Source: Hydra vulgaris (lineage: Eukaryota; Cnidaria; Hydrozoa; Anthoathecata; Hydridae). Taken from it: a DNA stretch of 64,000 nt. The position numbers were made by a program, and so were the translations under genes. The stretch covers positions 58,687,501 to 58,751,500 of the forward strand of contig NC_088928.1 in assembly GCF_038396675.1 (NCBI RefSeq), read 5' to 3'. Shown one piece after another: positions 1-64,000 of this stretch (the stretch's first letter is position 1; the number at the start of each line of letters is the position of its first letter). Under the pieces are notes generated by a model. That model made no database searches. It was not told the origin of the DNA and saw only the letters and a program-made list of their open reading frames with translations.

Positions 1-239
1 TTTAATAAGCGATAGCCAAGAATTTGATGCTTCTCGGCTCCTTTTTTACAACTATCTATATACATGTAGTCTCCTTAACAAGATAATCCTTGATAAAATT
101 GTGAGTTATAATTGTCTAAAGTAAATGTCTCTTGTTCAATTTGAAATACTGTTGTTTATATATTAGGTCTATTGCTTCATTTTTAATATATAAAAAAGGT
201 AGAGTTCCGCCACCTTTTTTCCTAGAAAAAAAGCACTGA

Positions 240-241
<2 letters not shown>

Positions 242-331
<90 letters not shown>

Positions 332-335
332 GTAC

Positions 336-432
<97 letters not shown>

Positions 433-436
433 TATT
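242..436. repeat. (TA)n microsatellite
   Basis: About 195 bp of almost pure TA with one CATATGTACATATACA interruption near 326-342. Tyr-Ile frames across it are translation artefacts. It lies downstream of exon 5 of the TAF6L-like gene, in the next intron. Confidence 0.95.
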
Positions 437-642
437 TATATATTAGTAGTGGCACCAATCTAAGTCAGGCAAAAACAAACAAGGTCTAGTGTGCGATTAA
501 ATGAGTGGAAAAGGTTGCTTGAAGAATCATATAAAATGTTAAACTCATTGAAGACACTCTTAAATATAAATTTCTGATGTCAAAGTTGATCACAAAAAGA
601 TCACAAAAACTCAATTTGAAATTTGAATGAGTAATGACTTAC

Positions 643-708
643 CTTTCTCAGGTGTTTACTGTGGCTCAACAAAGCATGTGTTATATTTGAAAAATACGAA
701 GAAATTGG
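643..708 (-). CDS. TAF6L: TAF6L-like gene, exon 5 (start of C-terminal region)
   Basis: A 66-bp exon, acceptor TTTTTACAG, donor GTAAGTC, phase 0 at entry and exit. It reads PISSYFSNITHALLSHSKHL plus RK. TAF6-family proteins have here a short 'ELxxYY/F..IT.A' helix opening the conserved C-terminal (HEAT-like) domain, and the fit is good. No further exon is visible to the left, so the rest of the gene, including most of the C-terminal domain and the 3' end, lies outside the window. Confidence 0.68.
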
Positions 709-2320
709 CTGTAAAAATAAATTATAGAAAATTATAAGATTTATTATGGAAATAAATAAATACTAACAATCCATAAATAAATGCACAATTAATCTTTATT
801 GTTACCTAAAAACACATTTTGTTTATTTTTATATTTTTTATTTTATCCTCTTTGTATTGCTTATATTGTTTTTGCATTTGTTGTATTTAGTATTGTTTTT
901 TTTTTCGGAGTCATTTTATGCCAAATGGACTCAAATTTTAATGTTTTAACACAAACCACCACATACTTAAAATAAAACAGACATAAAACTTGGTAAGTCA
1001 ATTTATATTATTGAGAAAAATTTGACTATTTAATTTAACAAAAAATTTCAGCATAAAACCTATTTGCGATTATAAGGAAACTGTTTTGTCGTTTGAACTT
1101 GTAATTTTTCAAAAAAATAAAAACTTCAATTGCAAAAACATGTTTCAATCATACTTTGAAATATTTTAAAAAGAAAATTTTTTTTAATCATAAACAACTC
1201 TTTTTTTGTATTTGCATTTTATGTTTGTATAAGTAAACAAGTAATCAAGAAGTAAATAAATAAGAATACAAACAAGGTCTAACATGCAAATGAATGAGTG
1301 GAAAAAGTCACTTTTGTATATAAAGTTCTGATGTTAAAATTGATGAAACTTTTAATTTTACATTTTATCCATAATGGTAAACCTAAAAAGCCTAAAAACT
1401 CATTCGCAGGTCTAAAATGTTGATTTTTATGGGTCAATATACAAAATTAACAACTTAAGTAGTTGAGTTTTTTATTTCTATATATAGCAGAATAAATTTT
1501 AAAATATTAAATACAGTTATTATTAAGTCCTTAAAATATTAAATACAGTTATTATAATTAAAAAGCTCCAGCTAAAACTCAAAATTTTTTGCTTTTAATT
1601 TTAACCACCTAAAACCTAGCATTATTATTGTTAACTGTATGTGTGTATCAAAGAAACATAGTTTATAAATGTAGAACAATTTATGATCTAAACACTAGAC
1701 AATAAATAAAAAACTAATAATTACCTGTGCCACAACAGAATTTATGAATATTGTTAATATTACAAATATATAATATAAACCTAAGCAAGAGCTAAAAATC
1801 ATGGGTGTAAAAGGTAAAAAAATGTTGGTGCCATTATAACCAATTAGAACTAAGTAGTGAATAAATGGTGATCCCCTCCTCTGGAATGCACTGCAATCAC
1901 CAATGACATTTCAGGGAGCCTGAGACCTACACTAGCGCTGCACCTGGAGGCCTTCAGCGAGCGCTTTTTTGGGCATGGCTATCTCTAATTATAGCTTATT
2001 TAGGAGATAAAGCTTAACATATTATATTATCAGTTAATGTGAGTTTTTATTCAAAAAAAAATGTTTGTTTACAATGATTATGAATTTAACTTCTTTATTA
2101 TTTATCAGACGTTAGCCACAACACAATATTATAGTCTGGGCACATTATAAAACGTATGGGCACATTATTTAAAGTATAACAAATAGCTATCATATAATTT
2201 TAAATTTATTTTTGTTGTTGTTGAAAGGCACTTGTTTTGAATCAAAACATTTTTATGTATTGATCAAAAAAAAAGTTTCATATCCATTCACTGATGCTCT
2301 CTCAGCTGTTGTGTTTCTAT
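709..2320. other. Intron 4 of TAF6L, AT-rich, no gene seen
   Basis: About 1.6 kb of AT-rich intron with no supported coding sequence. Two features stand out: a direct repeat TCCTTAAAATATTAAATACAG at about 1490-1550, and a short GC-rich block at 1870-1975 described separately. Confidence 0.6.
1866..1980. other. GC-rich block of unknown origin
   Basis: About 110 bp at well over 50% GC inside DNA that is mostly A and T, containing TTTCAGGGAGCCTGAGACC and CTGGAGGCCTTCAGCGAGCG. One frame reads GDPLLWNALQSPMTFQGA, faintly like the 'LWNALP' C-terminus of CR1/jockey LINEs, but it is too short and broken to call. Confidence 0.35.
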
Positions 2321-3227
2321 TTGCAGTTCATTATGTAATGTACATAGAGTACAATCATAACGTTTTTGCAACATTGGAGTTCATTCATGGGTAAAATAAT
2401 TATTTCCACACAATTTCTGATTAATGCTAATTAGTCCATCACTGTAAGATACATTATTACAAGTATAATATAACATATAATCAAAATTACGAATATAAAC
2501 AAGTAACATTACAAATATAAAACCAATTGTCCAGCAGCAGAGTTTCCAGAATGTTTCCATAATTTTACAAAATATTCCATTAGGCGTTGAAATAAAGAAG
2601 ATTCTCCATTATTAGAAATAACAGATATTTCTGTATTTAAACAGATATTTCCGTATTTAAACGGATACTTCTATAAACACATGATGGTTTTCTGTACAAT
2701 AAATGGAATATTTCTTGAAACTCTGCTGCTCGACAATTTCCATACACAACCAAAATTTACATTTGCAAAACACTTATTCAAAATACTTTATTAAAATGAC
2801 CTTCTTTAATACTTAAAAAAATTACAGCATTAAGTAAAATAGCATTAACAAGTAATTACAATAAAAAAGGCAAAAAAAACTGAGAAAAATTAAAATATTG
2901 CGATAAACAAAATTTCTATTCAAACAGAATTTGAATTATGACTATTCAATTCCTGAATTAGAGTAAAAACTTGTGGGCAAATAACTGGTCCTGGTTTTTT
3001 TGCATTTTTTATTTTCACATTTTCAGGATTAAATAGGTTTTATATTTGTAATGTTGCTTGTTTTTTGTAATTTTGTTCATATTTTTTACTAGCAATGATG
3101 TATTTTACAGTGATGGACTAAATAGCATTTATCGGAAATTGTGCTGAAATTATTTTACGTTTGGATGAACTCCAATGATGCAAAAAGGTTATGATCATAC
3201 TCCATGTTCATTACATAATGAACTGAA
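2321..3227. mobile_element. Foldback element with about 200-bp inverted arms
   Basis: Bases 2321-2523 reappear inverted at about 3031-3227, for example GTCCATCACTGTAAGATACA against TGTATTTTACAGTGATGGAC, and ATTATGTAATGTACAT against ATGTTCATTACATAAT. The arms are around 80% identical by eye, so the copy is old. No protein is encoded. The middle carries a second, smaller inverted repeat (separate entry). It lies in intron 4 of the TAF6L-like gene and could form a stem in the pre-mRNA. Confidence 0.8.
2525..2739. mobile_element. Small MITE nested in the foldback element
   Basis: Ends are inverted repeats of about 36 bp: AATTGTCCAGCAGCAGAGTT at 2525 and its complement AACTCTGCTGCTCGACAATT ending at 2739. 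The interior (about 2626-2670) holds three direct copies of an (A)CAGATATTTCYGTATTTAA unit. It is 215 bp and non-coding, and sits within the loop of the larger palindrome. Confidence 0.7.
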
Positions 3228-3643
3228 ATTTTAACGGTATAGAGTTTTAAATGTTAAACCAAAGATTTAAACTTGCACAATTTAAGGCTGTGTTTTCTTT
3301 TGTGTCTCTCCAGGACCAAGATTATTAACCAGTGGTTTTTCACCTATAAAATGAGAGGATGTGATGAAAAACTTTTAAGCTTTTAAGCCATAATGTAATG
3401 GTTATAAAATATAACATAATGGTCGAATCTTGTTAGATAATATGACAATTACTGTTTATTATACTATTGTTTTAGTTACTAAATTTTAAACTAGTTAAAA
3501 TGTTTTTAACTACTGTTATAACTGCAGTTAGAACCTTGTCATTAGTGAAGATATGACTATTTCACTATTGTTCTTACTGCATGTTGGGAATATTTATTTG
3601 TTTTTCAATGAAGAGTAAAACATTTTTTACTTTTCATTGAAAA

Positions 3644-5626
3644 CAGGGTTGATAAAAATCACGTTTTTTTTTATTTGAATCAGATTTTTTTGATTTAAAT
3701 TACATTTTAAAAATATAAACTTTTAATCACTTCGTTTTTAAAAATATAATGAAATCATAACTAAATTAATTTAAAACATTGAAAAATCTTTTTTAATGTT
3801 GATTATTTACAAATTTTCAAAGATTCAATCAATTAAATTCATTGATTCAAATGCTATTTGATTAAATAGTTTGAATAGGAAAACCTTTTTGCCTGCTTTT
3901 TCAATTCCGAATCTATTTCTAATATTTGAATGGACAAGACCAAATAATGAAAATATTCTTTCAACTCCTGCAGATGAAGCAACAGCAGTAAGTAACTGTT
4001 CAACAACTTTTAGTAATTCCTGATTCACATGATCGTTATGAGATTTCCACCAACACATGGCTTAATAGTTTGAACAATGTTATCACGGAACATAAACTTT
4101 TGAAATGGTGCTGCTTCTGCTTTAAAGTTAACCAAAAGTGGAAAAAAATCTGGATTCTTTGAAGCTGCAAAGTCCATTCCAATCTCTATTTCTTTATCAG
4201 TTAATTCTTTACCACTGTATTTAGGATTAACAATATTAGCCAAGAAATGAGCTGGGGTTATTGTCTGTTGTATTCTTTTAAATAAACTCTTCTTAGCATC
4301 TTGGCTAAGCTTAGGACTTAATTTCTGAATCTGAAGATTTTTCCATATCACTACACTGTCACCAATAGTACTACTATCCTGCTGCATCAGGTCTAATGCA
4401 ACAGCAATTGGTTTAAGCATTTGTAACAGTTCTTCTGCACTTCGCTTTACACCAAGGTTATTTACAATATTTGTAATATTCTTTTTAATTATTGTTCTGT
4501 TTTCTTCACATACTATTAACAGAATCGGCTAGTGTTTTAGATAGGATAGAAGACAATCAGCCAATATGTTCCATCTGACATCTTGGGGCATTATAAGTTG
4601 CAGCCCCTCTTTGCTTTGTATGTAGCAGCAGTAAAATGGTTGTTTCTAAAATATTTAACAACTTGAACAATCTTGATGTTTGGAAATTAGTAGCATAAAT
4701 CATTCTTGCTATCTGCTCATCAATAGCTTCATTTTCAGATTTAGTGGTTTTAGTAAGGTGTGAATCCAATTTAGTTGTCACTGTCTTGCCACTGTTTGAT
4801 CTTGTCACTGCCTGATTATTTGAACACAAAAAACTTGTTTTATCTACAGCAGATTGACTAGATTCAATTTTCTTAATAGAACATTGACTAGTTTGTGGTT
4901 CTTCAGGTGTCTGGTTGATATTTTCTAAGGTGTCTTGATAAATAATAATTTCATCATCTTGAACATCTATCAGAAAATTACATTTACCAGCACTTTTGTG
5001 GCTTCTCATTTGAGCAACCAAACCATGCATTTGAAAACCACAGCTTTTGCATTTAGCTTTATTACCCTTTTTTCCAAAGTTTGCAGGTATTTCTTTAAAC
5101 CATGTCCAAACTGCATCTCTTTTTATACCGGCAACAGACATTTCTATTTCTAGTTATATTATTTTTATTTTCAACTAAAAAATAACTAGCAATTATAATT
5201 AACTGTAATAATTTAAATTAACTGTATTTAAAAAAATTTGAATATACTTTTATATAAAAGGAATATATTTATATTTATTATGTAAATAGTAACAAAAACA
5301 GAAATTAATGTAATTAGTTAATAAGTTAAAACAAGAAAAAAAAATTTACTTATATGGATAAAAATCTTTCAATAAATTTAAAAATTTAATGATTTATATA
5401 ACTACTATATATTTTATAATGCATTATCTGACTATTATAACTAATACTAGTTTATGCAGTAGTTGTATTTAGCTAGTGCAATTTACTTTAATTTGATTAA
5501 TCAATAAATAATAATTAAAAATAATTAAAATCAAAAAACTCAATTTAAATCATGACTTTTATTCCTCTGATTTAAATCAAGATTTAAATCGATTTAAATC
5601 AATTGATTTAAATCAAAGCAACCCTG
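3644..5626 (-). mobile_element. hAT transposon, BED-finger type, decayed
   Basis: The ends are CAGGGTTG (3644-3651) and CAACCCTG (5619-5626), a typical hAT terminus. The flanking 8-mers ATTGAAAA and GTTACAAA match at only five positions, so the target duplication is eroded. Just inside both ends are reiterated GATTTAAATC motifs, at least five on the right (5560-5615), likely subterminal transposase-binding repeats (inference). The transposase remnant runs on the minus strand between them. Confidence 0.82.
3825..5141 (-). pseudogene. hAT transposase with BED zinc finger, internally deleted
   Basis: The N-terminus (5141 down) has a BED finger: WTWF...CKSCGFQM, then H and C. It then jumps from YATNFQTSRLFKLL to the downstream block PQDVRWNILADCLLSYLKH, so most of the catalytic RNase-H core is missing; that is a large internal deletion by comparison with full-length hAT transposases. 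A frame change and a Trp-to-stop (TAG) follow near 4530-4560. Reading resumes with LLQMLKPIAVALDLMQQ and ends in the hAT dimerisation domain: WWKSH, ASSAGVERIFS, NIRNRFG. A second frame change lies near 4040. It cannot make active transposase. Confidence 0.85.
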
Positions 5627-5634
5627 GTTACAAA

Positions 5635-7215
5635 TAGTGATACTTGAGGCAAATGCTTATGTTATCATGGGTGAAAAATATTATCAATTGATACTAATAA
5701 ACTTTTATGGTAGGAACATATCAATTTTTGACATCAATTTACTCAAACCTACTCACATATCAGTTGGAACCTCATCAAACCTACACAAAATAGTGAGCCA
5801 TTACCATTTGGTATTTCATGTGAGAAAAAATTAATTGTAAATTAGACTTAAAATATAATTCGTTATCAGGAGGAAATTTTGGACATAATGGATATAATGA
5901 AAATGCATTAAAACAAAGTAAAAGTATTTGCTTATTGACAATAAAAGAAAGCATCTTTATATAAAATCTTTCTGCAGCAAAGAGATAAACTTATTGAGAG
6001 TAAAAAAAAGCATCTTTATATAAAATAAACCTTTCTCTAACTGTGTTAAAAGAATATTTAAATTAATTAGTGACATAAGTAAACACTGATAATAAATGAC
6101 AATAAATAAACACCCAATTTCAAAGACCTACTAATTAATTTCTTATGCCAAAGCATTTTTTGTTACTAAAGCAACAGAAGTTTTCAGCCTACATGGCATC
6201 AGAAAAACAACAACCATAAAAATTCAAATGTAGATGGATATAAACAGTGACCGTTTATTAACTTTTTGCTAATGAAAAAATTTATCCTAACAGAAATATA
6301 AAATCATTAATGCATCTTTTAGTAATTTAAAATCCTTTTAAAACTATTTACAAAACATAGTTGTGAGAATTTCATGATAAAAATTTTGGTAATGAATTTG
6401 GAAACAAAAAAACCACAATAAAACTAGAACAAAAACATACACATTTCTTTATTTATTTAAAGAATGAATAAAGTTTTTAAATATTTCATTTTATTCTCTT
6501 TCAACAATTTGCTTTTGACAATAATTTTATGAATGTACTTTATTAATGCTTTGCGAATAACTTTGCCTTAGCCATAAAAACAAGAAAAAATTAGTCTGGT
6601 AAATTTCTAAAATTTCTTTCATTTTCATTTATAATCTGAACATATATTATAACTAATTATTCACCAATATAGATATTGTGGTTTTTACAAAAATTGCATA
6701 ACATAAAACAAGGATGAATTATTGCTTGAATTTGTTTTAATTTTAAATCATTTTTTTTTTTAGTAAAAAAACTTTCCATTATGCTTCAAGATGACCAAAT
6801 ACACATTTTATAGTGTTGTAGTTTTCAACAAACTGATAAAAATAACTTTTTGATTTTTCTTGGGAATTATAAAGGATTTCAAATTAGATAGCATGAAAGT
6901 TTTTATTTTATTCTTGGTAATAATTTGAAAAGTTCCTGGAAGATTCGAACATCTCAAATAAGCATTAATTAAAGAATTTGAGAAGATTTTAGCATTATAC
7001 TACCAAAACACATATTCAAGCTTTAACTTATATACAAAATTACCCCTCCACTACATCTTGTTAACTGAATATAATTCATAGAAAAAAATAATGAATAAAA
7101 ACCATAAGAGCTTTATTGGAATGTTTTAAACCTTTGGTTGAATTTCAAAGAATAACATCAGTGAACTTGATAAGTTTGATAACTTTGAATTAGAGTGTAA
7201 AATTTTAAGAAGAGT
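5635..7215. other. Intronic DNA without recognisable gene
   Basis: About 1.6 kb, AT-rich. A 65-codon frame at 5637-5834 has no recognisable domain. A local duplication repeats AAAGCATCTTTATATAAAAT near 5950 and 6010. Confidence 0.5.
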
Positions 7216-7745
7216 ATGGCCATGTCATACGCAATAACTCTTGCTTGTTTACTTTATGAATTCAAACTTGCTGTAATATATGAGCAGTTTTTTGGGGAAG
7301 GTACTATAGCTGATAAGATTCAATCCATTACTGCTGAAATCTACTCAGCACAGCTAAACAGAGTTTCAGTTGTGATAAGTCAAAAACAGCCTGTTTTACC
7401 AAACAGAAAAGATGTTGTCTTCTATCAGAACAATGCAAAACCACACATAGCAAGCACCACACAGGAAACTCTTTAACAACTACTTTGGAAAGTTCTACCT
7501 CAACCTCCATACTCACCAGACCTAGGTGACTACTACCTGTTTTTGGTCTTGGATAACAGAATCAGCAATTTTAAAATAGAGAGGTTTTGGAAAACAAGGT
7601 AATACACTTCTTTGAATTTCAAATAAAAAGATTTCTAAATATGATCTTGTGTCTAGATATGAAAAAAGAAAACTGCTGAAAGATGCCTATGATGAAATTG
7701 AAAATGAAGACAAAAAAAGCTGAAGATGAAATTTTCTGGGAAAGA
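7216..7745 (+). pseudogene. mariner transposase, C-terminal remnant
   Basis: The reading frame contains AEIYSAQLNRVSVVISQKQ, then PNRKDVVFYQNNAKPHIAS, which is the mariner block around the second catalytic Asp (usually HDNARPH; here QNNAKPH, so that Asp is Asn). After a stop near 7474 the frame continues LLWKVLPQPPYSPDLGDYY, the mariner YSPDL(A)PSDYHLF block, with Ala-Pro-Ser partly lost. The N-terminal half is missing. No terminal repeats found. Confidence 0.8.
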
Positions 7746-7847
7746 TAATCCTATTTTTTAAAACCAAATTAAACCCTTTTTTTTTTGCCGCTATTTCTTA
7801 ACATTAAAATTTTTTTGGTTGCCTGGTAATATGTTGTAGCAACTCTT

Positions 7848-8880
7848 TTATCTATTTGTTAATGCTCTTACATTTGGTGATTTCAAATCTGGAGAAATAT
7901 AAAGTTCAAGATGTGAAACAAGTTTAAAAACAGGAAGATTTAACAAGAAAGTATAAAAGGACAATTTTTGGACAAATTCAAAAAAAAAAAGAAGACAATT
8001 TTCTTCAAAATTTCGAAATAATTTGCAAAACAAAGTCTCATCTTGTTGTCTCACCTTGTTATTAAGACAAACCAGCACAAACGTTGGTAATGATTGCACT
8101 CCAAATCATATTAGTTGGATATTGCTTAAAAGGAAAGTGCATCACATAAAGGATTAAAGTGCAAGTTTGGTGGTTCAAACTGACTGTGTGTGCTGCAAAC
8201 TGCTTTACTTGCACTTTGTCTGAAAACATGACACGTTGAGACATTTTAACAATATTTATATTTATTGCTAAAAAAATTTTTAATCAGATGCTTTTTTTTC
8301 CTTGCTTAAAACAATTTTGAAGTTTTGATAAATTTTTTTAACAATGGGGGAATTATAACTTTAAATATTTAATAGCATAACTTCATTTTAATAATTACGA
8401 TCAAAAATATTCGCTTCTAAAATTTAATATTAAATAATAGTTTAATTAATGGCATTCCATTCTTTTTTGATTGAATTTTTTAATTTTATATGCTCGTCCT
8501 TAAAAATAGTAAAATTCAGTGAACATCAATACGAATCCACATCAGACAATAACAATTTGCAACCATTTAATTCAACCTTTGATTTGTCAATTGTCAAGAT
8601 TAGAGCCCTTGGCAAAGCGCCTTCAAACTGTGCGAGTACTAACATTCACACTAGGAGTTGAGTGAGAATTTGCGAGTTTAAAATGACCTTAACAGCTAAA
8701 CAGTGCATTATCTTCAGTTTTTTGAATAGTAATCTTTGGTCTTTCACAGGATTTTTCTGGATAGATGTCATCCGTTGACTTGATGCACTGAATGATATTA
8801 TGAACAATTGTCTTAATCATCTTTAAGTGCAGCAATTATTATTAGTTGTACTTGGTATTATTAGCAAGTTAGCAACATGA
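7848..8880 (-). pseudogene. Tc1-like transposase, heavily decayed
   Basis: Fragments in the right order on the minus strand. 8820-8700 reads TIVHNIIQCIKSTDDIYPEK then SCERPKITIQKTEDNAL, the Tc1 helix-turn-helix and 'GRPK.T...D..L' linker. About 8640 reads VNVSTRTV. 8240-8062 reads RVMFSDKVQVKQFAAHTV then NMIWSAIITNVCAGLS, matching the VMFSDE...IWGAI...G..L core. About 7890-7850 reads SPDLKSPNVRAL, a worn SPDLNPIEN motif. The catalytic E/D residues are altered and several frames are needed. It sits tail-to-tail with the mariner remnant. Confidence 0.7.
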
Positions 8881-8889
8881 TTGACTTCA

Positions 8890-9957
8890 TAGTTACTTAC
8901 TGAGTTATTAAATTTCTAAAGAATAAGAGTTGTATCGTATTAAATTTCTAAAGAATAAGATACATAATTTTTTTGGTTTTTTATTATTATAAAATTTAGT
9001 TAATCAATTCCAAAATTTAATTAACCATTTAACTAAGTCATTATTAATAAAATGTAACATTACAAGAATTTTATGTCAATGTGCTACAAAAGAAAGACCA
9101 GCATTGTATATGATTAAAAAAATAAATAAAACAATGAACAAAAAACATGTTCTTGCCATTGAATATTTTTTTTTCTCCAGAAAAATTAGAAACTTTAAAT
9201 AACAATGTCTCATGACCTACATAAGGTTTTATGCTGAAATAGACTTAATGTTGTCATTATAAAACATCATTTCAACAACATGTGTATACAATCTTTACAC
9301 CATCATAAACTATTTATAAATCCTTGAATCTGTATATTACTCTTGCAAGACTACTGATATTTTAACAGGGGGTCACTCTCAAATCTCACAGGGTGGCCAT
9401 TTAGTTTCAATCTTATAGGATAGCATGATTTGAAGTTCGATGAATATTTGTATATTATTTATTGTAATGTTAATGAACTTAGTTTGTATTACTCCTTATG
9501 CCTCTTAAATATTGTTAACTTTAGGAAAACAGTTCATATAATACAATGACAACTGTTTGATTTAAAAAAAACATTTGAAATATATGGTAGCATGCATACA
9601 AGAGCCAAATCTGAAACTGCAACTGTTTTTTACTTTGTATACAATAATTTTACAAACATCTACTGATGATACTAATTTATAATTTTTTAACCATTAAATT
9701 AGTAATTTGCTTATAGAGTACAGTGTATGGCAACAATCAACTGGTGCAAAAACTAAAAAACAAAGTTTTACTTGAAATGAAAGTAGCTTTTAATCTTTGA
9801 ATTATTCAAAAAAAATTTAAAAAACATTCTAAAACAAATTTCTTAGTATTTCAAAAAGGGTTAATGGGTTTTCTAGCTTAAACATGAACCCTATTGATTA
9901 TAATATAAAAAATATTTATTATTAAAAGCATTTAAAATAGCATAACCGCGTTCTTAC
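8890..9957. other. Intronic DNA without recognisable gene
   Basis: About 1 kb, AT-rich. A short direct duplication of TATTAAATTTCTAAAGAATAAG lies at about 8905-8960. Nothing else supported. Confidence 0.5.
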
Positions 9958-9995
9958 CTCATTAAGATCAATATTGACATCTTCTTTTGTTTTAT
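9958..9995 (-). CDS. TAF6L: TAF6L-like gene, exon 4 (38-bp micro-exon)
   Basis: A 38-bp exon between TTTAATTTCAG and GTAAGAAC. With the one base carried from exon 3 it reads DKTKEDVNIDLNE and ends in phase 0. The sequence is a charged linker, which is where TAF6-family proteins carry variable linkers between the histone fold and the C-terminal helical domain. The evidence is splice sites and phase only. A cDNA read would be needed to exclude an alternative exon in the same 17-kb stretch. Confidence 0.62.
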
Positions 9996-10180
9996 CTGAA
10001 ATTAAACTTTATATTAACAACTCTACATAATTATTCTAGTCAATAATAATACATAATTAGTCAAGTTTTCTTAACTATTATTAGCTCTTATTATAAGAAA
10101 AATTAGAAATTAGAAAAATCCAGAAACAAAAAAAACCTGCACTGTAAATCTTTCCTTCTAATGCTAACCAATTTCCTAAA

Positions 10181-10346
<166 letters not shown>

Positions 10347-10399
10347 CTTAAGTTTATATTTTCCACTCCTCTAATTGAACTTATTCAAAACTGTAAATG

Positions 10400-10620
10400 A
10401 AAAATACGGTAAGTGGGACAGAGTGCTCACTTCATAGGCAAGAAGCTCTGAATTCCAACCCCACCATGTCCCTGGTAGTACCACGCTCAACTTACTTTTT
10501 TGCACAGTGACTCCGCTCGCCAAGGTTCGTGTTTCGAAGTTAATGAGATGAAAGGGGGTTGTAACCACAATAAATTAGGTTCCTCAACTGTAGTGGCCCT
10601 CTCGGTCTTGGGAGGTGAAA
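10400..10620 (+). mobile_element. tRNA-derived SINE, copy 1
   Basis: Shares its layout with the copy at 14806: a tRNA-like head (GTGGGACAGAGTGCTCACTT), then CCTGGTAGTACCACGCTCAA, AAGGTTCGTGTTTCGAAGTT, and a tail ACTGTAGTGGCCCTCTCGGT + CTTGGGAGGTG. The A/T-rich end follows. The Pol III box sequences are eroded. Confidence 0.72.
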
Positions 10621-10720
10621 AACATAAAGAAAAGAGAAATAGAATCAAAAGGAAAAAAAAAACAAATAAAAAGAATTAAAATGTTTTACAAAATATTAGA
10701 AACTAAGAAAATATCACAGT

Positions 10721-10905
10721 CCTTGTTATGAAATTTCGTTGCATAACTGAAAAGCATAATGCAACTAAATGTAACTTTACTCAATATACATATTTATAAT
10801 ATAATACAATATTAAATTTAAATTATAACAGTTGCGTATTTTAAAGTACCCCATACTAATTAAATTTAATCTAAAACCACATTAAAAATCATTTAAAGTA
10901 TAAAT
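10721..10905 (+). repeat. Dispersed repeat, copy A
   Basis: About 185 bp matching 18848-19030 in the same orientation: both open CCTTGTTATGAAATTT, share TGTAACTTTACTCAATAT and contain a TATTTTRAAGTACC block. Non-coding; family unknown. Confidence 0.7.
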
Positions 10906-11029
10906 ATATTTAAATTAAATATTTTGTGTTATATTTATTGTAATTAAACTATTATTATCTGTATTAAGGTTCTGTTAAAAAAATTATTTAGTATTTTTTA
11001 CCTTATAAAAGTTTAATTAACAGCATTTA

Positions 11030-11290
11030 GGGATTGTTCATAAAGTACATACGCTTGGGTGGGGGAGAGGGGGTCTGCAAAGAGCGTATATGAGATAGAG
11101 GGCAGGGTGTCAATTATAAAAGTACGGAGATACTAATGTAAAAAAATTATCATAAAATGTTGGGTAGGTAGGTTAAGAGCATAGATAATTTTAGGGAGAT
11201 GGAGGGTACTTAAAAAAACTACAGCAATATGTGGAAAGGGGAGGGGTAGAAGGGTCAAAATTCAGGCGTACATACATTATGGACGACCCC
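11030..11290. mobile_element. MITE, PIF/Harbinger-like
   Basis: 261 bp with imperfect terminal inverted repeats of about 25 bp: GGGATTGTTCATAAAGTACA at the left, and GGGGTCGTCCATAATGTATG read inward from the right. Both ends are flanked by TTA (11027-11029 and 11291-11293), the usual 3-bp Harbinger duplication. Non-coding, with G-rich runs (GGGTGGGGGAGAGGGGG) inside. Confidence 0.65.
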
Positions 11291-12349
11291 TTATTTGCTA
11301 AACTTTTCATCAGTTTACATATATTCTTGAAATACTTATTTAATCAAGCAAGATATATTTAATAAAACTTATTCTATAAAATGTGTATTGCTCATTTTAT
11401 TTTATTTTTAAAGTTAAATAATTATTGTTAAAAATATTGTAATCAAGAACAAAGCAAAACAAAAACATGTTATTTAATTATGACAAAGAAAGCAATCCGT
11501 TTTCAAGTAAAGGAAGTTTGTCGCAGGAAAAAAAGTAAAGGTCCTTAAGTTTTAATTTGGGTGGGGCTCAAATTTTTGTCAGGTCATGTTATCCTGCTAC
11601 TGGTAACATGTAACCCAGTACAATCTGATTCATATCCTGGCGCCTTGTAGGATATGCCTTTTTAGGCAAAGGCTAGGAGATGCCAACTCCGACTTAAAAC
11701 ACCCCCTGCCTTGGGGCTCTTGGTTGAGTAAAGGCAAGAGATGGTGTCTAGATAAAAATACTCATCTTGGGCAGATGTTAAATTGTATCCGGCTACTGTC
11801 TTGTAGAAGGCCTCCTAGGCAAAGACTTCAGGGGTAATCAGATTCTATCTGTTGACCAGCTTCGCGCCGCTTCTTCATCTATTAGGCTGGCGCAGATGTA
11901 TTTTTAAAACATTGTTTCCAGTTTAGGATGTTAAATGCTGGATCTTCTTGACTCAATGCATGGGTTTTTCCTTGTGTCTCTGGTTTTATGACTAGACAAC
12001 TCATTTTATTATCTCCTAATGAGGGTACAGCTCTAAAACTCAGTTTTATGGTTCTGAGGCCAACTGGTAGTCAGGTTTCCCGAACTCTGTGGTAGCTCAC
12101 AGAGAGGCTGATTCCATCAACAGCTGAAAAATATCAAAGTATTAATAGTGCCATGTGGCGCATGGATAGTGTCCCTGTTTGTACTTTTGGTGTGCACTGC
12201 GGAGGCCACATTTGGAGCCCTTTGTTACGGCTTAGGGTTTATTAATAGTAATGAGGCAATTGCTTGGGCTATAAAACAGTGTACTGAGTACTATCTATGT
12301 TTTGAGTCAAGTTCTTCAATCTAATTTTAAAATGAATAAAGTACCAAAA

Positions 12350-14800
12350 ACTATAAAACACAAAAAACCATCATCATCACTAAGTTCTCTAAACCTATTA
12401 TTCACTAATATTCGTGGTCTTTGAAGTAACTTTTCTTCTGTTGAGTCTTATCTCTTGCAAAGTTCACCAGACCTACTTGCTCTTTGTGAGACTAATTTGA
12501 GTTCAGCTGTCACAGTTTTGATCACAGTTTGATCTCTTTAAAACTAATATCTCATTCTTCTTCATCACCTGAATACCCCTATTATCGAACCTCTTACAAC
12601 TACAGTAAAGCTGACTGGGATTCTTTCCGTGATTTTCTTCGTGATGGCCCTTGGGTAGAAATCTTTCAACTTCCTGTCGACAAATGTGCTTCTTACATAA
12701 CTTCGTGGATTCAGGCTGGCATGGAATCTTTTATTCCCTCTCCACGATTCCAGGTCAAGCCTCACTCTCCTCCATGGTTTTCCTCACGCTGTGCTGCTGC
12801 GATTGCCAATCGAAACCGTTACTTCCATATTTATCAGCAAAACAATTCTCCAGAAAACAGACGTCTGTTCATTACTGCTAGAAACCATTGTTAAAAGGTT
12901 TTGTCTAACGCCAAAGCCCGCTATTCTCAGGTCATGAAATCTCGCATTTCATCTCAAACATTAGGCTCTCGTGACTTCTGGAGAATCTTTAATAGTATCA
13001 ATAATAAGGGCAAATCTTTAATTCCACCTCTCTGGTATGGTTCAAACTTTGTCACCTCACCTAAAGACAAAGCCGAACTGTTTGCTAAAAACTTTTCATC
13101 AATATCATCTCTTGATTCCACTAATTGCGTTCTACCTGATATTGCCAACAAACAGGTTGATCTATTGCTTGACATTCGTATCACTCCAGCTTCTGTATCT
13201 AAAGTGATATCCTGCCTAGACTCTTCTACAGCTTGTGGCCTGGACAACATACCTGTTATTGTCTTGCAGAAGTGTTCTCCGGAGCTGTCGTCTATACTCT
13301 CAAAATTATTTAATAAGTGCTTATCAGAGTTTTGTTTTCCAGCCTGCTGGAAAGCGGCATCCGTTATCCCTATCTTAAAAAAATTCTGGAAAGCGATCTG
13401 ATTCATCTAACTACCCTCCCATTAGTCTTCCTCCTATCATAAGCAAGGTTTTTGAATCTTTAATTAACAAACACTTAATCTCTCATCTTGAAGCTAATAA
13501 CTTTCTGACCATTAATATGGATTTCGATCTTCTCGTTCTACAGCTGATTTGCTAACAGTAATAACTGATAAGTTTTATCGTGCATTAGATAAAGGTGGAG
13601 AGGTTAAGGCCGTCGCTCTTGACATTTCAAAAGCTTTTGATAAAGTTTGGCATGCTGGTCTTCTCCATAAGCTTTCTTCTTATGGTGTGTCTGGCAACAT
13701 CTTTAAGATTATTGAATCCTTCCTTTCCAATCATAGCATAAAAGTTGTCCTTGATGGACAGCACTCTTCTTCTTATTCTGTAACTTCAGGGGTTCCTCAA
13801 GGTTCTATCCTTGGCCCTATACTCTTTTTAATTTACATCAACGATCTTCCAGATATCCTCACATCTAAGGTGACATTGTTTGCTGATGATACTACCATTT
13901 ATTGTTGTCGTGATACGAAACCAACACCCTCTGAGGGGGCATTTGAGTTTAAAAAGGATCTCACTTTTGCTACAGCATGGGGCTGACAGTGGCTGGTGAA
14001 CTTCAATACAGATAAAACTCAATTTTTTTCAGCCAATTGTTATCGCAATAATTTAAATCTTCTTCTTTAGTCATCTAATCTTTATCTTCTAGGATTAACT
14101 CTTACTTCTAATCTTTCTTGGAAACCATATATCAAATCAGTTGCAAAATTAGCATCTGCTAAGGTTGCATCTCTTTATCGAGCTCGTCACTTTCTTATTT
14201 CGGATTCTATTCTCTATCTCTATAAATCTCAAACCCGACCTTGTATGGAATACTGTTGCCATATCTGGGGCAGATCTTCTAACGATGCCCTTTCTCTTTT
14301 AGACAAGGTGCAAAAACGCATTGTAAACATAGTTGGACCTGCTCTTGCAGCCAACCTCCAACCATTATCACATCGCCGTAATGTTGCTTTTCTTTCTCTT
14401 TTCTACAAATACTATAATGGGCACTGCTCTAAAGAGCTAGCGTCTCTTGTGCCATCTACAAAAATGTATTCTCGTGTTACTTGTCATTTAATTAAGTCTC
14501 ATCCTTTTTCTGTGGCTGTTCCTAAGTGCTCCAAAAATGCTTATTCGGCTAGTTTTTTCCTCGAACATTGGCTCTTTGGAATTCGCACCCTTCATCTTGT
14601 TTTCCTGATTCATATAAATTGCAATCCTTTAAGTGTTCTGTCAATCGTTATCTTGCTCTACAATCTTTATCTTTTCTCTTTCAGTAACTGTAGTGGTGTA
14701 GTGGTAAGAGCGTTGTTTTCCTGATTCATATAATTTGCAATCCTTTAAGTGTTCCATCAATCGTTATCTTGCTCTACAATCTTCATCTTTTCTCTTTCAG
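12350..14800 (+). pseudogene. LINE endonuclease/reverse transcriptase, copy 1
   Basis: The endonuclease starts NKVPKTIKHKKPSSSL and reaches LALCETNLSSAV, then jumps to the distal 'DHSLISLKL' block at about 12515, so the catalytic SDFN segment is gone. A TAA at 12892-12894 separates it from the RT part in the same frame; copy 2 has the same stop. RT blocks: TACGLDNIPVIVLQKCSPEL, VALDISKAFDKVWHAGLL, SGVPQGSILGPILFLIYIND, LFADDTTIY (catalytic FADD intact). Frame breaks lie near 13380-13540 and at 13984, with a deletion near 14060. The C-terminus has MEYCCHIWGRSSNDALSLLD. Confidence 0.88.
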
Positions 14801-14832
14801 TAACTGTAGCGGTAGTGGTAAGAGCGCTCGCT
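14601..14832 (+). repeat. 115-bp tandem duplication spanning the LINE-SINE junction
   Basis: TTTTCCTGATTCATATAA...CTTTCAGTAACTGTAG...GTGGTAAGAGCG occurs twice in a row with a period of about 115 bp. Each unit holds the last part of the LINE coding/3' region plus the first 25-30 bases of the SINE head. The duplication therefore arose after the SINE inserted. Confidence 0.8.
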
Positions 14833-15100
14833 TTGTAAGCGAGAGGTTTGGAGTTCGACTGCCACCACGTCTCTGGAAGTACCGCGCTCAACTTAGTTTC
14901 TCCGCGCAGCGGCCTTGCTTGGCAAGGTTCATGTTTCGGAGTTAAAGAGTTGAGAGAGGGTTGCACCACGAATAACAACTAAAAAAAAATAAAAAAAAAG
15001 CACAAAAAAAAAAAAAAAGAGCAGCCTCTTCGACTGTAGTGGCCCCCCTCGGGCCTTGGGGAGGTGGATAATCTAAAAAAAAAAAAAAAAAAAAAAAAAA
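14806..15100 (+). mobile_element. tRNA-derived SINE, copy 2, inserted in the LINE 3' end
   Basis: The head is tRNA-like: GTAGTGGTAAGAGCGCTCGC with a perfect anticodon-arm stem (CTCGC, loop TTTGTAA, GCGAG; anticodon TGT) and a B-box-like GGAGTTCGACTGCC. The body has CTGGAAGTACCGCGCTCAAC and TTGGCAAGGTTCATGTTTCG. The tail is CGACTGTAGTGGCCCCCCTC then poly(A) 15075-15100. Removing it restores CAGTAACT/TCCAACTTT exactly as in LINE copy 2, so the insertion point is certain. No clear target duplication. Confidence 0.85.
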
Positions 15101-15269
15101 TTCCAACTTTAATTAGTAGCTGCTTGCAGCCTTGTTGGAAAGCGAAGATATTTAAAAAAAAAAAAAATAGCCCCTGGCTGTAAATATACATATTTCCTAT
15201 ATATGTATGTATGTATATAGTTGAAAATTTTAACAACAAATTTCTTTATTATTATTATCAAAAAAAAAA

Positions 15270-16098
15270 CATTTCTTTAGATAAGAGTATGGTTGGCTAC
15301 AAAGGAAAGACACCACATCTGCATCAATATATGCCAAACAAATGTCATTCTAGATTTGGGATTAAGTTATGGTGTTTTTCAGACAGTACCAATGGTTATT
15401 TGTGCCAATTCAAAATTTACAAGGGAGGAAAGACCCAGATGTAGCAGCCATTGCAGATGGTATGACTTATAGCTTAGTTTTTCGTCTTTTGCGCCTAACT
15501 AATTTCCTACATCAAGGTCATCACTTAGTTATGACAATTATTTTACTTCTCCTCAACTGTTATTAGTTCTATATGCTCAACAGACCATTGCAACAGGCAC
15601 AGTGAGAGTCAACAGGAAAGGTCTACCAGAAATCTCCATTAAATCAAAATTAAAAAACAAGGAGGTTTGCCAATATAGAAAAGGTCCTTTGTTGTGTGTG
15701 GCATACCAAGATGGTAAATAAGGCCTATATTACTATCAACTGTTGCCAAAGCAGGTTTTACTGAAATGCATAACAGAAGAGGAAATATAGTTATAAAACC
15801 AAATATTGTTGCCTTTTAAAATAAAACCATGGGTGGTGTAGATTTGGGTGATGCACAGCTCTATGTGTACTTGTCTGAGCGTAAAACAATAAAGGGGACA
15901 ACTAAAGTTGTTTTTTCTATATTTGGTAGGGCAATTTTAAATGCTATTTATTGTATAAGCTCAATACAGATGAACATAAGCAAATGTCAAGAATAGATTT
16001 TATGATGGCTATAGTGGAAAGTTTAGCCGGAGGTTATTTGCCAGAGAAAGTAATTTCTAAAAGACGAACATCTAGAGAGATTGAAGTGAACTTTTAAT
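15270..16098 (+). pseudogene. piggyBac transposase remnant
   Basis: Fragments in order across frames: ISLDKSMVGYKGKTPHLHQY, then FGIKLWCFSDSTNGYLCQFK (the piggyBac 'DE.M..fKGr...kqY.p.Kp..wGfK.w' block), YLHQGHHL, TIATGTVRVNRKGLPE, VCQYRKGPLLCVAYQDGK, then ISSIQMNISKCQE/FMMAIVESLAGGYLPEK. The N-terminal third is absent and there are several stops and shifts. It begins about 100 bases after the LINE poly(A), with no terminal repeats seen. Confidence 0.78.
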
Positions 16099-16284
16099 CT
16101 TATATAACCTACAAAAAAATAAAGTTCAAAAAAAAGTTGTTTTCTGGTTTGCTTTTTTCTTATGTTTTTTGCCAATTTTTTTTTTAGTTGAATTTTTCTG
16201 AATAGCGTTTGAATTTTATCTCAAAGGGTTAAATCATCAAAACATCTAAACAGTCGTGGTCAAGTTGTCAACAACAAAAAAAAA

Positions 16285-16575
16285 AATTTGCGAGGTCAGA
16301 AATAGCGCCCTATCGCATGCCATTCCTGTCCAAGCTAGTATATGTGTGTGTGTATATATATATATAAACCCTCGGAATCAGGAAAAATGAGGTCAAAATA
16401 AATTGCTGACCTTAAACTGTTAGAGGTCAGCAAAAAAAATTTTATAGAAAGAGGTTATCATAAAACATAGAAACGAGGTCGGCAATTTTTGGCTGACCTT
16501 GAACACTTTTAAGTCGACTGTTTGGTAGGATTTGCTGAAGGCCAACCCTAATTCTGAGAGCTGATATATATACAT
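16285..16575. repeat. GAGGTC / TTGCTGACCTT repeat cluster
   Basis: At least six direct or inverted copies of a GAGGTCRGCAA-like motif lie in 260 bp (about 16292, 16391, 16425, 16454, 16472 and 16494), with the inverted form TTGCTGACCTT paired to several. They are flanked by AACCCTCGGAATCAGG and, inverted, CTAATTCTGAGAG. It looks like the body of a non-autonomous element with multiple transposase-binding sites. Non-coding; family unknown. Confidence 0.5.
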
Positions 16576-16604
16576 ATATTATACTGCTTGCACTATTTTA
16601 ATAA

Positions 16605-16690
16605 GCAAAAAGCACCAAGTTTGATCCCCACATATCCCTCTCTGGTAGTACCTGGTTCAATATGTTTGTCAGAAATATTAGGCTGCGAAA
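16605..16690 (+). mobile_element. SINE fragment, copy 3
   Basis: AAGTTTGATCCCCACATATC, CTCTGGTAGTACCTGGTTCA and the following bases align with the B-box and mid-section of the two SINE copies (TTCGACTGCCACCACGTCTC, CTGGAAGTACC). Head and tail are missing. Confidence 0.5.
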
Positions 16691-17932
16691 AACAACAACA
16701 AAAAGCCATAAAATGATTTCTTTTAAAATACCATCAAATGATAAGCATTTAAGGTCTACAGTTTTTTTAAATTGAACAAAAAATTCTAATTAATTTTATT
16801 CTGTTTACTTTAATAATAATTTAATAATAGTTTAGTAATACTTTAATAATAGTTCTTAATAATAGTTTTACTTTTTTAATTTTCTTTTATCTGTTATAAG
16901 TTATTTTAATGAAAGCATCTTCACTTTTTTTTTTTTTAAATGCTGATTGATTTTAGATGTTTTTCTTTTAATAACTTATATTGCTTTTAAGTAATCTTGA
17001 AAATAATTAATAAATAATTTTTTAATCTTTTAATTAAAATAATCATAATCCAATAAAATTTTAATTCCTTCAAAAATTTTTGCACAAACACTTCATGCAA
17101 TCTAGTGTCAACTGATGGTTTCATTAGATTTATCAAATTAATTGACTCAAAGCTCACAATCAAAGACTGCATAAACTATTACCAAAAAACCTTCTAAAAC
17201 TGTTTAAAAAAGTAAAAAGTGTTAGCCTTAATGATATTCCTTCTCTGTGAACCAGCAGAAATAATTACTTTAGCAGTGCAATTCTTACAAAATAATAATA
17301 AAATTATGATAAACAATGATAATATAAAAATAATAATTGAATAATGAGAAAATGAATGTAAATGATGATGATGGTAATGATGTAAATGATGATGATGAAA
17401 AACAACGAATACAAAATTACAATAAACAGATAAAACAATAAAATTAAAAATACTATAACTGTAATGTTCTTACCGCCTATTATTAGAAAGAAAATAATGT
17501 TGTCATGTATATAACCTTTATTTACTAGAATTATAGTGAATATTATGCTTAATTAAATAACCTATATTTTAAACCGAAATAATTTTTAAATTATTTTGAC
17601 AGTTTAAGCACAAAATACACCTGTCCATATTTGACAATTTCAGGCAAACAGGTTTTCAAAGTTTGAGATCCTCAATTATTTAGCTAATCATAAATTATTT
17701 CAGAAGATAAAAACTGTTATCTATGTTTATCTTTAACATCTAACTATATTTTTAATAATATTTATAGTCAAAATGTCAAGAAGACTATTGACTTGCTGTT
17801 ATCTCATGTACCATCTAATTATTAGCAAAGTTAAAAACTCAGCCTTAAAACCAAAATGGCAAACAAACTTAATGATATAATAACACATTAATTTCATAGT
17901 AATAGATTCTTAATTATATTAACATAAAATAC
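16691..17932. other. Intron 3, AT-rich, no gene seen
   Basis: About 1.2 kb with a (GATGAT)n-like simple repeat at 17355-17400 and TTTAATAATAG direct repeats at 16810-16870. Nothing else supported. Confidence 0.5.
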
Positions 17933-18089
17933 CTTTGACAATGGTTTCACTACCAACCATAGGATATACAGAATCTAGAGCAATATCCCGCAAATTTTTA
18001 TCCTTTTCATCAATATAACAAACTCTGCCATCTTTAAATGGAATAGCTTTATAAACAAGAGCTTCAGCATCTCCATGTCCATAGATTAT
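17933..18089 (-). CDS. TAF6L: TAF6L-like gene, exon 3 (post-histone-fold segment)
   Basis: A 157-bp exon (52 codons plus one base) with acceptor TTTAAAG and donor GTATTT. It enters in phase 0 and leaves in phase 1. The residues begin IIYGHGDAEALVYKAIPF and continue to DIALDSVYPMVGSETIVK. TAF6/TAF6L proteins have at this point a YG...-turn, a PF/PM segment, a D/E-rich strand and a block ending before the HEAT-repeat region. The phase-1 end matches the phase of exon 4 7.9 kb away, which supports the chain. Confidence 0.8.
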
Positions 18090-18256
18090 CTTTAAACAAA
18101 ATATTCTTTAAAATAGCCTTTATTCTTTAGTTAAACAATTTTTTTAATAGTAACAATAATTTTAATTTAAAAATTTCAATATTTGAAAACTGCATTATTT
18201 TTTGTATTAAAAGTTTTTTTGTATACTATGTCAGCTTCAATAAGAAAAACACTTAC

Positions 18257-18343
18257 TTCAGTGTTCATTTCTTTTAAAGCATTGTTAAAATCTTCAGTTG
18301 TCAAACATGTACGTTTTGCGTGCTTCATAAACATAACAGCATT
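18257..18343 (-). CDS. TAF6L: TAF6L-like gene, exon 2 (second half of histone fold)
   Basis: An 87-bp exon, phase 0 at both ends, bounded by an AG acceptor after a T-rich tract (TTTTTTTTAG) and a GTAAGT donor. It encodes 29 residues starting NAVMFMKHAKRTC and ending KEMNTE. Placed directly after exon 1 it completes the histone fold with the conserved pattern FMKHAKR..LTTEDFNNAL. It is too short to find by ORF length; phase, splice sites and family match support it. Only 167 bp separate it from exon 3, while 17.8 kb of transposon-rich intron separates it from exon 1. Confidence 0.82.
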
Positions 18344-20280
18344 CTAAAAAAAATTTAAATATTTTAATTTATTCAGTTTTTATAGCTTTTAATAGTGATT
18401 TGATTTTACCCAGGTGAGTGGAACTAATATGACCCTGACTCTGAAAAACAGATCTTGATAAACAAACATGAAGAAATAAGTTGAACAAACTATACTCAAA
18501 AGTTAATTATAAGTTAAAAGTTAAGATATCATATAGTTATTATCTTATTTTGGATTTAAAGATTTTTCTATTTGAGGTTAAAGATTTAGGTGCAAGGTCT
18601 ATAGAGGCAGTTGTGTATAATGGGACATTAATACCGAAAAGAAAATGTCTTCAAATGTAAAAGAAGAAATCGAGAATATCCTAATATGGAAAAGGAAGCA
18701 AATTTTATTTAGATACTGACCTTTTTATCAAGGCATTAAAACATTTGAATAAAAATTATATTACTAAGTAAGGTTATATTTCTTTTATTATGCTTGTTAC
18801 AAATTTCATTATATTTTTCATTATGCTTGAAAAAAGCCTTTATCAGGCCTTGTTATGAAATTTAGTTGGAAAACAGAAAAGTGTAATGTAAGTTAATGTA
18901 ACTTTACTCAATATTCATATTTACATTGTTAAAAATTATGTCAGTTGGGTATTTTGAAGTACCGCATTGCAATTAAATTTAATTCAAATCCACCTTAAAA
19001 ATCTTTTAAAGACCTAAAATCTTTTAAAGACCTTATATCTTTAAGTTAAACAGCATTTTTATTTAAAAAATTCTCAATAAAATTTAAATGTTTTTGAAAA
19101 AAATATAAACTTCCTTATTTTAAAAAACTATACTATTTATTTCATTATACTATTTATTTCACTATACTATTTACTTCATTAAACATTCATAACACTACAT
19201 TATTGTCTTATGTTTGCTTTTTCGCAATTAAGTTGCTTTTTTTTTTTAATGAGGCAAAATTGTTTGTGGGTAGAGTTTTTAACGGTCAATTACTTAATTT
19301 TTTATCAACTATAAAATTATCTATTTCTTATAACAACTTTAAACAAACTATTCATCGAGTTTATCAGTCAATAAGATATTTGTCTGACTAGATTACTTTG
19401 TATCAACATCATTTTAAACATGATTAAACCTTTTTTCATTAAAACTTTCATCAAAAATATAAAAATTAGCAATCGCGATTGCTTCAAATAATATACTTTC
19501 CTGATCGCTAAATGACTTTGGCCCATCGCAATTTGTAATCGCTTATTCGCCACTTTAACATATATTTTCAATTTTATACTTATTTACAGTTTTTTTTTTG
19601 TGGTTGAAAAATAAAAAAATAAAAACTATTAATAATTTTTTTATTTTTTTAAACATTTTGGCTTTAACAAAATTTTCACTAACTACTCATAAACTAGTTA
19701 ATCATTTCTAATCAAAGTTTATTCTATGATCAATGTTCTATGATAAGTCTAAATAATTAATGATAAAGACAAAAACTTTTGCTAAAAAACAATTTCAAAA
19801 TTAAAAAAAACATCTTTTTATAAATTTGTTATATGAAGTTTACTAAGTTTTCTTCATCATAGTGAAGAAACTTATCATCATAGTGAAGAAACAGTAAAAA
19901 AATTTTAAAACAGAGCATTTTAAATTTTTTTAAAATTTCATAAAATAAATTTAAATTTATTAATATTTAATAATAAATTTAATTTAAATATAACAAAATA
20001 AAATCTGAATTAAAAATTTCTTAAAACAAAATCGTAGAAAAAAAACTATTAACTGTTTTTTTTTAATCAAAATAAAAACTATTTCATAATTGCAGTGAAA
20101 ATGTTTTTTACAACAATTAATTAGTCCTTAACGTTTTCCGCATAAACTATTTCAAAAGACTATTTACATTATCTAATTGAAAAAGGTTTTGTGTATCATA
20201 AAACGCAAAGGTGAAATTGCCATTTCGTAGATAAAATTCACATGGTGTAATGTAATAGTTCTTAACAAGGCCTGCAATAA
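18344..20280. other. Start of intron 1, AT-rich, no gene seen
   Basis: About 1.9 kb without supported coding sequence. It contains the dispersed repeat copy B (18848-19030), a triple ACTATACTATTTAYTTCATT run at 19125-19185 and long A/T tracts. Confidence 0.5.
18848..19030 (+). repeat. Dispersed repeat, copy B
   Basis: Partner of 10721-10905. Shared blocks include CCTTGTTATGAAATTT, TGTAACTTTACTCAATAT and AAATTTAATYYAAA. The ATCTTTTAAAGACCTAAA end is locally duplicated here. Confidence 0.7.
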
Positions 20281-20289
20281 TATATATAT

Positions 20290-20340
<51 letters not shown>

Positions 20341-20346
20341 TTTTTA
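20278..20346. repeat. (TA)n followed by poly(T)
   Basis: About 45 bp of TA/CATA repeats run straight into about 24 T. Read on the minus strand this is poly(A) followed by TA repeats, possibly the tail of an old retroelement. About 80-150 bp to the right, GCTACATCGACWATCTTATA is repeated. Confidence 0.6.
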
Positions 20347-20626
20347 CTGTAAAACATGTGCAAAATACTGCTACATCGACAATCTTATATTCAATGCAGA
20401 TATATATAGTCAATGCAGCAATACTTTTGGGAGTAATGCTACATCGACTATCTTATAGCCTGCGGCTACAAGGAAGTGCAGCTACATTGACTGATTGTTT
20501 GGTTGGGGCAGGCAGTCTTTCAAATAATTGAAAAATAGGTTTTTAAATAAGTTTTTAAACTTCTTCCTGTCTTTGAAACAATTTAAAAAATAAAAAGAAA
20601 CTTGATTTTATTGTAAATATAAAATT

Positions 20627-20629
<3 letters not shown>

Positions 20630-20717
<88 letters not shown>
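20630..20717. repeat. (TA)n microsatellite
   Basis: About 85 bp of uninterrupted TA dinucleotides ending in CACATATATATG. Confidence 0.95.
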
Positions 20718-20724
<7 letters not shown>

Positions 20725-21231
20725 TATGTTATTATGTTTTTGTTTTGGTTTTGCTTTTCAATTTTTATTCAGACTTTATTCTTTTATTCTCCAGTTTTAT
20801 CAGTTGTATAATCAGATTTTTCTCAAGCTTATTCTACATACAATCGAACCAATAATTTGCAAGCAACGCAAAAAATGGCAGATAAACAAGCTTCGCAACC
20901 ATCAAGTTTCTTTATTCAAGCATCTTAAAATTTTTTGCAATGAACGTAGCAATTTTGCAAGATTTATTTGAATATTAATATATTGTCTATATATTGAACA
21001 AAATATAACAATTTTTTATTGCGCTTCTTTAGTTGATTCATTTTTCTTGTGCATTGTGAATTAAATTAAATTTAAAAACCGTAATATTTTTTTAAACCGT
21101 GATACCTCTATGCTATAAAGATTTAGTGACAATTCTATTTAAATTTTTTTAAAAATAAAACATGAACCAAAGAATTCTATTCTTTTACAATTGTTATTTA
21201 ACTGTTTAGACTAAAATTTTAATTACTATTA

Positions 21232-24200
21232 GGGTCATTCCATGCCAAGTGGTGCAAAGGTCCCTTATGGACCATCTCAGATTTTATTGAAATTTTTTGA
21301 TTTCGTACATATATATGTTAAAAGCATGTTTTGAAAATTTTAGATCAATATCTAATATGGTTCTTGAGAAAACGCTATTTAAGTAGTGGGCTATTTTGCA
21401 TAAAATTTCACTCTACAAGAAAAAAGGGTTTTTTCATCATTTTTAACAGCCAATAACTTTTGAACAAGTTAGTTTTATACTTCAATTATTATAAGATAGC
21501 AAGTGTGCTGTGGATACTTTGAAAAAAGAAAAAAATATTATTTCTGGCATCTTAACTTTTTCCATAATGGCGGGCTAAAGTTGATTTTTTTGTTTTAAGA
21601 ATAAGTTTTTTTGTGATTTTAAAGACCTTAATCTTAAAAACTAGTTACAAAGTTAATACAAATCAAATTGCCTACTGATCTGCATGTGGTGGATAAACAT
21701 TTTTAAAAAAATCAGTTGATTAAAGAGCTGCATTCAAAAGTTATAGGTCTCCAAAATGAGTCAGATCGAGATTTTCGTAAAATTGATCTGTGATGCAAAG
21801 CATCTGTTACCTAAGATGGCACTTTTTTTTTTTTATAAAATTTTTTATACGCATCAATTAAAGACTGTTAATTAATAAAAACCAAAAAAATTAATGGGCG
21901 CTTATTTATAACCCCCAAAAGGTAGTCTCTAAATATCAGGTAAATTTTCCATAAAATTCTGAAATTGACATAATAAATAAATGCATTGAATTATATAATG
22001 TTATTTATTATGAAATATCAATTAAAAAATATCAATGCTTAAAGCCTTTTAATCCCTTTAGATAAAGAACTTTTAAATCCCAATAGATAAAGTCCCCTCC
22101 CCTCTGTCCCCTCCCCTCTTTATAATACAATAATTTTTTTAATGAAAAACAAACAAAATGTTTTTAAGAAAATAAACAAAAATAATAAAATTTGCAAAAA
22201 CTTAAATTTCTCAAATAATAAAATAATCTCATTGATTTCTTTTAAGTCAATACTATAAAATCTTCCACTGTTTGACTGGACTATAAGAGATTGCACTTTG
22301 CATAAAATATGCATTAGAGGTACCCAACAAAGATCATCTCTGCATGGCCACGTAAACTTGTTACATAAAGACTTTTTCATGAATTTCATATTAAGATCTT
22401 GATGCTCTTCTGAAATACTAAGAATATTTCCTAAATACCATTGAGCATCGTAAACGCAGGCCACATATTCTCCTGGTGAGTAACTGGAAATTTTATTAAT
22501 ATAAATTCTACAAGTACAAAAATCCACATTAGTGCAAATAATATCAAATGAGACTCTTCTTATTTTTATTGAGGTAAGTGACATTGGGATAAAACTGTGG
22601 TGGTTTCGTGTCCCAGGTATTGTCGAACAAGAACGATATCTCTCTTCCAAATTGAAGTTTGTAGTATGTGTTTCTATTGAAACTTTGTCAACAAAAAAAA
22701 AAGATATTCCTTTGTTGTGTTGAACACACCAGCTGTACATTTTGCTTGGTGTCAATAGGATCGTTTAGTGATTGTAGACTGGCTCGTGCAACAAGACGTT
22801 TCACTGTTCCACCATCACCATCACAAGGGCTTTTACCATGCGATGTTGCAAAAAAGTGCCACTCTGCAGTCATGTCAAAATTGTGTTTATGGTAGCATAA
22901 GTTGATAAGATTTTTGTAATTTTTATATTGTGATGCAGCTCCATCACTAAAATAGATAATGTGTTCAAATGTTTGTAATTGTTTAAGTTTATCAATAACA
23001 TTACCGATAAAGCAATGAACAGCATCTGTTCCATGTTTCAGATGATCTGATATAACACAATAACTTTGACTATCAAGTTTTCCATCTTTTATAAACAAAG
23101 GGGTGCACAGTTGCTTGGCTGTTATTCCAGTGAAAACCTTGCACTGCATCCTGTATTAGAAAACTATAGTTTTCTGCAAAGTCAAGAAGAACCAAAGCTT
23201 GATTTTCTTTTAAATTAGTTTTCAAATGTTGGTAGTAGGTGGCTTGACTTTTTGATATAAAATGATGCACTCGTAAACTATCTAACTGTTCATAAACCAT
23301 TTCAATAAATTCATCTAAAGGTAGAGTTGCTGGTACTAAAGTACATTGGTAATTTGATTTTTGCCATTGATAAAAGTTAACTTCACTAATTTCTTTTTCT
23401 GTAAACAAAGTGTCAATGTAGTCTAACAAAACCTTTTTAGCAGGACATTTATCGCAGCTATGCAGCATACAATCTCTATTTTCAATGCTACAAACCATTA
23501 ATTTTAGTAAGATTTTGTAATCAGAAATTCCAGGAATTTTCTGTACAAGGAGCTTTACATTTTGATGGTACTGGCAAACACAAACTGCATGCAGACCAGA
23601 AGCACCACCCACAGGAATGCACCACTTGGGCCTTAGCTCACAAAATTTTGAAAATCCAACTTTAAGATAATTATATTTCTTTTTAAACTCAATATGTAGC
23701 TCTTTCATATTGACTAGTAGAAGGCGCTTTTGGATATGTTGCTTTTTACTATCTACTTTAACTGAAACAAACTCTTTTTTTCCTGGACAAACCCTTGAAT
23801 ATTCATCGCATTCGTAGAAATGAACAACCTCTGTAATTACATCTTCGCTTAGTTTTCTACCCAATTTTGGAGAAGGTTTTGATAGTATTCCACTTTTTTT
23901 ACTTAATTTTCTGGCTTGTACTACAGATCTTTTTGAAGTAAAAAAAAACTTCTGAGTTTTCTCTATTGACCAACTGTCTGGAGTGAGTGTAAGAAGTGTG
24001 ATTTTTTCAGAATTTGACAATGTTTTTTCAAATTTTGACTTAATTTGAGTCATAATATTGTCTAAATCTGTGTTTGTTTTTTTCAAACATTTTTTTGTGG
24101 GTGATTCAATTCCACAAAGTGCAGCTATTTCTAAACCTAGCACCATGGCAACAGCCTTTTGTGTATGAGCTCTTACGCTATCAATTTTACGCTTTCCATA

Positions 24201-25641
24201 TGCAACTCTATCTTTTTTTGAAACAAGTTTTAGAGGTGAGCATCCAAAACTTGCAATACTTGAATTAAGATCTTCTTTTAATGCATGATTGTCAACATAA
24301 ATTTCTTTTTCTTGGAGTTCATTTTCTTTTGTATTATGTTTGCAATTCAGAACTTTTCTGCAACTAGTGCAAATTTTTTGACCAGGTATTAAACCAAAAT
24401 CTTTGGCATATGAAAGACTGATTACTCTAAGAGAATCTAAAAAATAACGGAAATAATTATTAAATATTTTTTTATTTATTTATTTAGTGTTATTAAGGTA
24501 TTTTTATTAAATTAAGATATTAAATATTGAAACTTACTTTTCACATTTTTTGCGTTCTTGTTCAACGGATTACAACAATACCTGCGATGTTCATTCTCAT
24601 ACCTCGACAAGTAAACTTTCTCGTGATAGCTACAAATAAAATCTATGGGATTTATTTTGCTTCTCAAAGAAATAAGCTCTTGGTTTAGTTTAGACAGTTC
24701 TTGGTAGCGTTTACTTTTATTAGATAGATAGCACTGTTCATTTAATGCTTTACTAATACAGCAAGTAGAAAGCTCAGGCATATTACTTATTATTAATTAG
24801 TTCTAAAATACAACAATTTATTTGGTTTTATTAGTACTTTTTAGATTGACATACTAGTAATATAGAATTAAATGAAACAATAACTAAACTTTTAAAAAGT
24901 AATAATTTTTTATGGAAAATTTACCTGACTTTTAGAGACTACCTTTTGGGGGTTATAAATAAGCGCCCATTAATTTTTTTGGTTTTTATTAATTAACAGT
25001 CTTTAATTGATGCGTATAAAAAATTTTATAAAAAAAAAAAAGTGCCATCTTAGGTAACAGATGCTTTGCATCACAGATCAATTTTACGAAAATCTCGATC
25101 TGACTCATTTTGGAGACCTATAACTTTTGAATGCAGCTCTTTAATCAACTGATTTTTTTAAAAATGTTTATCCACCACATGCAGATCAGTAGGCAATTTG
25201 ATTTGTATTAACTTTGTAACTAGTTTTTAAGATTAAGGTCTTTAAAATCACAAAAAAACTTATTCTTAAAACAAAAAAATCAACTTTAGCCCGCCATTAT
25301 GGAAAAAGTTAAGATGCCAGAAATAATATTTTTTTCTTTTTTCAAAGTATCCACAGCACACTTGCTATCTTATAATAATTGAAGTATAAAACTAACTTGT
25401 TCAAAAGTTATTGGCTGTTAAAAATGATGAAAAAACCCTTTTTTCTTGTAGAGTGAAATTTTATGCAAAATAGCCCACTACTTAAATAGCGTTTTCTCAA
25501 GAACCATATTAGATATTGATCTAAAATTTTCAAAACATGCTTTTAACATATATATGTACAAAATCAAAAAATTTCAATAAAATCTGAGATGGTCCATGAG
25601 GGACCTCATTAAAATTTGCACCACTTGGCATGGAATGACCC
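21232..25641 (-). mobile_element. Sola-like DNA transposon with about 700-bp terminal inverted repeats
   Basis: The left end reads GGGTCATTCCATGCCAAGTG and the right end is its inverse, CACTTGGCATGGAATGACCC. The arms (21232 to about 21957, and about 24910-25641) are nearly identical for some 720 bp, a rare length. Four-base ATTA repeats flank the element exactly (21228-21231 and 25642-25645). A spliced transposase lies between the arms on the minus strand. The 4-bp duplication plus the DDD-type protein fit the Sola superfamily; I assign it as Sola-like by those criteria, not by a search. It lies in intron 1 of the TAF6L-like gene in the gene's own orientation. Confidence 0.8.
22205..24781 (-). 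pseudogene. Sola-like transposase, two exons, two frameshifts
   Basis: Exon 1 (24781-24538) begins MPELSTCCIS, has a CxxxHE/ERRYCCNPL metal-binding block and ends at GTAAGT. A 101-bp intron follows and exon 2 begins at 24436 in phase with NSLRVISLSYAKDFGLIPGQ and CTSCRK. The long core carries three candidate catalytic blocks: VLLDFAENYSF, YFSDGAASQYKNYKN and SHGKSPCDGDGGTVKR. One-base frame changes lie near 23095 (an extra A after FVYK) and 22765 (after LNDPI). The last part reads TPSKMYSWCVQHNKGISFFF and YVACVYDAQWYLGNI. Otherwise there are no stops over some 750 codons, so inactivation looks recent. Confidence 0.8.
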
Positions 25642-25645
25642 ATTA

Positions 25646-26209
25646 TTATTAATTACTATTATTATTTTAATTACTATTATTATTATAAATTTTAATTATT
25701 ACAATTGTTTCCGCTCAATTTACTATCATACTCTTTTATCAACTCGTAATTGGTTTTATAATCTTTTCGGAAATTAGGAGAAAATGTATGTTATAATGAT
25801 GTGATATGTAAGTTAAATTTTGAGGTAATCTAATTTTTAATTTCTAAGAGACTTAGAACAAATAGATTTTTTAAGATTCTGGTACATTTGCTTCTTATAT
25901 AATATAAGTAAATATATTCTTCTTATATAATATAGATGTGTATAAAAAAAAAGCATTATCTGAATATAAAAAAAAAGAAATCTTTTTTACTATTTTTATG
26001 AATAGAACCAATAGAAAGGTATTAAATGCAGTATTATTTTATGTATCAGGTTTATTGCTGTAAAATATATTTAAATGTGTTAAATATAGCGCAAGTATAA
26101 AAACGAAAATAAAATATGAAGAAATCATATAGTATTATTTTCATCATACAAAAGGAATATATATAGTTATAAATAATTTATAAATACTCATTTTAAATAA
26201 ATTAGCCCA
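25646..26209. other. Intron 1, AT-rich, no gene seen
   Basis: About 560 bp; only ATT/TTA simple sequence just after the Sola-like element and a TCTTATATAATATA direct repeat near 25895-25930. Confidence 0.5.
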
Positions 26210-26608
26210 TATTCATCAACAAATTTCAAGTTTCATGCAATAATCTCTTAGTGTTCAGTTTTTATGACCCTGCAATGTTTACAGCCCCCTCAAATTGAGG
26301 GGGTTAAAACTTTATATGGTCATAGTTTTTGAAAAATAAGACCTTATTGCATGAAATTTGAAATGTGTTGATGAATATAAATGTAGATAAAAATAATAAA
26401 GAAAATATTTTATAAACTCATTGCTCCCACGTTAAGGGCCGGGTGGGCCCAAAAATTAGAGCTTTTTTGTTCCCAAACTCCAATCACCCCAATTCTTTGC
26501 AAAACATTATTTTTTGATATAAGCATAAACATACAAAAGTTTGGAGTTTGCACAATTCCTGTAAGTGTCTAAACTCAAACATCTAAAAATCCAGTGTACA
26601 CCACTGTT
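26210..26608 (+). mobile_element. Foldback element, truncated copy (family of 48908-49452)
   Basis: Matches the right two thirds of the complete copy: ATGACCCTGCAATGTTTACA, CCCCTCAAATTGAGGGGGTT, GTTAAGGGCCGGGTGGGCCC, and the end ATCCAGTGTACACCACTG. The left inverted arm is missing, so the element starts abruptly near 26210. Non-coding. Confidence 0.82.
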
Positions 26609-27639
26609 GATTATAAATGAGATATTCGATTTTTAGCATATTAAATAAACTGCCGTCTTTTTAAAAAAGACAACAGGAAGTTAACACAGAAGTATACAGG
26701 GAAATATGCACTACTTTAAACAACTTTAAAGTATGACAAACTAGTTTATCAATCAATTAAACAAAATGTGTGATTATACAAAAAAGAATTTGTCTTTATT
26801 ATCTAACTGTTCTTGTTTTATAAGTTCACAAATTTCTAAAGAATACTAAAAACCCGGACTATTATGTTAAATTCTTTTGTAACACATGCATATTTTGCCT
26901 GCTTTTTAACATGCTAATTATTTATCTTTGAACTTAACACAGAATAATACGAAACAGTTATAGCTGCTTGAAATAACTTGTTTGATTTTTATTATTTTTA
27001 CATTAGAATATTCATTAATTATTTTTTTCATAATTTTTTTAGCATATCCTGAATCAAAAGTTTCATTTTTTAACTAGTAAAACAAACAGCTTTACAAAAT
27101 TACATCATTTGAGAAGTTTTTAAAAGAATAACTAAATAAAAGCATAAAATATTTCAAAAATTATTTAATAAAATATTTATCTAATAAAAATATACTATAA
27201 AAGTTTATATAAAAAATAAAATCATTGCTTATATTTAAACATGTAATGCACAGGTTTAATCAGATTGTTTTTAAATTTTACTACAAACTTAATTATAAAT
27301 TGCTCAATAAGGAATTTTTTTTTCCAGAAACTTTGCATGTTTAAGCTTTTTTTTATTTATTTTTATTCCATCTTTTTATTCTGTTGTGGGCCCCACTGCT
27401 ATGTAAACTGATTACGTTTTATCAAATAAAAATATGAAATATACAAATACTTTAAAAATGCCAAGCTGCTTAAGCTCTTTTTTGTGCACTGCAGGGCAGG
27501 TAATAAAAATATTAAACAATAACAACATAAATTACAATTAATACTTGGTGTAGGTTTGGCTAATAAAACGAAATAGAGAAGATTCAAGGGGTTATTATAT
27601 AAAAGCTAGGCCTACTAACTGACTAAATAACAATTATAT
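26609..27639. other. Intron 1, AT-rich, no gene seen
   Basis: About 1 kb. A short GTGGGCCCCACTGC at 27387-27399 and GCAGGGCAGGT at 27491-27501 may be worn hAT terminal sequence belonging to the next element, but I could not pair them convincingly. Confidence 0.4.
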
Positions 27640-29494
27640 TTAAAATATTTTCCTAGCTTTAGTTTTCACAGAAGTATCAATGACTTTGTTTAAGTCTAGG
27701 CTTGATGCAGTTTTGTTTTCAATTGCTATTAGCAATAAATGTCGGAGTCGAGTATGACCCATCTTATTTCTTAAATAATTTTTTATTATTTTTAATTTGC
27801 TAAATGACCTTTCAGCTGATGCAGAAGTGACAGGAATTGTAAAGAATAATAACATTGCTGTAAATACTTCTGTTGGGTTGCATTCTAGCACTCCATATTT
27901 GCTCATTATTTCCTTAAATAATTGGTGAACAATCCATGCTTGAGTTAGTTGAGGTAAAACTAGATGGTAAATATTAATAAATTGAAGTGAAAAACTAGGG
28001 CCTATTAAATCTGAATATGTTTTTATGAATTCGCCACACTTTTGTAATAAAGTTGCTTCATCAATATGTAATAAAAACATTGGCGTTGGAAAATTGAATA
28101 TATGACAGGCTGCACTAATACCAATAAAATGTGTATCTAATTGAGATATTGCTGAGTCTAGTACATTAGTGAAAATCTCAATTTTAAACATTTTTTCACA
28201 GTTTGGAAATTGGTGATCAGCAGCTAATTCATCAAAATATTTTTTAACTTTTCTTTGTCTTTTTTCTTGAAAATGGGTATCAATAACATATTTTCTTGCA
28301 GTTTCACTGGCTTTGCACTTGATTAATTCGAAATCATTTCTATAAATTTGCAACTTTGCTTTGGTCTCTGCTTAAACTTTACTTGCCTCGCCCAAATTGA
28401 TGTCGCATTTTTGTAAAGTTTTGGATGCATAATTGATGTCATTCAATACACTGTGCATGAATTTGCAAAGCAACAGAAACTTGAAATTTAGCATTTTTGT
28501 TTTAATACTCTCTGCTTCACTACGCTCATCTTTATTAGGACTCTTAAGAACTATTTCTGATAAGGCTTTGATAATATCAAAATAATGAAGTTTTAGTGTA
28601 GATATCGTATTGACACTACTGGACCATCTAGTCGGATTTAGTTTTTTTATAAGAGTGGATTAGAGTGGTGTCCGATTCGCCAGTGAATTTTGACAGTATA
28701 TCCCAACGTTTGATGCTGTTACTGAAAAAGTTATACAAATCTTGCAACGTTGCGAAAAAAATCTGTATTTCCACACAACCTCTAACGGCATCATTTATCA
28801 CTAAATTTAAATTATGAGTGGCACAATGTATGTACTCTGCGTTAGGCTGGATATCCTTAATATGTTTTTGTACACCATTATACAAACCACTCATCACACT
28901 GGCTCTATCATAGCCTTGCCCCACACATTTTTTTAAATCAATATTTTTGTAGATAAATAATGTTGTCACTTGGTTGACTAAATCTACAGCGCCATGTTTG
29001 ATAGCTGCATAAAAGCCTAGAAACATTTCTTTTACTTCTATATCAATTGGCTGTCCATTTTCGGATCTGGTTATTACTGCATACTTTACAACAATGCTTA
29101 GCTAATCTACCTTCGATATGTCCTGTGTCGTATCCATTATGATGGCAAAAAACAGTGACGCTCTAATTTCTTATTAAAAAAGAGAAACACATTGATACGC
29201 TACAAGAGTCATTGGGGAATGGCACACATATCACTATCCGTCAAATTGACAACACTGCCAACCTACAGAAATAATTTAGGGGAATTCCCTAGGCATAACT
29301 TTTGAAGTTCTCTCAACTGAGTTGTCGAGATTAAAGTGGGGTTGCAAATTGCAACCTGTCATATTTATTTTGAAAATGGGAGAAATTTCCAAAAGTTCAG
29401 TTCGACCGAGATTTCTAGTAAGAATTTGAAGGCCCCCTGAGCTTGAGGGCCCCGGGGCACTGCCCAGCATTGCCCCTAGGTTGCTACGCTGCTG
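27640..29494 (-). pseudogene. hAT transposase of the ZMYM1/DUF4371 type, 5'-truncated
   Basis: Minus-strand fragments in order. FFAIIMDTTQDISKVD then a stop and LSIVVKYAVI (29160-29060). EMFLGFYAAIKHGAVDLVNQ and CVGQGYDRASVMSGLYNGVQ, then EYIHCATHNLNLVINDAV (29026-28700). A frame change near 28640, then LNPTRWSSSVNTISTLKL. The C-terminus has FFTIPVTSASAERSFSKLKI and NYLRNKMGHTRLRHL (27640-28353), the hAT dimerisation block. Stops occur near 29100 and 28370. The N-terminal TTF-finger is missing. A hAT-like end, CAGCGTAGCAACCTAGGGGC read inward, lies at 29494; no partner at the other side was secured. Confidence 0.8.
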
Positions 29495-31089
29495 AAACTA
29501 ACACAAGTGAAGATGCATAACAAAATTTATTCTTGCACCTTTTTACTCACTGACTTTTTAAAAATATAAAATAGTTTATTTGCAAAACTGCAAATAAATA
29601 ATTGGAAAAAAAAACAAAGTCAAGCTTTAGCATATTTTTATTCATTAAGTTATAGACATATCACTACTGTTTCAAATAATGAGGAAATAAACAAATTATT
29701 TTATATTTCAAAAAACCGGAATTTACACAATTATTTGATTATAATATTTAAATATAACAACAATCATTATAACAATACATAATATTTCTACATTGTTTTG
29801 AGTTAATTATTCACTTGAACTAGTTTGTGATTATTTCGTAATAACAACTTGTTAGGGGAACTGATCCCACACTAAAACAAAAAATTATGTCAGAGCAATT
29901 TAAACAAGTAGCTTTGGGTAAAACATTTTTAGCAAAAATTATACTTAATTTGATTTAAAGTTATTTCTGTTTATTTCTAAAATAAACACACAAAAAATTT
30001 CATTATATGTTAAATCAAATGGTTTGTTTTAACAGTTTTAACATTTTTAATTTTTAGTTAAAACATTTTAAAACTATTTAAATATGCGAACAAAATAAAG
30101 AAAAGATATTGAAAGATTTTTTGAGTTGATCTAATATTTTATTATACTTTTCTATGCTATTTTTTAATTTTTTATTTCTACTATTTATATTGATTTTTAT
30201 TTTTTTATTTTTTTATATTATGTTTTTAAATAAAATTATTATTTTAATAAATATGTTGGTAAATAATGTATATACAAAAAAATATTACATCACTTTTTAT
30301 TCCTATTGGCCATCCTCCCTCCCTCTTGTTTTCAACTTTTTAGCAAAGGTAAAAATGTGGCAAAGGTTACCACTCCAGAAATGCACCTAAGAGATTTCTT
30401 TTTTCCATTTAAAAGACCAACAACAAACCATATGTGGTGTCCAAGCTTTATGCTTATGAAGCATATTTATACAAATTTTACAAAGAACTAACACTTTCCC
30501 AACATGAAAATTGATTGAAATTTAAATTTCAAATTCAATTTTTTAACTTTTGTAAAAAAATTTATCTTTTTTTCTTCAGGGCTTGTTTGATTAAGGTCTT
30601 CTCAATCAAAACATTAAAAACAACAAAACTTTTAGCTAATTTGATATTATTCTGTTGTTTAACATAATATTGACATTTTAAACTTGTAAAATTCAACCTT
30701 TTTGTAAAAAAAAAAATGAAATCAAACATTAGGAGATCTAGTGAACAAGTTATATATATTCAAACCTTGTATGTACTCGCTGTCTTTAATATGCCTCTTC
30801 CCTCCTACTTGTATATATTTATATGTTTTGGGGTAACCAAAATGTAGTCCCGCTCCCATACCTGCATATTAGCCTTATGGAAGACCCCTAATGGTAATCA
30901 TTATTTTTAAAGTTTGACAAGTTATCAAAACAAAAACAAAAAATATTTAAAATAATAGCTAGGTACAAACAAATTAAGTTTATCAAAAATGTTTTATTCA
31001 AAGTGAAAAAGAAAAAAGAAATGCAAGGTCATTAATTTATTAAATAAGTTAATTAAAACTTTCCTTTTAAATTGATAGTCTTTTCTCAC
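29495..31089. other. Intron 1, AT-rich, no gene seen
   Basis: About 1.6 kb. Frames at 30154-30491 are runs of Phe/Leu/Ile codons from T-rich sequence and show no domain. A more GC-balanced stretch at 30770-30895 (CCTCTTCCCTCCTACTTG) is unassigned. Confidence 0.5.
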
Positions 31090-31518
31090 TTTTTTTTTTT
31101 AAACATCTTCGCTTCAAACAAGGCTGCAAGCAGCCATTAATTAAAGTTGGAAGTTACTGTAAGAGAAAAGATGAAGATTGTAGAGCAAGATAACGATTGA
31201 CTGACGATTTAAAAGATTGCAAATTATATGAATCAGGAAAACAAGATGAAGGAAGCGAATTCCAAAGAACTGATGTGCCCATTATAGTATTTGTAGAAAA
31301 GAGAAAGAGAAGCAACATTACGACGATGTGATAATGGTTGAAGGTTGGCTGCAAGAGCAGGTCCAACTATGTTTACAATGCATTTTTTGCACCTTGTCTA
31401 AAAGAGAAAGGGCATCATTAGAAGATCCGCCCCAGATATGGCAACAGTATTCCATACAAGGCCGGATTTGAGATTTATAGAGATAGAGAATAGAATCCAG
31501 AGTAAGAAAGTGGCGAGC

Positions 31519-32835
31519 TCAATAAAGAGATGCAACCTTAGTAGATGCTAATTTTGCAACCGATTTGATATATGGTTTCCAAGAAAGATTGGAAGTAAGA
31601 GTTAATCCTAGAAGATGAAGAGTAGGTGACTCATCGAGTACATCACCGTTCATAAATATAGGAAGATCTAAATTATTGCGATAACGATTGGCTGAAAAAA
31701 ATTGAGTTTTATCTGAATTAAAGTTCACCAGCCACTGTGAGCCCCATGCTGTAGCAGAAGTGAGATCCTTTTCAAGCTCAAATGCCCCCTCCAAGCAATC
31801 AGAGGGTGTTGGTTTCTTATCATGACAAGAATAAATGGTAGTATCATCAGCAAACAATGCCACCTTAGATGTGAGAATATCTGGAAGATCGTTAATGTAA
31901 ATTAAAAAGAGTATAGGGCCAAGGATAGAACCTTGAGGAACCCCTGAAGTTACAGAATAAGAAGAAGAGTGTTGTTCATCGAGGACAACTTTTATGCTAC
32001 GATTGGAAAGGAAGGACTCAATGATCTTAAAGATGTTGCCAGATACACCATAAGAAGAAAGCTTATGGAGAAGACCAGCATGCCAAACTTTATCAAACGC
32101 TTTTGAAATGTCAAGAGCGACGGCCTTAACCTCTCCACCTTCATCTAATGCACGATAAAACCTGTCAGTTATTACTGTTAGCAAATCAGCTGAAGAACAA
32201 GAAGATCGAAATCCATATTGATGGTCAGAAAGTAAGTTATTAGATTCAAGATGAGAAATTAAGTGTTTGTTAATTAAAGATTCAAAAACCTTGCTTATGA
32301 TAGGAAGAAGACTTATGGGACGGTAGTTAGACGAATCAGATCGCTCCCCAGAATTTTTGAAGATAGGGATAACAGATGCGGCTTTCCAGCAGGCTGGAAA
32401 ACAAGACTCTGATAAGCACTTGTTGAATAGTTTTGAGAGTATAGACGACAGCTCCGGAGAACACTTCTGCAAGACAATAACAGGTATGTTGTCTGAGCCA
32501 CAAGCTGTAGAAGAGTCTAGGCAGGATATCACTTTAGATACAGATGCTGGAGTGATATGAATGTAAAGCAATGGATCAACCTGTTTGTTGGCAATATCAG
32601 GTAGAACGCAATTAGTGGAATCAAGAGATGATATTGATGAAAAGTTTTTAGCAAACAGTTCGGCTTTGTCTTTAGGTGAGGTGGCAAAGTCTGAACCATA
32701 CAAGAGAGGTGGAATTATAGATTTGCCCTTATTATTGATACTATTAAAGATTCTCCAGAAGTCACGAGAGCCTAATTTTTGAGATAAAATGCGAGATTTC
32801 ATGACCTGAGAATAGCGGGCTTTGGCGTTAGACAA
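31519..32835 (-). pseudogene. LINE copy 2: reverse transcriptase part
   Basis: Continues in frame from the endonuclease after the TAA. RT blocks: TACGSDNIPVIVLQKCSPEL, NYRPISLLPIISKVFESLIN, QYGFRSSCSSADLLTV, VALDISKAFDKVWHAGLL, SGVPQGSILGPILFLIYIND and LFADDTTIY (catalytic FADD), then WLVNFNSDKTQFF and LHLLGLTLTSNLSWKPYI. The domain is complete. The frame ends because CGA (Arg, as in copy 1) is TGA here at about 31519-31521. The remaining C-terminus (MEYCCHIWGGSSNDAL, then TSVLWNSLPSSCFPDSYN in another frame) follows with a deletion. Confidence 0.9.
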
Positions 32836-32841
32836 AACCTT

Positions 32842-33999
32842 TTAACAATGGTTTCTAGCAGTAATAAACAGGCGCCTGTTTTCTGGAGAATTGTTTTGCT
32901 GATAAATATGGAAGTAACGGTTTCGATTGGCAATCGCAGCAGCACAGCGTGAGGAAAACCATGGAGGAGAGTGAGGCTTGACCTGGAATCGTCGAGAGGG
33001 AATAAAAGATTCCATGCCAGCCTGACTCCACGAAGTTATGTAAGAAGCACATTTGTCGACAGGAAGTTGAAAGATTTCTACCCAAGGGCCATCACGAAGA
33101 AAATCACGGAAAGAATCCCAGTCAGCTTTACTGTAGTTGTAAGAGGTTCGATAATAGGGGTATTCAGGTGATGAAGAAGAATGAGATATTAGTTTTAAAG
33201 AGATCAAACTGTGATCAGAAGCACCTAATGGTGAATGTGGAGAAACTGAGCACTGACTAGGATCAGAAACAAGACATAAGTCGAGTAGAGAAGGTAAATG
33301 ATTAGGGTTGTCAGGAAAGCGAGTTGGAAAGTTGACTATTTGAGTTAGGGATTGAGAAAGGCAAAAGTTGTGGGCTTTAAAGCCTGCAGAGTCACTGACA
33401 CTAGAGCCAAGCCATTCAGAGTGGTGAGCATTAAAGTCACTGACAACAACTATATTAGCTGATGGATAAAGAGAGAGGGCTTGGTCAATATGATCAGAAA
33501 TAACATCAAAAAGTGTGCAGTCTTGAGATGAAGGAGACCGATATAGAACAAAGAGAAAGGCAATAGAGTGAAGTGGTGCTAAACAAAAGCACATGAAAGA
33601 ATAGTCTGTGGATTCAAACCTAGTTTCACGACAAACAGGTGAATTCTTATGAATGTAAATGCCCAGGACAAGCATGTGACTATTGGAGTCTTTACGAATC
33701 AGAGGAAGATAACCATCAACACTAAGATCACAAGATGAGACAGCCAAACTCAAATTAGTCTCACAAAGAGCAAGTAGGTCTGGTGAACTTTGCAAGAGAT
33801 AAGACTCAACAGAAGAAAAGTTACTTCGAAGACCACGAATATTAGTGAATGATAGGTTTAGAGAACTTGGTGATGATGATGGTTTTTTGTGTTTTATAGT
33901 TTTTGGTACTTTATTCATTTTTAAATTAGTTTGAAGAACTTGACTCAAAGCATAGATAGTACTCAGAACACCGTTTAATAGCCCAAGCAATTGCCTCAT
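32842..33999 (-). pseudogene. LINE copy 2: apurinic-type endonuclease part
   Basis: 385 codons ending at TAA 32844-32842. A likely original start is the Met at residue 28 (MNKVPKTIKHKK), matching where copy 1 has ATG. Endonuclease motifs are all present: FTNIRGLRSN (about 51-60), LALCETNL (76-83), YRSPSSQD (153-160), VVVSDFNAHHSEW (184-196), PSLLDLCLV (236-244), LGASDHSLISL (258-268). These are the metal and phosphate-binding residues of the LINE AP endonuclease, so the domain looks catalytically complete. The stop is in the same frame as the RT part and is shared with copy 1. Confidence 0.88.
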
Positions 34000-34690
34000 T
34001 ACTACTAATAAACCCTAAGCCGTAACAAAGGGCTCCAAATGTGGCCTCCGCAATGCACACCAAAAGTACAAACAGGGACACCATCCATGCGCAACATGGC
34101 ACTGTTAATACTTTGATATTTTTCAGCTGTTGATGGAATCAGCCTCTCTGAGAGCTACCACAGAGTTCGGGAAACCTGACTACCAGCCGGCCTCAGAACC
34201 ATAAAACTGAGTTTTAGAGCTGTACCCTCATAAGGAGATAATAGAATGAGTTGCCTAGTCATAAAAACAGTGACACAAGCAAACCCATGCATTGAGTCAA
34301 GAAGATCCAGCATTCAACATCCTAAACTGGAAACAATGTATTAAAAATACATCTGCGCCAGCCTAATAGATGAAGAAGCGGTGCGAGGCTGGTCAACAGA
34401 TAGAATCTGTTTACCCCTTAAGTCTTTGCCTAGGAGGCCTTCTACAAGACAGTAGCTGGGTGCATTTAACATCTGTCCAAGATGAGTATTTTTATCGAGA
34501 CACCATCTCTAACCTTTACTCAACCAAGAGCCCCAAGGCAGGGGGTGTTTTAAGTCGGAGTTGGCATCTCCTAGCCTTTGCCTAAAAAGGCATATCCTAC
34601 AAGGCGCCAGGATATGAATCAGATTGTACTGGGTTACATGTTACCAGTAGCAGGATAACCTGATCTGACAAGATCAATCTGACAAGACCT

Positions 34691-36110
34691 AAAGTCTTTC
34701 AGCACCATTATTATATTATTAAGTTTAAAAATCTCACTTTTATTTTCAAAAAATGCTTATACAAAAGTGTTTACAAAATTAGGTTATTATAAAAAATAGT
34801 TTGATAAAACAATTGCAAGGGAGAAACATACTAAACCCATTTTATAACAAGTTATTATTTTTTATTAAATAATTAAAAATATAAAATATTATAGTGTTAC
34901 CCAAAGAAAATTCATATCAAGGGTTGCAATATGTCTAACAAAAATTATTGAATTGGGTTTTAAATCGTGTGGCATTTAAGCAAATGGTTCTAGAGATGTT
35001 AGATTAAAAAAATAAAAGATTGGTTATCTCATAGTAAAAAGTTAGGTTATTTGGTACTGTTGAACAAACCATATTTTCATTATAAAACCTTGCAGAGCAT
35101 GGATAATAGTATGATCCTAATCTGAAATAACTCTTAATATGGTAAGATTTTGCCACTCAGTAGTCAGTTATTAGCATTTTTGAGCATAACTAAAATCCTT
35201 TCAGTTTTAAGAGCTGTTGTTACCCACAATATTGTTTAGTAGTGTTGGAAACTTATCACAGAAGTTTCAATGACGTTCAATAGGGCTTTTATAGTGTCAT
35301 TAATAAAGAAAAATATAACCTATCTTTTTCGCATGATCTTGTTTGTAGTGTACAAATCTTCGATAAACAAGACAGAAATACTTGTGTAGTACACTGTTAT
35401 GTAGTACCCTGAGAAAGATCTTCAATTGTGAAAGGTTTAATCTTTTGTTAACTTTACTCAATATAATTGGAAAAAAATTTTTTGACTCTTCTTTTTTTCT
35501 ACTATCGCAAAAAAAAAAAAAAACTAAAGATCTTGAGGAAGCAATAAAGACAATAATGAGAAAAAAATGCAACAAAACAAAATAATAGAATAGGCATACA
35601 AACATCAAAATAAGTTCTAGATATTGGGGTCACTTTGACCTGTCAAACACATTTCATACTGCAACTTATCAACAACTATTTTGCTAGATAAAATGACAAA
35701 TAATTGGTTGGCCTCATCGAACAGGAACTTGCACAAGCCAGAGAGGCACCAATGTTAGACACTTATTTCAAGCCTTGCTATGATACAAAGAATTTTTTAA
35801 TATTATATATGATATAAAAATATTTAAAATATAAACTTCAAAAATCCTGAAATAAAATAATATTCCTAAAGTATTAGATACAGGGTATGAGAACCAGATT
35901 TTTTAAAATATTAAACTTAACAACAATCTCTCATCAATATATAACATAAAATAACAGAGCATGCTCTTACTTTTTGTCATAGCAAAAAAAACCTTTTTTA
36001 TTGTAAATTTTTTATTGACAATTTTTTTATTGACACCTTTTTTATTGAATTATTTTTATTGACACCTTTTTTATTGACAATTTGTAGAGAGTGATATCAA
36101 AAATTCTTAC
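34691..36110. other. 5' part of TAF6L intron 1, AT-rich, no gene seen
   Basis: About 1.4 kb next to exon 1. Five near-tandem TTTTTATTGACA units lie at 35995-36080, directly downstream of the exon 1 donor. No coding evidence. Confidence 0.5.
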
Positions 36111-36257
36111 ATGAACAGTCTCTCTAATTCTATAAGTTGTATCTTCAGCAAGGTTCCCACAAATCTCATCATTAAGCTTGGAAATGCCAATAGACTCTAC
36201 CCAAACATCTAAACACTGTTTTGGAATAACAGTGTATCGTGAACTTGTTCCACTCAT
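36111..36257 (-). CDS. TAF6L: TAF6L-like gene, exon 1 (start codon, first half of histone fold)
   Basis: First coding exon of a five-exon minus-strand gene. ATG is at 36257-36255; 49 codons end at a GTAAGA donor (phase 0). Joined to exon 2 it gives a TAF6-type histone fold at about residues 7-78: start RYTVIPKQCLDVWVESIG, then NLAEDTTYRIRETVH. In the known family this fold pairs with TAF9; TAF6 acts in TFIID and TAF6L in SAGA. The next exon's FMKHAKRTCLTTEDFNNAL is closer to TAF6L than to TAF6, so I call TAF6L, with TAF6 as the alternative. No in-frame upstream ATG is needed. A TTTATTTAG just 5' of the ATG could be an ordinary or spliced-leader acceptor (inference). The following intron is about 17.8 kb. 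Confidence 0.82.
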
Positions 36258-36707
36258 AACATCTTTAATTATTTGTTAAATTTTCTAAATAAAACATATA
36301 ACTTGTAAAATTATTTAAAATATATTAAAACTTCCCAATATATTGGTGTTACAAAGCACCATGCAGGCCTCGGCAGGAAGCCTACACTAATAACAGGCAC
36401 GGTTTTTGCAACAAAAAAATTTGTTACGTTTAAAGAATTTTTCATGTTACAATAAATGACGCTTGTTATGTGTATATTATTGTAGCATTAATGTTGCAAA
36501 CATATGCTTGTAACAAGTATAAAACCAAATTTTGTATTTAATAAGCAATTTTTATATAAATAAACAGCTCTCATAAAAAGCAGTTTGGAGGAGCAAACTG
36601 CTTTTTATGAGAGCTGTAATGAGACTCCTTGACTGTAATGGTCTTCTCAGCCTTTAAGAGTTAAACATGTATACATTTTTGTGAATTTGTAAAAAGTCCC
36701 ATATATA

Positions 36708-36789
<82 letters not shown>
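36258..36789. other. Region upstream of TAF6L exon 1
   Basis: About 530 bp holding a perfect hairpin (36564-36617), a SINE-tail fragment (about 36620-36660) and the first half of a (TA)n tract (36715-36789). No promoter motif can be supported. Confidence 0.5.
36564..36617. repeat. Perfect hairpin, 23-bp arms, 8-base loop
   Basis: ACAGCTCTCATAAAAAGCAG+TTT, loop GGAGGAGC, then the exact complement. It lies about 310 bp upstream of the TAF6L start and is followed by a SINE-like tail TTGACTGTAATGGTCTTCTC. It may be a rearranged SINE end. Confidence 0.85.
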
Positions 36790-38522
<1,733 letters not shown>

Positions 38523-40286
38523 GACTTTTTATAAACCCATACCTGTTTTACAATTTTATAAAAGCTTTAACTATTATGACATTATTTTAATTTGTTAATT
38601 AAAAATCACTAAATAAAGAATTGATTTTGAAGATAATGATTGAAATTATTTATGTTTAAATTATGCCTAAACTATTTCTGTAAAACTTTGATTATATTCC
38701 TGATAAGGTAAGAAAAACTAAATAGTTTTCAAGGAACTATTATGTTTTGGACTATTTTCTTATATCACTGCAATGTCGTGCTTGCAGCAATTTATAAGTT
38801 TATATTATTACTTACATTTTTAATTCCCATTGCATTAAATACTAAAAACTATATACAACCCACAGCAGTATAGTTTACTCAATCATAATAGTGTCAGCAT
38901 TATATTATTACCTAAAAAAATGACAAAAAAGATTTAAATTGATAGGGCACATGTTTTGTGCAATAACTTTCAAAATCACTCAAAATACAGAAAATAAGAC
39001 ATTTTACTAGAAAAATGTAAATACAGTCATTAGACATTTTATTTTAAATATAAATGTGTTCCAGCCAAAGCACAGTTCAAAATTCAGCAATTCTCTCGCT
39101 ATTTATATGGCGTAGTATTTGTCAAGATGATGATTTAAAGAATGTGAGATGTGACTCTATTAAGACAAGAAAAGAAGCTATGATCTTATACAGAGATTAG
39201 GAATAGTGAATGTATCAAAAAAGGTACATCAGAGAAAATTCAGGTGATTTGGGTTTGTCGCGCAATGACAATACAGATAATTTAAGTTTCAACATTTAGA
39301 TGGATAGCAGCATCAGGAGGAAAAGGTAGAAGAAAGCTTGTAGAGAATGAGTTATTTTTTGTCTAACTTGGCCCCAGTCAAATATCATCTCCGGTCACTA
39401 AATATGCTGAGCTACTGTTAATGTTACATTTCACAAAAACACTTAAAATGATTTTTACAAGCTATTGGGTAGGTTTTTCTGGGCAGAAAAGCTCAAGGTA
39501 TTTTTAATAATCAGATTTTTTCTAATGTTGAGCTGTTTTGCAGATTAAGACAGTATTTTTATTGTGATACTGCTATTTGGAAGATTATCATTTAAGTTAA
39601 CAAGCTCTTTTTAGTATATAAATCCCTCTTATAGTGCCTTTAATTAAATTGGGAGTTTCAAATCAGAGTTTTCTTCTCCTAAAACGGTTGCTTTACTACA
39701 GTTAAATAAGGTCACTTATTCTAATAAAGGATCAGTTTAACATCATGACCAGGATAAAAATTTATAATAATTAATCTCATGTTATTTGAATGAATCTTAT
39801 TATAATAACTACAATAGATCACTTTTTGATGAATACTTACTTTTGGAACAATTTTGTTAATTCACTTTTTCTATTTTTCTTTGTATAATACTTATTTTTG
39901 TTCATTTAAAGTACTAACATTATAAATATTATTAATTCACATTATTCATGTTTAAGTATATAAGGTGGCTCTTAAAAAATATTTTAAAAAAGCTGCTCTC
40001 AACCTATTTCTATTTTTTATATCTCAAAATTATTTTTGGAGTAGCTAAATAAATTTTGTCAAAAGTATGTCAACCAGAGTGGTAAAAGAAGTGAAACCAT
40101 AGAGCATAAAAACTATGGTTAAACAACAAAATTATTTTCAAAAATTATAGTCCTTTAAAATATTAAAGATATTAAAAATATTATAACTTTTAACGTTTTC
40201 TTTTTTCTTTTTTTAAAAATATTATTAAAAATATATTTTTTTAATGCTATTATTAGTTATGATTTAATTATAATTTATTAGTTATG

Positions 40287-40333
40287 AATAATTATTGTTT
40301 GCAACTATATCATAGTTGCAAACAATAATTATT
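40287..40333. repeat. Perfect palindrome, about 21-bp arms
   Basis: AATAATTATTGTTTGCAACTAT, short centre, then the exact complement ATAGTTGCAAACAATAATTATT. It lies about 320 bp past the stop codon of the RRM gene. Confidence 0.85.
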
Positions 40334-40635
40334 CTATTATATGTTATTATTAAAAATACAGTTTTTAAATAATAAAAAATAATTATTAAATATCAACGCA
40401 AATATAAAAAAAATATACTGAAAAAATAATAATAAATAAAATATATTTCACTGATTTCCTCAAAAATAATAAATAAGTCAAATGATAGAATAGCTAATGG
40501 CATATACTTTTTTTTAAATTTATATAAAAAAGTCAATATAAAAACTATATGAATGAATTAAAGAATACATAAATTATTTCGTATTGTATTTTCTAGTAAA
40601 ACAGAAATAAACATTGATATAAAAAATTTTTAAAG

Positions 40636-40641
40636 TTTATT
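40636..40641 (-). promoter_or_regulatory. Candidate polyadenylation signal of the RRM gene
   Basis: TTTATT on the plus strand, i.e. AATAAA on the coding strand, lies about 10 bases past the TAA stop of the RRM gene. If used, the 3' UTR would be only about 25-40 bases. AATAAA is common by chance in DNA this AT-rich. Confidence 0.4.
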
Positions 40642-40651
40642 TTAAAAACTC

Positions 40652-41629
40652 TTAATCACTTAACCAACCAAGAGCTTTAACATTCAAAGTTGTTCCAGCA
40701 ATTTTATGAACATTTAGTTCGGCTTGATGCGCATCTTCCTGTTTATAGAAATCAACAAATGCATTTCCTGTAATTTCACCTGTGTCAAGATTTTTTAACA
40801 GAACAACTCTTTTTACTTTAGAAAATTTTGAGAAATATTCATAAAGAACATTTTCATTGCACGCTTCATGAGGTACTCCTTGAACAAAAACAGACAAAGA
40901 CTTCTGAATATTTTGTCTTGTTCTTGGATCAACTCGTGTAACTGGATACTGAACAGAATTCAAACTATGAACACTGTCAATAACATGCTGAATGACACTG
41001 CCTCCAGTCTTAAAGGTAACAAAAGCAAAGTTTACATTACGTTTTGTCTTTCTAACAGTACCTTTATAAATAAGATTAACAAATGCAACTTCACCAAAAG
41101 ATTTGAAATGATCAAGTATATCTTTTACGCATATGCTATCAGGTAAATCGTGAATAGCAATAGTATTTAAGGCAGACAGGTTGCTGACTCCTTTATTATT
41201 ACCTTGATTATCTACATCTTTAATGTCAAATAAAATATCATTACTTTCGACAGATCTAGTCTTCAATGCCTTCATGTAACTTTCTTCATCATTAAAAGTT
41301 ATAAATCCAAATCGATATTCACCAGGCACTTGCTCGTTGGAAACATATTGATTCAAACGCGGAATGTCAACTGCTTTAACCTTACCGAATTGAGACATTA
41401 AACTTGACAAAAAACTTTTGTCATGATTAAAAGATTTACTACCTATAAAAATTTTATTTTTATTTGAAAAATGCTTTCGTTGATTATAAGGAGTCTCCTC
41501 AGATGTTACTCCATTTTCACCAAGATCTGCATTTGGAGATATTGAAGAAAGTCCGAGTCTGAAGCATTTCAAACCAAAACCATTTTTAGCAATAGCTCTA
41601 ACACAGCTCAGACCTCGTGCGGTAGTCAT
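40652..41629 (-). CDS. Three-RRM RNA-binding protein, probably mitochondrial
   Basis: Intact 325-codon single-exon gene. Three RNA recognition motifs are visible. RRM1 spans about 58-137 (RNP2 KIFIGS, RNP1 YRFGFITF). RRM2 spans about 155-233 (TIAIHDLP, then VNFAFVTF). RRM3 spans about 245-322 (LSVFVQGVP, then GNAFVDFY). Residues 1-30 hold five Arg/Lys and no acidic residue, with hydrophobic faces, as in a mitochondrial presequence; this is inference. The function is therefore probably RNA binding, perhaps of organelle transcripts. I do not recognise a specific orthologue. It lies about 4.4 kb upstream of TAF6L on the same strand. It has no intron, frame break or in-frame stop, unlike nearly every other long reading frame here, so it is likely expressed. 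A retrogene origin is possible. Confidence 0.85.
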   Translation of the reverse strand: MTTARGLSCVRAIAKNGFGLKCFRLGLSSISPNADLGENGVTSEETPYNQRKHFSNKNKIFIGSKSFNHDKSFLSSLMSQFGKVKAVDIPRLNQYVSNEQVPGEYRFGFITFNDEESYMKALKTRSVESNDILFDIKDVDNQGNNKGVSNLSALNTIAIHDLPDSICVKDILDHFKSFGEVAFVNLIYKGTVRKTKRNVNFAFVTFKTGGSVIQHVIDSVHSLNSVQYPVTRVDPRTRQNIQKSLSVFVQGVPHEACNENVLYEYFSKFSKVKRVVLLKNLDTGEITGNAFVDFYKQEDAHQAELNVHKIAGTTLNVKALGWLSD

Positions 41630-43435
41630 GTTTAAATGAACTAATGGCCGAGAACTTATTCTTATATTTTTGCACTTATACTCGGTTCTACTCGGTAAAA
41701 TATAACATAATAAAAAAAAAGGGGAGTGAGGATAAGTAGAACGCTGGAGATATGGGATATCTCAAAAATTCCGATTAGGAGAGGTTCCAAATTAATGTTA
41801 TTTAATGTAAACAAGGAGATTTCTTCCCATCTATTTAGCTGACGTCGTTTTATCCATGTCTTTGGTAAAAACCACATTTTTGAAAAGTACCCCCAAAAAA
41901 TGATTTTTTTGTGGTATTGAAATGAGACAAAAAAAATTAATTGATCTCCCATTTCTCCCACAGCACTTTTGTGTAATTATATTGTCGAAACCTCTTAAAT
42001 ATTTTGATGAAGATTGCGTGGTCTACAATTTTAATAGTTTTTTATTAATAATTTTTGTTAATATGTTGTTTATTACTAGCTTATCCCGCTTCCCACCATA
42101 CTATTCTCACTTTACCCCAATGGCACGGCTCCTCTAAAATCAAAAATATATAGTACTCAACTTATAGTAATGGAATTAGTGCCCGAAATGATGCTTTATT
42201 TTTAAAACCTTATTTGGTGTAGTACATTATATAAAAGTGGCATTAAAATTATTCTAGAAATATTTTTTAATGTCACACTTCTCCCCACTCATTTCTAATT
42301 ATTTATATTTAAAATTGACTCACAATTTTAGCTTTAGATAACACATATTGTTTACTTTTAAGACATGTTTGTATTCATGGCGTGGTCCTAGAACCAGAGA
42401 TGCGGAGTCTCAAAAAGAACTCCGAATTTGAAGGTAACTAAAAAATTACATCTTCCTAGTTTTTGGTATCCAGGAGCTCTAAAAACATAAAAAAAATTTA
42501 TGGACGACAAGTGGGAAAAATAAGAAAACTTTAAGGTTACAGGAACAATGAATTTTTGAACCGAGAGTGCTTAGATATAATGGCGGCAAGGACTCTGGGA
42601 CTTCGGGACGCATAATTTGAAACCCTATACAGGCTCGGAATAGGCAAAGATATGCGCAATCTGATTCACAGATTTTGAAAGGGAGGCTTTTGCGCGTAAG
42701 TTTAAATCAAAACTAATGTCAAAAAACTTAAGCTTTAGAATATTCCTCATTGATTGTTGTAGCTAGCCCAGATAACTTGCAACACTCTCAAAATAAAAGC
42801 AGTTGTGAGCAAGAGCTGATTTAGATTGCCTTTGGTAATGTATAGTAATAAAAGATTAAAAGCATTGTAGCATAATAAACTATAAGAAAAAATTTATAAC
42901 CTGATATCAACAAGTGTGTTTTGATATTGTAAAGTGATTACAAAAAGAAATAACTCTTAACTACCGCACCTTTATGAAAAACTATGTGTAAAAAGGTAAA
43001 AACAAGAAAAATTGCAAACAAACAAGTTCATGTTGTTGTTTATTTCAATTTCAAAAGTCAATACATATAAAGCACATGTTTGTTGATATATAGCTTTTAA
43101 CCTAAACAAAATATTGGCTATTGTATTCTATAATTGGTAAAAAATATTTACTCTTTAATAGCAACTAATGCTAAATAATATCACATAAAGCAACAGTTTG
43201 ATAAATTTTACATTTATTATGCTATCAATTTATTTTACGTTATATACTCTTAAAGAAAAAAAAAAAAAAATTTTTTTTTTTTCATTTTTCTCGAGCAGAA
43301 ATATTTCTTTCATATTTCCAAATTTTATGAATAGTTTTATTATGTAATCTTTGGTATAAACAATATAATCGAGTGTGCTTTTTTTGAATTTCTGTGAATA
43401 CCTCTTGTATCATAATATAAAAATAGAGTTTTATC
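41630..43435. other. Upstream of RRM gene; unassigned GC-richer block
   Basis: Two short frames at 41662-42137 have no recognisable domain. 42370-42720 is noticeably richer in G and C (ATGCGGAGTCTCAAAAAGAA, CTCTGGGACTTCGGGACGCA) and is not coding in any frame I could read; it may be a MITE or satellite fragment. 42730-43435 is plain AT-rich DNA. Confidence 0.4.
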
Positions 43436-44965
43436 ATGTTTTATCTTGAAGTAATATTAATAAATTTTTTTAAAAAACTTGCTTCTTCAAATGTTAAAGC
43501 TTGTTTTGATGAAGTTTATTTTATTACAATAATTGCCATGATTCACCTTCATTTGGTTAAGTTTAATTTTTTTGGCAAACTTGTAATATCAACGCTTATA
43601 TGTAACTGTACAAAAGAACTGTTCAGTAGAAAAACACATAAATATCAATGTTTTTGTTAAATTTTCCAATAGATTATTAATATACAACTTTTTTCCTACT
43701 TATATATAAGTTAAAATACCCGACCAAATTTTTTTAATTTTTCACAAAGTGTTTGAAGGTTTATGAATGATGTTTTATTAAAGTTGAGTAAAGAAAAATA
43801 TTGACGTACGCCTTATCACCCTTTTTAAAATTTAGGTTAAACAGTTAAACTTCTTCAAAGTTCGTAGATTTACATGGAACATGTAAACTAGTTTAGTAAA
43901 AAATCTGTAAAAATTTTCTTTTTCTTAAAATTTAAATGTTTAAATATTTATAATTAACAACTTGGTATAAAGATGCAGTAACGAACTTAGAACAATCTCT
44001 GTCTCAGCTTAAAATTTATACTTTGCATATTTAAGTACTTTACCAGTAGTCTGGTGCAACTGCGTATAAACTTTGTACTGAGCATGCTTTATAGAACATG
44101 GACATTACATTTGATGAGAAACACATTTAGAAATCTTGCAAAATTGCACACATGCAAATTCAAGATAAATATTTCAAGAGTTTATACATACAAAACACAT
44201 TTGATAATAACAAAAATATTTATAGCATGACAACTGATTTTGCTCTTTTTTCTGATAATTTTATTGTATTTTTTTATTACTTTTTTTTCATTATGTTTGA
44301 TTTTAACCACTTAGTTTGGTTTTTTTAAATCATTTTTTTTTTCAATTATTACAATACAAAAAAATGCCACAATCATTTGCCATAATCCACTTATACTTGG
44401 TTAACTTATTTAACTTCAATACTTTTTCTTGCTTTTAATCTCAGTGTAACTGTACAAAAAATTACTGTTCAGTAGACAAACATAAATTTCACTTCTTTTG
44501 TTAAATTTTTAAATAATATTTTATATATTAGTTAATGCAGCCTGCCAAAATTTTTCTAAATTTTTAAAAAGTGTTAAATGGTTTAAAACGATGTTTTATT
44601 AGAGTTATGTAATATAAAAATACACCAGTCTCCTCAAAACTATGGTTGAAACAAAACATGGAAGCAAAATCTCCTCAGAGCTTATATAATGACATGGAAC
44701 ATGTAAGCTAGTTTTGCAATCAGTACAAATTTTCTTTATTTAAAAACTTTAATGTTCAACTCTTTATAACTAACATATAAATCAACTTATAAATAAAGTT
44801 CTTCACCAGTAGTCTGGTAAAACTGCATATAATCTTTATATGCAAAAGTACTTCACAAGTAGTCTTGTACAACTGTATATAAACTTTGTATTTGAGTATG
44901 CTTCGAGACCAAGAACATATTTTACGAGAAATAAATTTATAAATCTTTTTAAATTTACTTCAACA
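43436..44965 (+). repeat. Old tandem segmental duplication, unit roughly 0.8-1 kb
   Basis: 43540-44150 and 44370-44960 match in order: TGTAACTGTACAAAAGAACT / TGTAACTGTACAAAAAATTA, ACATGGAACATGTAAACTAG / ACATGGAACATGTAAGCTAG, CCAGTAGTCTGGTGCAACTG / CCAGTAGTCTGGTAAAACTG. The last block is duplicated again at 44850. A 74-codon frame in the first unit is not conserved in the second, so the repeat is probably non-coding. Confidence 0.72.
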
Positions 44966-45045
44966 CACATTTTTTTTTCCATTTCTTTAAATTAACAACA
45001 GATAAAACCTCCATACCCAAGGTAAACTTTATTGAAATTTTGAGA

Positions 45046-45180
45046 CAGGGTTGTCACTATAACTTTTAAAGGTTTTCCCTGAGTTTTCCCTTAGTATTCC
45101 CTGAGTAAAGAACGTTTTTCCCTGAGTTGAACCTTTTAAGTTCCCTGACTTTTCCCTGACTTTTCTATATTCTTTCTGGT
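45046..45180 (+). mobile_element. hAT transposon end with TTCCCTGA repeats
   Basis: CAGGGTTGTCACTATAACTT followed by at least six TTCCCTGA/TTTCCCTTAG units in 100 bp. CAGGGTTG.CAC with TTCCCTGA subterminal repeats is a known hAT-type terminus. No matching end or transposase was found nearby, so this is a solo end or strongly deleted copy. Confidence 0.65.
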
Positions 45181-45559
45181 TCATCAACAAAATTATTATT
45201 TTCTTTAATTAAACACAATCTTTATATTTGACAAACTAAAACTTTTACAACAACACCCACATCTGGTAAACTTATTATTATATGTATTAGCAAAATATTT
45301 TTGAAAAAAAATAATTGTACAAAATTTCAAAAAAAACTGAGCCTAATTTTGAAATTTCTAAAACCATAGAATATGACAGTTCTGATTTTCAACCAACAAC
45401 TTTTGATTTTTCATACTTACTACTAATTAAAACATGAAGTACTAATTTTTAAGCCTATCGCTTTTTTTAACCTAATGAATTTTCAACCTACTGTGTTTTC
45501 AACCTACTGTTTTTTCGATCGACTTTATAATTATGTCTTTTCCAGTATGTATTTTATTT

Positions 45560-45735
45560 GTTGCTGATTTGAATCAGAGATGAATTTAATCAGTCGTGGA
45601 GCTCTATAATTGAGAGGTCTATGGTTTGATGCCTTGTCTAGGTATATAAGGCAGCGTGAAATTTCTCCTTAAATGCTTTCCACGCAGCTCTACGACAAAA
45701 CAGTTAGGTCTTGTTGAAGCACCTTTAAACCAGGA
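45560..45735 (+). mobile_element. tRNA-derived SINE-like sequence
   Basis: CAGTCGTGGAGCTCTATAAT, TTGAGAGGTCTATGGTTTGA and TGCCTTGTCTAGG look like a worn tRNA head (A-box, anticodon-arm and B-box spacing), followed by ACGCAGCTCTACGACAAAAC. It is a different family from the copies at 10400 and 14806. Tentative. Confidence 0.4.
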
Positions 45736-46799
45736 AAAAAATCATTTTCAAACATTTGATGTAAATGGTGGTATTTTATTTTATCCAAAGTGACCAAACG
45801 GTCTTATCATCGAGTATCACGGAGGGGCATTTAACGAGGATGTTTATGCCTCCTCCCGTACTAATGACGCTTATCTGACCTCTTTCAATATATTACTCTC
45901 GAGTCCTTAATACAAGGTGGGGATGGGAATAGAAGGAGGGATTTGAATTTTAGTCCAGATTTAATAAACGGGGGTGGGTTGGTGAGTGTTGAGAGGTTTA
46001 ATAAAAAGCTGGGAGGGAACTTTTTTTCTTCTAACTATATTTATCTCGGTTTGTTCATGAAAACTTCGGATCGGACGCCATAAGTATTTTTTGTTCAAAT
46101 TTCTGTTTATAAATCTTAAGTAATATTTTTTACAAAACACGCGTAAAACTATTTAATTCTAGCGTGGCTTAGGGTCAAATGCGTATTTTCTAACAGCTGT
46201 TTTATCAAAATTTCAAAAGGATTTAATATGGTAATGTAGGTTTTACTTAACTTAACTTTACGTAACTTAAGTGAGAAATAAACTAAAATTGTCGATGTAT
46301 CGAGATTTTTAGCTCTCGTCATTTTTCATTTTCGACTTTTTTTTTTTGCATTTTTATTTTTGACATATCAAGATTTACTAGGTCGACGATTTTTAAAGCC
46401 TGTTTACACTGAAAGTTTTTGATTTTCATCGGTGGCTGAAATAATTATTTTTAATATTTAAGACCGATTTTCACCAAATTTGTTTTTTAGATTTGAGATA
46501 TAAATTTTTTGTTGATACCTAGTAAAAATTTATAAACGGGGAGGGGGTCTTAATAAGCTTGGTTGCTCGGAAAAGTTTTCCAAAAATTAATAAATTCCTT
46601 CCCCCCCCCCCCGTCCTTTGTATTTAGTTAATAATAGTAATTTCAAACAGCTGTTTCTTCTATCAATTGATTTCTAAATAACAACAAAAAATAAACTAGA
46701 GAAAGTAACGTAAAAAACAAAAGAAAAAGCTTGTGGTTTACTTGTTCTTGTATAAATAAGCTTGCAAGTCAATTTTTTGTTGTTTGCTAAAAAAATAGA
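45736..46799. other. Unassigned, moderate GC, no gene seen
   Basis: About 1.06 kb with G-rich runs (GGAAGGAGGG..., AAACGGGGGTGGGTTGGTGA at about 45968) and a C10-12 homopolymer at about 46603. It may contain the 5' end of the MULE that follows; the right side of that MULE (57750-57790) also has AAACGGGGGATGG, but I could not define terminal repeats. Confidence 0.4.
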
Positions 46800-46829
46800 A
46801 TATCAAAAAGTTGCAGGCGATCGTAGAAA

Positions 46830-47430
46830 TTCGTTTTTATATATATCTGAGGAATTCGCCTACATAAAAAATAGAACAAGTTCAACGGGTGTTGCTTATT
46901 TCAAGAAAACACTATAGAGACTGCAATGGGACAGCCAAAATTGATCCATCAAATGAACTTATGGAACCAATCGTTTCTCACACTTGTGGATCATCTGTTA
47001 TGTGCTATGGCTATCTAGATTGCCTGCAGCAGATGCACGAGCAAGCCGCTAGTTCCCAAAAGCCTTTAAAAACCATCTATAATGAAGTTCTTGAAAATGC
47101 TCCGGTTCATGTCCAAATGTCCCTCACTGACCCAAAGGCTGTCCATTTAAATGAATCTTATAAAAACAAATAAAATGTTCATTAAATGTATAATGAAAAC
47201 ATTTAATAACACAAATATTTGTTGTTGTGATAAAAAAAATGCATGTCAGCTAATATTGCTTTATTTTTTTCCAGTGACAAAGAATGTTAAGTTGGTTTGT
47301 ACTATATTTTAAAATCTACGAAATTCTCGTCAAAGTCAATTTGAACGTAACCCATTTACTTCTAATGAAGCTATAGTGATGCTATTAGAACCAAATCTGT
47401 TTCAAGATTTTTACAGAGGGGAAATTCGTT
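46830..47430 (+). pseudogene. FLYWCH-type zinc finger, N-terminal part of a MULE transposase
   Basis: FAYIKNRTSSTGVAYFK in one frame passes, by a one-base change near 46905, into HYRDCNGTAKIDPSNELMEP and IVSHTCGSS: the FLYWCH pattern of Tyr/Phe, Cys and His/Cys ligands. It continues LDCLQQMHEQAASSQKPLKT and IYNEVLENAPVHVQMSL, the helical block that follows FLYWCH in MULE proteins, then after more breaks PFTSNEAIVMLLEPNLFQDF (to 47430). The catalytic domain is absent here; a matching C-terminal half lies at 56857. Confidence 0.68.
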
Positions 47431-47659
47431 TTTAAAACCAGATTGGCATTGTTTTTGCTTCGCCTATTTTAATTTTTTAAAAGATAAATATGTTTGAAAA
47501 TAAATAAATTTATATTTTTGTTAAATTTTAAATAAAAAGAGCTTTTCCCTTGAAAAGTATAAATATAAGAACTATTCAATGAATATTTATGGAAATTATT
47601 AATCTAATTATTTAAATAATGTAGAGTAAAACCGGGTCAAACCGCACACCATATCACTC

Positions 47660-49540
47660 TGATCAAAATTATCAAATAAGAAAAAGATTGATGGTGCATG
47701 CGTTCCAACTACTTGGTGACTGGGGTTATGGTTTAACCGTAAACGAAATCCTAGAATTTGTATGTGACTACCTTAAACTCAAAGATCAATTGCATTTATT
47801 CAAAAATGGAAAGCCTGGTAAAGACTGGTTTTATGTCTTTATGAAGAGATGGTCAAAAGAAATTTCAACAAGAAAAGCGGATAACTTAGCATCTAAAAGA
47901 TCCGCTTCTTGTACGCCAGAAATAATTGATTGTTATTTTGAAAGCGTCGGCAAGCAATATCAACAGACTGGCATAACTTCTGGGTCGCATATTTGGAATT
48001 GCAATGAAACAGGTTTTACGGGTGATCAAGGCAAAACAACCGTAGTGTGTCGAAAAGGGAGAAGACTTGCATTTAAACTTACTGGAAACTATCAAAAAAT
48101 TAATTATACTGTAAACAATTGCTGCAACGCTAATGGGCCTTTTGCACCACTATTTGTGATATACAAAGCCAAAAGAAACTTTTGTCCTGGCTGGGCTAGA
48201 GGTTGGCTCCAAATTCAATTTCAAAATCAGGTTGGATGGAGCACGATATGTTTATTGAATGGCTGAAAGAAGTATTTATAGCCAAAACTGAGCAAATTGG
48301 CGGTATTCATATTTTAATATTAGATGGGCATTATACACTGGCTTATTTCTACTTAATAAAAACGACATAAGTTATAAGGCATTAGCAATCACACAAACAT
48401 TTAATCCATCTTCATCAACCTTTGCAGCACCTACACCAACTTACTGAAACACAACTTCATCATCTTTAACAGCCGCCGCAGCACCTACTCCGACTACACA
48501 CCGATTACAGATATCTTTCTCAACTACACCAGCCTAAAGTTTTGATAGGTATCAAGCATGTCTTGAGCGTTGCAAAAACAGTATCGAGATTAAAGTTGAA
48601 GCAGTTCAAGCCTGAAATCAATTGCATGTTAAGAAATCGAAGCAGTGCAACATGTCAAAACTTGTCGAAAAATGTATTACCGAAGAAAATATGATCGAGT
48701 TCCTCAAACAAAAAGATGAAGAAAAAGCAACAAAGGAAGCCGTGAAAGATGCTAAACTTAACACAAAGCGTAGACTCTCTATGTCAAGTACTTAAATGCC
48801 TGAGCATAACAATGATGAGCAACCTCAGCAAAAAAATAATGAAGAACAAGTACCAGCAGCCAAACGAATTAAAGTTGCAAAATGTAAAAAGTGTAGAGTA
48901 CGGTTACCAGTGGCGTACACTGGATTTTTCGATGTTTGAGTTTTGACACTTACAGGCATTGTGCAAACTCCAAACTTTTGTATGTTTATGCTTATATCAA
49001 AAAAGAATGTTTTGCAAAGTATTGGGGTGATTGGAGCTTGGGAACAAAAAAACCCTAACTTTTGGGCCCACCCGACCCTTAACGTGGGAGCAACGAGTTT
49101 ATAAAATATTTTCTTTACTATTTTTATCTAAATTCATATTCATCAACAAATTTCAAGTTTCATACAATAATCTCTTAGTGTTCAGTTTTTATGACCCTGC
49201 AATGTTTACTGCCCCCTCAAATTGAGGGGGGGGGGTTAAAACTTTATATGGTCATAGTTTTTGAAAAATTAGATGTTTGAGTTTTGTTGCTCCCACGTTG
49301 CTCCCACGTTAAGGGCCGGGTGGGCCCAAAAATTAAGGTTTTTATGTTCCCAAGCTCCAATCACCCCAGCATAAACATACAAAAGTTTGGAGTTTGCACG
49401 ATGCCTGTAAGTATCAAAACTCAAACATCTAAAAATCCAGTGTACACCGCTGGGTTACACACAGAAATGTTGCAATGCAAGAATTCGATGTGTTCGAACG
49501 GTTGTGCAAAGAAACATGTTTACCAAAGGAATATGTAGTT
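47660..49540 (+). pseudogene. pogo/CENP-B-like transposase, catalytically dead and interrupted
   Basis: The N-terminal psq helix-turn-helix is missing. The CENP-B type second DNA-binding domain follows: GYGLTVNEILEFVCDYLKL then GKPGKDWFYVFMKRW and STRKADNLASKR. The DDE block reads SHIWNCNETGFTGDQGKTTV, where the usual catalytic Asp of WNCDETGF is Asn. A frame change occurs near 48215; then GWMEHDMFIEWLKEVF and HILILDGHYT (second Asp). The third acidic block is deleted at about 48340. The C-terminal tail has a Cys cluster (KCKKCRVRL ... CKNSMCSNGCAKK) cut in two by the foldback element. Confidence 0.82.
48908..49452. mobile_element. Foldback/MITE element with GGTTAC duplication, complete copy
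   Basis: 545 bp. The left end CAGTGGCGTACACTGGATTT and the right end inverted CAGCGGTGTACACTGGATTT; arms of about 160-180 bp (48908-49090 and 49290-49452) share GTTTGGAGTTTGCAC and GGGCCGGGTGGGCCC. A perfect GGTTAC lies on each side (48902-48907 and 49453-49458). The centre reads ATGACCCTGCAATGTTTACT and CCCCTCAAATTGAGGGGGGG. Non-coding. CAGTGGCG-type ends with 5-6-bp duplications suggest a hAT/Chapaev-like helper (inference). Confidence 0.9.
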
Positions 49541-50581
49541 GAAACTAAATTTTTTTTGTTGCAAAAAATGTATAAACTTTAATATAGTTTCTTAAATATA
49601 TATTATGTTAAAAAAAAAAAAAAAAAGTTAAATTTCAAAAAGTTCAGTATTTTCTCAACTCGAAGCCGTTAATGCATGTACTGGAAAATACACGAATTTT
49701 GCGTTTTTATAAAAAGGTTATGTTTTACTGCATTTTTTTATCCTGAACAATTTTTTTTTAAATTTCTTTTTCTCCTAGCGCTTTAGTTTGTCTAAAATCA
49801 AACAAAGTTAAATTTTTTTTAAATTTAAGTTTAGATATAAAATTTTGCTTTTTAGTTAATAAACCATATTTTGGTATAAAATGGTGCTGCTCTCAATGAA
49901 GATAAAACATTAAATTGAAAAAACAACTTTTTCAAACATGTTTTTAGTTATATGTTTAATTTCTAACCTGTCATATGTCTGCAAACATATCGAAGGTCGA
50001 AAAAAATTAGTTAGTTCAAGTTTAAAATCTGTTTTTTCCATTTTATATGAAAGTTTTTATTAATATGAGTGTGAAGAACACACAAATTGACACACGACTA
50101 GTTAGACTTTTAAAGTTAAACCTCTTAAGGCTTATTTAAAAGTCTAACCTCAAAATTTAAACATTACTGTGATGTGAACCACCCCTATTTTATAATGCCA
50201 TAAAACTATTTAACTAAAATTCCGGTCTTTAAATTACCATAGATTAATATATATTTTTTATTTGAATATATATATATATTTTATTTTTTTGTAGAAAATA
50301 TGTATACATATTAAATAAAAAATAAAATATATATATATATTCAAATAAAAAATAAAAAAGCCATTTAATTTTTATTGATAAGTGTGCGGTTCGACCCGGT
50401 TTTACTCTATGAATTAAATAGCTATTCAAAAGCCATTTGAACTTTTTATTTTTAATTTTTGTTAATTTTGCCGTTTAATTATATCTACAACGTACTCATA
50501 ATAAAAAATTTAATGCCTGGAGCGACATCATTTTGTCGTATTATCGAGCCTTTACTATATTATCTTTTAAATAATATAGCC

Positions 50582-51211
<630 letters not shown>

Positions 51212-51254
51212 ATGCTATTTTAGACAATTTGTTATTATTAGCAAAGCTGAATAT

Positions 51255-53300
51255 TATGGTTAACAAATGTGTTGCATTTGGTTGTAAAACTGGATACAAC
51301 AGTTCTTTAGAAGATATAAAAAAAGAAGATATAAAAGTTGCTTCTTTTCATTTTCCGTTGAAAAATCAAGTTGCTAAATTATTGGATTCGTTTTGTAAAC
51401 TGTAGTAATCGGGTGTCTTCACCAAATTCTGTCTTATGTGAAAAGCATTTTAATGAAAAGTACATTATTCGAGGTATAAAATGCAATTTAAATTGGAATT
51501 TAAACCCTATTCCTGAAATTTTCTCAAGTGAATGCCTAAAACAGCTTTCCACACTACCATCACCTATTGCTTTAAGAAGACCACCTAAAACTCATATTTA
51601 TCAAGAAGATGAACTTTGTTTTTTTTCTGAAAATGATAAAATAACTGAATGGAGCAAGTAAAACAGTAAACATTCACCAGAAGGTTTTCAATTTAAAAAA
51701 CATCTCAATTGTGTTATTTATTACAATTAAATATTTGATCTTTTAACACATTTTTCTTCTGTTCTTGAATCAATAAAAATTGATCATTGTTTATGTGTAG
51801 CATTGCAATACAAAGGAAATAATATTTCACTTCCACCAAGGTCATAATAGCAAGTTAACTAGTTTGAGTATGCTAGAAAATCTTGCATCGTACATAAAAA
51901 ACATAGCTTCATCTAATAGAGATATAATTCTTGAAGAAATAAACAATAGAATATACTATAAAGCAAAGGGTCAACCACAATATTCTGCAGATATGATCAG
52001 ACATGCTTTATTATTCAGATATACATCTAAACAAGCATATGAAATTTTACTTGAATCATTTCCATTACCTTCAATTTCTTTATTAAATAAAATAAAACAA
52101 GGTGGAGTTGATGCAATAAAGGCTGTTGAAACACTTTGTGAGAAGGGTTCAATACATGAAGATGTAATACTAATTGTAGATTAATTTTATCTTCAGAAAC
52201 AGGCACAATATTGTGACAAGATGACAATAGTATTCTGTACAAAGGTGTTGCATTTATGATTGTTAGTTTAAAGTTGTTGCATTTATGATTGTTAGTTTAA
52301 AGAAATCTAATCCTTATGTTATAAAAGCAGTACCCGAAGTTACAATTAGTGGTAAATGGCTTTCAGAGCAAATATCAGATTCTATTAGTTCTCTTTCTTT
52401 ATCTGGTTTTAAAATTTGAGGAGTTGTTACTGACAATCATCAACCAAATGTAAACGCATTTAGTTTACTTCATTCTAAATTTGGTAATCAGTCAAATTTA
52501 TTTATTTATCATCCTGATAGTACAAATATTAAAATATACTTATTTTATTATAGTGTTCATATTGTTAAAAATTCCAGAAATAATTTATTACACTGCAAAA
52601 AATTTGTCTTTCCATCATTTACTTATAATATAAAAGATGATGTCTATAATTGTCCAGCTGGTTATATAACTTGGGGAGATTTTCATTTTCTACATTCTAA
52701 AGATGAACAACTTCAAGGTAATTTGAAAAAAGCTCCCAAAATTACATATCAAAGTCTTCACCTTGGTAATAAAAAGCAAAATGTTTCTCTTGCACTTTCG
52801 ATTTTCGATGAAACAGCAATTTAGTCCTAATAAACTTGGTAATGCAATTATTTTTGATGATGGTAAAACCACATTTTTTAGGCAACTAGCTGATTGGATT
52901 GAAGTTGCAACAACAATTGCTGGTTACATAGCAAAGAAGTTAATAAAAAGAAGCAAATGTAGCAATTGCAAGTCTATGTTTGCAAGAGATGCTAGCAATA
53001 TAAGTATTTGTCCATATCTACAAATACTTTCACGAGGTGGTCTTACTGTGCCTTTACTTTCACTTAAGGGTTTCACATGTGGATGTTTTGCAGTCTTAGA
53101 TAATCTTTCAAATTTAATAACTAAACAAGGTGCTAATATCAAAGATGTATTAGGCTTTGTTTTATCAAAATACTTTCCAAGAGTTTGTTTTATTTGCGAT
53201 TTACACAAAGAATGGGGGTTTAAATTTGCTTCTAAAATTGTAATTAATATACGAAAAGATGCTGTTATAAGTTTTAAAAGTAGACAGAGAGAAAAATAAT
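51255..53300 (+). pseudogene. THAP-domain P-element-type transposase remnant
   Basis: ATG at 51255 opens a THAP finger: [17 protein letters not shown] (C-x4-C), [10 protein letters not shown], a frame change near 51375, then WIRFVNCSNRVSSPNSVLCE with KHF (the W...C..HF ligands) and LRRPPKT. From 51864: SMLENLASYIKNIASS, QYSADMIRHALLFRYTSKQA, LPSISLLNKIKQGG, VILIVD (first acidic residue of the P-family catalytic domain), then broken text to 52700. The last part (52763-53300) has NKLGNAIIFDDGKTTFFRQL, ADWIE and IAGYIAKKLIKRSKC. At least five stops or shifts. Confidence 0.8.
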
Positions 53301-54149
53301 ATTAAAAAAAAACAATGAATAGATAACATAAAAAATTATAATTAAAAAAAACACAAATTTTCACCTATTTTTTTTTGTAAATTCCCAGTGCTGTCATTTT
53401 TGTGTAATGTACAAATATATAAAAATATATATTATAGATACAAATATATACATAATATACATAGATATATACGTTTATAAATGCATAAATCGCTTGTATG
53501 AAAACACAAAATGCTAGTTTTTCGTGATTACTTTTTTATTCATAACATTCCTACTTGTAATATTATATTTATACTATCTATTTAGTCTAGATAAGATATA
53601 ATTATATGTTTTTTCTATAGTTGCGCAGCCATCTTTTTTTATAATAGGCCTCTTAAAATTGGCCTCTAAAATGTGACACACGGCCGTGTAATATAGTAGG
53701 CCATCATATTTAACGGAGTAAATCAAACTATTAACGGATTCTTCAAAATTTCCGTGTAATATAGTAGGTAATGGATATATTATATAAAAGATTCGATAAT
53801 AGGACAAAATGATGTCGCTCCAGGCATTAAATTTTTTATTATGAGTACGTTGTAGATATAATTAAACGGCAAAATTAACAAAAGTTAAAACGGATTAAAT
53901 ATTCAAATCCGTTGAAAAACAACTGAACTTTTTATTAAAAAGGATTTCCATAAGAAATTTTGAAATGCTTTTTCTGTAGATTGCATTTTCAAGTCTTGTT
54001 TGTTTGATTTAGATTTGTCAATGTATTATAGTTCTTTATTTATAAATGATAAAGTTTTTAAAGGCGTTTTTCTTAAACCACATTTAAGTTGTAGATAAAG
54101 GTTTGTTGCTGTAAGTTTAATTTAATAAATGTGAAACTATTTAAAAAAA

Positions 54150-54242
54150 GCGTAATTTAAATTGTGTTTATCCATTTACTTTTTTTACTAAATTTTAGTA
54201 GAGAAAGCAAATGGATAAACACAGTTTAAATTACATTCGTTA
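54150..54242. repeat. Hairpin with about 30-bp arms
   Basis: GTAATTTAAATTGTGTTTAT+CCATTT at 54152 is repeated inverted as AAATGGATAAACACAGTTTA at 54207. The roughly 30-base loop is T-rich (TACTTTTTTTACTAAATT). One mismatch seen. Confidence 0.8.
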
Positions 54243-54279
54243 TTTGTAATTTCGAAGGTTGTTAAACTTGTTTTAAATT

Positions 54280-54399
<120 letters not shown>

Positions 54400-54439
54400 T
54401 TTTTTTTATATGATAAACTAAAGGGTTAGTTGAACAATT

Positions 54440-55400
54440 ATTTCTATAATTAAGACTATATGACTTGTGTATATTCTTGTGTAATTTTCTATTTTAAACG
54501 TGACATGTAGCAACTTACGGTATAAATTTAAATCAGTTGTAAAATTAAAAATGTTAACATTTCTTTTGATGCCATCAAAAAACCCATCAAAGATGGGTAT
54601 CATTATTTAGGTTAGTTGCAGATATGTTTACACAAAGCTAGTTTATATAAGTTTTTATAATTTGCAATTTTAGGTATGTGGCATGCAATATCACACTGTA
54701 AGTTTCATCAGTTGTAAAATGTTTACTTGCATTTTTTTATGGGTGTTTATTTAGATTAGTTATAGCAAAGTTTATGTAGGGATTGTTTTAGTTTGTATAT
54801 TTAAGTTTGTGTTCGCTTTTATGATATTTTAGACATATGTGATGCTATATCACACTGTAAGTTTAAATTAGTTGTAAAACTATTTGTATAGAACTTGCTA
54901 CTTTAGACATAGTTCATTCAGGCATGAGGTATCAAACTTAAATGTTTACTTGTATTTATTTTAATGGGTATATTTATTTAGATTAGTTGCAGCCAGTTTA
55001 CATATAATTTGTTTATATGCTTTTATAATTGACTATTTTAAACATGTGGCATGCAATATCACACTGTAAGTTTCATCCGTTGTAAAATGTTTACTTGCAT
55101 TTTTTTTTATGAGTATTTATTTAGGCTAGTTACAGCAAAATTTATATATGGATTGTTATAGTTTGTATATTTAAGTCTGTATATGCTTTTATAATTTGCT
55201 ATTTTAGATACGTGTCATGCTATATCACACAGTAAGTTTAAATTAGTTATTAAACTTTTTTTTTTTTTTCTTGCAATTTTTTTATTTTAGTTACAAATAA
55301 GTTTATATATTGCTTGTTTATATTTGTATAGAACTTACTACTTTTGACATGTGGCATTCAGGCATTAGGTATCAATTTTAAATTCTAATATTAATACTTT
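54440..55400 (+). repeat. Higher-order tandem repeat, alternating A and B monomers
   Basis: ATATCACACTGTAAGTTT recurs at about 54689, 54848, 55057 and (CACAG variant) 55222. Monomers alternate: type A reads GCATGCAATATCACACTGTA then TTCATCMGTTGTAAAATG and TTACTTGCATTTTTT; type B reads ATGCTATATCACACTGTAAG then TTTAAATTAGTT. Spacings of about 159, 210 and 165 give an A-B dimer of some 370 bp. A degenerate first monomer precedes at about 54500. Non-coding. Confidence 0.78.
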
Positions 55401-56547
55401 AAACGTGTTTACTATTACCTAATAAAATTTAATTTAATACATTGAAATGTAGAACTAATAAAATAACATAGTTTTTATTAGCAATTCAGAAATAAAGAAC
55501 TAGCAACAAATGTTTCTTACAGGGTTTTTAGTAAAAATTTATTACCATTTTGTATTATGGTATATCATTTATATTCAATATTTTCTTTATTGTATTTTAA
55601 GGTTTGTTTATTTTTAAATAAACAGTAACAGGTTGCTGGAATTGAAATGTGCACACACATGAATTTACAACAGTATTAAAAATTGAAATCTAGAATAGTA
55701 ACAATTGTATGCATGTCTGTGTTTTTTATATAAATGTTTTTTGACCTTGAATATAATAACTGTATTAATAAAATATATATTAAAAAACTTTTTATAATTT
55801 TATTTAAATTTTTTAATTTTTGTTGTAATTGAAAGTTTCTATATTGAATTAAATTATTATAAATATTTAATAAGTTTTCAATTAAAAGGTTAAAAAGTTT
55901 TTAGAGCTTGCTAAAAAATCTCTCCCGATCAAGTTAGTTTGTAAAAGTAGTACTGCTTGTATCAGATGTTGAATATCATAATAAAATAATCTATATACTA
56001 AAAATAAGGGCTACTTTGTAATGAAATCTCAGTTTTAACTGGCTTAATTCCTTTCTAATTTTTCGTAATTCCTTTCTAGTTTTAATAAAGGGAATAATAA
56101 ATTATGCAATACGATGACGTAGTAAATTCTTTATTTTACCAAAACAGCAAAAGCCGCCCAGCCTAATAATTCCTTTATTTTAACGAATTGTTTGTTGCAC
56201 GAACGGAATAAATGCGTAATTTCAACCGACTAATAACGACAAACTTCAGTCCGTTAAATTTTTAATCCGTTAACATAACGGAAAACCCGTTGGTGCAATA
56301 GCGACAGATGCAGTTCATTGTATATAACGGATTTTTTCTTAGAGTGTAAATATCTCCCTCCTCTGTGCGCTCCTTGCTACGTGTGAATTAAAATAATAAA
56401 CTGGTTTCTACCAAACGGTATATATTTTAAAATATCATGTGTATTGCTATCATTTTGTTTTATTTGTTCATTTTTCACTTAAAATAATTTTTGTTTAATT
56501 TTTTTTATTTAGAAGCTACCATTATGTTTACAGAGGCTACTTTTAAA
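55400..56547. other. AT-rich, no gene seen; CCGTTAA motifs at 56230-56330
   Basis: About 1.1 kb. At 56230-56330 CCGTTAA/TTAACGG occurs at least four times in direct and inverted orientation (CAGTCCGTTAAATTTTTAAT, CCGTTAACATAACGG). Similar TTAACGG motifs occur at 53712, 53730 and 57695. Confidence 0.45.
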
Positions 56548-56812
56548 ATTGAATCGATGTATACAAAACGTTTTAAGTCATAAAAACTATTTTTAAGTCA
56601 GACAACTATAACTATGTATAACACATGTATTTATCATAAATTTTGATATATATTTTAACAAATGTAATATTTAAAGATGTCAAAAAGGACCCAGATTTTT
56701 TTTTGAATTCATTAAAGTAATAATTTTGGATTTAATAAGTTTCTTCTCGTTCCCCGAAAAAATAGTTTTTATGACTTAGAACGTTTTTGTATACATCGAT
56801 TCAATTGTTCCA
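56548..56812. mobile_element. MITE with about 48-bp inverted ends
   Basis: GAATCGATGTATACAAAACG+TTTTAAGTCATAAAAACTAT at 56548 is repeated inverted as ATAGTTTTTATGACTTAGAA+CGTTTTTGTATACATCGATTC ending near 56806. The interior is about 165 bp and non-coding. It lies just upstream of the MULE C-terminal fragment and may have inserted into it. Confidence 0.78.
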
Positions 56813-56856
56813 ACAAAAATTTCTGGTGGCTAACTCTTTAACATTTTAACTGAAAT

Positions 56857-57528
56857 TTGAGGAATTGCTTTGCCTATCGTCCACATTTTGATGTCCAGAA
56901 AGAAACAAAGGCTGTACAAAGCAGCATTGGAAAAGGTAAAGAACTGGAAAATGATTTTTCACCAATTGTTTCTATGGCGGACTATAAAGCAACTATTTTA
57001 AGTGCTTTAAAATTTAGTTTTTCAAACATTAGAATTGCAGGATGTCGTTTTCATTTTAATCAATCGATGTTAAAGAAAATAAAAGCCGTAGGATTACAAA
57101 CAGAGTATGCTCATGATAATTTTATAAGAAAATGGGGAAAAAAATATATTGCTTTGTGTATGCTTCCTAGCTAATTAGTTCAAGGGGAGTTAACAAAACT
57201 GAAACTTATAACCGCTCAATTTCCCCGTGCAGATGTTAAAGAAAAAATGAAAAGGTTTGAATTATACTTTGATCGTTTTTAGATGGCTCCTAAAACTCCT
57301 AACCATCTTTCAGTTTTTGGACTAAAACATCGTACCAATAATGTTTCTGAGTCACTTTATTCAAAAATGAGTCGAAATATGACTTCACATACTGGTTTTT
57401 GGAGATTTCTTGATGAATTAGTTCACCAGATTATTTTGCCAACTGCGGTTGAAATCAGACAAATTGAAAATGGAGAAAACCCAAGATCAGCACAAAGAAG
57501 AGATTATTTGAACGGAGTATTTGTCTGA
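56857..57528 (+). pseudogene. MULE transposase, C-terminal half
   Basis: One frame with two stops (about 57172 and 57280-57282, the latter probably a Trp codon turned TAG). It reads FSPIVSMADYKATILSAL, the MULE 'sD.e.a...A' acidic block, then NIRIAGCRFHFNQSMLKKIK (the diagnostic C..H), LQTEYAHDNFIRKW, RADVKEKMKRFELYFDRF, and NHLSVFGLKHRTNNVSESLY with SHTGFWRFLDEL. Together with the FLYWCH half at 46.9 kb this makes a conventional FLYWCH-MULE protein missing its centre; 9.4 kb now separates them on the same strand. Confidence 0.78.
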
Positions 57529-57529
57529 A

Positions 57530-58430
57530 ATTTTATTGCATCTTTTTAAAGTGAAAGAATGTTAAAAACCTCACTCAAATACATTAAAATATAATAAAAA
57601 CTAAAATGAAACATTTATTTAAAAAAGTTTATATTTGAAATTATTTTTTTAATAATAAAGATAAAAAGAAATTTTTGACTAACTCTCCGTTAAGTTTAAC
57701 GGATAGATAAGATAACGTTAGTTACTCTGAAGTGCCAAATACACGAGGGAAGAGAGGGGGCGGTTTATCAAACGGGGGATGGAGACTCTTTGATAATATT
57801 GTTAAAATGGCAGGGGTACCATTTAAATAATAAAAAGATGGGGTCCAACTAAACGTTGAATGTTCCGGTGAAGACTTAATATTAACTAAAATACCATTTT
57901 TAATTCACAATGAAAACAAAGAGTATTAAATAAATTCTTTTCGTTTCAAAATAGGCTTGGGTTGAGTAAGTTGGTCTTCAAATTGGTAAATTAAACAATT
58001 TACTTCTGCTGATGATAAAGGGGTGGATCAAGTTTTAATCCATTGTTACTACCTCAATCAATATTTTCATAGTTTAAGGCAATTAATAGAAAAAAATGTA
58101 AGTGACGGCAGCTATGTTCATTTTAGATTAAAATGATTAAAACTCATGTTTATAAATGTTTTTATAAAAGTCATGAACTTCCAATTAAATGCTCATCCGC
58201 GGTTCTATGTAATTAGACCGTAAGTAATGTGACAGTAATGGTGAAACATTATCCACTTGTGTCACTTTAAATATAAAAAAACAATCAATAACAAAGTTAA
58301 TTAAATTTTTAAAAGGTTCATTTAATCTTCTCAGCACAAATAACTAGTTAAAGCTCCATAAATAATACCAACATGAGGTTACCGAGACGTCGTTTAATAA
58401 AATTTTAAGTACCAACGTAACTGGTTATAA
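57530..58430. other. Unassigned; possible right end of the MULE
   Basis: About 0.9 kb. CCGTTAAGTTTAACGG is a 16-bp palindrome at about 57690. GAGAGGGGGCGGTTTATCAA and AAACGGGGGATGG follow, resembling G-rich sequence left of the FLYWCH half (45968). No gene seen. Confidence 0.4.
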
Positions 58431-59239
58431 TTTGTACTTAAAAGATATAAGCAATGAAAGAAGAGAGGTAGCGTAGCATTATATATAGACAATGAAAAAG
58501 ATTTGCATTTATTTGAAAATGTTTATTTTACTTACTGTAAGATTGAACAAGTTTAGGTAATAATAACTAAATGCAGATCCAAATATTTAGTTGGATATAT
58601 ATACAGGCCATATTTTATCGTAGATATTATAGATCAGGGCATTGTATTTAAAAATGCTAAGGCGTATATCGGAAAATTTGGCATTAAGGAATCATGGAAG
58701 ACTTTAATGTACTAAATACTAAATGGTCTAATGGCTAATTTTATCAAGTAGAAGTAGCATTGAATTCCTATTTTGAGAAACTAATTTTGAGCAATTTTTC
58801 ATTCAACAGTGGGTAGCCAACATTTCAATTAAACATAAACAACTCATGCAGTTTTATTAAACCTTATTTTAACATTTTATTTTGATAATATTACTGAGCT
58901 TCAATAAAAATTCATCTTAGGCAACGTAGTCAAAGGTCATTTGTTACTTAGTTTTAAATTTATCATTTTTGAAAATGTAAGCATGCAGCAACCAATTTAT
59001 AAAATGGATTATATAAGAGGTACCTTTGCTAATAAGTTATTTAAATAGTATGAATTAAATTATTGTTTTAAATACCAACCAGTACAATTAATGAAGATTT
59101 CTTACTGATGTTTTTAACAGAAGCTTGTAGTTTCTTTGTCCCAAAAATAAATGTATATTTGAAATACAAAAATGTTCTCCTTGAATTAAACGCTATTTAA
59201 AGATTTTTTTTAATAATAAGAAAAAACTTTGTACATCAT

Positions 59240-59538
59240 TTTTTTTGTCTGGATGGAAAGATATAGTTAAAATTTTTTTGTCTGGATGGAAAGATATAGT
59301 TAAAATTTTTTTGTCTCGATGGAAAGATATAGTTAAAATTTTTTTGTCTCGATGGAAAGATATAGTTAAATTTTTTTTGTCTCGATGGAAAGATATAGTT
59401 AAAATTTTTTTGTCTCGATGGAAAGATATAGTTAAAATTTTTTTGTCTCGATGGAAAGATATAGTTAAAATTTTTTTGTCTCGATGGAAAGATATAGTTA
59501 AAATTTTTTTGTCTCGATGGAAAGATATAGTTAAAATT
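59240..59538 (+). repeat. 33-bp minisatellite, nine units, open in frame
   Basis: Unit: GTCTCGATGGAAAGATATAG plus TTAAAATTTTTTT. Nine near-identical copies; the first two have GTCTGG instead of GTCTCG. Because 33 is divisible by three it reads as an 11-residue repeat (FLSRWKDIVKI) on the plus strand and is also open on the minus strand. It lies inside the decayed CR1-like element, between endonuclease and RT traces. Confidence 0.95.
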
Positions 59539-60039
59539 GGGCAGTACAAAATAATATGTAAAGTATTAAAAAAAGAAGTGTTATTGGTTAGGAAATTATT
59601 TAAACAAGAATTAGTAATAAAATTTAAATAAAATTCAAACTATTACATAAATGTTTTAATTTGCGAAAACCGGATAATACAAATAACACCGAAGGTATTG
59701 ATGACAGTATTGTTGAATCGCTAACAAAATTAAATCTATTAAATCTTATATATCTTGCGTTCCAGTCCTTGTTCAACCAACAATTTTTAAAGATTATTCT
59801 ACCGCATTGGCATCGCCAATAACTTTAATTTTCAAAGCTTCAATTGAAGTTTGCTACTTGTCATTGCAATGGAGATCCGCTAATGTAAGCACAAATTATC
59901 AGGCTATTATCGCTATCAGCTAGTATAAATACTCGTATAAAAACAGCGCGAATGTTGGCTGTTTTTTCCAATGCACATACAATCTAATGACGGTTGTTTA
60001 GCAATGATAAAAATCATAAGCTTAATGCCACGCGACTGT

Positions 60040-60113
60040 ATGGGTCATATATACATGTGACCAAGGGGTCACATGTAATAGTGACCCCTTGGTCACATGT
60101 ATATATGACCCAT
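60040..60113. repeat. Perfect hairpin, 33-bp arms, 8-base loop
   Basis: ATGGGTCATATATACATGTG+ACCAAGGGGTCAC (60040-60072), loop ATGTAATA, then the exact complement 60081-60113. No mismatch in 33 pairs. The arm itself contains a smaller palindromic GTGACC..GGTCAC. It lies in the worn CR1-like element. Confidence 0.95.
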
Positions 60114-61373
60114 GTCAAGGTAATAAACAGCTTCTGAAACTAATACCGCTAAAAAATAATTCATGCACAACTAATTAATTAATAACTTTAAACATTATTT
60201 CTCATTTTATTTCTGCAAATTTCTGCCATTTGATGTAGTATGCTTAGATTTTGTCACGGATTTTGACTCGGAACAACACAAAAGGCTAATTTGTAAGCAA
60301 GTAAAAGGAAAACTATTAAAGTGGATTGTCACTTTCTTAACTGATTGGAGATAAAGAGTGCTCCTGGACGATATTTTATCATTATTGAATGCTGTTCTTA
60401 GTGGAGTTCCAGAAGGATCATTACTAGGACCTATACTATTCACTGTTTATATTAACGATTATATCTGATACACTGATTGTAAACTATGTGCCAATATCAT
60501 TAAAATCATTTCAAGTTTGGATTCCTCAAATGATGGTTTACTATTGCAAAACGATTTAAAAAATGGTTAATTGGTATAAAAGTATAATAAAATGTTTTGT
60601 AATGCATTGCGGTTTAAACATCGTAAACAACTATTTTATTAACAATATTCAATTAAATGCTTAAGTGAGCGAACGAGATTTGGATGTGATTTTTACAAAA
60701 GACCTAAAATGGAAATAACAACTAACTGCATGCGCCTTTAAAGCGAACTCCATGCTTGGTATGATTAAACGCATGTTTTTAGTTTTGACCCAAAGTATTT
60801 GGAAATTTTGTACTGCATATTTTAAAACTCTAATCAAGTTCTCTGTTTTAGCATGGTATTTATTTTGAAAAGCTGACATAAAAATATTAAAAGTGTCCAG
60901 CACAGGGTAACATACATGATTACCATTATCATAACAACATTAGAATAAAGACAAAAAAGAGGGGACTTGATTCAGATGTTCAAAGTTTTTAAAGATATTA
61001 TCTGTGTTAAACTGTATAATCGGCTAGTTTTTAAATCTAATGTCACAACAAGTGGTCACAGTTTTTAATTATTTAAGAGAATTATGTAAATATGAACCCC
61101 GAAATAAATTTATTACGAATAGAGCAGCGAACGATTGGAATAGTTTACCTAGTAAATTAGTAAAATCGACTTCAACAATTGAATTTAAAATCCTTACTTC
61201 TCTTCTTCCTTTGATGTTGTTGTTATTTTTTACTTTGGTTTTCTAATGTTTTAATATTTTTGCTTATTTATTAATTTTCTTATTATTTATCTTTCTTCAC
61301 TTTACTTTCTAAACTTCTATTTTTTATCTATTAATTTTTCCATCTTCTTTTTCCTTTTCTAAAAATTCCTTCT

Positions 61374-61525
61374 AAAGTACCCAGCTAACACATGCTTAAT
61401 TGGCCCAACGTTGGGTTAACGTTGGATTGGATGACTTACGTTGGCCCAACGTAGTGCCAACGCAATGTAACTCGACGTAGATTTTCATCACATTGGCTCT
61501 ACGTTGGGCCAACTTACTTTGAAAA
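61374..61525. repeat. CCCAACGTTGG palindromic repeat tract
   Basis: TACCCAGCTAACACATGC, then repeated TTGGCCCAACGTTGGG, TTAACGTTGGATT, ACGTTGGCCCAACGTAGTGC and CTACGTTGGGCCAACTTAC within 130 bp. Each is a direct or inverted copy of a TTGGCCCAACGT core. Such tracts mark the ends of certain non-autonomous transposons in invertebrates. A similar opening, CCCAGCAAACATGTTTATAT, occurs at 63104, suggesting a related end. Confidence 0.7.
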
Positions 61526-61787
61526 ACCTACGTTTGCGGCTTATCTATTAACGCAAATTATTGCGTGAATCAAGGACGTAAAATAAGATGGACGTTCAAC
61601 GCATTGTTTAAAAAAAAAGATATGCGTGTTACGGAATTGTTTGGAGAACAATAGGAAAACAATAGGGAGAATTGCAAAATGTGGGAATATTTTTATTAGA
61701 TTCGACGTCAAAAAAAGTAGGTCTCGACTATCCAATAAAATATCTTAAGATTGCGTAAAATATATTTTTTGAACAGTTAAACATAAA

Positions 61788-62115
61788 ATGAATATGACAG
61801 ATGAGTTTAATATTAATCAAGAAGATTATTCTTTTTTGCTTGAAAATGTTGATTCTGAAATTGAAATAGTTGTGGAAGATTTTATCGAGCTAGACCTTGA
61901 CGAGTTAGCCGACTTCTTCTCAGATGATTTGGAATTAGAGCTCATACCATCAGCAATACCTACAGAAAAATCGATTTCAGAAGAAGAACCAAATAAGCTC
62001 AAAAAAATAGAAGAGCGAATAATAACTAAATATACTTGTCCGAAATGTCACAACAAATATATTAGAGAATCGAATTTTAAAATACATGAAAAGAAATGTT
62101 ACATTGGTACTAAAG
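61788..62115 (+). CDS. Unrecognised gene, exon 1: acidic N-terminus plus C2H2 zinc finger
   Basis: Starts at ATG 61788 and runs 109 codons plus one base to a GTGAGT donor at 62116. Residues 1-70 are strongly acidic (runs such as DFIELDLDELADFFSDD). Residues 81-104 form a C2H2-type finger or close variant: YTCPKCHNKYIRESNFKIHEKKC, that is C-x2-C-x12-H-x3-4-C (a C2HC form). Reading past the donor gives a few residues and a stop inside a palindrome, while splicing to 62544 keeps the frame. Function unknown; nucleic-acid or protein binding is all that can be inferred. It could be a host gene or the 5' end of another mobile element's protein. The gene continues beyond the right edge. Confidence 0.6.
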
Positions 62116-62176
62116 GTGAGTTATACTCGAGTATTTATTGTTTAGTACTCAATGAATGTCTGGTAGTGTCTAAACG

Positions 62177-62216
62177 GGTAAACTCACATTATGAGTACTC
62201 ATAATGTGAGTTTACC
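62177..62216. repeat. Perfect 40-bp palindrome
   Basis: GGTAAACTCACATTATGAGT followed by its exact complement with no loop. It lies 60 bp into the first intron of the zinc-finger gene, and unspliced translation terminates within it. Confidence 0.92.
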
Positions 62217-62334
62217 AGTTTTGTAAAATAATAAATTGGGCCTTAAACTTCTAAAGCAAACACTAAAAAGACTTAAAAAAAATTTCCTAGAAATTAAAAA
62301 TTAAGTTTTAAAAGATAGTATACCTATATAAATT

Positions 62335-62392
62335 ATGATATCAAGAATTGATTTATATTATATAATATAAATCAATTCTTGATGTTATAATT
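62335..62392. repeat. Palindrome in intron of zinc-finger gene
   Basis: ATGATATCAAGAATTGATTT+ATATTATA against TATAATATAAATCAATTCTT+GATGTTAT; one mismatch in about 28 pairs, no loop. Confidence 0.85.
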
Positions 62393-62543
62393 TTATTACC
62401 ATTATTGAATGTTTTTTTTTAATGTCATATAATTATTTATGAAGTTTAACTAAGGCCATTAGTTTAAATTCATAAATAGTTTTATTATAAAACCAACAAA
62501 TGAATTTATTCAAGTTTTGATAATTAACTATACATTTACTTAG

Positions 62544-62597
62544 ATAATGTGAATAATGGTGGAGCTGCTAAAATCAAATCAAATGATAAAGGAAAAG
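62544..62597 (+). CDS. Unrecognised zinc-finger gene, exon 2
   Basis: A 54-bp exon between acceptor TTTACTTAG and donor GTAAAT, entering in phase 1 (as exon 1 leaves) and leaving in phase 1. It reads [18 protein letters not shown], a polar, lysine-rich linker. Exactly matching phases support it. No third exon could be identified in the last 1.4 kb, which is mostly microsatellite. Confidence 0.5.
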
Positions 62598-62613
62598 GTA
62601 AATTATTGATATT

Positions 62614-62828
<215 letters not shown>

Positions 62829-62983
62829 CTCAAAATGAAGCGGCTTAAATTCCGTTACCTTTTTAGAAAACACAAACCATTTTGACATTTTTTATATTTT
62901 TTCTAATATAACAATGACTAGATGGGATAGTATTTTAAAATTATTGTGAAATCATACTCACAATTATTTCTTCCCACTTCAAG

Positions 62984-64000
<1,017 letters not shown>

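Follow-up and report, generated by a model that had tools for sequence, protein, structure and literature searches.

A putative TAF6L-like gene with short exons and repeat-rich introns spans more than 35 kb in Hydra vulgaris

In a 64,000-nt stretch of the Hydra vulgaris genome (contig NC_088928.1, positions 58,687,501 to 58,751,500; hereafter the window) we find what is probably the 5' part of one protein-coding animal nuclear gene, transcribed leftwards, whose TAF6-family product most likely belongs to the TAF6L type, TAF6L being the SAGA-specific paralogue. That a TAF6-family gene spans more than 35 kb here, with introns rich in repeats, is well supported, judging from homology and from the order, strand and reading frame of its predicted exons. 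A scan of the window with ARAGORN and Rfam (gathering threshold) returned no tRNA or other RNA genes.

The gene model comprises six exons on the minus strand, read from 36257 to 643. Exon 1 (36257-36111) runs from an ATG to the donor CAT/GTAAGA (slashes mark splice sites) and supplies 49 codons that form the first part of a histone fold, the remainder of which lies on exon 2 (18343-18257; 87 nt, NAVMFMKHAKRTCLTTEDFNNALKEMNTE). Exon 3 (18089-17933; 157 nt) carries the TAF6/TAF6L segment past the fold and ends in phase 1, exon 4 (10175-10137; 39 nt, entered and left in phase 1) adds 13 residues between the acceptor TATTTTAG and the donor CAG/GTTTTT, exon 5 (9995-9958; 38 nt, entered in phase 1 and left in phase 0, DKTKEDVNIDLNE) is a candidate linker, and exon 6 (708-643; 66 nt, PISSYFSNITHALLSHSKHLRK) is bounded by the acceptor TTTTTACAG and the donor AAG/GTAAGT. 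All six share the same order and strand, all five introns (17767, 167, 7757, 141 and 9249 nt, from first to fifth) are GT-AG, and the joined frame is open, with consistent phases and no stop, over 534 nt or 178 codons, equal to 1.5% of 35,615 bp. An earlier note had listed five of these exons, and each is present where it was placed, with four GT..AG introns, an open joined frame and the sizes of 38-157 bp given for the second to fifth of them; its list was incomplete by the 39-nt exon at 10175-10137, and its coding total of 495 bp in 35.6 kb, accurate as the joined length of five exons, is corrected to 534 nt with the sixth. The donor of exon 6, at 643, lies close to the left edge of the window, past which the gene presumably continues, with its remaining exons outside. 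No recognisable TAF6L continuation was seen when the three minus-strand frames of positions 1-642 were read by eye.

The conceptual product matches the TAF histone fold of Pfam PF02969 with an E-value of 8.9e-21 (74.3 bits, cutoff 21; residues 9-73, profile positions 2-66 of 66), which bears out the TAF6-type fold proposed earlier. Exon 1 alone (E 8.6e-9, profile 2-41 of 66) and exon 2 alone (E 3.7e-7, profile 43-66 of 66) are each significant, and the two are almost adjacent along the profile. We infer that the gene is transcribed and that these exons would be joined across the 17.8 kb between them. It is very improbable that exon 1 and the downstream exons instead belong to separate transcripts, joined in trans or driven by their own promoters; such an arrangement is suggested only by distance and by the division of the histone fold between exons 1 and 2, whereas the fold requires both exons and cis splicing accounts for it with no extra assumptions. 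Scarcely more credible is the view that we are looking at the remains of a decayed or rearranged TAF6-family gene whose pieces are not joined in an mRNA: several repeats do lie between exons 1 and 2, and 178 codons are all that is in view, but six exons of common order and strand run on with GT-AG boundaries throughout and meet neither a stop nor a break in frame.

Homology extends past the fold over exons 3 and 4, which together encode the segment ending in 'WL.EG'. Exon 3 alone finds no match in Pfam, and it lengthens the alignments to TAF6L and TAF6 chains in the PDB. Exon 4 provides the 'WL.EG' portion, and its similarity to three TAF6/TAF6L segments scores 85, compared with a maximum of 55 among 3253 control candidates. 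When it is added, the match to TAF6L (7ktr_F) rises from 78.1 to 86.3 bits and that to TAF6 (30ff) from 57.7 to 69.4 bits, and the score increases for 7 of the 9 TAF6-family PDB chains listed, the other two, both short, losing 0.2 bits. A search with the five-exon product, as the earlier note had advised, does recover 7ktr_F, at 78.1 bits, but the alignment halts at residue 131, the end of exon 3, so that the last two exons of that model receive no homology support from it; with exon 4 in place it reaches residue 176, and the five-exon model was dropped on this ground. Donors giving an exon 4 of 33 or 48 nt likewise keep the frame and yield an equal similarity score, and 39 nt was chosen because of its CAG/GT donor.

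Exons 5 and 6 lie beyond this region. Exon 5, which keeps exon 6 in frame with exon 4, is the weakest of the six, its splice-site score ranking 27th of 291 phase-compatible candidates. Exon 6 was the sole candidate to exceed both the similarity and the splice-site thresholds, which were set after it had been seen (1 of 3382 candidates on the minus strand, none of 2886 on the plus strand); its similarity taken by itself was matched by 2 of 5728 controls. It would encode the start of the first HEAT-repeat helix, and this first-helix region is at most what the window contains of the HEAT-repeat domain, the rest of which would lie past the left edge. A PDB search with residues 125-178 by themselves, which cover exons 4-6 and the last part of exon 3, retrieved no TAF6-family chain at E-values up to 10, the six matches being at chance level (E 1.2-2), and exons 4-6 alone found no Pfam family; because these stand-alone searches find no TAF6 family, exons 4-6 rest on context. 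Further linker exons could lie inside the 9.2-kb intron 5.

As to which TAF6 paralogue is represented, the best PDB match is the TAF6L chain 7ktr_F (SAGA, which we take to be human), with an E-value of 2.1e-23 and 86.3 bits over residues 6-176, through most of exon 6, versus 69.4 bits for the TAF6 chain DF of 30ff (TFIID, presumably also human), whose alignment ends at residue 139. The linker from 'EG' to the 'YF' of exon 6, counted by hand on the 7ktr_F alignment, is 22 residues as opposed to 23 in 7ktr_F, a figure that requires exons 5 and 6 to be right and intron 5 to hold no additional exon. According to the available part of one report, TAF6L has a linker some 50 residues shorter than TAF6 does (PMC12998509). 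From the sequence, TAF6L is therefore favoured over TAF6 by its short linker, together with the bit scores, while the discriminating residues are split: at the 86 positions where the two chains differ, the product is TAF6L-like at 24 and TAF6-like at 22. The TAF6L-like label attached to the gene earlier is favoured on scores and linker, and identity does not settle it. We consider it rather unlikely that the gene instead encodes TAF6 proper, the canonical subunit of TFIID, or a TAF6 that never duplicated and works in both TFIID and SAGA; its linker would then look short either because exons in intron 5 escaped detection or because exon 5 or 6 is wrong. In identity the TAF6 chain (47/130) is on a par with the TAF6L chain (58/168), the TAF6-like residues include the W and L of 'NWLALEG', and 7kts_F, the second TAF6L chain with a sequence of its own, aligns no further than TAF6, stopping at residue 139 even with exon 4. 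The difference in bit scores, the continuation of the 7ktr_F alignment into exon 6 and a linker of TAF6L length in the six-exon model nevertheless speak for TAF6L.

The introns had been credited with at least eleven mobile elements from nine or more families; eight copies of repeats or transposons, representing six kinds, are confirmed here, and the full count is not. Intron 1 holds a non-LTR retrotransposon on the minus strand (31090-34671) with endonuclease and reverse transcriptase (PF14529, E 2.1e-14; PF00078, E 5e-36), and a second copy lies in the opposite orientation in intron 3 (11576-15164, plus strand; PF00078, E 6.2e-23), its coding region split over several open reading frames (ORFs); the two are 93.7-94.8% identical in their two main aligned pieces. 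Also in intron 1 are a hAT-type transposase remnant (27640-29101, minus; PF05699, E 5e-8, and PF14291, E 3e-5, the latter below its cutoff) and what is probably a DNA transposon (21232-25641, minus; about 4.4 kb). Its inverted ends measure about 725 bp, with a 699-bp arm that is 99% complementary, and ATTA stands at either side of it within repetitive AT-rich sequence. The ORFs of this element belong to no recognised family, the three that were scanned giving no Pfam match above cutoff; for the ORF at 23076-24479, a search for relatives in viral contigs gave one stretch that fitted a pattern and no confirmed relative. The same intron contains a copy of a short inverted-repeat element (26167-26606), another copy of which, with terminal inverted repeats, is at 48907-49453, and a dispersed repeat (18844-19011) that is 78% identical to its other copy in intron 3 (10717-10898). 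Intron 5 contributes a short inverted-repeat element (2321-3228) with arms of about 200 bp that are 82% alike. Outside these eight, a possible hAT-like element in intron 5 (3644-5626, minus) has the ends CAGGGTTG and CAACCCTG; two of its ORFs had no Pfam match above cutoff, and the hAT label is our assumption from its sequence style.

Taken together, exons 1-2 would encode the histone fold, exons 3-4 a segment that by analogy may contribute strands to the TAF5L propeller, exon 5 a short linker and exon 6 the start of the HEAT-repeat domain. The introns were probably enlarged by ordinary transposon insertion, with the spliceosome removing them at their GT-AG sites, and the protein would presumably pair with a TAF9-type partner in SAGA.

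Exons of 38 and 39 nt, kilobases of repeats away from their neighbours, are easily overlooked in annotation; exon 4, which sits directly behind a TA-rich microsatellite, escaped a careful reader though it is clear from protein homology. In human SAGA the short TAF6L linker is connected with making room for the SF3B splicing module, and if the host is a cnidarian a short linker would help to date SAGA's acquisition of its own form of TAF6. Given a non-bilaterian host such as Hydra and a correct six-exon model, it is conceivable, if somewhat doubtful, that a short-linker TAF6L predates the cnidarian-bilaterian split and retained TAF6-style residues (the W of 'WL.EG'), an intermediate of the TAF6/TAF6L duplication. 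Within the part of the literature covered, nothing was found on TAF6L together with Hydra or Nematostella, nor anything related with cnidaria, and the terms Hydra, Nematostella and cnidaria are absent from the main text of the review PMC8194025.

Compared with known systems, the product resembles TAF6L (7ktr_F) in its histone fold, the segment past it and the length of the linker into the first HEAT helix region; it differs in an identity of about 35% (58/168), with only the first 178 codons of the Hydra product visible, and in having a TAF6-style W in the 'WL.EG' segment where 7ktr_F has V. With TAF6 (30ff) it shares the histone fold and the 'KAHWLSIEG' segment, whereas the TAF6 linker to the HEAT repeats is about 50 residues longer (PMC12998509, in the portion available). 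The setting, with its low G+C and its hAT, Tc1 and LINE elements, is like that of Hydra vulgaris-like hydrozoan genomes. The accessible part of PMC7642931 gives Hydra vulgaris 25.4% GC, 57-60% repeats and a mean gene length of 6.9-12.4 kb in two assemblies; the TAF6L-like gene is roughly three or more times that listed mean, and for a Hydra-like genome rich in repeats it seems unremarkable.

The TAF6L-like locus is very probably a real, ordinary gene whose first description was incomplete, and the main gain of our follow-up is a corrected exon structure. The earlier note had proposed a TAF6L-like gene of five exons on the minus strand from 36257 to 643, and all five (36257-36111, 18343-18257, 18089-17933, 9995-9958 and 708-643) are indeed there, each intron between them being GT-AG and the frame staying open when they are joined; its description of 495 coding bases, however, misses a 39-nt exon at 10175-10137, here exon 4, the last two thereby becoming exons 5 and 6. 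Taken alone against the Pfam TAF histone fold, exon 1 matched above the cutoff (E 8.6e-9, profile 2-41 of 66), as did exon 2 (E 3.7e-7, profile 43-66 of 66), and the histone fold is therefore split across two exons lying 17.8 kb apart. With E values up to 1 admitted, Pfam returned no family for exon 3 alone or for exons 4-6 joined; exon 3 and the sequence following it lengthened the PDB alignment to TAF6L. A two-codon upstream frame (ATG TTA TGA, 36254-36262, minus strand) overlaps the exon 1 start codon with its final bases, possibly as a reinitiation arrangement, or possibly with the true 5' end of the gene lying elsewhere.

The five-exon product lacks, between exon 3 and the exon at 9995-9958, a 'WL.EG' segment that is present in TAF6 30ff and also in 6hqa. 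Every open AG...GT stretch of this intron that had the matching phase and a length of 18-120 nt (n=317) was scored against three TAF6/TAF6L segments. Exon 4, which runs from phase 1 to phase 1 on the minus strand and encodes 13 residues, scored 85, as did two variants with other donors, against 50 for the best candidate elsewhere in the intron and 55 for the highest of 3253 control candidates (drawn from all of the plus strand and from the rest of the minus strand). Upstream of 9995 the sequence reads GAAATTGGTTAGCATTAGAAGG..., following a TA-rich microsatellite at a distance of about 15 bases. This microsatellite (10191-10345) ends about 15 bases ahead of the 3' splice site of exon 4, because of which the pyrimidine tract is just TATTTTAG, and splicing of the exon might depend on microsatellite length.

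We compared bit scores of the five- and six-exon products over the nine listed TAF6-family PDB chains, of which we take 7ktr and 30ff to be human and 6hqa and 6t9i to be yeast. Adding exon 4 raised the scores of the TAF6L chains 7ktr_F (78.1 to 86.3 bits) and 7kts_F (77.1 to 79.9), and likewise those of 30ff_DF and 6mzc_I (both 57.7 to 69.4), 6hqa_D (60.6 to 66.7), 6t9i_E (59.1 to 65.3) and 9ynu_E (37.1 to 46.6). Two short chains, 6f3t_E and 1taf_B, each lost 0.2 bits. The 7ktr_F alignment, which ended at residue 131 (the end of exon 3) with five exons, reached residue 176 with six; to 7kts_F, the other TAF6L chain sequence, the six-exon product aligned to residue 139 only.

By similarity, exon 6 ranked top of 540 candidates in its interval, tied by its own variants alone, and its score of 28 was also reached by 2 of 5728 controls. 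When similarity was combined with a good acceptor and a good donor, at thresholds set after exon 6 had been seen, it was the sole candidate in the window (1 of 3382 on the minus strand, 0 of 2886 on the plus strand). The 38-nt exon 5 brings exon 6 back into frame with exon 4, ranks only 27th among 291 phase-compatible candidates by a simple splice-site score, and is the least certain part of the gene model. In a PDB search admitting E values up to 10, the last 54 residues alone matched none of the TAF6-family chains, and exons 4-6 thus depend on their position behind exons 1-3.

From its sequence, the gene can be assigned with confidence to the TAF6 family, and with moderate confidence to the TAF6L type. 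Bit scores favour TAF6L (86.3 for 7ktr_F versus 69.4 for TAF6 30ff_DF), as does the linker from 'EG' to the first HEAT helix, counted on the PDB alignment at 22 residues in the product versus 23 in 7ktr_F; according to a cryo-EM study (PMC12998509), it is in the linker that the two paralogues differ most in sequence, that of TAF6L being ~50 residues shorter. Against this, the TAF6L and TAF6 chains differ from each other at 86 positions, and the product shares the TAF6L residue at 24 of these and the TAF6 residue at 22; the TAF6L assignment is given the lower grade on this balance.

As for the eleven mobile elements of nine families attributed to the introns, we could confirm eight copies of six kinds, the full count being neither reproduced nor refuted. 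These are two copies of a non-LTR retrotransposon in opposite orientations (11576-15164 and 31090-34671; 93.7-94.8% identical in two main aligned pieces), a hAT-type remnant (27640-29101), a probable DNA transposon (21232-25641), a short inverted-repeat element (26167-26606, with a second copy at 48907-49453), two copies of a dispersed repeat (10717-10898 and 18844-19011), and an inverted-repeat element (2321-3228). The probable DNA transposon has inverted ends of ~725 bp, with 99% complementarity across 699 bp, a likeness that suggests it is young; ATTA flanks both ends, within repetitive flank, and its ORFs (the longest 468 aa, 23076-24479 minus) gave no Pfam match above cutoff. Left out of the eight were a possible hAT-like element at 3644-5626, whose ends match and which gave no Pfam match above cutoff, and the stretch 10407-10573, 75% alike to 14810-14975.

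Elsewhere in the window, an open frame with 369 codons between its stops (40655-41761 minus), which shares its strand with the TAF6L-like gene and lies upstream of it, carries three RRM matches (PF00076, E 1.1e-22), its top PDB match being Nucleolar protein 4 (E 1.7e-11). A Tc1-type transposase piece (37327-38011 minus; PF01498, E 2.9e-9) is flanked by two TA-rich stretches of 125 bp in inverted orientation (36701-36825 and 38366-38490). A weak P-element-like transposase piece (51801-53299 plus; PF12017, E 0.0018, below cutoff) has an inverted repeat on either side (50435-50602 and 53752-53908), and the stretch directly ahead of it bears what we take to be a THAP-like resemblance. At 59174-59604 there are ~10 tandem copies of a 33-bp unit, with a core 97-98% alike and both strands open.

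The G+C content of the window ranges from 21 to 39% in 2-kb steps, and in this low G+C, as well as in its hAT, Tc1-like and LINE elements, the window resembles brown Hydra, which suggests a Hydra-like host. For brown Hydra, PMC7642931 lists 25.4% GC and 57-60% repeats, L2 and CR1 LINEs making up ~7% and 8.4% of the genome, and genes averaging 6.9-12.4 kb in two assemblies. In such a genome, a gene of 35 kb whose introns are rich in repeats is long, yet unsurprising.
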